From the NCBI GenBank assembly GCA_017506865.1, contig JAFCMP010000334.1, forward strand, positions 620,001 to 684,000: a DNA stretch of 64,000 nt, in the 5' to 3' direction. The notes beneath the pieces are model-generated. The model was given only the letters and a program-made list of their open reading frames with translations, did no database searches and was not told the DNA's origin. This document shows positions 1-64,000 of the stretch, piece after piece (position 1 is the stretch's first letter; each line of letters opens with the position of its first letter). Origin of the DNA: Tribonema minus (lineage: Eukaryota > Sar > Xanthophyceae > Tribonematales > Tribonemataceae). The translations under genes were made by a program, and so were the position numbers.

Positions 1-3000
1 GGAGTGACAGAAAACTAACCTGTATATAGACTGAAACGGCGTTTAGTTTCGCAGAATTGAGCGAAAATCTGCCGCTACCGCTGAGCGCTGCGCAGGTGTC
101 GCACGGCGTCGCACGCCCGTGGAACGAGAAAGAGACGCGGCTGGCGCGGCTGCGGCGCGCGCTAGAGAGGGAGGACGCCGACGGCATGGGCGTCACGCGC
201 GCCGCGCTGGGGCAGGTCAGTTGATGAGCGCTGCTGCCCCGACGCACAGTCGTTCACTGCAGCGCCCATCTATGTTGACGTGCCGACGATGATGCCGTGG
301 ATGGCGCGGTTGCAGTTCGCAGGCCGTTTTGATGCAGAGTCTCCGGGCAGCTCAGACGAGGAGCGCTGCTGCAGCGACGCGCTGTCGTATGCTGCAGCGC
401 GCTCAGTTAGTGCAGACATTGACAGTAAACGGGTGTCTGATTCCGGCAGCAGGCGTCACGCGCACCGCGCTGGGACAGGTCGGATGAGGAGCACTGCTGC
501 AGTGACGCACTGTCGTTTGTTGCAGCGCGCTCAGCCAGTGCAGACATTGACTGTAACCGGGTGCCTGGTTCCAGCAATGCGCATCGCGCGCGCCGCGCTG
601 GGGCAGGTCAGTCGAGGAGCGCTGCTGCCCCAACGCGCTGTCGTTTGCTGCAGCGCTGAGGCTAGTGTCGGCATGGACTTTTGAGCTCGCAGACGCCGCA
701 ACCTGCCTGAGAATACACGCATGGCTGTCGTCTGAATGTGTTCGTCCATGCATCTGGCCCTATCCGTAAGCGGGTGCCTCATTCCAGCAGCAGGCGCCAC
801 GCGCGCCGCGCTGGGACAGGTCAGATGAGGAGCGCTGCTGCCGCGATGCGCTGTCGTTTGCCGCAGCGCGCTCAGCCAGTGCAGACATTGACTGTAACCG
901 GGCGCCTAGTTTCAGCAACAGGCGTCACGCGCGCAGCACTGGGGCAGGTCAGGATGACGAGCGCTGCTGCCCTTCCGATGCGCAGTCATTCGCTGCAGCG
1001 TTGAGCTAGTGCAAGGCACGGACGTGCGAGCTCGCAGACGCCGTACCCTGCTTTTGAACACTCCCATGGTTGTCGTGATGAACGTGCTCATCGGCTGCAG
1101 GCCCGTTGTTGCAGGCACAGTTTGCCGCACCCTGTTAGATGCTGATTGTCGGTTTTGCGTTACGCAGGCGCTCAGCAGCGTGGGCGCGCACCTAAGAAGT
1201 GCACCCCATGAAAAGTGCGGCCACGTAAAAAGCGCACCCACGCAGAGTGAAATCTGCGGCTGGCACGTTTTTGCATGCACATCTTTCGTTACCACGATGA
1301 TGTTGATTATCACATTTGTTGGCTGCGGAGGCGCTCAGCGGCGTGGGCGTGCACCTCACGCGCGGCCCCATACAAAGTGCACCCGCGCAGAGTGAAATCT
1401 GCTGCAGGCGCGTTTTTACGTGCACGTTGCCATGATGATGATTGTTTTCACATCATTTGCTGCGCAGGCACTCGGCAGCGTGGGGCGTGCACCTCACGCG
1501 CGGCCCCGTATAAAGTGCACCCCACGCAAAATAAAACCTGCTGCAGGCGCGTTTGTGCAGGCACATTTTGCCTCACTGTATTTGACGTTGGTTTTTTGTT
1601 TCTTGCGTTGCACAGGCGCTCAGCAGCGTGGGCGTGCACCTCACGCGCGGCGAGCTGCGGCGCCTCGGGCACAGGTTCGACGCGCGCGAGGACGGCGTGC
1701 TCAGCACCAGAAGTTTCCTGAAATTTCTCGGCGGACAGTCAGGCGCGCCTCCTGACTCTGGTGAGTGCCACTGCGCACAGCATGATGCGATTCTTGACTC
1801 AGAACATTAGCACGCATGGCGAGAGGACGGCGTGCTCAGCCCAGCAGAAGTTTCCTGAAGTTTATCGGCGGTTGCTCTGGGAACCGCTCCGGAATCTGTT
1901 GAGCGGTGCACCCGACGCGTCGGATGTCAGCAACCTAAAGTATCGCACGGAACTTGCAGTTTCAGAGTGAGGGTTAGGGGTTGGGGGTTGGGGAAAGGTT
2001 TTGGGCAACTTCACTGAGGCTAACCCTAGCCACTGCTTTTCGGCAATTGATCATTCACACGCCGTCGCCTGCAATCCGGAGGCTGTGCGCAAGCTTGTTT
2101 AGCATGGTTGCATCGACCAGAACTTGTAGCGAGCGCAAACATTGCGAGAAGTCGACAATGCATTCGGACGACACTGTGCCTGCCTGGGCGCTACACAGTT
2201 TGCTGCCTTTGGCCACCCGCCCAGTGGGTTTCCAGCGGCTAAGGCAGTGAATTGGACGATGATGAACGTCTTTCTGTAGCAGATTGCCGGCGCTTCAATT
2301 TTCTGTCGCTGTAACTGCGCCGCTTGATTGATGACCACCGTTAGCATGCAGGAAGATTTGCGTGCGGGCAAGACACACAGCATATGTTTCACTTGGAATG
2401 GGCATCCTACCGTGGAAGTCAACTGCGTGCACACGATGGGAGTAGCCACTTTCTTCGACTTCATCTTCAACTGCCACAACAGGCCACGACCCATCTGCAG
2501 GCCCCCAGAGCACGGGTCAGCACGTGTTGAAGCAGACAAAGGCCCTGTGGAGTGCCTATGAGCACATGGTGAACTTGAAGAAGGCAGTAACTGTCGCCAC
2601 CCTGTTCAGCGATTGACTCTTGTTCAACCGCGCCTCTGCCGCTGTCACGTGCAGACGAAAATGGAGGCAGTGGCACCGAGACGCTGCACAGTTTGACGCG
2701 TGTAGCAGCAGATGCGGCCCTCTGTAGAGCGCTGTTCAGCACATACTGAAATGCAAAATAAGTGGAACCGGTGTCCCCCTACCCCCTTCAGCAATGCCCA
2801 TTGTTCAACTGCAGTCGCTCTGCGCCGCTGCTGCTGCCGCCGCGCCGCGCAGACGACGACGGAGGCGGTAGTGCTGAGGCGCTGCACAAGCTGGCGCGCG
2901 CTGCCGCCGCCGCGGGTGGGCTCTCCGGCCTGAAGCGCGCGCTGCGGCGCAGGGACGAAGGGGGAAGGGGGGCTCACGTGCTTGATCAGGCCACCTTCAG

Positions 3001-6000
3001 AAGGTAACAATAGTCATTAGGGCAGCCATCTGCTTATGAGGGGGGGCATGGGGCTCACGTCCTCGATCAGGCCACCTTCAGAAGGTAGTACTTCTAAGGT
3101 AGTACTTCTAATGCTTCATTTATGGTAGCCATCTGCTTGAATGAAATACAGAGATGGGGGGGGACAGGGGGCTCACGCCCCCGATCAGGCCACCTTCAGC
3201 AGGTAACTACTCCTACTTCGACGGTAGCGGTCTGCTTGAATGAAGTACAGGGACGAAGGGGGGCTGGGGGGCTAGCATGGTAGCCATCTGCTTGAATGAA
3301 ATACAGAGATCGGGGGGGACAGGGGGCTCACGCCCTCGATCAGGCCACCTTCAGCAGGTACCTACTCCTACTTCGACGGTAGCGGTCTGCTTGAATGAAG
3401 TACAGGGACGAAGGGGGGCTGGGGGGCTAGCATGGTAGCCATCTGCTTGAATGAAATACAGAGATGGGGGGGGACAGGGGGCTCACGCCCTCGATCAGGC
3501 CACCTTCAGCAGGTAACTACTCCTACTTCGACGGTAGCGGTCTGCTTGAATGAAGTAGGGGGGCGGGGGGGCTAGCATGGTAGCCATCTGCTTGAATGAA
3601 ATACAGAGATGGGGGGGGACAGGGGCTCACGCCCTCGATCAGGCCACCTTCAGCAGGTAACTACTCCTACTTCAACGGTAGCGGTCTGCTTGAATGAAGT
3701 ACAGGGACGAAGGGGGGCGGGGGGGCTCACGTCCTTGACCAGGCCACCTTTAGAAGGTAACAATACTGCTACTCCATTGCCTGACCCGCCATTGCTGCAA
3801 CTCGCCTCCTGAGACACACATGGTGGCCTCTGCGGCCAACGGCAGTACCGCGAGCGAAGGCATCGACAACGTACCACAAAGTCCGAGGCAATAATTGACG
3901 AGTGTAAAGCAGAAGAAGTACTTCAGTAATTATGGTAGCCATCTGCTTCAATGAAGTGCAGGGGCGAGGGGAAACGGGGGGCTCGTGTCCTTGACCAGGC
4001 CACCTTCAGAAGGCGACAATAGTAATTAGGGTAGCCATCTGCTTGAATGAAATGCAGGGGCGGGGGGCTCATGTCCTCGATCAGGCCACCTTCAGAAGGT
4101 GTTAGTTGTGAAGCAGTAGTGATTGTCGTTGTCATGCACTTCCATAAAGTACCTGAGATTGCAAGCCGTACTACCTTGCATGTGAGTTTTTGTGGAGTGG
4201 GGCTCACGTCCTTGATCAGGCCACCTTCAGAAGTGAACTCAGTGAACTCAACTTTGCAACCTGTAGAAAATGGGGTGTAGGGAAGGCATGCTGTTTACAT
4301 GTATCCTGGGGTGTGACGCTGCTAAACCGCCTGTACTTCGCAGTGTAGTGAATTCAGATCTTACATCGAGGAAATACGCTAATGTGACCATGGCTGATTG
4401 CTTGCGCCTGCATCCCGTTCGCTGAAACGCAGGCTGTCTGCCTGGCCCTCACAATGCACGTGTCAGCTGCCCAGTACTTCCTCACCTGCTGTAAGCAGTG
4501 GCACACAGGACAATGGAGCGTCCTGCCTTCATCGACATCTACTTAGCGCTGGCCTTTGTGTGTAGTGATGATGATAACACCCCGAGAGAACTCACTTTTC
4601 AACATCTCCAAGTCTTGTCTCACTTGTGTCAGATCTGCCACTGACATGATCTGTGAGCAGTGGCGCATCAGTGAAGCGTCCGGCTTTCTTTGACCTCCGG
4701 CACTTTATTTCGTGTGCACCTGTGCTGATTGCAACACAGATGCGTACTCAGTTTTCATCATCACTCCCTCAGTTTTCATCATCGCTTGCTGGTGTCTGCA
4801 CGACCTCCCGCAGTGCACTGGAGGGTCCTTATGGGATCCAGTTGCTAAGCTTTGATGATTGTTATAAATACACACATGAACTCATATTTCATCATCGCTC
4901 CCGGGTGTCTGCACTCCCTTCCACTCCGTCTGCAGGGTGCTCAAGACTTATGGGATCCAGTTGCCACATGTCTTTGTGTACGGTGATAATCAGTGTTGGG
5001 GTAAGGGTAAGGGTTAGGATGATGGCAACACTCGAGATAACTTATTTATCATCATAGCTCTCTGGTGTCCGCACAATGTGCCGCAGTGCGCTTGAGGATT
5101 ATGGGATCCAGTTGCCAAGGGCGGATCTGCGCGCTATCATGTTGCGCTTCGCGTCGCGGCAGGAGGGATCAGAGGGCTGTGTAAGGTGAGGCACCTGTTA
5201 TAACATCTTTCGGTTGACAGGCAGGGTTTGTTGTGGGGTTTAGGGTTGAAGTTGTAACTGAAAGATGGCTGCAATGTTGTTGGGCGGACCTGCGCGCCAT
5301 CATGTCGTGCTTCGCGTCGCGGCAGGAGGGTTCAGAGGGCTGCATCAGGTGAGGCACCGGGTGTTGCAGCTTATAGATGGCAGGCAGGTTTTGACGTGGG
5401 GCTTGGGGTTGAAGTTGTAAGATCTGCGTGCCGTCATGTTGCGCTTTGCGTCCCGACAGGAGGGATTGGAGGGCTGCTTAAAGGTGAGGCACCTGGTGTT
5501 GCAGCTTATACGATGGCAGGCAGGGTTTGAATTCGGGTTTAAGGTTGAAGTTGTAACTGTAAGATGCTGCAATGCTGTTGGAATATGCGCAGAAAGGCTA
5601 TGGGCACCTGCACTACTGTCTGCGACAAGCGGTCAAGAGGTTGTCATTGTTGGAATCATTTCGCACGCAGAATGTACTTGATAGCAGCCCGGCAGCGGGC
5701 GACGGCGCACGCATGCATCACGCCAAGAAGTAGGCGCCGCTGGTTTTGCTTCTTCGCAATCGCTTCCATGCCCGGATAGGTCGCTTGAGCGAGCCATGCG
5801 TGATAACCTACCGTATTTCTTGTTCCACTGTGCTGGCACCAAAAGGTGCTGCTGCCGCGCACCGGAGCGGCTGCGTGTCAGCGCTCAGACGACCCCGTGA
5901 CAACCCCTCAGACGTGTGTGCCTCTCCCCGCATAGCCTGCACATCGTCATCTTCAGCTTCGAGGCATCATGCCCATGATTGCTCACGCAACGCAGCCCTG

Positions 6001-9000
6001 AGGCAACGTGGGTGTCTTGAGGTGCCCACATGACACCGACCCTGAGCGATGCCCCGCAGCTGAGCAGTATTGACCCCCACCCCCACCCCCTCCCCAGCCC
6101 CTAGTATGTCCTGACAGCGTACTCTGAGTAATTGCGTTCTTTTCGCGTCTAAGGCTTCGCATCTGTACATCGCAGCAACACGACGAAGGCGTGCGCACCG
6201 CATTCACCGTCGCCGTGCCTCGACTGCCAATGGCGCAGATATGGTGATCTGCTGCTGGAGCTGGAGGCTGCAGCGGAGAGTCACAAGGTGCAGCAGGGGC
6301 ACGGGCGGCGGCGGCAGCGGTCCACTGCTCCGAGCAGCGGCAGCAGCGACAGCGAAGCTGGCAGTGCTCACAGGTACGTCCTACACTTGCCGTGTGTGCT
6401 GAAAGTGTGCACTGGCAGCACTCGCGGTGTGTTCTGCGCTGTGGCGGCGGGCGCGTGCGGCGCGATGCGTGCGGAGGCTCGTGTGGAGACTTTGGACAGC
6501 CCCTCCTGCGTTGGCTTCGCTCTCTCTCGATGCCGCGAGGGTTAGGGTTAGGGTCAGGGTTAGGATTAGGGTTGCATCAGGGTCACGGCTGCGTTTGGGT
6601 TAAGGTTAGGGCTAGGGGGCTAGGGCCGTGGCCGAACGCTAAATGCTCAGGCATCGCGGCGCAGATCAAATTCGAAACAGCACATTGTCTGAGACGTCCC
6701 GCGCGCTCACAGATGCACAGTGCACCAGATAACACGCATACCCGCGTGCAGTAAGCCGGCCAGAAGCAGCCCTCAGCGCCACGGCGCACACACGTCGCGG
6801 CCTCTCTCAAAGGCGCCTGAATCACTCAAGCGCGCGCGGCGCGCACTCACAGCTTCCCGCCGCGTCCGCGTCCGCTCTCGCTTCCCCGCAGAGCCGTGGC
6901 ACACCGAGGTTTGGAGTTAGGGCTAGGATTAGGGTTAGGGCCATGTCCCTGACCCTCAGAGCTCAGGCATCGCGTCGCAGATTCACTCGGAATCATCACC
7001 CCATCATCTGAGCCGTGCCGCGCGCTCAGAGATCCCCGCCGCATCGCCTCGCCCCGCTCTCACTTCCCTGCAGAGCTACGGCACACCGCACTCGCAGCGG
7101 CGGCCACGCCGATGCCGCCAAGCCGCGCGTCCACTTTGACGTGGGCGCCGGCAGCAGCGGTGGCACGCCTCAGCGTGCGGCGCACAAGGCGGCGCTGCCG
7201 CGGCGCGCCGGCGGCGCTGCGCGCGCGCGCGCGGCAGCGCGGCCCGAGCTGCAGCGCGCGTTTCCGGACGGCACGGTTGCTGCGCGGCACTGCTTTGAGG
7301 AGGTATGTGCGGTCGATGCGGTGTGAAGTTCGGAGAGGTATAACTTCAAGTAGTAAGTTGTCGCAGGCGCCGCAGCTTTCGAGGAACATGGAGGCGTCGT
7401 GAGGAAACGTCAGTTTCGACTCTGTTGCGACACGCAGAGAGGGGAAGCGGGTGGTTCACAGGGCAATAGTGTGGCAGCCGTTCGCTCTGGTGTCATCAGT
7501 CATCCGTGACAGCAACCGTCAGCGGATCGTGTGCTGCTTCACGCCGCATGTGCGCTTCTGCTCGAGAGCGCCTGCATCCCGCACAGATGTTTGCAGGTGG
7601 CACAAGGGCAAAGGGGAGGAGAGGGGCAGGTACATGGCTGCCTCAGATCTGCGTAAAGTCGCTGCCACGAGCTGCAGCGCCGCTTTCCTGGTGTCTCATT
7701 GTTCTGAGGCGCCACTGAAGTTGATAGGCACTTTTTGACTGGAAGCGCGCTGGTAGGCGCTTTTTGATTGAAGGAGCGCTCAGGCACCCCTCCCTCCTGA
7801 CCCTGTACCCCACCCTCCTGCAGCATGCTACCGCCCCTTGTCACCCACACGCCCCCCTGCTGTTAGGGTCAACCCTGACCCCACTTCTCAAACGACATTG
7901 TACAGCTCCGCACCGGCTGGGTACGCTGAGGTGCGCAGGCAATGTGCCTTGATCTAGGGTTAGGGCCGGCCCGAACCCGAACACCAAAATCACATTTGCA
8001 CTCTTCAGACTCTCGCGTCCGCTGTTTGCAACCGCAGCTGGACGCCACAGGGCTGCGCACGCTGATGTGCACAGGCACTGCAGCTAGCATTACCGTCAGG
8101 GCTTGCTACTGCCAAGCGGACACTTGTACACCTCACACGCCGCACGCTACGTCGACAAGGGTCGTTGCAGACGCACAACGCATGCATTCAGCGCGCCTCA
8201 CGCCACGCCCCGCGCCGATGCGACTACATGCCCGCAGGTGCGCGCATCCGCTCCAGCCATGGCACTTGCCCACTCATTTGCGGCTGTGGTCGGCAGCCTC
8301 CAACGAACGCAGATGGACGAGACGGGGTGGGGCGCGCTGACGTGGGAGCGCGTTCACGCAGCAGCGCCTGAGCGTTTACCATACAAAATCACATACTTCT
8401 GAGTCTTGCTGGTCGGTGCCAAGCAAGAGGTGATGCACATGCTGCTGCCTATCCCAGACTCTTCGCAAAAACCTCACACTCCTCAAGGCCTGTTCCCCTT
8501 GAATTCCTGCGTCTGCTGCTGGTCGCGACCGCAGATGGATGACACCGGACTCGGCACGCTGACGTGGAGCGCCTTCCTGCAGCAGCGCTCAGGCGCCGTC
8601 CCCCGCTCACTCTACAAACATCACATGTGTGCAGAGTCAGATGGACTCTTGCATCTGCCGCTGCTCGCGAACGCAGATGGACGACGCCGGGCTGGGCGCG
8701 CTGACGTGGAACGCATTCATGCAGCAGCGCTCACACGCCGCCCCCCTCCCTTACCCTACAGTAATCACATGTGCAGGTTTACATGGACTCTTGCGTCTGC
8801 CGCTGCTCATTAACCTTGCGTCTGCCACTGCTCGCGAGCGCAGATGGACGACTCCGGGCTCGGCACGCTGACGTGGAGCGCCTTCCGCGCGGGACTGCGC
8901 CGCCTGGGCGTACGCCTCCCGGAGGCAGCGCTGCTCGACCTCGCTGCGCCGCTAGACCGTGACGGCGACGGGCGCGTTGACTACGTGGCCTTCCTGGCGC

Positions 9001-11736
9001 ATGCACGGCACGGCGGTGACCAGGTGGGTGGGTTAGAAGTAGGGTTAGGGGTAGGGTCAGGGTTAGGGCTAGGGGTAAGGGTAGGGGCAGGCAGCGCTGC
9101 TCGGCCTCACAGCGCCGCTAGACCGCGACGGCGACGGGCGCGCCCGCTTCGTGGCGCACGCGCGGCGTGGCAGCTATGCGGTGAGCAGCTTGGGGCGGGG
9201 GGCGGGGTTAGGGCTAGAGGCAGGGGTGGGTCAGGGTTAGGGCAGAGAGAAGGTGAGGTGCTAGGGTTAGAGTCAGCAGTGGCGCACCCACGGCGCGGCG
9301 GTGACCAGACAAGCAGCTTAGGGTTAGGGTTGGGGTTAGGAGAGGGGGAGGGGTAGAAGCAGGGTCAGGGCACAGCGCAGGGGAGATGTACGTGAACGGT
9401 TCACGTGCCGTGGTCAGCATTGGAGTCAGGGGGCACAGAGGATGTGAGCAATTTTTATACTTCAAGTATTCTAACTTGCATGTTTCCACTGACATGAAAT
9501 CTGCCCCCGCCCAGGCGTACGCGCCCGACGGCGGCAGCGGCGACGGCAGCGACTACAGCGGCAGCAGCAATCAGCAGCAGGCAGCGCTCGAACAGCTGGC
9601 GCAGCTCATGGCGCAGAGCGGCCTGGAGGCCGCCGACCTGCTCGCAGAATTGCAGGTACGCCCACTGGTTGTGTGCCAGATACCTACCGTATGCAAGTTT
9701 GTGGGGCAGGCATTTGAAATAGAATGTGAAGTTTTGGCGGAGAGACTCGGGGAAGCAGCAGCGAGGAAGGTCAGCGCTCGTTGATTGGCACAGGCCAACA
9801 ACACGATACTATCATGTAGGAATAGATCAATCATTACTGTCCGACTGCCTTCAGGCATGCCCGCTGCTCGTGTCATGTGCCCCATGCCTACCGTCTTGAT
9901 ACAAATTGACAAGTGCTGCAATTCAGGTGCTCTTGTCACGTGCAAGATTTATATAGACGCTTTCTTGCCGACGTTACCTACCTAGTAGTACCTACCCTGC
10001 CATTTCCCTGCTTCATGACGGCCCTCCGTGCGCAGATGTGCGACCTGGCCGACAGTATCATTTTACATATGTTTTTCCAATAGCTGTTAAAGTTGTATAG
10101 AAACCATCGCAACCCACGTTGCTTGCTGCCGCACGCAGGCGTGCGACCTGGCCGGCAGCGGCGATCTCCTCTTCAGCTGCTCGTGTCATATGCAAGATAT
10201 ACTGCATTCATACGTATACGCTCCTTTGCCAACGCTACCTACCTACCCTGACAATGACGTCCCCCGTGCGCAGGCATGCGACCTGGCCGGCAGCGGCAAT
10301 CTGCCCGCGTCGGAGCTGCGGGGCGCGCTGGGCCGCCTGGGCCTGCGCGTGACTCTCGCGCAAGCGGCGGGCGCGCAGGAGGGTTTTCAGGGTCGTAAGG
10401 CCGGACGGGTGAGTGACTGCACTGTGTGTCGCTCACGAACTCAACAACAAGTCAAGAGAGTGACGATGGATCTGGAGCAGGCGGCGGGCGCGCAAGGCGG
10501 CTTTCAGGGTCGCAAGGCCGGACGGATGAGCGATGAGGAATACGTTTAGGGCTAGGGCTAGGGCAGGGCTAGGCTTAAGGTTGGTTTTAGGGTGAGGCAT
10601 AGCTGCACGGCGCACCACGCTACCACGGCCTGCGCGTGACGCTCGTGCAGGCGGCAGGCACCCGGGAGGGTTTCGCGGGCCGCAAGACTGGCCGGGTGAG
10701 CGACGGCAATGATTGAAGTGTTCAATACTGAAGTGTCGCTTGTGTACTTCTTGAGGAACAAGAAATGATAGTAATACTGGATCTGGAGCAGACGGCACGT
10801 GCACAGAAGGGCTTTGCGGGCCGCAAGGCTGCCCGGGTGAGCGATGAGGAGCACGTTCAGGGCTAGAGCTAGGGCTGGGGCCAGGGCTAGACTTGAGGTT
10901 GAACTAGGGTAGGGCTGCACGTGACGCTGGCGGCCGGCGCCGAGGAGAGCTTCACGGGCCGGAACGCCGGCCGGGTGCGTGACCGCACTATTAAAGTGTC
11001 GCTCATGTACTTCAAGCAACATTCAATGATGGTCATCATGGACCTGGAGCAGGCGGCGGGCGCGCAGGAGGGCTTTGCGGGCCTTAAGACCGGCCGGGTG
11101 AGCGACCGCACTGTTCAAGAGTCGCTCATGTACTGCGAGCCACGAAATATGATAGTAATGATGGGGCGCTGCTGCAGGCGGCGGGCGCGCAGGAGGGCCT
11201 TGCGGGCCACAAGGCCGGCCGGGCGCGCGATGAGGAGTATGTTTAGGGCTTGCAGCAGGGCTAGGTATCCCTTGCGTTGCAGCCGTAGTTGCTGTCAGGG
11301 TTAGGTTAGGGGTAAAGTCAGCTTAGGGTGAGGATTAGGGTTAGACCAGGGCGCAATGTCGGATGACGTCGCACCGTGCTCTGGGCGCAGCAGCAGCAGC
11401 AACACCGCTCTCCGCGGCAACCCATCTCGCACACGCACTGAAAAATCACCGTTGCAAAGCACACCACGGCAGCAGCAAAGACTGACACCTAACGAATCTT
11501 TGCGCACGTCCCAGCTGCGCTACGGAGACCTGTGCGCGGCGCTGGCGGACCTCATGCCGCGGCCCAAGCGCAGCGGCGGCGGCAGCAGCGCCGCTCGTGC
11601 GTGCGGCGGCAGCGGCCGCGCCTCGCCGTCTGCGCCGCACCGGCGGCGGCAGCAGCGCAGCGGCGGCGGCGGCGGCGGCAGCTCGGGCTCAGAAGAGGAA
11701 GAGAGCAGGCACCGCCACCGCAAGCGGCGGCACTGA
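1..11736 (+). CDS. Multi-EF-hand protein, 3' part of gene (10 exons visible, 5' end outside window)
   Basis: Exons read at 96-215, 1616-1760, 2853-3003, 5087-5185, 6239-6373, 7074-7302, 8844-9023, 9515-9655, 10274-10408 and 11515-11736 (TGA). They join in phase to give the C-terminal 518 residues; the first listed exon may not be the gene's first. The protein is a chain of paired EF-hand-like units of the type L..L...D..G.G....F. One loop is canonical, DRDGDGRVDYVAFL in the 8844-9023 exon; most others lack some calcium ligands, for example MDDSGLGTLTWSAF and FDAREDGVLSTRSFL. Low-complexity linkers follow at 9515-9655 (Gly/Ser/Gln) and in the last exon, which ends in a Gly/Ser, acidic and His/Arg-rich tail. 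The layout resembles long multi-EF-hand proteins such as ciliary EFCAB6, but that is inference. A calcium-responsive scaffold is likely. Its introns hold exon-edge copies, listed separately. Convergent with the TPR gene. Confidence 0.8.
216..1000 (+). repeat. Echo array: copies of exon 96-215 end plus donor
   Basis: After the true donor at 216, diverged copies of the exon end (GVTRAALGQ coding) followed by GT occur with donors near 479, 607, 820 and 948. They sit in a tandem unit of about 130 bp that also contains a conserved intron stretch (cagacattgactgtaac). Confidence 0.8.
1160..1660 (+). repeat. Echo array: copies of the start of exon 1616-1760
   Basis: Copies of the acceptor plus exon head (coding ALSSVGVHLTRG) start near 1168, 1331 and 1468 before the true exon at 1616, spaced about 140-160 bp. 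Each keeps an AG and 30-45 nt of exon sequence, then decays into intron-like sequence. Confidence 0.82.
2950..4240 (+). repeat. Minisatellite grown from the 3' end of exon 2853-3003
   Basis: The exon end (coding VLDQATFRR) with its donor is repeated about ten times, with the core gatcaggccaccttcag and then aggtaa. A fuller unit of about 150 bp (3120-3720) also includes gtagccatctgcttgaatga and runs of G. The copies at 3280-3610 are nearly identical to each other, implying recent homogenisation. The array lies in the intron just after its source exon. Confidence 0.85.
4800..5500 (+). repeat. Echoes on both sides of exon 5087-5185
   Basis: Upstream copies of the exon head (coding YGIQLP) have acceptors ending near 4813 and 4935. 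Downstream copies of the exon end (coding FASRQEG) have donors near 5349 and 5484, each followed by the same gtgaggcacc intron start. The single exon thus has head copies before it and tail copies after it. Confidence 0.85.
8030..8860 (+). repeat. Echo array: copies of the start of exon 8844-9023
   Basis: Acceptor plus head copies (coding MDDxGLGTLTWSAF) begin near 8037, 8313, 8535 and 8677 before the true exon at 8844. The nearest ones keep about 45 nt with few changes and then share a cagcagcgctc continuation not found in the true exon, so they also descend from one another. Confidence 0.85.
9024..9360 (+). repeat. Exon-tail echoes mixed with TTAGGG-like repeats
   Basis: Copies of the EF-hand loop part of exon 8844-9023 (LDRDGDGRA type) recur at 9097-9180, with a donor at 9181, and a shorter piece at 9280-9310. 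They are separated by runs of ttagggttaggg and gtaggg variants. Confidence 0.75.
10020..11240 (+). repeat. Echoes around exon 10274-10408
   Basis: Head copies (ACDLAGSG coding) begin near 10036 and 10140. Tail copies (AGAQEGFxGRKAGR coding) with a donor or a damaged donor recur near 10480-10530, 10640-10695, 10790-10840, 10925-10976, 11045-11100 and 11165-11225. About six tail copies follow one real exon end. Confidence 0.82.
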
Positions 11737-12898
11737 TGGCGGCACCCACGTGCCTCAGTACGCAATGCGCTGCCAGGGATTGCTTGGCGGGAGACTGCGT
11801 GATGCGGTGCCGAGCCGTGCTGCGCCCCCCTAACCCTGACTCTAGGGGGATTAGGGCGGTGCAGCGCGCGCGCGCTCAGCGTCAGGGTCATGACGCTCGC
11901 CGCCATGCAGCTCTAGCGCTCTGTTGACATGTGCGCCGCAAGGCCACGCACCGAGTGTACCCCCTCACGTGAACACTGCGCTCCACATTTGGGTCCGGCG
12001 GGCTTCAACGTCTGATGTCATCGTGTGCAGCTAGCTGTGAATTGAAACGCCGTTGCCGCGACGCGCGGTGTTGCGCGTGGGCACGGCTTGCTGCAGCGCC
12101 TTAAGGGAATACCTTGAGGCACGCTTGTGCGTCTTCTTTAAAATAATACGCTTGGCAGTGCACTTGTGTACTGTGCTCTGGACCAGCCTTTGAGCATGTA
12201 GATTTCGGCGCATGTGCTTTGTGTGCAGTAATGACGACCTTTGCTTCGGATCCATGAGCTTGTCTTTCCCTGTTTGACATTTGCTGATCACATTTTCTGC
12301 CCTTGTCACCAATGGTGGTGTCTCGTGTGATATTTGTGCGCATTGATTGGAGGCTCACTCACTGCAAACATTCCCCATGACTGCAAGAACATCGACATGG
12401 CTCTCACAGTGCATTGCTCTTGTCCGTTGGTTGCTATGTGCGTTGCATCCCAATGAGTTCCCACATCCAAGCTGCAGCGCAAAGTTGTCGACAACTGCCG
12501 GCAGATCATGATTCATCGCAAGATCTTGTGGCACCACATTGTGTACCGAGAAGAAGGGCGAAGTCAGCAACGCAGTGCATCTGACTGGTGCCATGCAGCA
12601 GGAAGAATAAGAAAAAGACTCTTTGTAAAGTGAGAGGCGCGGCAAAGCAGGTATCCGTCATATTGCACAGTGACAAGAGGCCGATGATCGCCGTCTGCAG
12701 CTCCCGGCCATGTACAACGGCGTCGCACGCGCATACACCACCCCCAAGGCCGCACTGCGCGCCAGCCTTGCAAATGGTGGCATATGGCATGCAGGCACGC
12801 TCTCGACCGCCAAGTCCGCCGCGTTCAACTTGGGGGGCAAAAATACGCGATAACTACAACACACGCGCACGCCAGCCGTGGGCTGTATCAAAACGCTT
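11737..12898. other. Intergenic stretch between two convergent genes
   Basis: It contains the 3' flanks of the EF-hand gene and the TPR gene. Open frames of 60-100 codons exist on both strands at 12355-12900, at lower GC than the genes, but none shows a recognisable motif or splice chain. I see no RNA gene. Confidence 0.5.
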
Positions 12899-15800
12899 CT
12901 AGGAACCGTCGGCGGCTGGCGGCGCTGCCTCTGCATCTTTCGAGAGTTGTTCGGAAGCGATCGCATCGCTCATGACGCTGTTCTCAGCGGCACTTTTTTC
13001 AGTGCGCTCCGGCGGCTGTGCCCCCGAGTCATCAGGTCGTGGCGTCAGCATCTCTCGTAAAGAAGAGTCTACCGGTTGTTGTTCAGGCGTCTGCCGTTGC
13101 GGGCCTTCACCTCCGCCGCTGATGCTGAGGTCGCCTAATGCCTCTGCAGGATGCATCGCACAAGGGCAGTGAAGTAAAAAAACGGTGCAGCGGGGCTTTG
13201 CGGTAGGTCTGCCGCGGCATGGTTTGATGGCTGGATGCTATAAATCAAAAGTACGTGTGTGCAGTACACACCCAAAGCTAGTTCTGACACACCACATCAA
13301 GTGGTCAAGCTGGCATGGTACTACTGCAAGTTTGACTGTTTGTGCCACACTCAAACATTCCTAACCTTGTACATGTTCTTCGGCGTGCTTGAGCATTGTG
13401 CTATTGTGCGCGCAAGGCACAAACATATTCTGCTTACGAGCATTGTGTTGAGGTCTGGGCTTTTGCGCGCCCTACACGAGATATACTAATGCATGCAACA
13501 CTGCCATCCAAACTACTCTCTGATGGTATGAAGTCAGCTAATACTTTCAAACTGCTCTCCGATGGCACAATCTCAACGACCGCACCTGACGCTTCAGCAT
13601 CAGCGAGCTTGTCATCTGTGCGATCGCTGCCGCCGGCGCCGTCATGTTTGCTTTCGCCCATGGACCCCCCGTCCGTGGGGGACTGGCGCCGGGGCTCTGC
13701 CCCATCGTGCCGAGCGCTGCTGCTGGAGGGTTGAGCATCCTCCACATCGTCTGCCTGCTTGCCCTCCGCGCGCTGGTGGCTTTGTCGTCGTGTGTGTTGC
13801 GGCTCGCTGCTGTCAGAATGAGCACGCAGCAGCGGAGAGGGTTTTGGGTTAGGGTGGTTTAGGGTTGGGAGTAGGGTTAGATTGCGGTATGTGCAGGCTA
13901 CATCACACGCCGCCTGTTGTGGAACGTCATGATGAGGCAGGATGATGTCTCTAAACCCTAACTCAAAGCCTAACCCTAGCGCATTGCGCACGCCAGCACA
14001 CAGCCTATGCATTGGTGACCTCCGAAGCGATCCTTTGCGCACCTTGGTTGCTGCCGAAAACTGCCGCTGCCGCCGCTGCTGCCAGTGCTGTTGCCCATCG
14101 CGCTGCGCTTCGCACCACCGCCGCCGCCGGCGCCGCCGCCGCCGCTGTCATTCAACTGATCGCGCACCTTCCTGTCTCTGGCGGCGACGGCGCGGCGCGC
14201 CGCCACGGCGCTGTTGCGCAGCGTGATGGTGACGGCGTGGCTGGTGCCAAGGTACTGCGGCGATGGCAGTCAGGGCATGTATGCGCAGTCAGAATATGTA
14301 GGACGCAGTGAGGGTAGGTATAAAGAGTGAGGGTAGGTTTGTAGAGTGAGGGTAGGTATGTAGAGGTAGGCAGGGTCAAGCGATCGCTGGCATCAGATCG
14401 AGCTAGGAGATTTCGTCTTGAACTCGCAGCTTGGACCATCGTCGACGGTGCCATGTCACAGGCAAGAGTGGGGATCAAGTGCGGACGTTCATTCTCACCA
14501 TTGATCAAGGCCACGCACACACAGCACGCCAGCCGCTGACTGCACACTGGGTGCTGCCATGGAATGCAACCTCAAGTTTGGATGTTCAGATACTTCAAGT
14601 GCAGCTTCTTGGGCCAGTCGCTCACAATACGCCGCCATGTCATGCTTGGCGGAGTCTGAAGACAGCCAAGGCCAGGCACAGCACTCACCAGAGTGCGGCA
14701 GAGTATGTCGTTGAACTTTCTTGTTGAACTTTTCAAGTTCAAGTGATGCGCCTCTCTCTGCGCCACCTCCACGCACTTGCGGTACAACTGCAGGCTGTGG
14801 TTGAAACGCTTGAGGAACTCCTGCTCAACGCCCATGTTGTGGTACGCGATGGCAAGCACTGCCACCCTGAAAACTGCAACTTCAAGTGACGCACCTTCTG
14901 CGCCACCTCCACGCCCTTGCGGTACGACTGCAGGCTGTGGTCGAAGCGCTTCAAAAACTCCTGCTCGACGCCCATGTTGTGGTATGCGATGGCGAGCACT
15001 GCCACCCTATCGGCGCGCGGCGACGCCTGGCTCAGCCCCAGACCCAGCTCTCCGTCACCGGCGCACGAGGATGGTAATGCTCTGCTTCCGCCGCCAAACA
15101 GCTCCTCCTGGCCAGGGTGGCGGGCACGCGCGCGAGGTCGCGGTGTGGCAGCTTTAACTTCAATTGAAGTCCGGACAACATTGCAGTGAGCAAATGAATA
15201 TTACTTCTATTCAGAGCGCCACATTCACCATTCTCTGCTTTTCAAGTTGTTTGAGCATGCTTTGAAGAAGTACGTGCTGTGAAAATGATAGTGATGATGG
15301 TGATGCTCCGCTGCCGCCGCCAAGCAGCTCCTCCTGATCACATATATGCGAGGTCGTGGTGTGTCTGTTTGAACTGTTTGTGGCTTCACTTTTGTAATCT
15401 CAGAGTTTTCGGCAATTTTGGGAAAAATTGGGGCCAAAAACCAGGAACCAGCAAGGGGCACAGAAAGGGGGACGCGAGCGTGTGGCAGCCATTCACATTC
15501 TGCTAGGCCGCACAAGGCCAAGCTCTCGTAGACACGGCAACACCAGCCAGGTAGCCAGCAGTGTCGCCTATCTGCTCAATTCAATCAAAACGTTACGGAA
15601 AGCAGACGAAATGATTTTGATTCGAAAAGCCACATCTGCCATTCCCTGCTTCTCAGGGTGATTCAGCAGGCATCAAAGAATATGGTGTGAATGATGGTGT
15701 GCTGCTGCCGCCAGACAGCTCCTCCTGGCCACGGGCGGCGGGCACGGGCGCGGTCGCGGCGTGTCAGTTGGAAATGTTTGTGATTCTAGCATTGAGGTTT

Positions 15801-18800
15801 TAACAGCATTACGCTAAGCAGACAGTATGAATCTAATTCCAATTCACCATTTCCTGCTTCTCAAGTTTATTGTTTTAAAGACATGCATCATTCGTTTTTT
15901 TATATGAATGGTATACCTTTCAAAAAATCAAGTTCAGCAAAGGTTTCTGGAGTACGCGCAGGTAACCCCGTGGTGTTTCCCAAAAACTTTCAGAGATTGC
16001 ATCGCCTTCTGTGCACTGTGCAACAACGCCCCCCCCCCCCCCCCCCCCCCCCATGTGGCCGTCATCTGGCCATCGCACCTTCAACGCGCCGCTGTCCCCG
16101 AGACTCTGATCTACGAACAGCAGATGAGCATCACCCGCACCCGCAGCTGATTCTACTTCTACTGAGCCACTTGTAGCAAACAAGCAGCATGCACACCTGA
16201 AGCAGAATGAGAGCGCTCTGCGCATGGTCCAGCGCCCCCTGAGTTTCTACTGATCTATCAGGCTGTTGGTTCATTTACTATGCGCAAGTTACTTTTGACA
16301 TGGATGTCAACGGCATTCTTCAGCACACGCACCTGCAGCAGTATGAGCCCTTCACTACACCAAAGCAACTTTTGACATCAATGTTGCCGGTATTCACAAG
16401 CATACGCACCTGCAGTAGTAAGGGCCTTCACCTCAACAAAGCTACTTTTGACATTGACAATAACTGTCTTCTTCAGCATACACACCTGCAGCAGTATGAG
16501 CGCGCTCTGCGCGTGATCCAGCGCCCCCTGGTGGCGCCCCAGCTGGCTGAGCACTGCGCATGTGTTGAGGTGCGTGTCCGCAGGCGTCTGCACCTGCGAT
16601 ATTCAGCGGCAGCAGCACCCAAAGTCACAGGTCTGTTTAGGACGGCAAAGTGCGTATGCGTCAAAGCATATGGCAGTTACATGCTCGTTGCCATCTTGTT
16701 TGCGCGCTTGAACATTACGGCAGTCACACTTGCACGTGTTGAGGTGGGTGTCCGCAGGCGTCTGGACCTGCGACACGCAGCAGCACCCATATGTATGCGC
16801 GTGTTCAGGATGGCACAGTGTGCATGTGTGGCAACGCATATGGCAGTTGCATGCTCAATGCCATTTGGTTGCACGCCTGACGGGTACGGCAGTTACACAT
16901 GAGGGGGCGCCCCGTGCGGGGCCCGGCGCTGACCGCGCACCAACTGCCCCAGTGTGACAGACGCTGGTGAAGCTCACACAACTTTCCTCCGCTGAAGCAG
17001 CTGCCCTGCAGCCTGCGCCTGAAGGAGCACGACGCCGCCGCTCAGCAGTTACTGGAACCAAGCGCAGCCACCATCGTGATTGCCTTGAGGCGCCGCGTAG
17101 CAGCGTGCCAGGCTGCTGCTCATCACCGCCACGCCGACACCATCGCTTCACGGCGTGCACTGTCTGCGCGCTGTGAAGCTCGCCCTGCTCATTGTGACTG
17201 ACTACTGGCTGTGAACTCGCCCTGCTCGTTGTGACCGACTTAGGGTTAGGGTTAGGCCTAACCCTAACCCTAACCCTAACCCTAACCCTCACGAAGCGGC
17301 CGCCGCCGTACCCTGGAGCCCAGACGCGCCTCTGTCTGTCTTGAGTGCGCGCTGCAGGCACTCCAACCGCCAGTGCTACTGCAGCAGTCCTCAGCGTGTG
17401 TGTTACGTGAAATCAGTCTCTGCAGGCGCTCCCACATGGCTCGCCCTGGAGCCCAGGCGCGCCTCGATTTTAAGCGCGCGCTGCAGGCACTGCGACTGCG
17501 ACTGCTACAGCAGTGCCCAGCTACTGCAGCAGTGCCCAGCGAGCGTGTGCGCATGACGTTATTCATACCTGCAGCAGGTTGCAAATGGCTCACAGTGCAT
17601 TAACATCTGCAACTGCCCCCACATTGCTCACCCTAGAGCCCAGGCGCGCCTCAATCTTGAGGGCGCGCTGCAGGTACTGCAGCGCCGCGTGCAGCTTGCC
17701 CTGGCGCCGGTAGTAGCACGCGAGGTTGTTGAGCGTCACCGCCTTGCCAACGGCGTCGCGCTCCGTCAGAATCTCCGCCTTCTTGAGAAGCTCCAGCACC
17801 ATCGCAAAGTCCTCCTGCTGGAGGTATGTCATGGCGAGCAGGTTGCACATCTCGCCTACCGTCTTGCACGCGCGCCACACCTGCGGGGGGGTCACGCAGC
17901 GGCGGTTGGAGCGGCGCGGGGGCTTCAGCAAAACGTGACCGCAGTGCGTGCGATTATGATGGTCATCGGGATGTGTGTCACAGCTGTCTTTGTTTGAAAC
18001 ATTCATGTAAGCAAAATTCAAGAGCAGCAGGAGGTACATCATGGCGAGCAGGTTGCACAACTCGCCAACCGTCTTGCACGCGCGCCACACCTGCGGGGGG
18101 GGTCGCACAGCGGCGGTTGGAGCGGCGCGGGGGCTTCAGCAAAACGTGACCGCAGCGCGTGTGCAGTCATGGTAGTCATCGAGATACGTGTCACAGCTGT
18201 CTTTGACTGAGGCATTCATGTAAGCAACATTCAAGAGTGCTACGTGTATACATCAAGCCCCCCCCTTATGCCGAATTTCTTCTGCCGCAGCTAGGCAAAA
18301 TTTGTCCTGCCGCAGGTGCGTCACCAGGAGTAAGTTGAAGTTGTGCATGTCACCAAAAAGCGGTATGAATCTCATCGAGCTCACGTACCACACTGCACAC
18401 CATCACCCCCCCGTACTCCCACGTCTGCAGGCAGCTGCACTGCTGCGTCTGTCGTGACCAGCACAATGAACATCAGCGCGTTAAGTACGCACAGCTTGCC
18501 AAATCAGCATCTCCTGCTATACTGTCAGCTAATTGTGCCCTTGTGGCGGCATCGTGTGAGTGATCAGGAGTTCCCAATAGCCAACTCAGTTGTCTGTCCT
18601 CGCATTGCATGCACGAATAGCCAGTTGCTGTTAAACCCTAAAATTGGACTCATGTCGATGTCTTCTTATTTGCTTACACACATGTATGACGAAAATATCG
18701 GGCTATGCAGGCAAAAACAAGAAGTGTTTACTTAAGAAGGCAGAGTGAGGTGTCTTGCAGGCAGGCTGTTTACATGTGCCATCCAGGTAAGTGATATGCC

Positions 18801-19096
18801 TTGGCACTATCGTCGAACGGCATGCCCCTGTCTTTATTACAAGTGTGGAGTTGCGACACGGCATACCATGATGTGGTCGCTGCTGCTACTGCACAAGAGA
18901 CAAATCAATAGCGGCGTAGTCACTGAAGGCGCTGCCGCACCTCGTCGCTGTCGCTGCCAAAGAAGTGCTGCCTGAGGACGAGACCCCTCTCCATGCACTC
19001 CAGAGCCTCCAGATAGTTGCCCTGCTGCTGCAGCTGCATGCATGTCTCATCTATCCTCTGCAGAGCCAGCAGCTCTGCGCTGTCCGCAGCCTGCAT
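12899..19096 (-). CDS. TPR-repeat protein, kinesin-light-chain-like, complete 7-exon gene
   Basis: Exons in transcript order: 19096-18941, 17880-17632, 16593-16486, 15107-14895, 14254-14043, 13809-13586 and 13143-12899 (stop TAG). All junctions are GT-AG and in phase, giving 468 aa. TPR units lie at about residues 10-43, 56-90, 95-130, 138-171 and 205-240; examples are LACYYRRQGKLHAALQYLQR and AYHNMGVEQEFLKRF. Then comes YLGTSHAVTITLRNS, the G..H..T..LRNS signature seen after TPR blocks of kinesin-light-chain type. Residues from about 275 onward are disordered: a Gly/Ser run, then acidic and Gln/Pro-rich sequence. The start is the first ATG before the first TPR; an upstream exon cannot be excluded. 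A role as cargo or complex adaptor is inferred from TPR family knowledge. No kinesin-binding heptad region is seen, so a true light chain is not proven. It is divergent from the CH-M20-CAP gene, with about 400 bp between starts. Confidence 0.85.
14739..14875 (-). repeat. Near-full copy of the 3' part of TPR exon 15107-14895, donor destroyed
   Basis: On the minus strand this reads VAVLAIAYHNMGVEQEFLKR and on to VEVAQ with few substitutions relative to the true exon end. The donor is changed from GTGCGT to an AGAGAGG-like sequence. It is a clear pseudo-exon inside the following intron. Confidence 0.85.
15280..15770 (-). repeat. Echoes of the start of TPR exon 15107-14895
   Basis: Minus-strand copies of the acceptor plus EELFGGGS coding head occur near 15333-15305 and 15726-15695. 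The flanking GC-rich intron stretch resembles the true intron end near 15120-15160. Confidence 0.7.
16190..17480 (-). repeat. Echoes around TPR exon 16593-16486 and of the end of exon 17880-17632
   Basis: Minus-strand tail copies (coding SALILLQ plus donor) lie near 16240-16200, 16350-16320 and 16430-16390. A head copy (VQTPADTHLNTC coding) lies near 16785-16730. Further upstream, copies of the end of exon 2 (LKIEARLGSR type) lie near 17480-17440 and 17350-17310. Confidence 0.75.
17241..17288. repeat. Head-to-head telomere-like palindrome
   Basis: TTAGGG-type units (17241-17256) meet CCCTAA-type units (17257-17288) directly at taggccta. It lies in an intron of the TPR gene. Confidence 0.9.
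17881..18240 (-). repeat. Tandem duplication of about 215 bp covering the start of TPR exon 17880-17632
   Basis: The block 17821-18020 is repeated at 18030-18235, including about 70 nt of exon head (VWRACKTVGE coding), its C-tract acceptor and the same upstream intron. This is a young, nearly intact example of a junction-spanning duplication. Confidence 0.85.
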
Positions 19097-19493
19097 GCTC
19101 GACGCTGTCCAGGTATCAGGACACCTTCTCTTTTGCAAATTTGTGATGTTCTCGTTTCGTGACGGTTACGTTTGAGGGGGAAGAAAAAAGGCAAATCCCC
19201 CGACACTATCTGACATACCTACCTCATCATACCACCCCCGTCTGCAACTGTCGAGAGACCTTCTCTGGAGGCTCTCTTATCAGCCTACCTGTAAGCCTGC
19301 GTGCGCCAGCAAGCTGGTCACTTGCTGAAGCATCAGCAGGGAGGCTCTGCATCAGCGGGGACAGGGCGCGCGGCAGACACTGTTTCAGCGAGGACGAGGG
19401 GAGCAGCCGCTTTGGAGCTAGGCGAAGCAGCACACAGTCTGGGTGTAGAGCGAGTTTGCAGCTGCTGCTCAGCACAAAGGGGTCGTTGCAGCC
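19097..19493. promoter_or_regulatory. Shared 5' region of the divergent TPR and fusion genes
   Basis: About 400 bp separates the two start codons on opposite strands, so it probably holds both promoters. No clear TATA box is seen; this is inferred from gene arrangement only. Confidence 0.4.
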
Positions 19494-22400
19494 ATGGTGG
19501 ACTATGAAGGGGAAGGCAAGCAGATGCCCGACTTCAATGCTTTGGACAAGCTCAAGAACAGCGAGCTGCCACCCTGGGCGGTGCGCCAGCAGAAAGTGTT
19601 CACCAACTGGATCAACAATAAGGTGAGAGCAACTGTGACTCTTCCGCTTACACTGTCTGGCAATATATCGATACAGTATCCTCACACTGGTCACAGAGAC
19701 ATCGTCCCTGGTTGAAGGACAGAGGGTGCCATGTTGGCTCTATTGGGCGAGACTGCTATCCTCAACTTTCGTGTATAGCCATGTTGGCTCTGCTAACCTA
19801 GCATTCTGTCCATGGCTGTGTGGTGCCCTGAGGATGCCTGTGGCATCTGCAGCACACCCTGGACTTTTTCGACATGGGGCCTCGCTGTTCCTCCTCTCGT
19901 GCATGATGCCAGGTCGGCTATGCCTGTCATGCTGAATGTACACCATCATCTTGTGCGCCGCACACATCACGATACCTTGCACCGGCAGCCACTGGCTCCA
20001 GCTCTGCGAGGCTGCCTTTACAAAAAACATAATGAGCATGCCGCTATTTGCATGCGCATCGCCCAGCGCACGCGCACCGGCTGTAGCAGCCATGCCAAAG
20101 TCGCTAAAAATCCGCAGCGTTACCCAAAATAAAGCACGGCTTCCATGCCGATGGGTACCCGCGGCTGAGATTGAAAGAGCGGCGAGGTAGCAGCTGCCGC
20201 AATTGTGTACTCTGAAGTATGCAACTCGCGCATCAGCAGGGCGACTGCGCATCTGCTATTACGAAACTGCCACCACCAGTTGCAACTAGAAGTCACTGAT
20301 GAAATATCATCACAAAATGTGTATACCCTCAGGCCACTGTCCGCCATCCCCAGCTGCACGTAACAATTGAGTGCTATGCCCGCGCCTTTGCAGAGGCAAG
20401 GCTTAATGAGCCTGCTAATGGTATACGCGCACACAGACACGCACAATATCACATACACACACACCGTGTTGCACATTTTGAAGTATCGTATTCCACAATC
20501 ATACAATCAGCAGTTGAGCAAGTATTCAGCTGTAGCAGCGGTGAGTGCGACTCAAGCTGAAGATGCATACCCTCATCCCAACCCCCTCACCTCAACGCCT
20601 GGTACAGTAAGGACCGGGCAGTTGCTTGCGTGAAACGCTGGCGCGGTTCAGGCTGCCGCACATGTGCCTTTGAGGCCAGAGCGCAGATGAATGTTCCGAT
20701 TAGGATCAGGGTTTGCCTTGAGGATTGGGGGTTCACAAGTGGTGACTGCTTAGGATTAGGGTTAGGCGGATGCGCAGCAGCCAGGTGTCAGCAAATCCTG
20801 CCCAGCGGCGGCAAGCACATTGTGGAGATTCGGTATACCATGAATCCGCAGCGCACGAGCGGCGCGCACGGCTCTTCCTAATGACGTGTACTTGGGTGTA
20901 CGGATGAGCGCTGCGCACGCTTCCATTGCAAACAGGTCGTGCTCATGCTGATCCGGCGCGAGCGCCCGCACATAGCTATGAGATTGCTGTGAACTGGCTT
21001 GGTGGCGGCTGGTGAGGGCTTGTGCATACCTTCACAGCTTGCAAAGGAACCTTTATATTAGAACATGATTGAGATGATGTGTACATCTAGACAACGGCCT
21101 TTTGTACTTGCACATACCTCAAGAGTCGAAGTGTACAAAGCAGTGTCAAAGATATTATATGTTAGGCTCTGTATCGTTGAGTCCAAGGTGCACGTGCAGC
21201 ATCTGGATGGTTCTAGTAATGCTTATTTGCAGTGTGCAGATTTTCTGAGGAGCTTAGGGCTTGTTCCCTCCGGCGCATGTGTGCTTCGCGCATCACAAAG
21301 CGGAGAGTCACTTTGTATGAGCGACGATGTGTACTTTCCAGATCGCAGCATCATACATATGTTAGAAAAATTACACCAGAGACTGATGGTTGCGGGAATG
21401 ATCGAGTTCTGGCCGCATGGCTCAGTCAGGTTCAATCACTTTGTGTCATCAGTGCATATGTTGAGCTGCGACAGCCAGCCTCAATTCCTGGTGACAGTCT
21501 CAGTCACCGCCGCATAAGCTGCTGCTGTGCGCAAACTCAAGGCCGGCACCGTGGTCAGTACAACATTCTTGTTCACACTCGACAGTTCTTACGTACAGAT
21601 GTACATGACGCGCATCATATCTCCATACATAGACACGCACATAACTCTGTCCATTCCACCTTCGTTGCGTGTGTCACTTCAACTTCAAGCAACCCCATGT
21701 TTCCCGGATTGCAGTGCACCCGCTGAAGGTGCACGCCGTGGTCAACAGAAAGTCCACCAATGGCGTCGTAGCCCATTATCAGAGCTGTCTTCTCGCATTG
21801 GCACGCGGTGCCTCGCAACATTTGTGTTCACGGCAAGTCGCGTGTGCGTTGCGCGCTCGCGCGCAGCAGCCAGCCAATGACACCACTTGTGACGTGTTCG
21901 CAAAACGCCGCACGTGCTGCGCAGGTGGCCATTCGCCTTCTCAAGGCGGACAACCTGTTCAGAACTCCCACCGACGGCGTCATAGCCTACATGAAAAGTG
22001 GTTTCATGACAACGCTGCGGCGCCTCAGACGTGTTGCTGTTCTCAGTATGTCATGCCTGCGGTCAAGCAATTGTCCTTTCCGAAATGCTGCACGTGCTGC
22101 GCAGGTCGCTATTCGCCTGCTGAAAGTGGACACCGTGTTCAGAACTTTTCACCGACGGCATTATGGCCCGTACCCAGGGTCACTTTCTAATTATGCTGTG
22201 GTGCCTCGAAGTCTTGGTTTTTTCGGGCAGCAAGTCATGCACGATGCGCTCAGCAGCCAGCTCATGACATCACTGATGACGTGTCTTTCACATGCCGCAC
22301 GCGCTGCGCAGGTGGCCGTGCGCCTTCTCAAGGTGGACAATCTGTTTTACGGACCTCTCCGACGGCATCATGGCCCGTACTCAGGGTCGTTTTCTGATTA

Positions 22401-25400
22401 TCCTATGGTGCCTCAAAGTCGTGATATTTTCGGGCAGCAAGTCATACACATGCGCTCAACAGACAGCCCATCATGACGTGTTTCCAAATGCCGCATGCGC
22501 TGCGCAGGTGGCGGTGCGCCTGCTCAAGGTGGACAACCTATTTACGGACCTCACCGATGGCGTCGTCCTGTACAACCTGCTGGAGGTGCTGTCGCGCCAG
22601 AGCCTGGCCGTGCTCGGCAAGATCCGGCCGGTGAGCGTCACCCACCTGAAGTTGAATTTGTTCTTGAGGTTAACCTGCCTGATGTGATAAGGTGCAATGC
22701 GCTGGTTATCTGTAGTTGGTCACGGCGCTCGAGAGGGTGCTGCTGCTGCTGCTGCTGCTGCACCGCTGTCCCAATGCTGCGGGCTTGACGGCCGGCATGT
22801 TTTGCTTGAACTTGAACTTTCAAGTCAACACTTGAACTTGAACTTGAAGTCAACACTTGAAGTCAAAGGCAATCTGACAAGCCACTCCTGTACCGACTGC
22901 ACCTCCACAGCTGCTGGCTGCTAAAGTTAGGAAGCGGCGTGCATGCTTGCTGCGACTGCATGCCACAATACCTACCCTCGCCCCTTTCACCGCCTACCCC
23001 CCTGCCCTGCACCCACAGGAGCGCAACAGGATCAAGAAGGTCGCCAACATGAACATTGTCTGGAAGTACCTGGGGACCACGGTGCGGCTGGTGGGCATCG
23101 GCCCCATCGACATTGTGGACGGCAACACGACGCTCACGCTGGGCATGATCTGGTCGCTCATTGTCTTCTTCATGGCAAAGGTGCGTCACTGGTGACCACT
23201 GGTTGAAGTTTAAATGTTTGAAAATGTTATCGTTGTTATGATTTGAGTTTGCTTGCAGTCTTGTGGATGGCAACACGACGCTGATGCTGGGCATGATCTG
23301 GTCGCTCATTGTCTTCTTCATGGCAAAGGTGCGCCGCCATTGTGTGGGGGCGTGTGTGTGTGTATGTGTGGAGGGGGGTACTTCATGTAATTGAAGTACT
23401 TCTACATGAGGTTTGGTGTGTTGCAGTTCTTGGGATTGCAGCCAAAGGCGCGACCCATCTCACAAGCGCAAGGCTCGAAGACTACGCTCGCACTCGTGGT
23501 TTGCGCTTCGTGAAGCTGACGTGGCGTGTCCAGCCAATCAGCAAACATACACACGAGAATCGCTTTCACACAGGCCGGGGCATGTTGACGGCATTGTGGC
23601 ATTTGTTGCGCGCTCATGGGGCACACGCTTGCACGCATCTCGCGGGCCGCAACCTTGCTGCAGAACGTGCTGACCTTCACCCCAATGAGCTTGCCCTAAC
23701 GCCAACTGTAACCCCAACCTGCCGCGCTCCAGGACCTGGGCGAATCTAAGAAAGAGGGCCTAACCCTAACCCTAACCTGCTGCGCCACAGACCTGGCCGA
23801 AGGAACCCTAATTCTAACCTGCTGCGCTGGAGGACCTGGGCGATCTGACTTACCCTAACCCCAGCCGTACCCTGGTTAGCTCCAGGACCTAGCCGAACTA
23901 ACCCTACCGTAACCCTAATCTGCTGCGCCCCAGGACTGGGCGAGTCTGAGAAAGAGGGCCAGTCTCAAGCGCAAGATCATGGAGTGGTAACCCTAACCCT
24001 AACCCTACCCCCTGCTGAGCTCCAGGACCTAGCCTAACTACCCCTAACCCGAATGCTAACCCTAACTGTGCTCCAGGACCTGGGCGAGTCTGAGAAAGAG
24101 GACCTGGCCAGCCTCAAGCGCAAGATCATGGAGTGGCTCAAGGGGCGCACCAAGCACCACCCGGACATCAACGTGCACAACTTCACCGACTCGCTCGCGG
24201 ACGGCAAGGCGTTCATGGCCATCATGGAGGGCGCAGGTGAGTTGAAGTTAAACTTCAACATTGGATGACTCAAAGTTATTCATGTATTTCAGCGGGGAGA
24301 AGGGGCGCACCAAGCACCACCCGGACATCAACGTACACAACTTCACCGACTCGCTAGCGGACGGCAAGGCGTTCATGGCCATCATCGAGGGCGCCGGTGC
24401 GTTACGTACACAACTTCACCGACTCGCTAGCGGACGGCAAGGCGTTCATGGCCATCATGGAGGGCGCCGGTGCGTTGAAGTAGTACTTCAACATCTGAGA
24501 GCGAGTAGTGCGTTAATTATTCTTGGAGTGTGTCACAACTAGGTCACCCTGATGATGTCTGGCAAGGTTCATGGCCATCATGGAGGGCGCCGGTGAGTTG
24601 AAGTGGTGCTTTGACACTGAGTGAGTGCCTTGCATGAATATTGAAGATACATGCTGGTAGGACACTTGAAGAAGGTTCCTGGCGAGGCGCTCATGGCCAT
24701 CACGGAAATCATTGGTAACTTGAATCAATACATCAACTTTGAGTGCCTGATACCGAAGAAAGTCTGTCGACAGGACGCTTGAAGATGCATGGCAGGGCGT
24801 GTCACGGCCAGCGCCGGTGAGTTGAAGTGCGAGAAGCGATCATATGAGCAGCTGAGAATCGTCGCAGTTGGCGGTCCGCCACGGATGGAGCATGCACCCT
24901 GCGCTCCCCTCTCTCCGCTTGTATGCTGCTGTCGCTGCCTATCTTCTCACTCGTCACCAGAGCTCCCAGTCCATACATACATTATGCGTGATAGCATGCT
25001 GCACAGCTGTCCGACGATCCGCAGATCCGGTGCAGTGCCCCTACATACATGCACGCATACAACACACACGCGTACATACGTACGACGCACAGACATACTT
25101 ACATAGATGTACGCGTGATTGCATGCTGTGCCGCTCTCCGACAATCTGCAGATCCGGTGCAGTGCCCCTACACCCCCAGCGCGGACCCCAAGGAGAACCT
25201 GCGACGCGCGTTCAAGGTGAGCGACCAGTCCCCGTGAATGTCGTCATTCAAAAAAGTTCAACATCGCGCCGCGAGCTGTTTAACGGAAGTGCCCTAACAG
25301 CGCGTCACAACCTCGAAGCCCCCTCACCATGCTCATGACGTCTGTTGGCGGAGAACCCAATGGGTGGCTGCGGCGCGCAACCAGTGTTAGCAATTCCTGC

Positions 25401-28400
25401 CAGCGCTGCATGAATCAGGGTTAGGGTTAGAACCAGGGTTAGGCTAACCCTAACCCTAAGCACTGCTGCTGCCCAGTGGACCAGTGCGCCTCTGTTTGCC
25501 AAGAGTGCAAGGAGTTGAGTGGGCTAGTGATTTACCTTTTCAAAAGGCCTCGACCCCCGATTCGAACCTCAGAGCGCTGGCTGCGTATACACGTGAGCCG
25601 CCGAGACCCACGCAGCTACCGCCGCGACATGCTGCCAAGTGTACTGCAGGAGACCAGGCGCGCACTGAACAGCGCACTCCAGCATATCCACAAGCCCCCA
25701 GCGCCTGCACCACAGCGCTCTCTGCGCATCGTAGCGCTGACATGTGCTCAGACGGGTTTTGATCGACAATGTGGCACATGGCCAAGGGTATACTGCACAG
25801 GCGTTTCTCCCCTGCCCCCCCTCCCCCCCTGCCCCCTGATGAGCAGTGCTGGTGCTGCCTCTCCGGCGCGGTCGTGCGGCAGTGGAACCCCTACTGCACC
25901 TGTGCGTTTTGTCAGTATATGTGCACTATGGTTCATGGAAATTTCCTACGAGCGCATTGGCGCATCTGCATCAGTGCTGCAACTCGGCGCGTCATTGGCG
26001 TCTTGTCAAGGATTTGAGCGTCACCATGCAGAATTTGAAGCATCACCATCACTAGCTTTTTGCTTCCTGAGCGCCTGTGCTGACCATATGATGCTGCCAC
26101 TTGCACCCTCAGAACGCGGAGAACCTGTTTGGCGTGGGATCCATCCTGGACCCCGAAGACCCTGCCTGCTGCTCAGGTAAACGGCATATTGAAGTTGAAG
26201 TTCATGGTAAAGCACGTACTGAAGAAATCTTGCAGTGCCCCCCGACATGTCTTACAAGGCACCCTACTCTGATTGCCAGTTTGACGTTTGCGGGTAGCGG
26301 CGTCGCGTTGTGCCCTTGCCAACGCCTCTGCAATCTCGGCTGCCCCTTGCAGTGCAACGGCACTCATGTGCCACAGCAGGCGGCACCTGTGAGCTATCCG
26401 CCACCCTCTGTGAAGATCTGAGCAGCGCCACGCAGCATGTTACCCTGTTCAATAGACGGTGCTCTGTTCAAAGAGCAAAAGATGGTACTCTGTTCAAAGA
26501 GTATCATCAAAAGTATACCGGCAGCAGCAAGACCTCGGGCGTTGTCGGTTGAGCGCTGCTGCCGACGCGAGAGTGTGACGCTGCGAGCCATCTTACTTGC
26601 GTTGAGCACTGCTGCCTGCTAAGGGTGGGCTGGTACAACTATCTGGCATGCGCACTGTCGCCCCCTGCAGATGTGCCGCCCCCCTGAACATAAGCATGAG
26701 GGCCAGCACCACATACCCATCTTAGCGCGTGAGAGTCAGGCCCTACGCGCAGCTTGCATGTGCTGTGGCCAACGTTGAAGTGCCTGGCTGAGCCCGTGAA
26801 TGCCCTGCTAGTCTGCTGCACGCACTCCCTTAGAGACAAAACAGCGACATACGTGGCAAAGCCCATGCACGCCGAGCTCAGCCCGCCATTGCCGTATCCT
26901 GTTGAGATCAGAATGCCAACAAAAACGTACGCCCACCAGACCGCACAAATCCGAGCCTGGTCTGCCCGCCAGCACCCCTTCCGCCCGCAGACGCGGAGAC
27001 CAACATCACGTACCATTGTCACATACCGGACTGATCCCAAGAACGCCCAGCCTGCCCTCCTCCTAGCCGTCTTGCTCAGATGACAGCTCTAGCAGCATCG
27101 CATACCCGGCTGAGTGCGTGAACATCAAGCGCGACCCGCCCGCTTTGTAACCCTCCCCAACCCTAACTTTTACCCTAACCGCCTCAGACAAGAAGGCCAA
27201 CATCACGAACCTGGCGGAGCTGCTGAAGGTCATGCCGGAGGTGGAGACAGCGCCCGTGGCGAACAAGGGCTAGGGTTAGGGTTAGGCTAAGTGCGCGAAC
27301 AGCAAGCACGACTCGCCCGCGTTCTGACCCTAACCCTAACCCTGACCGCCCGCAGACGAGAAGGCCAACATCACGTACCTGGCGGAGCTGATGAAGGTCA
27401 TGCCAGAGGTGGAGACGGCGCCCGTGGTGAAGAAGGGCGACCCGCGCCAGCAGGCGCTAGACTACGCCGCCGCACACCCCGGTGACCCTATCGATAGGCT
27501 CAAGGAGCTGTGCGCGATCAGGCCCAGGGACGAGCAGGCGGCGGCGGCAAAGGTGCGTACGTATGCTGGGATAATATATAAATATACTTCAGCACAAGCA
27601 GGCACTCGACTGCGCCGCGCACCCTGGGGACCCTGTCGATAGGCTCAAGGAGCTGTGCGCAATCAGAGCAGGCAGCGGCTGCAAAGGTATGTGTGGAATT
27701 GCGCACTGATGTTGGGAAGTTCTCAAGTATATACTTCAAGTGCCAGCAGGCGCTCGACTACGCCGCCGCGCACCCCGGGAGACCCCGTCGACAGGCTCAA
27801 AGAGCTGCGCGCTATCAGGCCCAAGGACGAGCAGGCGGCAGCCGCCAAGGTATGTAAGTAATCGCTGTTTTACAGCTTGTCTTACACCTTTGAACACGAT
27901 TTTTAGAAAACATTTTTCTGCTTCTGCTTTCAATCATGGTGCGCCTGATGTCAGACTGAAGGACGATTAGGCCGCTGCCGCCAAGGTATGTATGTAATCA
28001 CGCCTTGAGGTTCACACTTGTACTTCTCGGCCGTTCCCGCACGCAGGTCGAGTGCGGTGTTGCTGCAAACTTCCACAAAAGAGCACTCTGTCAGGCTAGC
28101 ATTCTTAGACTTGCGGCCAACTCGTACCCCATGCTAGCTGAACCTCCCCGCCCCTCCCCCCCCCTTTTCTGGCCCGCACAGGTTGCTCAGTTCATGGAAG
28201 ACGCAGGGATGCAGGGTGTGCACGTGATGCCCGCCAACGTGGCAGGGAGCAGGTGAGAAACCGCAGGGGGCAAGAAGGGGGGTGCACTGTGAGATTGACT
28301 CTGGCTGATGCCGTGCGTACGTTGCGTCTTGGGGGGGGGGGGGGGCATGGCAGTCGTGCACCTAGTGTAGACATGTTCGTTTTATTTCGCATACTTATAG

Positions 28401-31400
28401 CGCCTTTGTACGATGGTGTGCAAAGCGCCTGCTAACACCTCAGCACGGTTTCATCTTTGAATTAATAATTCATGCCGTGCGTGTGCCTCCGAGAGTCTGA
28501 CTGGTATTTCAACCTGAAGCATGTGCTTTTTTTGCTGCACTGTGCGCATGATCGGTCAGTGTGCGGCAGCGAACACTGACACCACGACACCTATCCTGTA
28601 TGAAATGGCGCGCTGTCATTTGTCGTACTACGCCGTTACCTCAGCTTGAACTTGCTGTAACTTCACCTTAATGTGACGTGCCATTTGCTGCGCAGCGCGC
28701 CTTACATTGTGGGCGAGAGGGAAGGGCCTGCCGGGGCCCCCACCGTGCTTCTCTACTGCACGTACGGCTCCGAGGAAGACGATGAGGTATGTAGGCTTCG
28801 TCAACAACATCATTCTACATACATATCTTTTTTCAATCAACCCTGCCTAATAGAGACAGCAAGGCATGCACGGTTCCACGAAAGCATGTAGCTGTAGCAT
28901 ACCCCACTAGCAAAGTACTCCTACCAGAGGTGTGTCTGTGGAGAGATTACCAAGATCATGTAGTGATAGCGTGCGCTAGCTGCAGGGTAATCCTGCCCAA
29001 TCAGGAAAACATGTAGGGTTGAGCCAGAATGCATGGCTATACCTAGCGTACCCCAGCTTTTTAAATATGTTACTGTACGTCCCTGCCGATGGCGTCTCCG
29101 CTGAATGTACTCGCCCTTTGTCGTTGTGCCATTGGGGATTGTCACAAGATGGCAGACGCCTCTGTTTTGTCAACGCATACATACACGCCTTGTGTCACGG
29201 TGCCGAAAACTGCCGCAAAGGGACTGATACCACTGTCTCTTCTACGGATGCAGCACGCTTTGTTGTACAGCAGGAGCCAAAAAACTGACTGACTGGTGCA
29301 CAGGGTTAGGGTTAGGGTTAGGGTTAGGGTTAGGGTTAGGGTTAGGGTTTGGGTTTGGGTTTGGGTTTGGGTTTGGGTTTGGGTTAGGGTTTGGGTTAGG
29401 GTTAGGTGTGTCACCATGTTGTCTACATGCATGATATGCTCGGTTGTGCAGCAGGAGGTCGACGTAATCCTGCTACCGCCGTAGCTGCATCCGCATGCGC
29501 ATACGCTGCGTCACGCAGCAAGAGCCAGACGCTCATGCCATCGTCTCATGCGTATGCGCCTGTACCCCTCCCATGTGCTGCAGGCGACGGCCGCCAAGTG
29601 GGCGAGCGACCCCTTTGACGCCAAGATCGAGGACGGGCGCATCACCGCCAAGGCGGCCTTCCAAGACAAGGTGAGTGACTCGCTGGCAGTGGACGAGTGA
29701 CTAACCATGCATGAGTGACTCTGATACATGTCGAAGACATGTCATGGCGGCCTTCCAAGACAAGGTGAGTGACTCGCAGTACATAGATGAGTGATTCGAC
29801 ATGTATGAGTCACTCTGATGCATGCCGAGGACGGGCGCATCACGGCCAAGGCGGCCTTCTGAGACAATGAGTGACTCGCAGCGTATGAGTGACTTCAGCG
29901 TATGTGAGTGGAGCTGTTACTGTCTCCGAGCTGCCACTCAAAACAGTAATGTGCGGTTTGGAAATGAGCTATGCATGCTGCTCATCAAATTGCGGGCGGC
30001 CCTCCACGACGAGGTGAGTGACTCACCATGTATGAGTGATTTTTTTATACATGCGCGGCGTCATATGTACAAGGGCCTTCCAAGGCAACGCAGGTGACAT
30101 GTGTGCGAGCTACACGCAATGCATGAGTGACTTGCCATCATCTCGTCCTCCCCACCGCGTTGGGGACATTGCGCGCAGCAACGCTCAGTTCGTTTCAGCG
30201 CGCGTCGTCCGCGAAACCTGCGTCATGGCTCACCCCGTCATTTCCGCGCAACAGAACGCGCTGCAACTGACTGCACCTCGTCAGACCACTGAAGCAAAGT
30301 TTCTGCGTACGCCGCTGCCTCAGGATTCGCCAGCGCCCGTGTGCGTGATCACTGCGCAGTGCTCAGCCATGATGGGCGTGCACACTCCGCTGACCCAGAA
30401 CCCTGTTATTCATTCACCGTCACCCCAAAACCTACTTATCGCAACCCTCTGCAGTCCCGTCATTCATCACCCTTACCGCGAGCTCTACATACCTCAACCC
30501 TCCTCAGCCCTGCTATTTATCCACCCGTACCCCAAGCCCTATCACATTTATCCCAGGCCCTACCTACCCTAACCCTCTGCGGCCCTGTTCTTCGCTTATA
30601 TATAAATTAACCCTTACCCCAAACCCTGTTACCTCGACCGTCTGCAGGCCAACGTCGTGGCGCCCCTGGCCGCGATAGAGGCGCTGCTCAAGGGCCCGCA
30701 GTGCAAGGACCTGCCCTGCACGCTCAGGTGAGCTAACCCTATCGCTAGGGTTATCTGGTTTAGGATGAGGGCTAGCGGCTGCTGAGCCATGTGCAGCTGA
30801 GCATCACCGCTCTGCACTTAACTGTGGCAAGAGCCCGCAGTGCAAGGACCTGCCCTGCACGCTCAGGTGAGCCTAGCGCTAGGGTTAGGGTCTATCGTCA
30901 GGAGTAGGGTAAGGGCTAGCAGGTGCTGAGCCGTGTGCAGCTGAGCATCACCGCTCTGCACGATCTGTGGCAAGGGGCCGCAGTGCAAGGACCTGCCCTG
31001 CACATTCAGGTGAGCTCAAGGCTAGGGTTGGAGCCTAACGTCAGGGGTAGCGTTAGAGCTGGCGGCCACTGAGCCGTGTGCAACATGCAGCTGAGCATCA
31101 CTGCTCTACGCGGAACTGTCGCCCGTGAGGTCTGAAGCTGCGTGAATTGTGTGCTAGAGGTGCCGGTGAGGTCAAAAGGGAGGTGGGATGCTGCGCCAGC
31201 TGCACAGGATAGGTTAGGTTAGGGTTAGCCGAACCTAAGCATGAAGTCAACCACTAGTACGGCCCGTCCAAAGGGCAAGACGCCGATTTGCTGGTGAGGT
31301 GAAATCGCATACGCTTGAGTGCTGCTATCTCTATGTTCTGAATGGCACACTTCAGCAGTGTGCGCAAGTAGCATAAAGGGACACCTCGGATGCTGCCCTA

Positions 31401-33705
31401 GTTGACCGCGTGCCCCCCCCCCGACCCCCGTCCCCCCCCCTCTCAGGATCCTGGTGGGCGGCACGCCGCCGCCGCAGGCGCAGAAGGGTGATGCCCCGCT
31501 GGCCCTGACGGACGGGCTGGCCGACTTTATCAGGGCTCACCCGGGTACGTAGCGCGCTTGCGCCGTGCGCATGGCAGCGCTGATGCGGTAGTCTGCAAGC
31601 TAGTACACCGCTGCAGCCGCGTGCGTAGTCTTCGGCTAGGGTTAGGGTTGGCATCAGGGCGCACCCGAGGTACGCAACGCGCTTTGCGCCGTGCGTCATG
31701 CGCCGTGCGCGTGACGGGTCTGGTTGTGCTAGTCTGCAAGCTGCGAGTACTTCAAGAAAAGGTACCCTGCAGCCGCGTGCGCAGTCGTGCTGATTGCTGC
31801 CGCAATAGGGGACGTTAGCATGCCCGGCTTACGTTTTCATGTGCAACTCCGGTAACTCCACCTTGAAGGGAAGGTTTTGGGTGAGCATGAATGCCATCGT
31901 ATTTGCTGTTCGTCTTTTCCTAAGATCGCTGCTACTTGAAGCTCTGGGTCTGCGTGAATAATACTTGCGCTGTAGCTGACAGTGTCCAGCTGATCACTGC
32001 TGCAACAGCGTACCCGACTATGTCGTCGTGAGCGACCCCGCTGGCTTCACTTCTAGGCTAAGGTTTGGGTCAGCACGAATTAAATATGTTGCAGAGAGTT
32101 TCGTGCTGATCGCTGCCGCGGCAGGCGACGTCGGCGTGCCCGACTCGTGATGAGTGACCCCGTCGGCTTCACTTCTGGCGTTCATGTGTGAGTCAGCACG
32201 GATGGCACCGTGTTGCTGTTAGTCTTCCGGTGACCTCCGCTGCGGCAGGCCACATCGAACCTCTGAGTCTGCACGAAATACTCCTGACAGTGTCCTGCTG
32301 ATCGCTGCCGCAATAGGTGACGGCGGCGTGCCCGACTACGTCGTCGTGAGCGACCCCGGCGGCCTTGAAGTAAGGGTTAAATTTGGGTCAGCACGTTTGC
32401 AGCAGCACAATTCAAACATGCTGCTGATAGTTTCATGCTGATCGATGCTGCCTCAACAGGCCACGTTGGCGTGCCTGACTACGTCGTCGTGAGCAACGCC
32501 AGTGGCCACACTACTGAATTTTCTGTAGCTTTTGCGTCAACACAAACGTGTTTTCTGACAGTTTCATGCTGGTCGCTGCCTCAACAGGCGACGTTGGCGT
32601 GCCCGACTATGTCATCGTGAGCGACCCCGGCGGTTCGACGCTGGCGCCGGACAAGGCAACTGTCGGCTTTGGCTGCCGCGGCTTCGCCACCATGGACATC
32701 AGGGTCAGCACGTTTGTGGAGGAGAAGGACGCGTCCAAGCAGGTGAGGCAGCGCTCAGCTCTGGCTTTAACCCTAGCCCTAGTCCTGGCGTAGTGGAGGA
32801 GAAGGACGCGTCCAAGCAGGTGAGGCAGCGCTCCGCTCTAGCCCTAGCCCTAGACCTATTCCTTGTTATGGGAGTGTGGCCCTAGCCCTAGGCCTAGCCC
32901 TAGTTGTGCAGATGCGACAGTGCAAAGCCCTAGCTCTAGCCCCAACCCTAGGTATGAAGGTGGGCAGGGCGACAGCGCAAGAGGGCGCAGAACGCCAAGA
33001 CCGGACCCTCCATGTTGCAGTGAGGATTTTGTCTGATAACATGCCTGCAGTGTGTTTGCGGCTATGGAGTCCTCCGGTTCATGTGCCTGCATGTCGTGCA
33101 AGGCACTTGTGAATCACTGGTCCTGCGTCAACGCTATGCGCAATTGGCGAATGCAATGCTGGAAGGCATGTAAGCGCCGCTGCGCGCGCTCAGGGCAAAC
33201 TGCGGTCTGTGAGCAGTTACTGCCCCTCTGCATGAGTTGGTCACTTGGTTTGTGGGAACGCCGCGCACGACCGACCACACGGCACTGGATTGCATGAGCT
33301 CAGGCTCTTGCCAACCTCTCCGCTGCGCATGCTCAGGGCAAGATGCGGTCCGTGTGCGACCCCCCCCGCCCCCCTTGAGTAACTCACGAGTCACTCTCCT
33401 TGTGTGGTTGCCACGCACGACCGACAATGCGATGCTGAATCACATGTCTTCAACCCCTGGCCTGCCGGCAGTATCATGCACAGTGCACAGTGGATCGTAT
33501 GTGGTTAAGCCCTGGCCTGCCAATCTGCTGCGCGCACGCAGGGCAAGTGGCGCTTTATGTGCAACTACGGCCCCATTGCGCGAGTGACTTGTGAGTCACT
33601 CATCCTGTGCCAACTCCACACCTGGTTGATAGTTTGATAGTGCGGGATTGCATGTACATAAGCCCTGGCCTGTCGCTCCGCTACGCGTGCTCAGGGCGAG
33701 CGATC

Positions 33706-33741
<36 letters not shown>

Positions 33742-36700
33742 CACGAGTCATTTTTGAGCCAACCGTCAGCGTCCTGTGTGAACGCCACGCACGATCGACA
33801 ATGCGGTGCTGAATATTTTGGCTTGTTGCTGCCTCTCTGCTGCACATGCTCAGGGCAAGAGGCGCTCCGTGTGCGACTACGGCGGGCCTCTGCTCGACCC
33901 CGCCTTCGTCCTGGCAACCATCCTGGCTAGCCTGCGCGACAGCGAGACGGGCGAACTCTGCGTCGAGGTACGTACCGTATGTGTGAACGCAGGCCTTCAA
34001 AAGCTGCAGACAACGAGCACAATGGGGCACAGCTCTGCACCGCGTGAACTGGCGTGCACGGCAAATCCCGGCGAACAGTGTGCAGGGAGGGTTGAGGGTA
34101 GGGTTTGAGATCCTCGGCGCGGTGCGCAACATTCCAACTCCACCTGGTGATGAACTTCAACCTCAATTTTGGTGCCTCACGACAGCAGGTCGCGAAGTGT
34201 ACCATGCGGTGTGGCAAAGGTGCCGTGTGTGCGAGCATGGCCCGAGTGAATGACGGCAGCAAGAATTTCATGCCGCCGAGGCTACCGCGCATATCACCTT
34301 TAACTTTTTTTTACATCCCAACGTCATCTTATGCGCGTTTCGTGTCTGTGGCTTGCAGGGCGTGAAGGGGGCACCCGACAAGGTCACCAGCGAGAAGCTC
34401 AGGTGAGGGTAGGGGTCAATCTATCATTAGACCATGAGCATTTCGAAAGCTTAATGTAGGCTCAAGTCTGCAATTTCTCGCCACATACTCCTAAGTCTCA
34501 GGTACAACTTTATTTGGTCTACAGATGCGTCTCTCGTCGCGCACTTTTCAAACTCAAATTGCTACTGCTTTTCTTCACTACTCCGATGTACTTCACTGTC
34601 AAGCGATTTCCTGAGCGCTGATACTGGTAGCGTCGCGTGCCGCTCTTGCGGTGTCAGTGCTCATTGTGCTGCCCACAAAAGCTCGCCGCGGCGGTGCCAA
34701 AATCGGTGAGGGCGGATGCTGTGCTGCGAGGGCGGATGCTGTGCTGCGAAAGCGAAACACTTGCTAAGCGCTGACCTCCGGTGACCGCTTGTCACGATGC
34801 GCGCCGCTGCCGCAGGCACATCCACTTCGGCGAGCACCACCTGCGCCCGCACACCGGCTACAAGCCCGAGATCCCTTGCGCAAAGGAGGTGAGCGGCGCA
34901 CATAATGTCCTTTAGCGTTGGGGTTAGGGTTCCAAACTTGGGGCTAGGTTTGGGTTTAGCGTGTCTGATGCACGGCAGGGTATTGTAGTCTTGTCAAGCC
35001 CGAGATCCCTTGCGCGGTGGAGGTGAGCGGCACGCGTATACCCTGGCACCAGGGTTAGGGCTGAGATCGGCATCATCAACAGGGTCAGTAGGCACTACAT
35101 TGATACATCAATAAACCGCACTCTAGGCACTTCCAGTGGCGGCTGTAATGTGTGCCACTAAGTCTGCAAAAGCACACAACAAGGTTGATGAAGCGCCCTG
35201 GAGGCTGCTCGTTGAAGCGGTGCCGCGGTGCGCGAAGCTCTATTCGCCTGGGCGTCCGCGAAACTGGCGGAGCGAACTGGCGCAGTGCCTGAGCACACGC
35301 CGTGCTGGCGGACTGTGTGGCGGGGAATGCACGACAGCAGTCGCGCACGTCGTAACGCGCGCGCACGTAGCGCCTGTCGGTGTACGCGCCAGCAGCACCC
35401 TGCTTTAGTGCGCAATCGGACAGCGGCGTGTGCCGGCGTGCTCTTTGGAACTTTTGAGAATACATCTGCTACGCATTCCACGCAAGTGCGTACGGCATCA
35501 CGATGGCTTACACGCCATCACTCCCCTTTCACGGCCCACCTCACGCCCTGTGGGCCTACATATGCGACAAGCCCAAATCATAATTCGACCCCAAATCCTT
35601 GCCCTTGCCCCTGCACTTGGCACCCTCAGCCCTACACTCCGCAATAAACTTTGACCCTAACCCGTTGTGATCCCCTTTGCTGCGCCACTCAGTCCTACGT
35701 CCGCGATGGCGTGGTGGTCGGCGCCACCATTGCTGAGCAGCTGACACTGCACTCTGCGATAACCCCTAACCCTAGGTTTGACCCTTACCCTAACCCCAGT
35801 GCTCCCCTTCGCTGAGCCCCTCAGTCCTACGTCCGCGACGGCGTGGTGGTGGGCGCCACCATCGCTGAGCAGCTGACGCTGCTGCCTGCGGTCACCGTCA
35901 CGTCGCTGGCCATGTCTTCCGGCAAGGTGCGTGTGGCGGCGCGTGGCAGCTCTATGCGCAGCAGTGCTCAGTATGTAGGGCGCACACTGGACGTAAATTG
36001 AAGTATCCTTTTTTGTTGTACTTTTTGTAATATAGGGAGTGCATCTTTAGACGTCTGAACTCAACAATCCGCTCTACGCATCAAAGGGTACTTTGAGCGG
36101 TGCGCTATCGCTTGATGCTGCGTGCCTGTCGAATGCATGGCGGCAGCCTAAACCTAACCCTAACCCTACCCCAAACCCTCGTTGAGCTCCGTCCATGACC
36201 TCCGGCAAGGTGCGTCATCGGGCAACAGTACAACACGCAGGCTGCGTTATGCGTCGCCACCTGCAATGAATGCTGCGCCACGCCAGCTGCATCAGATGTT
36301 GTGGTACTGACGGTATGGGGAAACAGTATCGGATTCAACCAGGGCTGACAGGGGTGGGGGGGTGGGGCAGGGGGGTTGTGCACGCAGATGCCAGAGGCCC
36401 CAGTGCCTGGGCCAGCTCAGTTCTGGCTGTTTCTCTGGCTGTACGCCTGTTTTGCGGTGCCGCATTCTCGTGATGAAATAATCGGCACCAGCATCCGCCG
36501 GGTGCCACATGTGCTCACGAGATTATCGCCAGCCACGGTGGCCCCTGGCATGCCGACTCTGCACGTCTTTACTCTCTTGACCCTACGACCAGCACGGCGG
36601 TAGTGAGCAGACACATCGAGAGATGATGGCCTTGTTGTAGATCTACCAACTGCAAGAAGTATGCTCCCCCCCCCCCCCCCCCGCCCCCACTCACCCCCCT

Positions 36701-39700
36701 TGCCATTCCCTATTCAACTGTGCACATAGCCTGACTCACTGCCCTAACCCCCCCCACCCCCCGCCCACCCGCATGCCCGCTCCACTTTTCACCCCCCTCC
36801 GCGACTTCGCACACAGGAGAATGGGCCCGTGTCCGCCGAGTTTGCGCTGTGGGCATCGGCATCGCTGCACCTGTGCCTCGCGCCGGAGCAGGACGTCGGA
36901 CAGACCATCAAGGCGCTCAAGGCGCACATCAACGCGGTGAGCAGTGACAAACCCTGGCCTTTAGGGTTACCGGTAGGCGTAATTTCTGCTTGGCTGATTC
37001 ATTAACTACGCTTTGTGCAATGCGCTCAAGGCGCACATCAACGCGGTGAGCAGGCACAAACCCTGGCCTTAGGGCAACCGGTAGGCGTAGTCGTGCTTTG
37101 GCTGAGCGGCAACAAACCCTGGCCTTAGGGTTGCTGGCAGGCGCAGTTGTGCTTGGCTGATTCGTCGGCGAGCTGCGACAAATGCCGGCCTTAGGGCTTC
37201 CGGTAGGCATCATTTTTTTGCTGATTCGTCAGCTACGCTGTGTGCAAGGCTCTCAAGGCGCACATCAACGCGGTGAGCAACCGCAAACCCTGGCCTTGGG
37301 GTTACCAGTTCAGTAGGCGTACTGGCTGATCAACTATGCTCTGTTCGATGCAGCAAGAGCGCTCTATTAGGCCACACAGCTTCATCTTCATCTTCGACAG
37401 TCGGTTTCTGCTCATCAGTCGCTTGCAGAGGCTGGAGATGCAAAATGTGCAGCCGCACCGCAGCGGGGTAGACAGTGAGCGCTAACGCTACCAGTGCAAT
37501 TCCCATCTTCAACTTCTTCCGCGCGCGTGACGCCCCCCCCCCCCCCCCCCCCCCCCATGCGCAGGCCGTCCCCTTTGGCGTGGAGGTCGAGTACTCCAAC
37601 ATCCGCGGGCACAGGGGGTGGAGCACGCACCCAAACGCGGCCATTGTGGAAGCGCTCAGTGCCGCGCGCGGACTCGCAGAGTGCCGCCGCGGCGCCGTCG
37701 CCGTCGGCTCGCCCAACTTCCAGCCGCTGCCGTGCGCGTTCGCGGCCGCGCTGCCGAGCGCCAAGGTGAGATTCACCGAAGCAAACTCTCATCTCGTGAT
37801 TGTTTGCAGCGCACGCTTGGTGCGGTGCCGAGCGCGAAGGTGAGTCGCTGATGAACCAAATTTATCGTCATTGTTTGCAGCGCTCTTGTGCTGCGCGGCG
37901 GCGGTGGGCAGTGTGCGCGCGGGGCTAGATGTGAAGTTGCGTGAGCGTGCTTGCCGACGTCGCCGCGGTGTCCGGATGTCGCATCGACTGCGCTCGCGGT
38001 GCCGCATGACCGTACGTACTCGTGCATCGTACTGCATACTACAAACTTTGTCACGGAAGCTCTCAACGGCGCGCTTGGCCTTGCCGAGTGATGCCGTGGC
38101 GCCGTCGCAATCGGCTCGCTCGACTTCCAGCCGCTGCCGTGCGCGTTTGCGGCCGCGCTGCCGAGCGCCAAGGTGCGTCGTCCGTCGGGGTGACTCTCCT
38201 TTGTTTTGACGTGACTCGCGTTTACGTGAAGCTGACTGCGCGAGCATGTGCTGCCTTGAGATGGGCGCCTTTCCGCTTCTGTTTCAGCACTACAGTGTTT
38301 TATTCTCGTTGTTCATGTCTATGAATGCTCATCATGGCGAGGCCTTGTTTGATTATAATCAATCAGTATAAATACTGGCAGGCGCCAGTGGTGTCCGATG
38401 CAAGTGGCGTCGGCGCTGGTGCACGTGCGGAGGGGGGTCATCAGCCGACAAAAGAGATGGGGGTGCACATGGGGCGCCGATGCCCCCCCCCCCCCCCTCC
38501 CCCTTCCGCCTTTTCGAGTCAGCCACCTCTGCTGTAAACACCGCGCATGCGCCATCTGCGCTTCTGACAATGCCAAGTGAGCGCTTCAGTGCCTCAACAC
38601 ACTAAGCACGCATCAAATTGAAAAAACACATTCTATCCGTAGGTGATTCTGCGATGCGCATGCCAGGCTCTGAAGAAACTTCAACCACACACCTCCTGAC
38701 AACCTTAAGCGTACGCTCCGCAATCACGACGCAGGTGGTGACGTTCGGCGTCCACGACGCCGACGCGCATGCCGCCGCCGCCAACGAGAGCGCGCGCGCG
38801 GAGGACATCAGCGACTACGTTCGGACGACGATAGAGCTCCTGCACTACCTCGCGCACGGACCGCCCAAGCCAGAGGAGCCGCTGTCGCCGAGCGCTGCTG
38901 CGGACGGCGGCGGCGACGCGCGCACCGCGTACGCCGCCAAGCACATGGACGACCTCGAGCGGCGGCAGGCGGCCAACAAGGTGAGAGCGTGCGCTTGCTC
39001 GCGTGATGCGACGGAGATTGCTGTGGCAGGTGCCGCTGACGTTGGGTGGTTGCCTGCGGCGATGCGCACAGGTGCGTGCGCTGTCGAGCACATGGACGAC
39101 CTCGAGCGGCGGCAGGCGGCCAACAAGGTGAGGGATGTGGTGTTGCTGCAGCAGCGGCGACCGCGGTTGCCGGTGGAAGGCGCTGGCCGCTGACCGCACC
39201 TTGTCACCTAGAGCTCTACGATCTTCTAATTGTCGCCGTGAGGGCGCGCTTGTGCATGATGTGACCGAGACTTCTCTGGTAGGTGCCGCTGACGTTGACT
39301 CTTGCTGGTTGCCTGCGGCGATGCGCATAGGCGCGTGCTCATGGGATGATCTGCAGCGGCAGCAAGCGGCCAGCAAAGGGAGGGCGCCAGTTGCCTCAGT
39401 ACTTGGATAGGTTGTGAAGTAGTGGCTGGTTGATCGCCCGCTGGCGGTAGGCAGACCCCGCACGGAAACGTCACAGCTGCTCTCGCGCGCATTGTTCATG
39501 CACGCGGGCACACGCATGACGGCAGCAGTCTTCACCCGCCGGCAATTCAATGCTGCTTTTCACGGCTTACCCGTCAACCGCCGACCGACGCACACCCGCC
39601 GCTATCAGCGACCGCGCAACTGATGCTATCCCCACAACGTGCGCTCCCGCACCACGCCCCCGCCTCTTTTAGTTCGATCACACCCACCTCACGCACCACG

Positions 39701-42700
39701 CTGAAAACCGCCCTCCCCCCCGCCCCCTTCCCCCCCCCCCTTCCCCCCCCGCCAGATGCGCGCCGGCGGCAGCCTGTCGCCGGGCGCGCTGCTGCCGCCG
39801 CCGCCGCTCTCCGCACACACGCGCGACCGCTCCAACAGCGGCCACCGCCTGTCGCTGCAGCACGGCACAGGGCTCACGCCCGTTTCCGTCTCGCACCCGC
39901 CATCGCCGACCACCTTCTTCGGCGGGCCGTCGCCGCTGCCGCCGGGCTCGCTGTCCATGGGCAACTCGCCCATGGCGGGCGCGGCGGCGGCAGCGGACGC
40001 GCGCCGCAGCAGCGGGCGCATGGCGTACATGGAGGGCGTCGTGAAGGGGCCGCCGCCGCCGCTGCCGCCGCGCTCGCACGCGCGCGGCGGCAGCATCCTC
40101 GACCCGTCCATGCTGCCCGCCAAGATCCTGGACGAGGTGAGCGCCGCTGCTGCTGCTGCCGCTGCTGCTGCGCTGCTGCCGCTGCCGCTGCTGCTGATGC
40201 GCTGCTGCCGCTGCTGCTGCGCTGCTGCCGCCGCGCCGCTGCCGCTGCCGCTGCGCGGCGTCGGCAGCCCTGGTAGCGCAAAGGCGACAGCAGGTTGCGT
40301 TCTTGGTGTGCGTTTGTGTGCGCGGCCGCGGCAGCTTCCCTGGGCCCCAGCCACGCTAATTGCGCGAGTCGACCTTGATGAAGGCTACTTCCGTCGCTGA
40401 TGGCGTATTGCTGCACAAAAGACTCCTTGAGCCTGTCTCATCACCGCCATGACCCCCCCCGCTCCCCTCTCACACATACTGGCATGTCACATGTTGCAGA
40501 TGGTTACGCAGGCCAACAAATGCTCGTAAAGAAATGGCATCTCAAGCTCAACCTCATCAACACCATGACCCCCTCCCTCCCTCTCACATACTTGCGCGTC
40601 ACACGTTGCAGATCACCCTCTCACATGCTGACACGGCACACGTTGTAGATCAACACGGTGTGCGCGGACCCCCGCGGGCTACGCGCTGCGCGAGCTCAAC
40701 CTCATGAATGCCATGACCCCCCCTTCCCCTCCTCACATGCTCGCACGTCACACGGTTGCAGATCAACACGGTGCGCGCGGACCCTGACCCTAACCCTAAC
40801 CCTAACCCTGGCACGTCACATATTGCAGATCAACACGGTGCGCGCCGACCCCGCGGGCTACGCGCTGCGCGAGCTGGAGCCGCTGCTCCACTGCTATGGC
40901 GCCGGCGGCGTGTACACGCCCCCCGGCGGCGGCCAGCCGCGCGTCACATCCGAGGGTGCAAAGTGAGTATGTATGTATGGCAATCAGTACTTCAAGTACT
41001 TTCAGTATGCAGTTCTGAGTCAAGTGAGTGGGCGTCTGGGCTCGCTCACAAGCAGGCGCTTACGTAGTTTATGGCACTTGATGACTTCGTCGACGCCCAG
41101 TGGCGGCAAACCGCGCGCCACGTCCGAGGGCATCAAGTGAGTGCAGCATGCATGTACGGCAATAGGTATTTAGAGTTCCGAGCCGGAACCGTCTAAGACG
41201 GTTCCGGCTCGTCTAGACGGAGAAGACGAAAAGACGGAATGTCCACACACCGTCTTTTCCGTCTTTTTTCAAAACAGCTTTTATGGCTTTTATAACACTC
41301 CAGCAGGCATGTGGCTCACGTACGATGCCAAGGCAAGAGTGCTGATGCACCGCTACTACACGCTGCTTGCATATTTCACTTTTTCGGTCTAATTCACTTC
41401 AAGTTTGAAGTGCAAGTGTGTGTGGTCGTTACCGTTATCCCAGGAGTGTTGTGCTTTGCTGTGTAGGTTCCCACGAAAGCTGTGTTGCCCCTACACGAGT
41501 GATCAGTTGGTTCACGGTTAAAATGAAGTAGGTGAGACGGCGTGGCAAGGCCGTCTTCAACCGTCTTTTCCGTCTTAGACGGAAAAGACGGTCGAAGACG
41601 GTTAGACGGAAAAGACGGTCGAAGACGGTACAGGCCCGTCTAGACGGCTCAGACGGACGGCGGGCTTAGCCGTCTGCAATAAAGACGGTTTGTGGGACCG
41701 GCTCGGAACTCTAGTATTTAGTACTGAGTCGACTGAGTGCGCATTTGGGCTCGGTCACACGCGGGCAGTGACATAGTCTGCGGCGCTTCATAACTTTACA
41801 ACTTCGCGAAGCCCAGTGGCGGCCAGCTGCGCGTCACGTCCGAGGGCGTCAAGTGAGTATGTATGTACGGTATTAGGTACTTCAAGTATTCAGTTCGGAG
41901 CCGAGCGAGTGCGCGTCTGGGCTCGCTCACACGCAGGCGTTTACGTAGTTTATGGCACTTGATGACTTCGTCGACGCCCAGTGGCGGCAAACCGCGCGAC
42001 ACGTCCGAGGGCGTCAAGTGAGTGCAGTATGTAGGTATGGTAATAGGTATGTAGTGTACTGCGTCAAGTGCGTGTGCATCTGGGCTCGGTCGCACGCAGG
42101 CAATTCCGTGGTCTGCTGCGCTTCATGATTGGACTTCAGGTTTGCAAGTTCCCACAGCTGTACGTGAGTGTGTAGCCATAACAACTCCAAATGGAGCCAC
42201 TATTCGCCCTGTGTCTGCATGAACATGAAACTCTGCGGAACGCTGCCACGCCGCGCAAATAAGAATCATCTTAACACAGCGATTACCTCCCTGCCATGCT
42301 GCCTGTCAGCTCTGATTCTGACCCCATTTTTCGATTTTCAACCCTTCAATCTTGTAACTTCAACTCTCCAGGGCGCTGGAGGACGCGCTGCTGGTGCTCA
42401 AGAGGACGCCGCCCGCGCCACCGCTCAGCAGAATCCCTGAGATGGACAAGGCATCGCAGGACCACGCCTCGGACCTCGGAGAAACGGGGCAGGTATGGAC
42501 ATCAGCAATGTACCTATTCACAAGTACTTTTTTCTTTGTCGTTTCTCGCTCAGGGCGAAAAAAAGCCCAGACAGTGGATGTCCATGGACTTGCAACCAGA
42601 ATCTGCACGCGTCTTTGTGAACACCTTGAAAGTGTCTCAATGCGCATCGCCAATCACTTTTGAACACTGCTGTACCGTGCATGTTGTCATGTTCTTGCGA

Positions 42701-44981
42701 GTACCACAAGCACCACCTCGTTAAAGACTGAGCGCACAGCAAGTCACTGACGCACTCGTGCCGCGCGTCTGTCTGTCCTCCTGCACTCCTTTGACAGACG
42801 TCCCACGCCGGCAGCGACGGATCCAAGACGGCTGACCGCATCAACCGCTACGGCCAGGCAAGTGCCGCTTACAGCAGCGTGCGGCAGGCGTTGCCACTGC
42901 ATGTGTGCGCGCATGGCCAATGGCGTACCTGGCTAGAAGTTGCCAGCATGCCTGATTGCTAGCGCTCGCCTGCACTGTACAATGTGCAGGTGTCTTGTGA
43001 CGGCCTCTCACCACTGGCATGCGTTTGCAGCACTCAGCTGGTGATCGAGCCACGTTAGATCTCCAACACGCAGCAACAACACACAGCCGTCACACAGTGC
43101 CGCGACCCCCCTGAGCTCGCCCTTGCAACCCCCCCCCCCCTTAGTCAGGGCTGCTGACCCCCCCTTCACCGCCCCCCCCTTCCCTGTCGCTCATGTCGTC
43201 CCGCAGTTCTTCCAGGTGGCCGGCGAGGTCATCTCCGTGTACGAGTCGTCCGCCGTTGGCATTGTGTGTCAGATGCTCATCAACGACGGCGAGAGGACGC
43301 GCCAGGTGATCATGAGATAAAACCTAAGTAGGGCTAGGGAGCCCTGAGCAGGGCGAGGGTAAAGGTCAGGCTCATACATTGGACATCAGCGTTGGGTTTG
43401 TATCAGATGCTTAGCAACGACGGCAAGAGGGCGCGCAGGTGAGATGAGCCCTAAGTAGGGCTAGGGAGCCCTAAGTAGGGCCAAAGTAAAGGTTGAGGCT
43501 TGCACATTCGACATCAGGGTTGGATTCATTTATCAGAATGAAGCCAAGCATGAGAAGATCATCAACGACGGCGAGAGGACGCGCCAGGTGAGATCAGCCC
43601 TAAGTAGGGGTAGGGCAACGGTCGCGGCTCACAGGTTCAGACGTTTACAAAAGATTGAGTTTGTGACAGGACCGCGAGACGACGCCTGGCTTGAGACGAG
43701 CTTTTCGGTCATTGTTCAACCCCCCTTTCTCACTCAGAATCGCATGTGCAAACTCAGCAGCTCTTCAAGCACGGTCCGTGCAGCAGCGCACCAATAGCGC
43801 AGCCACACTGCTCCGTATTCTGCTTGTGTCAGTTGCAGCGGTGACAGCAATCGTACATACCAATCCTCGGTGGTACGATGTCACCTTGATCTCACCTTGG
43901 AACCTCTCGTGCGTGCATGCTCCCCCCCCCCCCTTCCCCCCTCCAGAACCGCAAGAGCATCATTGGGCAGCACTTCAAGGTGTGCGGCGTCGCAACGGCG
44001 CCGCACCCGAGCGTCGGCACCGTTGGCGTCGTCACGCTAGCGGGCGGCTGGGGCCCCAAGTCTCTGGAACGCGAAGCGCTGGTATCGGTGGAGCCGGGCG
44101 AGGACCCGTCGCCCGAGTTCGAGCGCGTTTTGGAGAGCATCCCCGTGCCTCAGGTGCGTCTACACTGCTGCTGCTGCTGCTGCTGCTGGTGCAGCTGCTG
44201 CTGCTGCTGCGACATGACCTACGGCGGTTTACATCAAGGTGCCTGCTTGGGCCTCTGACATGCAAGAAAAGACCCAAGTCGCTGTACCGTGAGGCGCTTG
44301 TGTCGGTGGACCCGGGCGAGGCGCCGTTGCCGGAATTGGAGCGCGTCCCCGAGAGCACTCCACACGAGATGCGCTCACGGATGCTTTGATGCTTGATTGA
44401 TGCTGCGCAGTTCGCAAGCAATATGCTTTGCAGAAGGCCTCTCAACAAGGCAGCCTTGAACTCTGGCTTGCGCTTTGGCTTCAAATCTGAATGCGGCACG
44501 TGCATTACCGCAAGTACCGGACATGACCAACACTTTAACGCATGGCTGAGTTCTGTGCATTGGGCTCGCCTCGGATGACTCTCCCAGATGCCGTTGAGCC
44601 TTGAGCACTACCCCCGCTCCGGCCTCAACTCCACGCCAGCGCGAACTGTGCTAATCACGGATGAGTCTTGCGCGTGCTTCAGTCGCTCTCCGCCCCGCCC
44701 TCACACTTCCCGCGCTGCGCACGTGCGAGAGCAGATGACCTTGTTCGTGTTGTTGGCCTTCAATTATTCTCCGCCCCACCCTCACACTTCCCTGCGCCGC
44801 GCCAAACCCTAACCCTAAGCCCTGCTCGCGCGCGCCCCCTTCCCCCCAGGTGACGGACGAGGTGCGCAAGGCCATCGCCGCGGGCCTCGCGGTGGAGCTC
44901 GACTACAAGCCCGGCGAGGTCAAGCTCACCGTCAAGCAGCGCGACGGCAGCGCGTCGCTGCTGTCGTGCCAGTGGGGCTGA
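19494..44981 (+). CDS. CH-CH / degenerate M20 peptidase / Pro-rich / CAP fusion protein, 27 exons, 1171 aa
   Basis: Exons: 19494-19622, 22508-22630, 23019-23180, 24077-24236, 25152-25216, 26113-26176, 27356-27552, 28182-28252, 28696-28786, 29584-29670, 30648-30727, 31447-31544, 32588-32742, 33854-33967, 34359-34402, 34816-34888, 35825-35926, 36817-36936, 37565-37765, 38735-38980, 39756-40136, 40829-40962, 42372-42492, 42798-42857, 43207-43305, 43947-44153, 44850-44981 (TGA). All 26 junctions are in phase (19 phase 0, 3 phase 1, 4 phase 2). The ATG has a good context (gccATGG) and lies just before the CH domain. Domain order is CH1 (about 31-138), CH2 (139-234), M20-like (265-755), Pro/Ser-rich (795-910) and CAP (912-1110). 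There is no signal peptide or membrane segment. The CH pair predicts actin binding; the M20 part has lost most metal ligands. Exon 7 carries both the CH2 end and the M20 start, and exon 21 carries both linker and CAP start, which supports one protein. The weakest join is exon 20 to 21, because exon 21 begins with ATG. Confidence 0.85.
21065..21517 (+). CDS. Possible nested 150-aa ORF in intron 1 of the fusion gene
   Basis: An open frame beginning MIEMMCTSRQRPFVL and ending in TAA. It is less GC-rich than the surrounding exons and has a balanced, protein-like composition (for example CADFLRSLGLVPSGACV and SIIHMLEKLHQRLMV). I do not recognise the product, and no echo or splice pattern links it to the host gene. 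It could be a nested gene, a remnant of a mobile element or a chance frame. Confidence 0.3.
   Translation: MIEMMCTSRQRPFVLAHTSRVEVYKAVSKILYVRLCIVESKVHVQHLDGSSNAYLQCADFLRSLGLVPSGACVLRASQSGESLCMSDDVYFPDRSIIHMLEKLHQRLMVAGMIEFWPHGSVRFNHFVSSVHMLSCDSQPQFLVTVSVTAA
21900..22560 (+). repeat. Echo array: copies of the start of CH exon 22508-22630
   Basis: Head copies (VAVRLLKVDNLF coding) with acceptors begin at 21925, 22105 and 22312 before the true exon at 22508, spaced 180-207 bp. A more decayed copy lies near 21715-21775. Each carries 60-90 nt of exon-like sequence including the DG of the CH motif. Confidence 0.88.
23250..24076 (+). repeat. Tail echo of exon 23019-23180 and six head echoes of exon 24077-24236
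   Basis: A 70-nt copy of the CH1 end (LGMIWSLIVFFMAK coding) lies at 23260-23328. Copies of the next exon's acceptor and DLGES head follow, with AG near 23732, 23790, 23832, 23885, 23933 and 24025. They are interleaved with ccctaaccctaa repeats. The 23933 copy extends through about 60 nt of the exon. Confidence 0.87.
24237..24840 (+). repeat. Tail echoes of CH2 exon 24077-24236
   Basis: Copies with donors near 24397, 24470 and 24593 follow, then two eroded ones near 24715 and 24818. The first spans about 100 nt with only a few changes (INVHNFTDSLADGKAFMAI coding). Lengths shrink with distance from the true exon. Confidence 0.88.
25417..25459. repeat. Second inverted telomere-like junction
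   Basis: Imperfect ggttagggttag units are followed at about 25443 by ctaaccctaaccctaa in the opposite sense. It lies in the intron between exons 5 and 6 of the fusion gene. Confidence 0.8.
26970..27990 (+). repeat. Head and tail echoes of exon 27356-27552
   Basis: Head copies (DKKANIT coding) begin near 26991 and 27188; the second extends about 80 nt. Tail copies (LDYAAAHPG to QAAAAK coding) have donors near 27687, 27850 and 27986, and share a GTATGT donor that differs from the true GTGCGT. Confidence 0.85.
29302..29407. repeat. Interstitial telomere-like array with variant block
   Basis: About 17 hexamer units: TTAGGG first, then a homogeneous block of TTTGGG variants (about 29348-29383), then mixed units. 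It is in an intron, far from any chromosome end visible here. Confidence 0.92.
29735..30100 (+). repeat. Tail echoes of exon 29584-29670
   Basis: Copies of the AKAAFQDK coding end plus gtgagtgactcg occur near 29735-29775, 29822-29880, 29990-30025 and 30068-30095. One has lost its donor (caatgagtgac). Confidence 0.82.
30828..31020 (+). repeat. Tail echoes of exon 30648-30727
   Basis: Two copies of the PQCKDLPCTL coding end with GTGAGC donors lie near 30868 and 31012. They are separated by a repeated intron segment containing gtgcagctgagcatcaccgc. Confidence 0.85.
31970..32600 (+). repeat. Echo array: head copies of M20-like exon 32588-32742
   Basis: Five copies of the acceptor and head (DVGVPDYVVVSDP coding) lie near 32010, 32127, 32250, 32316 and 32460 before the true exon at 32588, about 120-130 bp apart. 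The 32127 copy has a deletion that breaks the frame; the 32250 copy keeps only a few bases. Confidence 0.87.
33180..33860 (+). repeat. Echo array: head copies of exon 33854-33967
   Basis: Copies of ctcag plus GKRRSVCDYG coding head begin near 33193, 33336, 33543 and 33696 before the true acceptor at 33853. The fourth runs into a run of more than 25 C. Confidence 0.8.
33707..33741. repeat. Long poly-C tract
   Basis: About 30 C in a row upstream of exon 33854. Other runs lie at 16029-16052, 36667-36682, 37533-37556 and 38485-38497. Several sit just before acceptors or inside echo copies. Confidence 0.9.
35690..35760 (+). repeat. Head echo of exon 35825-35926
   Basis: A copy of about 60 nt of the exon start (SYVRDGVVVGATIAEQLTL coding) with its own ctcag acceptor lies 130 bp before the true exon. 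A short copy of the exon end with a donor lies at 36193-36212. Confidence 0.87.
36937..37320 (+). repeat. Tail echoes of exon 36817-36936 with repeated intron segment
   Basis: The KALKAHINA coding end plus gtgagc is repeated near 37050 and 37275. The adjacent intron text (aaaccctggccttagggtta) appears five times between 36948 and 37320. Confidence 0.85.
37790..38176 (+). repeat. Tail echoes of exon 37565-37765
   Basis: A short copy lies near 37815-37842. A long copy of about 120 nt lies at 38050-38172 (SARSTSSR region in another frame), ending in a working-looking donor GTGCGT. Indels have broken its frame relative to the exon. Confidence 0.83.
39085..39385 (+). repeat. Tail echoes of exon 38735-38980
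   Basis: A near-identical copy of about 45 nt of the exon end (HMDDLERRQAANK coding) plus a GTGAGG donor lies at 39090-39135. An eroded one lies near 39340-39385 in which the donor is gone. Confidence 0.87.
40600..42030 (+). repeat. Head and tail echoes of CAP exon 40829-40962
   Basis: Head copies (INTVRADP coding) begin near 40650 and 40761, with shorter ones near 40500 and 40611. Tail copies (GGxxRVTSEGVK coding plus gtgagt) end near 41137, 41852 and 42018, accompanied by a repeated intron block (cttgatgacttcgtcgacgc). Confidence 0.85.
41172..41712. mobile_element. MITE-like non-autonomous DNA element
   Basis: A 15-bp perfect inverted terminal repeat, agagttccgagccgg, lies at 41172-41186 with its reverse complement at 41698-41712. 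The flanks share tatttag, but the exact target-site duplication is ambiguous (TA or TAG possible). The interior has no open frame of note and is rich in agacggaaaagacggt-type repeats, some inverted. It sits inside the intron after CAP exon 22, within an echo-bearing segment, so it is younger than at least part of that array. Superfamily not recognised. Confidence 0.75.
42858..43206 (+). other. GC-AG intron between CAP exons 24 and 25
   Basis: The donor is cag|gcaagt, a GC donor with otherwise strong consensus. The acceptor is the C-rich gtcccgcag at 43206. It is the only non-GT donor in the three large gene models. Confidence 0.75.
43400..43620 (+). repeat. Tail echoes of CAP exon 43207-43305
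   Basis: Copies of the INDGERTRQ coding end with gtgagat donors lie near 43438 and 43590, followed by the repeated cctaagtaggg intron text. Confidence 0.83.
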
Positions 44982-47189
44982 GCGCTGCTGCCAGCGGCGC
45001 TGAGCGGTGTTGCCCGCCGACAGCAGTGCCGAGCACTGTTGCCCGCCAGCAGCCGTGCTGAGCGGTGCCATGCGGCGGCACAGTAGGACAAGCTGTGTTG
45101 CGGTGCCCGCGGGTGAGCGCTGCTGCTGCGTGCGGCCGCGCCGCGCCGCTGCGCTGCGCATTCTGCTACAGCGCGCCGCCGCCTTCCTGCTGGCGGCGGC
45201 GCTGCAGCTAGAGCGCTACATTCCCTACCGCTGCGAGTCGTACGAAGCGCACGGCTTCGCTGCGGGTAAGCTGCTGTCGTCGGTTTCATGCTGCGGGGAT
45301 GTGCGTGCAATGGCGGCGGCCGTTGACTTTGCGCCCGCTGAGAGACACACTGTGCGTGGCCATTTGGGGGGAACTAAACACAGGGGGGAGGTTAGGGCCG
45401 TTTGCACGGGGTACTGCATCTGTATGGTGGAGATCTGGGGGGGGGGGGGGGGCAGAGGGTAGAGGGGCTTTCGTTGTCGTGGTCCGTGGGTCCAAGTGTG
45501 GTGGTGGGGGGGGGGGGCGTGCTGCACTGCGGTGTGGCAGTGCTCGAAGGCAGCCCTGCTCAGCACCTGTTTTTCTCTGTGTGACAGCTGCTCTGGTCTT
45601 GTCAAGAGTGATCATGCAGATCAATGCCACGTTGTTGTCTGTTGCTCACGCCGTGGTCCTGCACTCATGCATTGAACTGCTGCGATGGGCGAGCATGTGC
45701 TGTAGATGCGCATGAGCGTGTGATGTCTGCTTGACAGTCCCAACTGGTTCTCTATGCACAGCATGCTTGACGGTCCCGACTGGTTCTCTTTGCAACGCAT
45801 GTACTTGCTCTGTGTCACGAAGCGCTGAAGTGTATGGCTGCCCACGTGTGAAACGCGTGCACCGCTTGATCATGGCAAGATGATACTTTAATGATACTTT
45901 GTTACCATGAAGGCGGCGTTCACGCAATTGTATGGTGTCCCATTCGTTGATGAGACCATATTCATGTGCACATGTCCATAGTTCAATATTTTAATAGAGC
46001 ACATGTGTCGTGGCGGGCATCGGCACGTCCACGTTTTGGAGGTGCACACTGCACCGATGCACGCACATTTCTGAATGTATGATCTACCATGGCACTGCCA
46101 CGAGCTACGCGTGATGTGCTGGTGCAGTGCAGTGCGCTTCCGGGAGTGGCCGGCGCTGTACGCGCGGGCCGTGGCAGCGCAACAATATTGGAATGCCCAA
46201 ACTGCGGTGAGCGCTGATGCGTGCTAAGGAGCATGCAGGGGTGCGTGCATATTGAACTTGCAAGCTTGCGTTGGCGGTATGCTGTCAGGGGGCCGCAATG
46301 CCACTGAGGAGCTGAACAGCGTGCTTGCAACAGGCGCCAATGCCACCGACACGGAAGAGTCACGTGCAAACACCGTTGTGCGCGCTGTGGCCTGCGCCAC
46401 GCTTCACATGCGTGCACGTGCACGGGCCGCCATCAGTTGGCCGCCCGCGACCGCCGCTTGCGTTTGGCTTTGGTAGGTTTTCAGTGCTCGCCGGTGAGGA
46501 CAGAGGTCGGGCGTGCAGCGCAATCACCTGCTTTCTCTCTGCGTGCACGCGCGGTCCACTGCTGCTGTCAAATGCACGACGGATGATGGGGAGGCAACTT
46601 GGAGTTGCGGATGCTACCGGAGCTGCAATGCGGTGCCGGCCGAGGTCTACGAGTGGAGCGCCGCGAATGCAGCAAGTATGCATCACGCAGCGTGTGATGT
46701 GCTGGAGCACGGAACCGCCGTGCTACGATGACCAATGGTGGACTTGCTCGCGATGACACAGGGGCGTCAGCCGCGGGCGGCAGCTGCGCGTTGCACGCGC
46801 AGTGACCGACACAACGCACATACCCATGCACCATGTGTGCGTGATCTCCGCATCAGGATGTGGCTTTACGCGCATGCACGCATGACCGCGCGTGCACACA
46901 CATGTTCACACCAGCGCCGAGGGCATGAGCTGTGAGCGCAGCTCAGAGTTCGTGCAGTGTCAGCAGCTCAGTTCCATCGCAAGCTCCTCGCTTCAAAACT
47001 AGCCCCCAGCTGACCTAGACCTTACCACGTCCTCCTGCACTGAGCGCCCCCCCCCCAACATCTGGCGGTTACCCCCTCCAAACCATTTGAACTTTGGCAA
47101 ACTTCAACAGGAAATCGCTGTTGCCGTCGGGCCGTGGCTGTTTGAACACTCAGACAAAGCTCACAACTTTTCTGCAGGACAAAGCAAGG
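44982..47189. other. Region downstream of the fusion gene, no gene assigned
   Basis: Open frames at 45007-45462 (Ala/Arg-rich, shadow-like) and 46252-46731 have no recognised motifs. Poly-G runs near 45438 and 45507 and duplicated short segments (ccaactggttctct at about 45740-45790) are present. Nothing further is supported. Confidence 0.4.
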
Positions 47190-47312
47190 ATGTGCAGGCG
47201 TGTGACTTGCTCCCAGTGCCAGAAGCCCACCTGGGCGGGGTGTGGAATGCACATCGAGACAGCCCTCGCAGGGGTCAAGCCTGAGGACAGGTGCCAGTGT
47301 CCAAGGCGTTGA
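47190..47312 (+). CDS. Small Cys-rich conserved protein, 40 aa
   Basis: ATG at 47190 and TGA at 47310-47312. The sequence VTCSQCQKPTWAGCGMHI, followed by ALAGV and RCQC, matches a small protein family found across plants, fungi and protists with the pattern C..C.K.TW.GCG.H...AL..V....RC.C. The paired CxxC and CxC motifs suggest metal binding; the family's function is not known to me. The length is typical of the shorter members. An AG (tctgcag) just upstream means a 5' exon is possible. The surrounding 47.0-47.5 kb shows no other confident exon. Confidence 0.65.
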   Translation: MCRRVTCSQCQKPTWAGCGMHIETALAGVKPEDRCQCPRR

Positions 47313-49252
47313 TACAGCAACCAGCTGAAGCGACAGGTGGAGAAGGCTCTTCGATAACGTTGATGAGGGCAGCGTGCGTATGATGCGCCGTGTGTAGAGG
47401 GCTGCGTCACAGTCATCTGGTACTTGACCTGCTCGTTTCTTGCAGCGGGCTGTGCACAAAGGTGTAAAGGGGGCCTACAAGGCGCTCCTACTGCACGGAA
47501 GTGCTCGTACGGCCACGCCATTGGCGTGCACAAGTGTAAATAGAGCATCTGTCACTACCGATCGATGTACTCTACTCCATGGTTGCCTGCCCTGTGGCTT
47601 TTGATGCCCTGTGCCTGTACCATCAGTCGACTTTGCGTTGTTTCCTCTGTAGTCTATGTGTGTTATGGCAATGCATGCACTCCACGCTGTGCGGCGGCAG
47701 CTGTCGGCTCAGGAACTGCAATGCTGATGTCAGGTGCATGCATGCCAATTTGCCCTGATGACATTGACCTAGACCAGATGCCAGGCGCCATGTTGATGTA
47801 AAGGTGAGTCACACAACTTGGTCTGGCTTGCAATCTGCTACGTTTGCTTATAATGCTGTGATTGAACCATGGCCAGCATTGCAAATCAGCTGGCCATGTG
47901 GCATTGGAACGCAGGACTGTTCATGAGATGTGAAAGCTTGGCTGCGCGCAGCACAAACGCTTGCCTAGCAATTCAGCAGTAGTCATGGGTACTGCTATAG
48001 TATACCTGAGCTCGCCGTCTGTACCTGCTGCATGTGCAATTAGTCTTTGACGCAAGCTCAACGCTTCAGCCCCCCTTCATGTGCTGAGCTGATGCAGCTG
48101 CCTAGTGGTCCATAAATTCATCGGACGCGTCATTCAAGATGTGCTTTGTTGTTGCACGTGCATATATGGCTCAGCCCTTCCCGCTTCCTCTTGCGAAACA
48201 TGGTACCAGCACCTGCCAACAAACAGCTTGCATGTTTCGCTGTCGCGCGCTGGTGAAGGTGACACACACTTCACTTAGTAGCAGTGTTAACTCGAAGCAT
48301 CATCCTTTGGCCCTCTTGGTCAGATCTCTCATGCAACAAATGCCTTACATGACGTGCGGTTGTGTATAGGTGGATAGGGGCATCATGCTACGCATGGCCC
48401 CCACTCCTTCATGGGTGCACTAATGGTGATCATGGTGATCGCATTATGTGAACACACCTCAAGCGCTTCACTGCGCTTGGAAGCTCACCGGGGTTGCGCG
48501 TTGCAATGATGCAGTGTTGTGACGTGCACCTTGCGTGTGTAGAAGCACATTATACAGCCGTTATTGCATCATGCGTAGCATAGTACACTTAAATTGCCAT
48601 GCATACAGACTTTGAATGCAGTGCGAGAGGGCGGCAAAGCTGCAATCTGGCCATCATAGAAGAGTGTGCAATCAGGCATCGGATACGATCAGGGAGACAA
48701 TTTGAAGGAAGCACATGCTGCAAGCCAAATGATCTGTTGTGCTAGCTACAGAAACAACTTTGCTGCTGGGCACAAAGAGACGGGCAAGTGCGGGCCAGAG
48801 CTGCTTCAGTGTCAAATAAAGAGGCGAATCATTGCACACCATGGATCGGCGCGTGACATTGGGTGTAATAATGGCTATGCAACTGCAAATGTGATTCGTG
48901 CACATGCTCAAATCACTCTATAGCTACCCCCAGATATTGCATGTACCCAGTCAAAGCTGCCCTTCACAATTCTGAACGCAAAGAGGCATGACGCGACACT
49001 GTGTGCAGTTGCGCTTGGAGGACACCAGGAAGCGCCGTCATGTTGACAGCCGCAAAGCTGCAATCTGCTGAGGACACGACACACATTACATGATTACTGT
49101 CCCTATTGTGTCGATGTGCAGCGACATCCGAGTCGCCAATGGCGCTTCAACGGTCGCAAAGCTACAATCTGCTGAGTACCCACAGTGCAAGACAACTGTC
49201 CTTGTTGTGCCATCAGGGGCGACATTGCCAGCGGCGCTTCCATGTTACCTCT
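47313..49252. other. No gene assigned
   Basis: Lower-GC, non-repetitive DNA with only short open frames, including a Cys/Met-rich one at 47565-47801 without recognisable motif. No RNA gene or mobile element was recognised. Confidence 0.4.
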
Positions 49253-50762
49253 TCAATCACCATCACCGGGACTGCCTGTGTCTCGCGCAGCAATGTAAGC
49301 CCTCAACCGCTCCAGCTGCGGCGAATTGACAACCCGATCTGCGCCTGCGAGAGGCAGCAGCCGCTGCGCGTCGCAGCGGCAGCCACGCTGCTTCACCAGA
49401 TGCGCAAGCAAGCGCAGGTGGCATCGCCGCACCGCGGTGTCCACAGCGCTCGACGGCGTAGCTCCGTGCTCCTCGATGAGCCACTGCACGACGTGCACGT
49501 GGCCTCCCCACGCCGCCTCTTCCACCAGCGCCGTGAGCTCGCTGCGCTCCTGCGCGTGCGGCGCAGCGTGCGCGGTTCCGCCAGTGCTGGGGTACGCCGC
49601 ATGGCCAAACAGGATCCTCCCGTGGCCCATGAGAAACTGCAGGGTGGCCAGGTGCCCCTCGTTGGCGGCGAACTCGCGAAAGCTCCGCAGAGAGCCGGTT
49701 CTCCAGTTCTTGCGCCGCTGCGACACCCATGTCAGCGCCAAGCCTGCGTCTCCGTGTAGTGCCAGCTCCTGCCCGATGAGATGCCAGATGATACCGTTGT
49801 CCGCATTTCGTTCCGCCAGCGCCAAGTGGCGGTAGACGGTGTGCAGGAGGCTCACGTCGCAGCAGTGGGCGGCGCCATAGACGGCGCGAAACGTCATCTG
49901 CAGCCCCAGCTCGCGTAGGCGCTGCAAGACCGCGAGGGACCCTGACAGCCCTGCGGCGTAGTTGAGAGTGTCCTTGTTGCACTGCGGCAGGGCTTCCTTG
50001 AGGCCGCAGCTGATGGCGATCCCCAGTCGGCTCGGCGTTGACACCGCCATGTAAGGATGTGTGCCGCACATGTAATGAAGCCTCGTCTGGCCTTGCACCA
50101 GAGCGGTCGTGTATGCCGCCTGCACGAGCCTGCTGACTGTGGCCATGTATAGCCAGTCCCCGGGCACGACATACGCCATGACCCGCGTCAGCAGCTCTGC
50201 ACTGCACAAGACCTGAGGTGCGTGCCGGAGCAGGCTCTTTCACGCATTTGCGGGCAGGCCCGTCGTGGCTGGTGTCCAGTGCAGTCTTGAAAGCGGCGAT
50301 GCTCTGCTCCAGGATCACCATGGCGTGGCTCAAGCTCAGCAAGCCTCGCACGGGCGTGTCCGATTTGCGCAGCTCTTGTATCACAAGCTGCATGCTGGAG
50401 TGCTCTGCAGCGGTGACTGGCAGGTCCTCTGACGCCTTGTGCATGTCTGGTTCGCAAGACCAGCGACACAGGCAGGCAGGGCACACGCATGATTAGCAGA
50501 GGCTTCTTTGAGCGTAGCATTGAGGAATTTCAGGCAAGCTTGGTCAGGAAACATGAAGTCGACCCCGTCCCTGTCATCGAATACTCTCATCACCGTGTAG
50601 CAGGCAATAGCATGTGGACGATTCACCTGCTGAATCAGGAGCTGCTGCTGGATCGAAGGAGGGCAAGAGCCACGGTCTGCTTTCCATCAGTGACTCGTAT
50701 CTGGCCAATATGGCCACATACAGGTGCTGCTCATGGCGCTTGTCCTCAAGCGCTGTGGACAT
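49253..50762 (-). CDS. F-box-like/ankyrin-like protein, paralogue 1, two exons with a frameshift
   Basis: Exon 1 is 50762-50627 (MSTALEDKRHEQHLY) and exon 2 is 50446-49253, joined in phase 1. Exon 2 holds a helical region, then SAELLTRVMAYVVPGDWLYM, an F-box-like hydrophobic stretch. Degenerate ankyrin-like units follow, such as YAAGLSGSLAVLQRLRELG and GGHVHVVQWLIEEHGATP. Compared with the paralogue at 59-60.6 kb there is one extra base near 50205-50222, which shifts the frame just before SAELL. The frame before the shift happens to stay open for long. This is either a recent disabling change or a sequence error. If intact it may be a substrate receptor for ubiquitin ligase (inference). A copy of its 5' flank exists at about 60.7-61.0 kb. 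Confidence 0.65.
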
Positions 50763-52485
50763 GGCGCTGTGTGGATCGCTGGCTGGCTCCCTAAGAAAAA
50801 AAATCACAACTTCAACTTACTTCGAGGGCCTCGAAGGTGGTGCCCAGCGCACATTGTCGAGGCGGCTCGCTTTGCACCGAGCCGCGATAGCGCCACCAGT
50901 ACGGGCTACCGGACCGCAGCGCTATGCGCCACATGCGCGGCGCTCGCGGTGGTTCCTCCAGCGCCGCGCGCACCACAGCGGCATCCGCCTCTCACTCAAG
51001 TGCGCGCTCACTGCGCTGGGTCGCGTCCGGTGGCGCGCAGCTGCGCGGTGGTTGCAGCGTTTTGCTGAGCGCTGAGTGCGGAAGGTGTGTGCGCTAGCAG
51101 CAGGGTCGCCTGCAGGCGAGCGCAACTGTACGCGTGCTGCATGGTGGTGGCGCCTGCGCGTGCTCATCAAGTGCGCGCCTCCATATGTCTGGAACAACGC
51201 GAGGAGCGTCTGCAGCACAGACGGAGGTAGCACGAGAACGTAGGCCCACGTACAACGGCAATCGCGGCGGCACGCGGGTCTTGCGCCCACCGCAGTACTG
51301 CCGCCATCATGTCACCCAATGGCATGATGTCAAAGCACACCAGTTGCTGCCCGATGGACACAGCAAAGTCTGGCGGGGTGACATCTACCACTCTTGCCTC
51401 GCACAAGCACCAACATTACTGACACTTCTTGCAGACTATCAGCGCCAAGAGCTGCATGCAGCGAGCCCGCAACTGCGGCGCTGCCGTTGGCTCGCACAGC
51501 AGCCGTTGGCTCGCACAGCAAGTACTTCAGCACACCCATGTTCGCAAGCTGCAGCTGTGCTTTCGTGCTGCCATCTTCCCAGCGCAACACGCCAGAACGC
51601 GCATCGTGCCTCCGCTGGCGTTTCTGCCCATACAACTGTCTTCATCGCTATTCCAGAGGCGTACACCACGTGGCTCTCTGCTGCCGTGTGGCACTCTCGC
51701 ACCAGCGCCGCCAGCGCTGCCGCCAACGCCACTGGCACACAGCGTCCTGACCGGTGGTTGCTGCACAGTCAGCACCCACCGGCGCCCCCACGCCAGTGGA
51801 CGCTGCAGCTGCTGGTGTTGGCATCACCTCCGCTGCTGCTGCGACCCCATACTGCGCACCAGTTGGTGGCGCACTGCACGGCGCACGTCCACGTGGTCGC
51901 GCAGCGGACAGGCACTGAAGAAGGGGCAGGTTTGCTGAAGGCGCATCAATTACAGGCCTGTTGGACATCCGGACGCCAGCATCATGCATGGTGACGCATC
52001 AGCAGCAACGACGGTGCCGCACGCCGGGATCATCATCATGCCGCCAGCGGCAACGGTGATGGCTTCAAGAAGTTCATCTCGTCCTTTCGTAGCCTGCAGC
52101 AGCAGCTGCTGCTGCAGCCCCTCAATTCCTCCGCATCACGCGCCAGCTGCGGCTGTGCGTCCTCCTGCAGTGGCGCCGGCACTCGGCGGCGTCGCACGGC
52201 GTGAGCGCGAGTTCTGCGACGATGGCCTTCGTATGTCGGCGTAGCGCAGTGCCGCACCGCGTCACGTGTGCGCCCTGAACCACAATTAATATTGACCGCA
52301 ACACCACTCAGTGCTCAATCTAGGAACTTGCTTGGAACTTTCTGAGGCTTTCCAGGAGGTGTCAAGGTCTTTCCTGGAACGGTCCACCAGAATAAAAACC
52401 GAATCCATACACTGTGTGGTGAGTCGTGAGCCACTCCATTCGGCTTGCCTCGCCAGTCATCAAGGCTTTCTTCGTTTTGGGAGAC
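50763..52485. other. Mixed region with eroded minus-strand coding fragments
   Basis: Minus-strand fragments in different frames look protein-like, for example DFAVSIGQQLVCFDIMPLGD near 51370-51310 and LANMGVLKYLLCEPTAAV near 51550-51500, possibly armadillo-like. A piece near 52240-52130 resembles one at about 57.4 kb. No consistent splice chain was found. The long plus frame at 51134-51994 looks like a shadow. Confidence 0.3.
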
Positions 52486-54023
52486 ATGGCGCAGGACGGG
52501 AAGCTGGACTCCGGCTGCGACTGCTTCGACCTTCTTGGCGGTGCGTGTTTGCTGGACACGGTGTTGGAGCTGCTAGGTCCCGGTCACTTTCTGCAGATAG
52601 CTCTTGTCTGCACCAAGTGGCGAGCTTCGTACGTTCGCCTCTTCCCTAAGCCCCTATCCAGCTGTCGATGCATCTTGAGCTCCGGTTCTCTCACTGTCGT
52701 GGAGTGGGCCGTCGAAGCCGCATTCGTGCGGTACCCCCAATCAGCTCTAGAGCGGTGGGCGGCGGTGCGAATGTGGACGCAGCTGGCAGCGAAGCGGGGC
52801 GTGCTGCAGGTGCTGCAGCTGGCGGGCAACTTACTGCCAGGGTGGGAATGGAGGAGGAGGGGCATAGGGGATTCGAGCCTCTGCTCGCATTGCCTCGAGC
52901 ATCGACCATATTCCGTAAGGGATCACGAGGCCTGGACGAGTGCGTGCCACCGAGCGTCGCCCTCTGCTGACAGCTGCTGTAGCGACTGTCACTGTGCGGC
53001 GAGGAACTGCCACTGCGTGGTGTCGAACGCAGCCATCGGCGGTCATCTTGACATCATCAAGTGGGCGGCTCTTCGAGGCTGCACCTTCTGTCCCACCGCT
53101 GCCGCGCACTCCGTCCGGCACGGCCACCTGCGCGTCCTGCAGTGGGCCCACCGCACGAGGCGCATACGGCCAAGCTCAGAAGTGCTGGAGGCAGGGGCCG
53201 TCAGCGGCAGCATCGAGCTTGTGCAGTGGCTGCGCGGGATAGGCTGTCCGTGGGCGCCAGCCGTTGCCGCCACCGCGGCAAGGCACGGGCATGCGCAGCT
53301 GCTGGACTGGGTGCTGGCCCGCCGCTGCCCCCGCACCGAGTGGGTGTGTATCAACGCTGCGTTCGGCGGGCACATCGAGGCGCTGCGGGTGGCGCGCGCG
53401 TGGGGCTGCCCGTGGGATGAGGAGACAGCGCGCGGTGCCGCCGAAAACGGCCAGCTGGCTGCGCTGCAAGTGAGTGCATAAAACATTGCATTGCTTAACC
53501 ATTGTGATTGATCATTTGCGATGGCCGGCGTGCATTAGTCTCAGGCACGCACGCTCTACTTAAGAGTCGAGAAGCGAGGCTTTAGAGGGTTGGTGCTCGG
53601 TTGTGTTCATTGTGTACAGCAGTGGCACCTCCAGGATGACATTGTACACTTGTACGGTACTACCTGATTGTTACTAGTCTAGGACTATACTATGATGAGG
53701 ACTGCAAGCTGCTGACCCTGCTGCTGCTGCCACCGTGCGCTGCTGCTGCTGCTGCTACTGCTGTGCTGCTGCTGCAGTGGTTGGCTCAGCAAGGATGCCC
53801 CTGGGACGCCCGGGTATGCGTAGCCGCTGCTGCTGGAGCTCACCTGGAGGTGCTGCAGTGGGCTCGCGACAGTGGCTGCAACTGGGACTTGAACCAGCAT
53901 CCACTGCCGTGGCTTCCTCAGGGTCTGGCCAACGTGGTCCAAGAGTGGATTGAGGCCAACGAGTGGCCTCTGGCTGAGCCTGTTGATGACGAAGATTATG
54001 AAGAATTCGGTGACGACTGGTGA
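52486..54023 (+). CDS. Ankyrin-like repeat protein with F-box-like N-terminus, two exons, 409 aa
   Basis: Exon 1 is 52486-53469 and exon 2 is 53778-54023 (TGA), joined in phase 0 (QLAALQ to WLAQQGCPWD). The ATG at 52486 has a good context (gacATGG). Residues 20-50 (LLDTVLELLGPGHFLQIALV, then CTKWRASY) are F-box-like. From about residue 185 come at least six degenerate ankyrin-type units of the GHLxxLxWxxxxGCPW form: GGHLDIIKWAALRGC, HGHLRVLQWAH, SGSIELVQWLRGIGCPW, HGHAQLLDWVLARRCP, GGHIEALRVARAWGCPW and GAHLEVLQWARDSGC. The C-terminus is acidic. This repeat style is common in large families of brown algae and other protists and in giant viruses. The function is probably protein binding. A CTG-rich tract ends the intron. 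Confidence 0.75.
53710..53777. repeat. CTG-type trinucleotide tracts
   Basis: CTG/CAG-type runs lie here and at 22739-22762, 40143-40235 and 44165-44210. All are in introns, directly before an acceptor here and just after donors at 40137 and 44154. Confidence 0.85.
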
Positions 54024-55119
54024 GTGAAGCCTCATACTACTAGTAGTAGCAGTGTGCTGAATTGTCCTCTTTGATGCAGATGGGGCTGTCTGCGCGTGTA
54101 TTGTAAACTACACAGCTGCGACGCGGCTTGCCAGTGGTTACAGGGACATATAGGGGGACTCTGGTGGCGGGGGACAAGCTAGACTGGGATGGGTCTTAGA
54201 TCAATTGATTAGAGTCAACTGGTATACCCGAAGATGAGACTATGCACATCAAACTGTATCTATAGAGGTAAGGGCAAGAGAAATATCAGCATCAGGGTCG
54301 AAGGAGCAAGGTGCGCGATGGCGCATGCACTACAGCAGCAAGCAGAACACAGTGACTGGTAGCAGCAATTTTTTTAAAAAAGTTGACGTTTAGTTGGGCT
54401 AAGCTACGACAGTGGTTGCAGAAGAGGTTGAATGGTTGTGCCGATACGTGCAAGATCTGTTGAAGCCACACCTCAATAATTTGTTTCCATTTTGCACTGC
54501 TGGAAGGCAGAGAACCGCTGCTGCCATTGCGCTACACAGCTGCGTTTAGGTTAGTTTAGGGTTGGGGTAAGGATCAGGGTAAGAGTAAGGGTCGGGGTCA
54601 GGTTTGGGCCTAAAGTGCAACCTAACCCTAAACGAAGGCGTGTGCGTATAATACGTGGATGGTTGTGACTGGGGAGTCAGAACTCGGCGAGGGTACATAG
54701 GGTTAACTTGAGGGTAAGTAACAACAAGGGTTGAAGTTGAGGTAGGGGTTCGGGTGAGGCTGAGGCTGCAGTGCAGCCAACTCCACGTCCAAGGTGGTGG
54801 GCATGTCTTCGTGAACAGCTGCGGCTGGGGAACATGTACAAATGGTACAAGATGCATCTACTGTGATTACATCTACTGCATTTACGACGAAAAGTCATAT
54901 TTACCACATGCCACCCAAGAGCACACGCACTCAGGTTTCCATGTACTTTGCAGTACAATACCTTGAAGTCAATCAGCTAAAACGCCTAAAATGAGTCATA
55001 TGGTGTATGGTTGTCCCCGGCGTCGCACAGAGGGCCCCTTGCCTGATGAAGCCCAGCCCAATTACAAAAAGAACTAATCCACCCTAACGCTACCCCCGAC
55101 TGCACCTCTACCTCTGCGC
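54024..55119. other. No gene assigned
   Basis: Contains degenerate TTAGGG-like stretches (54545-54610) and short open frames with no recognised motif. Confidence 0.4.
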
Positions 55120-55467
55120 AGGTGGCCCACTTACACTGATTACATCGAGTTGTTCTGCTGCTGGGCTGATGTCGACTACGACTGGCGCGCCACCGACTTC
55201 CCGCGCCCACGCGCCCACACAGCGGTCCATAAACACCGTGACCACAGACGCAGACGCCGTCAGCTGCTGCGGCGCGCAGCGCGTGCGTCTGCAGCAGCGG
55301 CGGCTGCAGGGCGTGCGGGGCGCAAGTTGAATGTGAAGTTGAAGTTGAGCGGGAAGTGCTCGCGCACAAGCAGTGGCAGCAGCACGCGACGGCGGCGCGA
55401 GGCGCGGCGCGAGGCGCGCGGCTGGCGCGACGCTTTGGAAGATTTCGACTTGGGGACAGCATGCTGA
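55119..55467 (+). CDS. Possible terminal exon, Arg/Ala-rich
   Basis: After a pyrimidine-rich tract and gcgcag, a frame reads WPTYTDYIELFCCWADVDYD and then an Arg/Ala/Lys-rich tail ending at TGA 55467. The first part is protein-like. No partner exon was identified and the family is not recognised. The opposite strand also has a long frame here. Confidence 0.3.
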
Positions 55468-55810
55468 ATGACGCCAACAACACTTTAAAAAATAATGCAG
55501 AACTTCGATGAACGTGCAACAAGGAGTCCGGCCTATGTCTTGTCCTTTTTCTTGTAATGCTTTCTGGTAAGAGTCACAAGCGACATCTGGCTTATAAGCT
55601 CTGAGCGCTGTACTCTGAGAAGCGATGTGTGGAAGTGGCAGCACTTGGGATGTGCTGTGCAAGCCGCTCTGCTCTGCATTGCTCAACGGCCACTTCACAT
55701 CTAAAGCAATGCATCCGTATCAGCAGGTACACGGATAACTGCACGCGCTCCGCCCTTGTAGTTCAAGAGAGCCTGCGGAATGACCCCTCTGCCTATTGCC
55801 CCCGCATGAA

Positions 55811-57660
55811 TCACTCTGCCCACGCATCCAGCGCAAAACTGCAGATCCGCACCATCGTATAGTAGCCCGCAAAAGAATTCAGCAAGTGCTTCGACGCTGT
55901 CCACAGTGCGCTCACGCGCTGCCTGCGCCAGCGCTCGCTGCCCCGCGCCTCCTCGCGCAGCAGAACATACGCTGTGAACGTGTATGCATTTGCGATGACG
56001 CCGGCGCAGCGCTCGTCCCGCGCAACAACATCAACAGTGCCGTCAGCGACGGCAGGTACCCCCACCCGTTCTGTCCGAGCCAGGAGCCCACTGGCCGCTG
56101 CGCAACGCGCCACACGCGCAGCATGCGAAAGCCCACGTCCAGCGCCGCGCGCGCCTCGGCAGTGTCCGCGTCATACGCAAAGTGCGCACGAACAGTGGCT
56201 GTCTCAGAGGACGCGTCCGGCGGCAGCTGCGCGGCAATCTGCACACGCTGCTGAGCGCTGGCAGCGGAGGGCGCGCGCGACGTAGGCGGGCGCAGCGGCA
56301 GCGCCGCGTGCAGGGTTGCGGCTTCAAGCACGTACTTCATGACCGTCACGTCAGCGCCGGTGGCCCTTCTGTAGAGGCGCGCGCCTCCGTACCAGAACGG
56401 ATTTGTTGAACATGTGCAGCGCGGCATTGGCGACATTGAGGGCGTTGCCAAAGTACGCGCCGAAGATGGCATGGCCCTGTCAGGGCGCGGCGGCAGTGGC
56501 AGCGGTGCTGCCTGCGCCGCGCGCCCACCACAGCGCCGCCGCTGCATCGCCCACAAAGCGCACCAGCCGCTGCAGGAAAGCCGCGGCCGCAGTGTGCGGA
56601 CTGCGGTCACCGTGCCTGCATAGCAAGCGCCCTCAAACTCCTGCCATACATCCAGAACACCCTGCGTCAGGGAGCGCATGCAGTGCGTCCACGGGTGTGG
56701 CGCCGCCACTGGTGCGAGCAGCAGGCTCTTGTGTGCAAACGCAACGTCGCACCGCGTGTGCGGCTGGTGCAGCACGGCCTCGCCTGCGCACGCGCATCTG
56801 AACGCGCAGCGCTCCGCCACTGACGCGTCCGCGCATACGGCCTTCATAGTTGCCCTCGCCATCGCGGTACTCGTTTGCTGCCGTGCCCCGTACTTGCTTT
56901 GCCGCGGTCAGCGCTGCCGCCAGCGCCTCCAGAGCGGCGCGATCGTGCGCAGGGTGGCGGCGCTGCAATAACCTCGCACCGCCGCCTCCACGCTGGCGCC
57001 TGCTGCTGCTGCCGCTGGCGTCGCCGCCGCGGTCGCATCGCAGCGGCACAGGCTGCGCACGAGCTGGCCGCGCATCATGTGGTGGACGCAGGCGCGACGG
57101 TGCAGCAGACAGGCACCAAAAAATTGGCAGACACATGCGCTCGAGGTTTTCCAGTTCCACAATGTCCATGAAGCCAGCAAGAGCCGCTACATGCATCATT
57201 CTGCATATGCAGTCGCCTCCAGCGCTTTCTGCACGGGTCCGATGGAAGCAAACTTGGAGGCGGAAGCTACGGCGGCGGCAGCGCACGCCGGGGCAAACGC
57301 GGCTGCCGCATCGATCCTCTCCCGATGGCGCCTGCAGCAGCTGCAGGCGCACACCCTGCAGTGCTTCTGCATCGTGGGCTAGCGGCAGCTGCTCATCCTC
57401 CTGGAGGCGGCACTCGGCAGTTTTACGCGGTGGAATGGCGCATTTAGCGGCGACACAGTGTGCGTGGTGCTGGCGTCCAAGTGGCGAAGCAGTGCAGAGA
57501 GCGCCGCGCCGCGCATGCGTCTTGGACCACAATGGCTTGAATGAAGTGGCAGTTGCCGTGCAATCAAGCGCAGCATCCGCGTCCCCCCTGCGCAGCTTCA
57601 TGAGGCTGATGTTCACGTTCACCTTGCTGAGCTCCCATGCAGAAGCAGTACACTGAGTTG
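55811..57660 (-). pseudogene. Eroded locus with TPR-like and perhaps SET/MYND-like parts
   Basis: On the minus strand at about 57645-57500 the frame reads ELSKVNVNISLMKLRRGDAD, then SFKPLWSKTHARRG, close to a TPR unit of the kind found in TPR-SET proteins. Further along are CACAGEAVLHQPHTRCD and HPWTHCMRS (56.8-56.7 kb), which recall the SMYD layout. Next are FGNALNVANAALHMF (about 56.44 kb), a long frame at 56360-55912 with WLGQNGWGYLPSLTALLML, and ANAYTFTAYVLLREEARG. The good pieces lie in different frames without clean splice sites between all of them, so I read it as decayed or partly unresolved. Confidence 0.3.
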
Positions 57661-59062
57661 GCATTGAAGTACACGTGTCACGCACTTGGAGCGCGAGCGC
57701 GTCAGTACTCTGCGCTGCACTGCTCTGTAGATATTGAGACACGTCGTTGACACTGCGTGAGCGCAACTCTCTAGACAGCCTGTGCGCGCGCAGCACTCTT
57801 CACTCTCTGCGGCTGCCAAGACACGTCCACAATTGTTTTTCACCACCAGTGTAATTACATAAGCTCAGCTTAGCGAATGAACTGGCTGAATTATTGTTGA
57901 AATATGTCATGGGCATAGGAGGAATGAGCACACGCAAAGAGGGACAAGCGGAGATTACAGTGACAATCTGCCAGACACGTACAGCAAGCTAACTTAAAAA
58001 GCGGTTAGAAAGGCGGCAGCACCAACGCTCACCAAAATTAATCACTGGGTGAACTTAGGTGCCCTTGATGGCAGGTGCAATCTGTATCGATGGCGCCAAG
58101 GGGGTTTAGGAGCTGTTGAAGTCAAAATTTTAAGCATGACCATATGTCTGGCAGCCGCCAGGTATCGCAGGCGCATATCCGGCAGCCTTCAGGTATCCTC
58201 ATCAGGAGGCTCATGCTTGGGCACACAAGTGCTCAAGCCTCGATGATGATGTCCTGCATCACTGACACGTCATGCTCATCTGCTTGTGCTGCTTCCAGTT
58301 TTGCTGAGCGCTGCTGCGCAATGACCTAGGTGACACACATCTCCAGCCAGCCCCAAGAGGGCGCCACATGCTACCACAGCCTCCAACGTTGGCAGCAAAT
58401 TCCAAATTGGTTGACTGGCACGCTGCAATGCTTCATATACCTTTGTGGCATTTTGCAAGTGATAGAGATGCCAGCAGTTTTAGCTACTGAAGCCCTGCCA
58501 GAGGGCTGTCAGCCCTTTCGGTCTGAAAACTACAGCAATATGAACTGGTGAAGAGAGAGGTTTGCCAACAGAAACTAGGAACGCGCGTGTGAATGCTGTG
58601 TTGCTGGGCAAACGACGTGGTTGCGCAACAAAAATGCAGCAAAGCACAGCTCCATCTAGCAAGGGTGCTGCAATGAGGCATCCAACCAGGCATGAGAATC
58701 ATAAACAGCCCGCAGTGAAGCACAATAACAATCATGCAAGCTAAAGAGGTGCGTCACCGATGAGCGGCTGAAGCATGTTGAGATGGGCGAGTGCAGGCGC
58801 CCAAAGCGTTTCAGAGAAACTGCGGCAGTGATTGGGTGCCAGAAACATTCAATTAAACACTGTCCGATGCACTTGCTGATAGTACTGCAGCAAAAAACTT
58901 AATGTGATCTGCACCACTAACTTGCACTAATGGTACAGAGAACAAGAAAATTTTACGCACAAGTGCGTGTCGAAGTGTATGCGTGGGGCAGTATGTAGCA
59001 CAGTAACGTACCAGCTGCAGAGACGTCGCCGATGACGCCGTAAGTTGATCCGCAAGTCCTCA
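57661..59062. other. Downstream flank of the pseudogene, part of a segmental duplication
   Basis: No gene is seen. Much of 58050-59062 is matched by 62220-63245. Confidence 0.5.
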
Positions 59063-60567
59063 TCAGCAGGACTGCCTTAGTGTTGCGCGCTTCTGTATGT
59101 AGGCCCTCATCCGCTCCCGCATCGCATCGCCGCATCTGCCCTCTTCGACCAGATCACAATATTGCTCCGTGTCGCACCAGCATCTGTGCTGTTTCACCAG
59201 ATACGCCAATACGCGCACGTGGCCACTGCGCACTGCGTCGTTGGCTTTGCGGCGAAGCCCCCTTCTCATCGATGAGCCAGCGCACAATGTCTATGTGGCC
59301 GCCACACGCTGCCCGCCACAGCAGCGCCGCGACCACGTCGCTCCCGACCTGCTCACAATGAGCGGTTTCGCCAGCTTCGCACGACGCCACGCAGCCGAAC
59401 AGCACCCTCCCGTGGTCCACGAGGAACTGCGGGGTGCCGAGCTGACCCGCTTCAGCAGCCGCACCGCAGAAGCTGTGCAGAGAGCAGGGTCCCCAGTCGT
59501 TTTGACGCTGCGACAGCCACGTTAGCGCCGCGCCTTTGTCTCCGTGCCGTACCAGCTGCAGCCCCACTATGTGCCAGCTAGTCTTGTCCATGACGTCCCG
59601 TTCCGCCGACGGCAGCTGCCATAAGAGTGCGTGCAAGAGGCTAACGTTGCAGTGCTTAGCGGCGCCCCTGATCGTGGCGTAGCTTGTGTGCAGACCCAGG
59701 TCGCGCAAGCGCTGCACCACGGCAAGGGATCCTGATGCCCCGGCGGCATAGCTGAGGGGGAATTTATTGCTCAGCGAAGCGTTGAGGTACTGCGACAAGC
59801 CGTCCTTGAAGCCGCAGCTGATCGCAAACTCCAGCCGGCTGATGGATGTAACGGCCAGATTGGGGTTTGTGAAGCAGATGCTCTGCAGCCCTTCCTCCCT
59901 CCGCACCAGAGAGGTCATATATGCCGCCTGCACGAGCCTGGTGACTGGGGCTATGTATAGCCAGTCTCCGGGCTCGACGTACGCCATGACCTGCACCAGC
60001 AGCTCTGCACTGCAGAAGATGTGAGTGCATGCCGGAGCAGGCTCTCTGATGAATTTGGGGGCAGGCGCGTCGTGGCTGGTGTTTGAAGCAGCCTTGAGAG
60101 CGGCAATGCGCTGCTCTAGGATCAGAATGGCGTTGCTCAAGCTCAGCAAGCCTCGCACGGGCGTGTCCTATTTCAGCAGCTCCTGTACCACCAGCTGCAT
60201 GCTGGAGTGCTCCGCAGCGGTGGCTGACAGGTCCTCTGACGCCTTCTGCAGGTCTGCGTTGCAGGACAAGGCGACGCAGTCAGAAACATGGCATGAGAGC
60301 CTTCTGCTGCTCAAAAGACTCAGTGCGACGATCGCAGATTGCCTTGCAAACTTAGAGCCAAGCACATGCTCCTGCATATTGTCATCACCTTGCAGGGCAC
60401 AAGCAACGTGCAGTGACAGTACCTGCTGGATCTGCTGCAGCCGCGTCGAAGGTGGACAACAACCACGGCCTGCACAGTAGCAGCAGCTCGTATCTGGCCA
60501 GCATGGCCTCGTACAGATGCTGTTCATGGCGCTTGCGGCCAAGTGCTCTTGAGGCGGCGGCGGACAT
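59063..60567 (-). pseudogene. F-box-like/ankyrin-like paralogue 2, disabled
   Basis: Exon 1 is 60567-60423 and exon 2 starts at 60253, in phase 1, exactly as in paralogue 1. The reading frame is broken twice. An in-frame TAG lies at 60170-60168 where paralogue 1 has a Ser codon (LRKSDTPVRG). A deletion of about 5 bp lies near 59240 in the C-terminal repeats, after which the frame continues as NDAVRSGHVRVLAYLVKQH. Between these the frame is open and well conserved (SAELLVQVMAYVEPGDWLYI, YAAGASGSLAVVQRLRDLG). The F-box-like part and ankyrin-like units match paralogue 3 more closely than paralogue 1. Confidence 0.72.
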
Positions 60568-60599
60568 GAAACTCCAACCTTCACTTCCATGAAGTTCCA

Positions 60600-63249
60600 T
60601 CTACCAATACTCATCCTCGAAGCAACCCCTTGCTTGCTGGCGCGAGGCTTGCTCTGCGCAGTGAGCCACATAAGCGCCGCCAGCACCGCTAGTACGGTGT
60701 CGGTTCTGCACGAGTCATGTGGCCACATGCTGCAACGCTATCAAAGTAGATGTAGCGCCACGCTCAGCACGTCCGGTTCGCACCTCACTTGAAGTGCGCG
60801 CTCACGTCACGTCACGTCGCGCGCTGGTCGCGTCCGGCGGCTGGCAGCTGCGCGCCGCGGTTTCAGTGCGTTGCTGACTCGAAGTGTTGAGCGCGGAAGC
60901 TTGCGCGTGCAGTGGGCAGGCACGACGGCAGCGTTGCGCGCAGTCGAGCGAGACTACCCACGTGCTGCATGATGGCGGCATCCGCGGGCATGCTCATGAA
61001 GCGCGCCGCACCTTCATTTGCTAAAACAGCGCGAGGAGCATTTGAAGCACACTAGCAAACTGAGCGTGCACAAGGCGGCAGCATCGACCCTGGGCAGCAC
61101 CTGGGTCCCGGAGGCACCGGCGCCAGCTCCGCCACCAGCACAGCAAGAAGGTGACAGGACTGCAGCTGCAGCTGCACATGATGTTGTACTTGATGGCATT
61201 GCTCAGTGTCTGCAGTTACAATGAAGCCGTAGGCATCTGACCCAGAGTGCGCTTGCGGACTCCGGACGCCGTTGCCACTGTCACAAGTGCTTGCGGACAT
61301 GGACTCCGGAAGCGGCGCTGCAACGGCCGGGCTATTATAGCTGCTGCAGGGCAAGCAGCGCACACAAGAACTTGCCGGATTCCGGTCGCAGCCCGTGCAG
61401 TCCTCCATCGGCGCGGCATTCCTTACCGAGCCTATGTATTACTCAACGGCCACATTTGACGGAAGCATTGATGGCTACAGCTGTAACCATGGTGTTCAAG
61501 CGGTTCATCGTAGTGGAGCAGCACTGCGGCAGACGGCACTTTGTAGGCAGTGCAGACATTGCCGGGCAGCTGCCGCAGCTTGCAGGCGCGTATCTGTCAA
61601 GCACCATGCGTCAAGCACATATGTCACCATCTTGCACAACCGTGTGACTGCGTCAAGCAGCGCAATACTGCCGCAGCGGCTGCACCTCAAGGCAGGGCCA
61701 GTCGGCGACAACTATTATAATTTGTATTATACACGTCATTGCTGGCGTCTCCAAGAGATCGCAGAATGGGCATCGTGCTGCCTTCCGATGCCGTTCCGGC
61801 CATCGGCTACAATGACGGGATGCGTCAACTGCTGCTCAATGACAAGGTAGAAGTACCACACATAGTTGAACCTGCAGCTTCAAGGCATACGCTCAAACTT
61901 CTGTTGAATCTGTGTTTTTTCTTCAATGCACATCCAGACACTCAAGGTGTTCACAAGATACAGTACTACTGGTAGATTATATAGCCCGAAAATTAGTACA
62001 TGTGCATCAACTGTAGTTGTAAACTCTCCAACTCGGAGCTCCTTTTGACTTTAATCATCAACGTGAACGCCGTTCAACGTTGTCATCACTGGCATGTAAA
62101 AGCGGTGTCGTGCTAAACACAAGGCAATCTGCCCGACAAGTTTGAGACTTGTGTAGTAATACTCTGCGCAAGGTAAGCGACCATGAGAGGGCGGTCAGCA
62201 CCAACGCCTACCAAACGATCAGGCTCAGCAGGCTGAATATATAGGTGCCCCTGAAACCCTTGAGGCATGTGCAACCCACATATGTAGCTGGCGCAAGCAC
62301 GCCCATCGCTGGCAGCCTTTAGGTATCCTCATCAGGAGGCTCATTCTTTGGCACACAAGTGGTTGAGCCATGATAATGATCTAGCAGCTGCATCATTGAC
62401 ACACTGTGGAATGATGCTCATCTGCTTGAAGAATCTGCTTCCGCCAGAGGTTTTGGTGAGCGCTGCTGCGCAAACCTGAGGTGACACGTCCTGCCCGCCC
62501 AAAGGGGCGGCAAACACTACCACAGCTCCAGCATTGGCGGCGAATTCGGTTGACTGGCAATCTGCAACCTTTCATACACTTTGTGGAATTCTGCAAGATC
62601 TCGAGATCAAGATCAGCAGTATCTGTTTCAGCTACAGGGGCCCTGGGTGTCAGCTCTCAGGTCTGAAACTTTAAATTTGTAGCGATATGAACCGCTACAA
62701 GTACAACAGATTGCCACCGGACCCCAGGAACAAGTGTGTGCCAGTGGATGCTGCGTTCAACTTGGTGGTCAAACAATGTGGTGGACAAACAAAGTGCGGC
62801 AGGGTGGACTAAACTTCATCTGGCGTATGTGCTGCAATCAGGCTTCAGACGCGGCATGATACATCTATGTGAAACAGCCCGCGTGCTGCACTGAAGCACA
62901 AAAGCGATCATGCAAGCAAAAGAGGTGCCCCACCGATTATCAAGCCGCTGACGCATGTGGAGATGGGCGAGTACGAGCGCGTAAAGCGCTTCAGGATAAT
63001 TGCGGCAGTGACTGTGTGCAAGATGGAATGTTCAATTAAACAGTGGCCCCTTGCACTTGCTGATACTACTGTACTGCACAAGCCAAAAGTGATCTGCACC
63101 ACCTACTACTGTACAGAGACAAAGCCACATGCACAAGTGCGTGTCGAAGTGTATGCGGGGGGCAGTAGCACCGTAACGTACCGGCTGCAGAGACGTCGCC
63201 GATGACGCCGTAAGATGATCCGCAAGTCCTCATCAGCAGGACTGCCTTA
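60600..63249. other. Inter-paralogue region, no gene assigned
   Basis: 60700-61030 resembles the 5' flank of paralogue 1 (about 50.87-51.2 kb). Open frames at 61018-61224 and 61739-61975 are unrecognised. 62220-63245 duplicates 58050-59062. Confidence 0.45.
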
Positions 63250-64000
63250 CTAATGTTGAGTGCTGATGTAGGCCCTCATGCGCTCCCGCTGCGTCGCATT
63301 GCGGTATGTGCCGTTATCAACCAGACCAAGAAGTCGCTGCGTGTCGCGCTGGCGACCGCACTGCTCCACCAGATACGCCAACACGGGCACATGGCCACTA
63401 CGCACTGCGTCGTCAACCGCGCTCTGTGGCAACGCACTCTTCTCCTTGACGAGCCAGCGCACGATATGAACGTGGCCGCCACACTTCGCCCGCTGCAACA
63501 TTGTTGAAAGCATGTCGCCCTCGAGCTTGTGCTGCTCACAATGAGCGGTTTCGCCAGCTTTGAGCGACGCCACGCAGCGGAACAGCACCCTTCCGTGGTC
63601 CAGTAGGAACTGCAGGGTGCTGAGCTGACCCGCTTCAGCAGCCGCACCGCAGAAGCTGTGCAGAGAGCAGGGTCCCCAGTCGTTTTGACGCTGCGACAGC
63701 CACGTTAGCGCCGCGCCTTTGTCTCCGTGCCGTACCAGCTGCAGCCCCACTATGTGCCAGCTAGTCTTGTCCATGACGTTCCGTTCCGCCGACGGCAGCT
63801 GCCAGAAGAGTGCGTGCAAGAGGCTAACGTTGCAGTGCTCAGCGGCGCCATTGATCGTGGCGTACCTCGGGTGCAGGCCCAGCTGGTGCAGGCGCTGCAC
63901 TACGGCAAGGGATCCTGACGCGCCAGCGGCATAGCTGAGGGGGAACTTGCGGCCCTGCGTAGCCTGGAGGTGCTGCGACAAGCCATCCTTGAAGCCGCAG
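63250..64000 (-). CDS. F-box-like/ankyrin-like paralogue 3, C-terminal part, cut by window end
   Basis: Open from the window end (CGFKDGLSQ) to a TAG at 63252-63250. Ankyrin-like units include YAAGASGSLAVVQRLHQLG, GGHVHIVRWLVKEKS and SGHVPVLAYLVEQCG. The C-terminus ends RERMRAYISTQH, without the deletion that breaks paralogue 2. Many silent differences from paralogue 2 suggest the frame was kept under selection, though the N-terminal half is not visible. The last 300 codons of this family align throughout. Confidence 0.7.
   Translation of the reverse strand, partial: CGFKDGLSQHLQATQGRKFPLSYAAGASGSLAVVQRLHQLGLHPRYATINGAAEHCNVSLLHALFWQLPSAERNVMDKTSWHIVGLQLVRHGDKGAALTWLSQRQNDWGPCSLHSFCGAAAEAGQLSTLQFLLDHGRVLFRCVASLKAGETAHCEQHKLEGDMLSTMLQRAKCGGHVHIVRWLVKEKSALPQSAVDDAVRSGHVPVLAYLVEQCGRQRDTQRLLGLVDNGTYRNATQRERMRAYISTQH

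Follow-up and report, generated by a model that had tools for sequence, protein, structure and literature searches.

Can an intron lengthen by repeated duplication of the exon edges that border it? This question is raised by a stretch of 64,000 nucleotides from the genome of the yellow-green alga Tribonema minus (Xanthophyceae; GenBank assembly GCA_017506865.1, contig JAFCMP010000334.1, positions 620,001 to 684,000), which we refer to as the window and on which all coordinates are counted unless another piece of DNA is named. Many of its introns contain diverged direct copies of the neighboring exon edge together with the splice site. We term these copies echoes and distinguish donor-side echoes (an exon end with its GT) from acceptor-side echoes (an exon start with its AG). 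To our knowledge, lengthening of introns without transposons has rarely been observed directly.

Exon models were derived from a custom 3-periodic coding model, which predicted 83 exons, and from reading of the sequence by eye. Since the spliced models matched the Pfam families CH (E 4.5e-26), TPR_12 (E 3.5e-20) and Peptidase_M20 (E 1.1e-4, slightly under the curated cut-off), and since the spliced CH-gene model could be aligned with utrophin residues 61-266 across five introns (E 2e-31), these models are not arbitrary. One window gene is 99% identical to JKP88DRAFT_261135 of Tribonema minus. Pfam scans of whole frames, in which stops were replaced by X, returned two CH matches only, and in these scans no Pfam family was matched by the gene at the beginning of the window, which looked EF-hand-like on reading; the M20-like model used as a homolog query gave no match at E 0.001. 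The initial annotation had reported echoes from three large unrelated genes. Their occurrence in several genes was borne out by our data, but what it took as the third gene is probably two genes or more, among them a tandem-CH gene and one of M20 peptidase-like type. Three related genes on the minus strand (49253-50239, 59154-60167 and 63266-63959), F-box/ankyrin-like by eye, occupy the far end of the window; the DNA of their aligned stretches is 68-77% alike.

On the plus strand, beginning with the first gene, the exon whose end is at 215 has five donor-side echoes (345-1013), and three acceptor-side echoes precede the exon 1616-1734 (1155-1504). The exon ending near 3003 is followed by nine donor-side echoes, counted by eye, at 3050-4239; this is the largest group, so that the group size of up to about ten proposed originally comes down slightly. 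Within it, an array at 3122-3727 consists of four 155-bp units that are about 93-94% alike, with one donor echo per unit by eye, and is an echo turned minisatellite. Further along, acceptor-side echoes are located upstream of the exon 8844-8990 (four, at 8019-8718) and of the exon starting at 10274 (two, at 10015-10167). An array of copies at 10471-11223 extends between the models 10274-10394 and 11178-11236, and the true exon edge at its far end is ambiguous. In the TPR gene on the minus strand, the exon 14895-15107 possesses an almost abutting donor-side echo (14734-14868) and two acceptor-side echoes (15293-15745); the exon 16486-16593 has three donor-side echoes (16185-16420) and one acceptor-side echo (16732-16785); and the exon 17632-17880 has two donor-side echoes (17310-17493), with an acceptor-side tandem unit of about 210 bp upstream of it (18027-18237).

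The remaining echoes are again encoded on the plus strand. In the CH gene, acceptor-side echoes lie upstream of the exons 22508-22630 (three, at 21907-22369; this exon is part of the spliced model aligned with utrophin), 24077-24236 (four, at 23726-23987), 25152-25216 (one, at 25006-25045) and 27356-27549 (two, at 26981-27270). Donor-side echoes follow the exons 23019-23180 (one, 96% identical, at 23261-23333), 24077-24236 (five, at 24300-24828) and 27356-27549 (two, at 27597-27860). The M20-like gene carries donor-side echoes of the exons 29584-29670 (three, at 29743-30024), 30648-30727 (two, at 30828-31016), 31447-31544 (one, at 31653-31690), 32588-32742 (one, at 32793-32839), 36817-36936 (two, at 37018-37292), 37565-37765 (two, at 37822-38175) and 38735-38980 (two, at 39056-39384). 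Its acceptor-side echoes are found upstream of the exons 32588-32742 (four, at 32008-32500), 33854-33967 (three, or two at a stricter cut, at 33179-33571) and 35825-35926 (one, at 35673-35764). The exon 40829-40959 is flanked by acceptor-side echoes upstream (40480-40784) and by three donor-side echoes downstream (41096-42040), and local direct repeats to which no exon could be assigned occur at 43265-43615. Echoes had been ascribed to most introns; this has to be qualified to the extent that three of the 15 window introns examined were free of local repeats at the threshold used. Tandem Repeats Finder (TRF) placed 54 overlapping rows in the window, several of them on echo arrays, and head-to-tail similar units are present among them.

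Other features of the same DNA deserve mention. The intron-rich part of the window contains 11 tracts of the TTAGGG/CCCTAA type with at least two exact units (at 6542, 6929, 9318, 17240, 23764, 23991, 25448, 27328, 29306, 40788 and 44807), compared to 0.006 expected from base composition, and there are none at 44.9-64 kb. Since none of the six contig ends that we examined carried a telomere array, these tracts cannot be tied to the telomere of this alga. Palindromic TTGAAGT/ACTTCAA motifs were seen by eye just past donors and within introns (24237-24262, 24474-24493, 23379-23410 and 22805-22866), the last of these arrays also being a TRF row. A GT directly after the acceptor AG begins nine of 26 internal exons, compared to about 1/16 by chance; these exons start at 22508, 38735, 17880 (minus strand) and 16593 (minus strand) in the window and at 2008, 3486, 4651, 6428 and 7050 in a separate piece of the genome (L029) that is described below.

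The initial annotation had stated that copies of exon starts lie only upstream of their exon and copies of exon ends only downstream, and that equal numbers of copies on the wrong side or strand would speak against its view. A self-comparison of the window revealed 165 same-strand pairs less than 3 kb apart, compared to eight inverted pairs, all eight of which are stretches that match their own reverse complement. We then probed the edges of 31 exon models with sequences of up to 45 bp, searching 1.5 kb to each side. Exon ends yielded 41 copies downstream (19 of 31 edges) versus five upstream (2 of 30 edges), and exon starts yielded 36 copies upstream (15 of 30 edges) versus two downstream (2 of 31 edges). 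Only four inverted copies were detected with all probes, three of them at middle-of-exon probes; the mid-exon probes of 14 exons found six copies downstream and none upstream. Four of the seven wrong-side copies, and four of the 36 start copies, stem from a single 59-bp model (11178-11236) that is ambiguous and could be a copy of the exon edge of 10274-10394 rather than an exon. Background was low: shuffled flanks gave four plus-strand matches in 141 trials, and 47 probes gave two matches against unrelated pieces of the window. The view of the initial annotation was therefore not refuted by its own test; the seven wrong-side copies count against the duplication account developed below.

The 31 models had been hand-picked from the 83 predictions, with some echo-like predictions left out, which biases the outcome towards the side rule; furthermore, a few exon bounds were set by eye, and the position 38914 as used in this test is no donor. 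We therefore repeated the edge test without hand-picking, and with published exon bounds. For the former, every prediction of at least 45 bp with a score of at least 12 was used on both strands of 20 other 10-kb pieces, a non-random sample in which several pieces surround CH-domain matches and two lie next to the window. These pieces contained 48 end copies and 37 start copies on the right side versus 15 ends upstream and seven starts downstream; the resulting 22 wrong-side copies again have to be counted against duplication. Inverted copies numbered 46, of which 20 were found at a single probe in one piece (L012). Counts vary slightly between our analyses because exon bounds were refined along the way (for instance, 1734 for 1760, 8990 for 9027, and 38735-38980 for 38710-38914).

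Published bounds were available for the CCT-gamma gene (piece L029), whose nine exons splice letter for letter to the deposited T. minus protein. Its introns hold 15 copies of exon ends, all downstream, and four copies of exon starts, all upstream, which amounts to 19 copies on the right side, none on the wrong side and none inverted. Echoes are present at six of its 16 edges (two of eight starts and four of eight ends), with as many as eight end copies within one intron. For the exon encoding residues 182-257, most translated echoes stop at its last or start at its first residue. Near the echo-bearing junctions, the CCT-gamma protein differs from five relatives by gaps of at most one residue; the echoes are therefore outside the protein. 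Matches to protein profiles led to further loci. By eye, eight nested or nearly nested pairs of profile matches (at least 20 overlapping profile positions, within 1.2 kb) were recognized, all with the copy on the right side: four in CCT genes, at least three in kinesin genes (122 of 191 candidates) and at least one in myosin genes (65 of 139 candidates). A CCT pair (C279; profile positions 24-87 and 57-103) that overlaps but is not nested was kept outside these eight, and CH matches were excluded since CH domains occur as pairs. Echoes are patchy between genes, because a CCT gene in piece L030 is almost free of them, whereas the predicted exons of the CCT gene in piece L031 have many, and 10 of the 20 sampled pieces contain no more than three direct pairs within 1 kb; L029 and L031 were known beforehand to contain overlapping profile matches, L030 was not.

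Spacing between copies had been described as often 120-220 bp. We found it to lie mostly at 75-220 bp, with a median of 148 bp; the most frequent spacing, 125-150 bp, accounts for 16 of 54 events. Seven of the nearest pairs are arranged head to tail, with gaps of 2, -1, 8, 2, 14, 6 and 9 bp, and others have 50-110 bp between the copies. Homology reaches 11-118 bp into the exon side and 0-290 bp into the intron side, the reach of the search being 300 bp. In four of 20 high-identity echoes, the homology on the intron side ends no more than 7 bp from the junction, and in two of these four, 56-75 bp of unrelated sequence separates the copies. Such an ending at the junction is not explained by one simple tandem duplication. 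Most copies are 4-32% different over the aligned stretch, are truncated differently and follow the orientation of the gene.

To follow the decay of the echoes, we compared 49 donor and 42 acceptor echoes of the window and of other loci, with clear edges and at least 6 bp on either side of the junction. Differences amounted to 0.096 (donor) and 0.119 (acceptor) on the exon side and to 0.170 and 0.216, respectively, on the intron side, which is about 1.8-fold higher. This is the pattern to be expected if the true exon is under selection and all other copies drift. The donor GT is altered in 9 of 98 bases, close to the rate on the exon side (Fisher p 0.35 versus the flanks). The acceptor AG is altered in only 3 of 84 bases, compared to 204 of 1227 bases in the flanks (p 0.0005 by Fisher test) and 75 of 630 exon-side bases. 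This retention of AG is stronger than expected and counts against plain drift. In 38 echo alignments with a clear frame, all nine indels shift the frame, and differences at the three codon positions are 0.070, 0.052 and 0.152, an excess at third positions that is somewhat higher than a simple neutral expectation. In-frame splicing would be open to just three of the 60 echo sites considered. Among 37 donor echoes, GT is kept in 32 and in-frame, stop-free use would be possible in one; among 23 acceptor echoes, two are usable and AG is kept in all 23, a figure raised by alignments forced to end on a match. The nearest echo resembles the exon more than the farthest does in eight of 12 groups, with three groups showing the opposite and one a tie, so that no clear gradient of age emerges. 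With the faster change on the intron side, the loss of GT (9 of 98) and the frame-shifting indels (9 of 9), the view of the initial annotation that the copies are nearly neutral is supported.

The anatomy of the copies, their strand, side and spacing, the pattern of substitutions and the recurrence in other genes are direct observations, and in the light of these data we consider it probable that introns grow via repeated short tandem duplications of genomic DNA. Short tandem duplications, mostly spaced by 75-220 bp, would recur in introns. If a donor lies within the duplicated stretch, splicing would continue from the copy attached to the whole exon, and the truncated exon end with its GT would become part of the intron downstream. 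Where one spans an acceptor, the last copy would be used and the first would be left to the intron upstream. The copies that are not needed would then drift almost neutrally and be open to further duplication. Truncated donor copies are expected downstream, and acceptor copies upstream, because one end of such a duplication sits in the exon and the other in the intron. Tandem duplication across junctions, as proposed initially, accounts for strand, sidedness, truncation and spacing, and the near-abutting arrangement of the seven nearest pairs fits it as well. We infer that introns lengthened in this way over time, with the true sites out-competing the decoys. The underlying lesion is most likely ordinary slippage or end-joining that is tolerated within introns; the filler between some copies and the telomere-like tracts would be compatible with the repair of breaks. 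We also considered sidedness as a sign of function and rejected this notion, as it is forced by the geometry of tandem duplication. The unusual feature is the density of echoes; the side rule requires no further cause.

Duplications are not evenly distributed. Local repeats cover 0.50, 0.40 and 0.30 of three intron-rich stretches of the window, compared to 0.012 of the intron-poor part at 44-64 kb. When all loci are taken together and labeled roughly by the gene finder, cover is 0.149 in introns, 0.165 in predicted exons and 0.048 in intergenic DNA. The length of 25 introns is not correlated with their repeat fraction (rho 0.19, p 0.37); like the unclear age gradient and the third-position excess, this speaks against the duplication account.

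Duplication may conceivably be targeted to the junctions themselves, with a chromatin edge, an RNA-DNA hybrid or splicing-linked repair starting breaks or slippage at exon-intron boundaries. The CH, M20-like, TPR and CCT-gamma genes contributed 23 introns with 51 non-redundant events, 25 of which span a junction; with rising class of identity, the fractions are 8/19, 9/20 and 8/12, compared to uniform expectations of 0.23, 0.16 and 0.11, and in an earlier set 26 of 54 events spanned a junction against 0.17 expected. Some homologies do end at the splice site. However, exons evolve slowly, and pairs that contain exon sequence can therefore be detected for approximately twice the time. We nevertheless rejected the idea that exon conservation explains the junction excess entirely, since by estimate it approximately doubles the expectation and leaves part of the excess over. 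When exons are masked, repeat cover does not peak directly at the junction: it is 0.25-0.30 in the first 150 bp, 0.36 at 150-300 bp and 0.14-0.23 past 400 bp. Since the introns tested were in part picked for having echoes, junction targeting is a lead rather than a result, and we regard it as rather unlikely. The same doubt applies to the bolder proposal of a ratchet in T. minus, in which boundary-seeded duplication, each event copying a splice junction, sparing the copy in use and adding a decoy and about 140 bp, would drive intron growth genome-wide without transposons.

The other readings of the echoes appear far less probable. That they serve as alternative or recursive splice sites under selection would fit the retained AG (3 of 84 bases changed; 23 of 23 sites, where short alignments favor this outcome) and the internal exons that start with GT after AG (9 of 26), but the donor GT is lost about as fast as the exon side changes, 57 of the 60 echo sites suffer from a frame break, a stop or the lack of the dinucleotide, all nine indels shift the frame, and the echoes are absent from the deposited CCT-gamma protein; we therefore judge selected function to be very unlikely. 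Still less credible is an assembly artifact, either stacked unresolved haplotypes or read errors. The assembly does consist of 554 contigs and, in the passages of one report considered here, was judged inadequate for identifying extensive gene clusters (PMC12459048), which we count in favor of an artifact. Yet most copies differ by 4-32%, are truncated at varied points and are oriented with the gene, and repeats are nearly absent from the intron-poor 44-64 kb. Introner-like or other mobile elements, to which the recurrent palindromic TTGAAGT/ACTTCAA motifs (by eye) and TTAGGG tracts might point, are equally improbable as the source of the echoes, given that each copy corresponds to its adjoining exon and that, within the window, direct matches separated by more than 3 kb consist of simple or telomere-like sequence or connect the related genes located at 49-64 kb.

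Collectively, the echoes suggest a simple route of intron growth by tandem duplication. Several genes have preserved candidate steps of lengthening, with their orientation; given relatives and RNA, lengthening rates, the competition between splice sites and the decay of decoys should therefore be measurable. There is also a practical aspect: gene finders may mispredict echo-bearing genes, and the simple finder used here called several echoes exons.

Intronic minisatellites are built from tandem units that measure from tens up to hundreds of bp. Echo arrays such as that at 3122-3727 resemble them in their tandem units, but many echo units are anchored on junctions and include a coding edge. Tandem exon duplication gives rise to mutually exclusive exons. 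It shares with the echoes the presence of same-direction exon sequence nearby; the echoes, however, mostly comprise one edge, have indels that shift the frame, and decay. A full exon copy, open in frame and bearing a splice site at either end, would be required for a duplicated exon, but we found one edge only, bar the ambiguous short model (here 11178-11230). None of the literature matches listed describes a pattern of exon echoes in the abstract beginnings and passages considered. For the related brown alga Ectocarpus, long introns (median of 524 bp on autosomes) are reported in the passages considered of a paper that examines their transposons (PMC12477816). Introners, in the part of the source considered, are a mass source of intronic sequence in some eukaryotes, with copies of an element at many sites (PMC9860276). 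Unlike them, echoes are local and different at every junction; because the copies are junction-specific, introners are a poor local fit. Moreover, intron ends do not coincide with an element, the echoes being situated inside larger introns, and self-comparison of the window found no non-simple intron sequence shared between its genes.

A closer relationship exists to duplications within genes. As cited in a passage of PMC4974935, internal gene duplication is frequent across eukaryotes and linked to the creation of introns (Gao and Lynch, 2009), whereas the echoes would extend introns that already exist. Tandem genomic duplication is, according to the passages considered here, an accepted route of intron gain, as in the Rogers model and the RdRp case of potato (PMC4974935; PMC3443670). 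The echoes are akin to it in that a short duplication within the gene may take in sequence of exon, intron and splice site, some of it turning non-coding, and in that copies lie adjacent to their source, seven nearest pairs nearly abutting and the others gapped. They differ from the cases in these passages by being many per gene and by occurring in unrelated genes. In intron gain by tandem genomic duplication, a splice site of the duplicate is used and a new intron results; in the echoes, the old sites would remain in use and the existing intron would be extended, as illustrated by CCT-gamma, whose published exons skip all echoes. The lesion behind the echoes appears to be of the same kind as in tandem genomic duplication, yet it seems to lengthen introns instead of making them.
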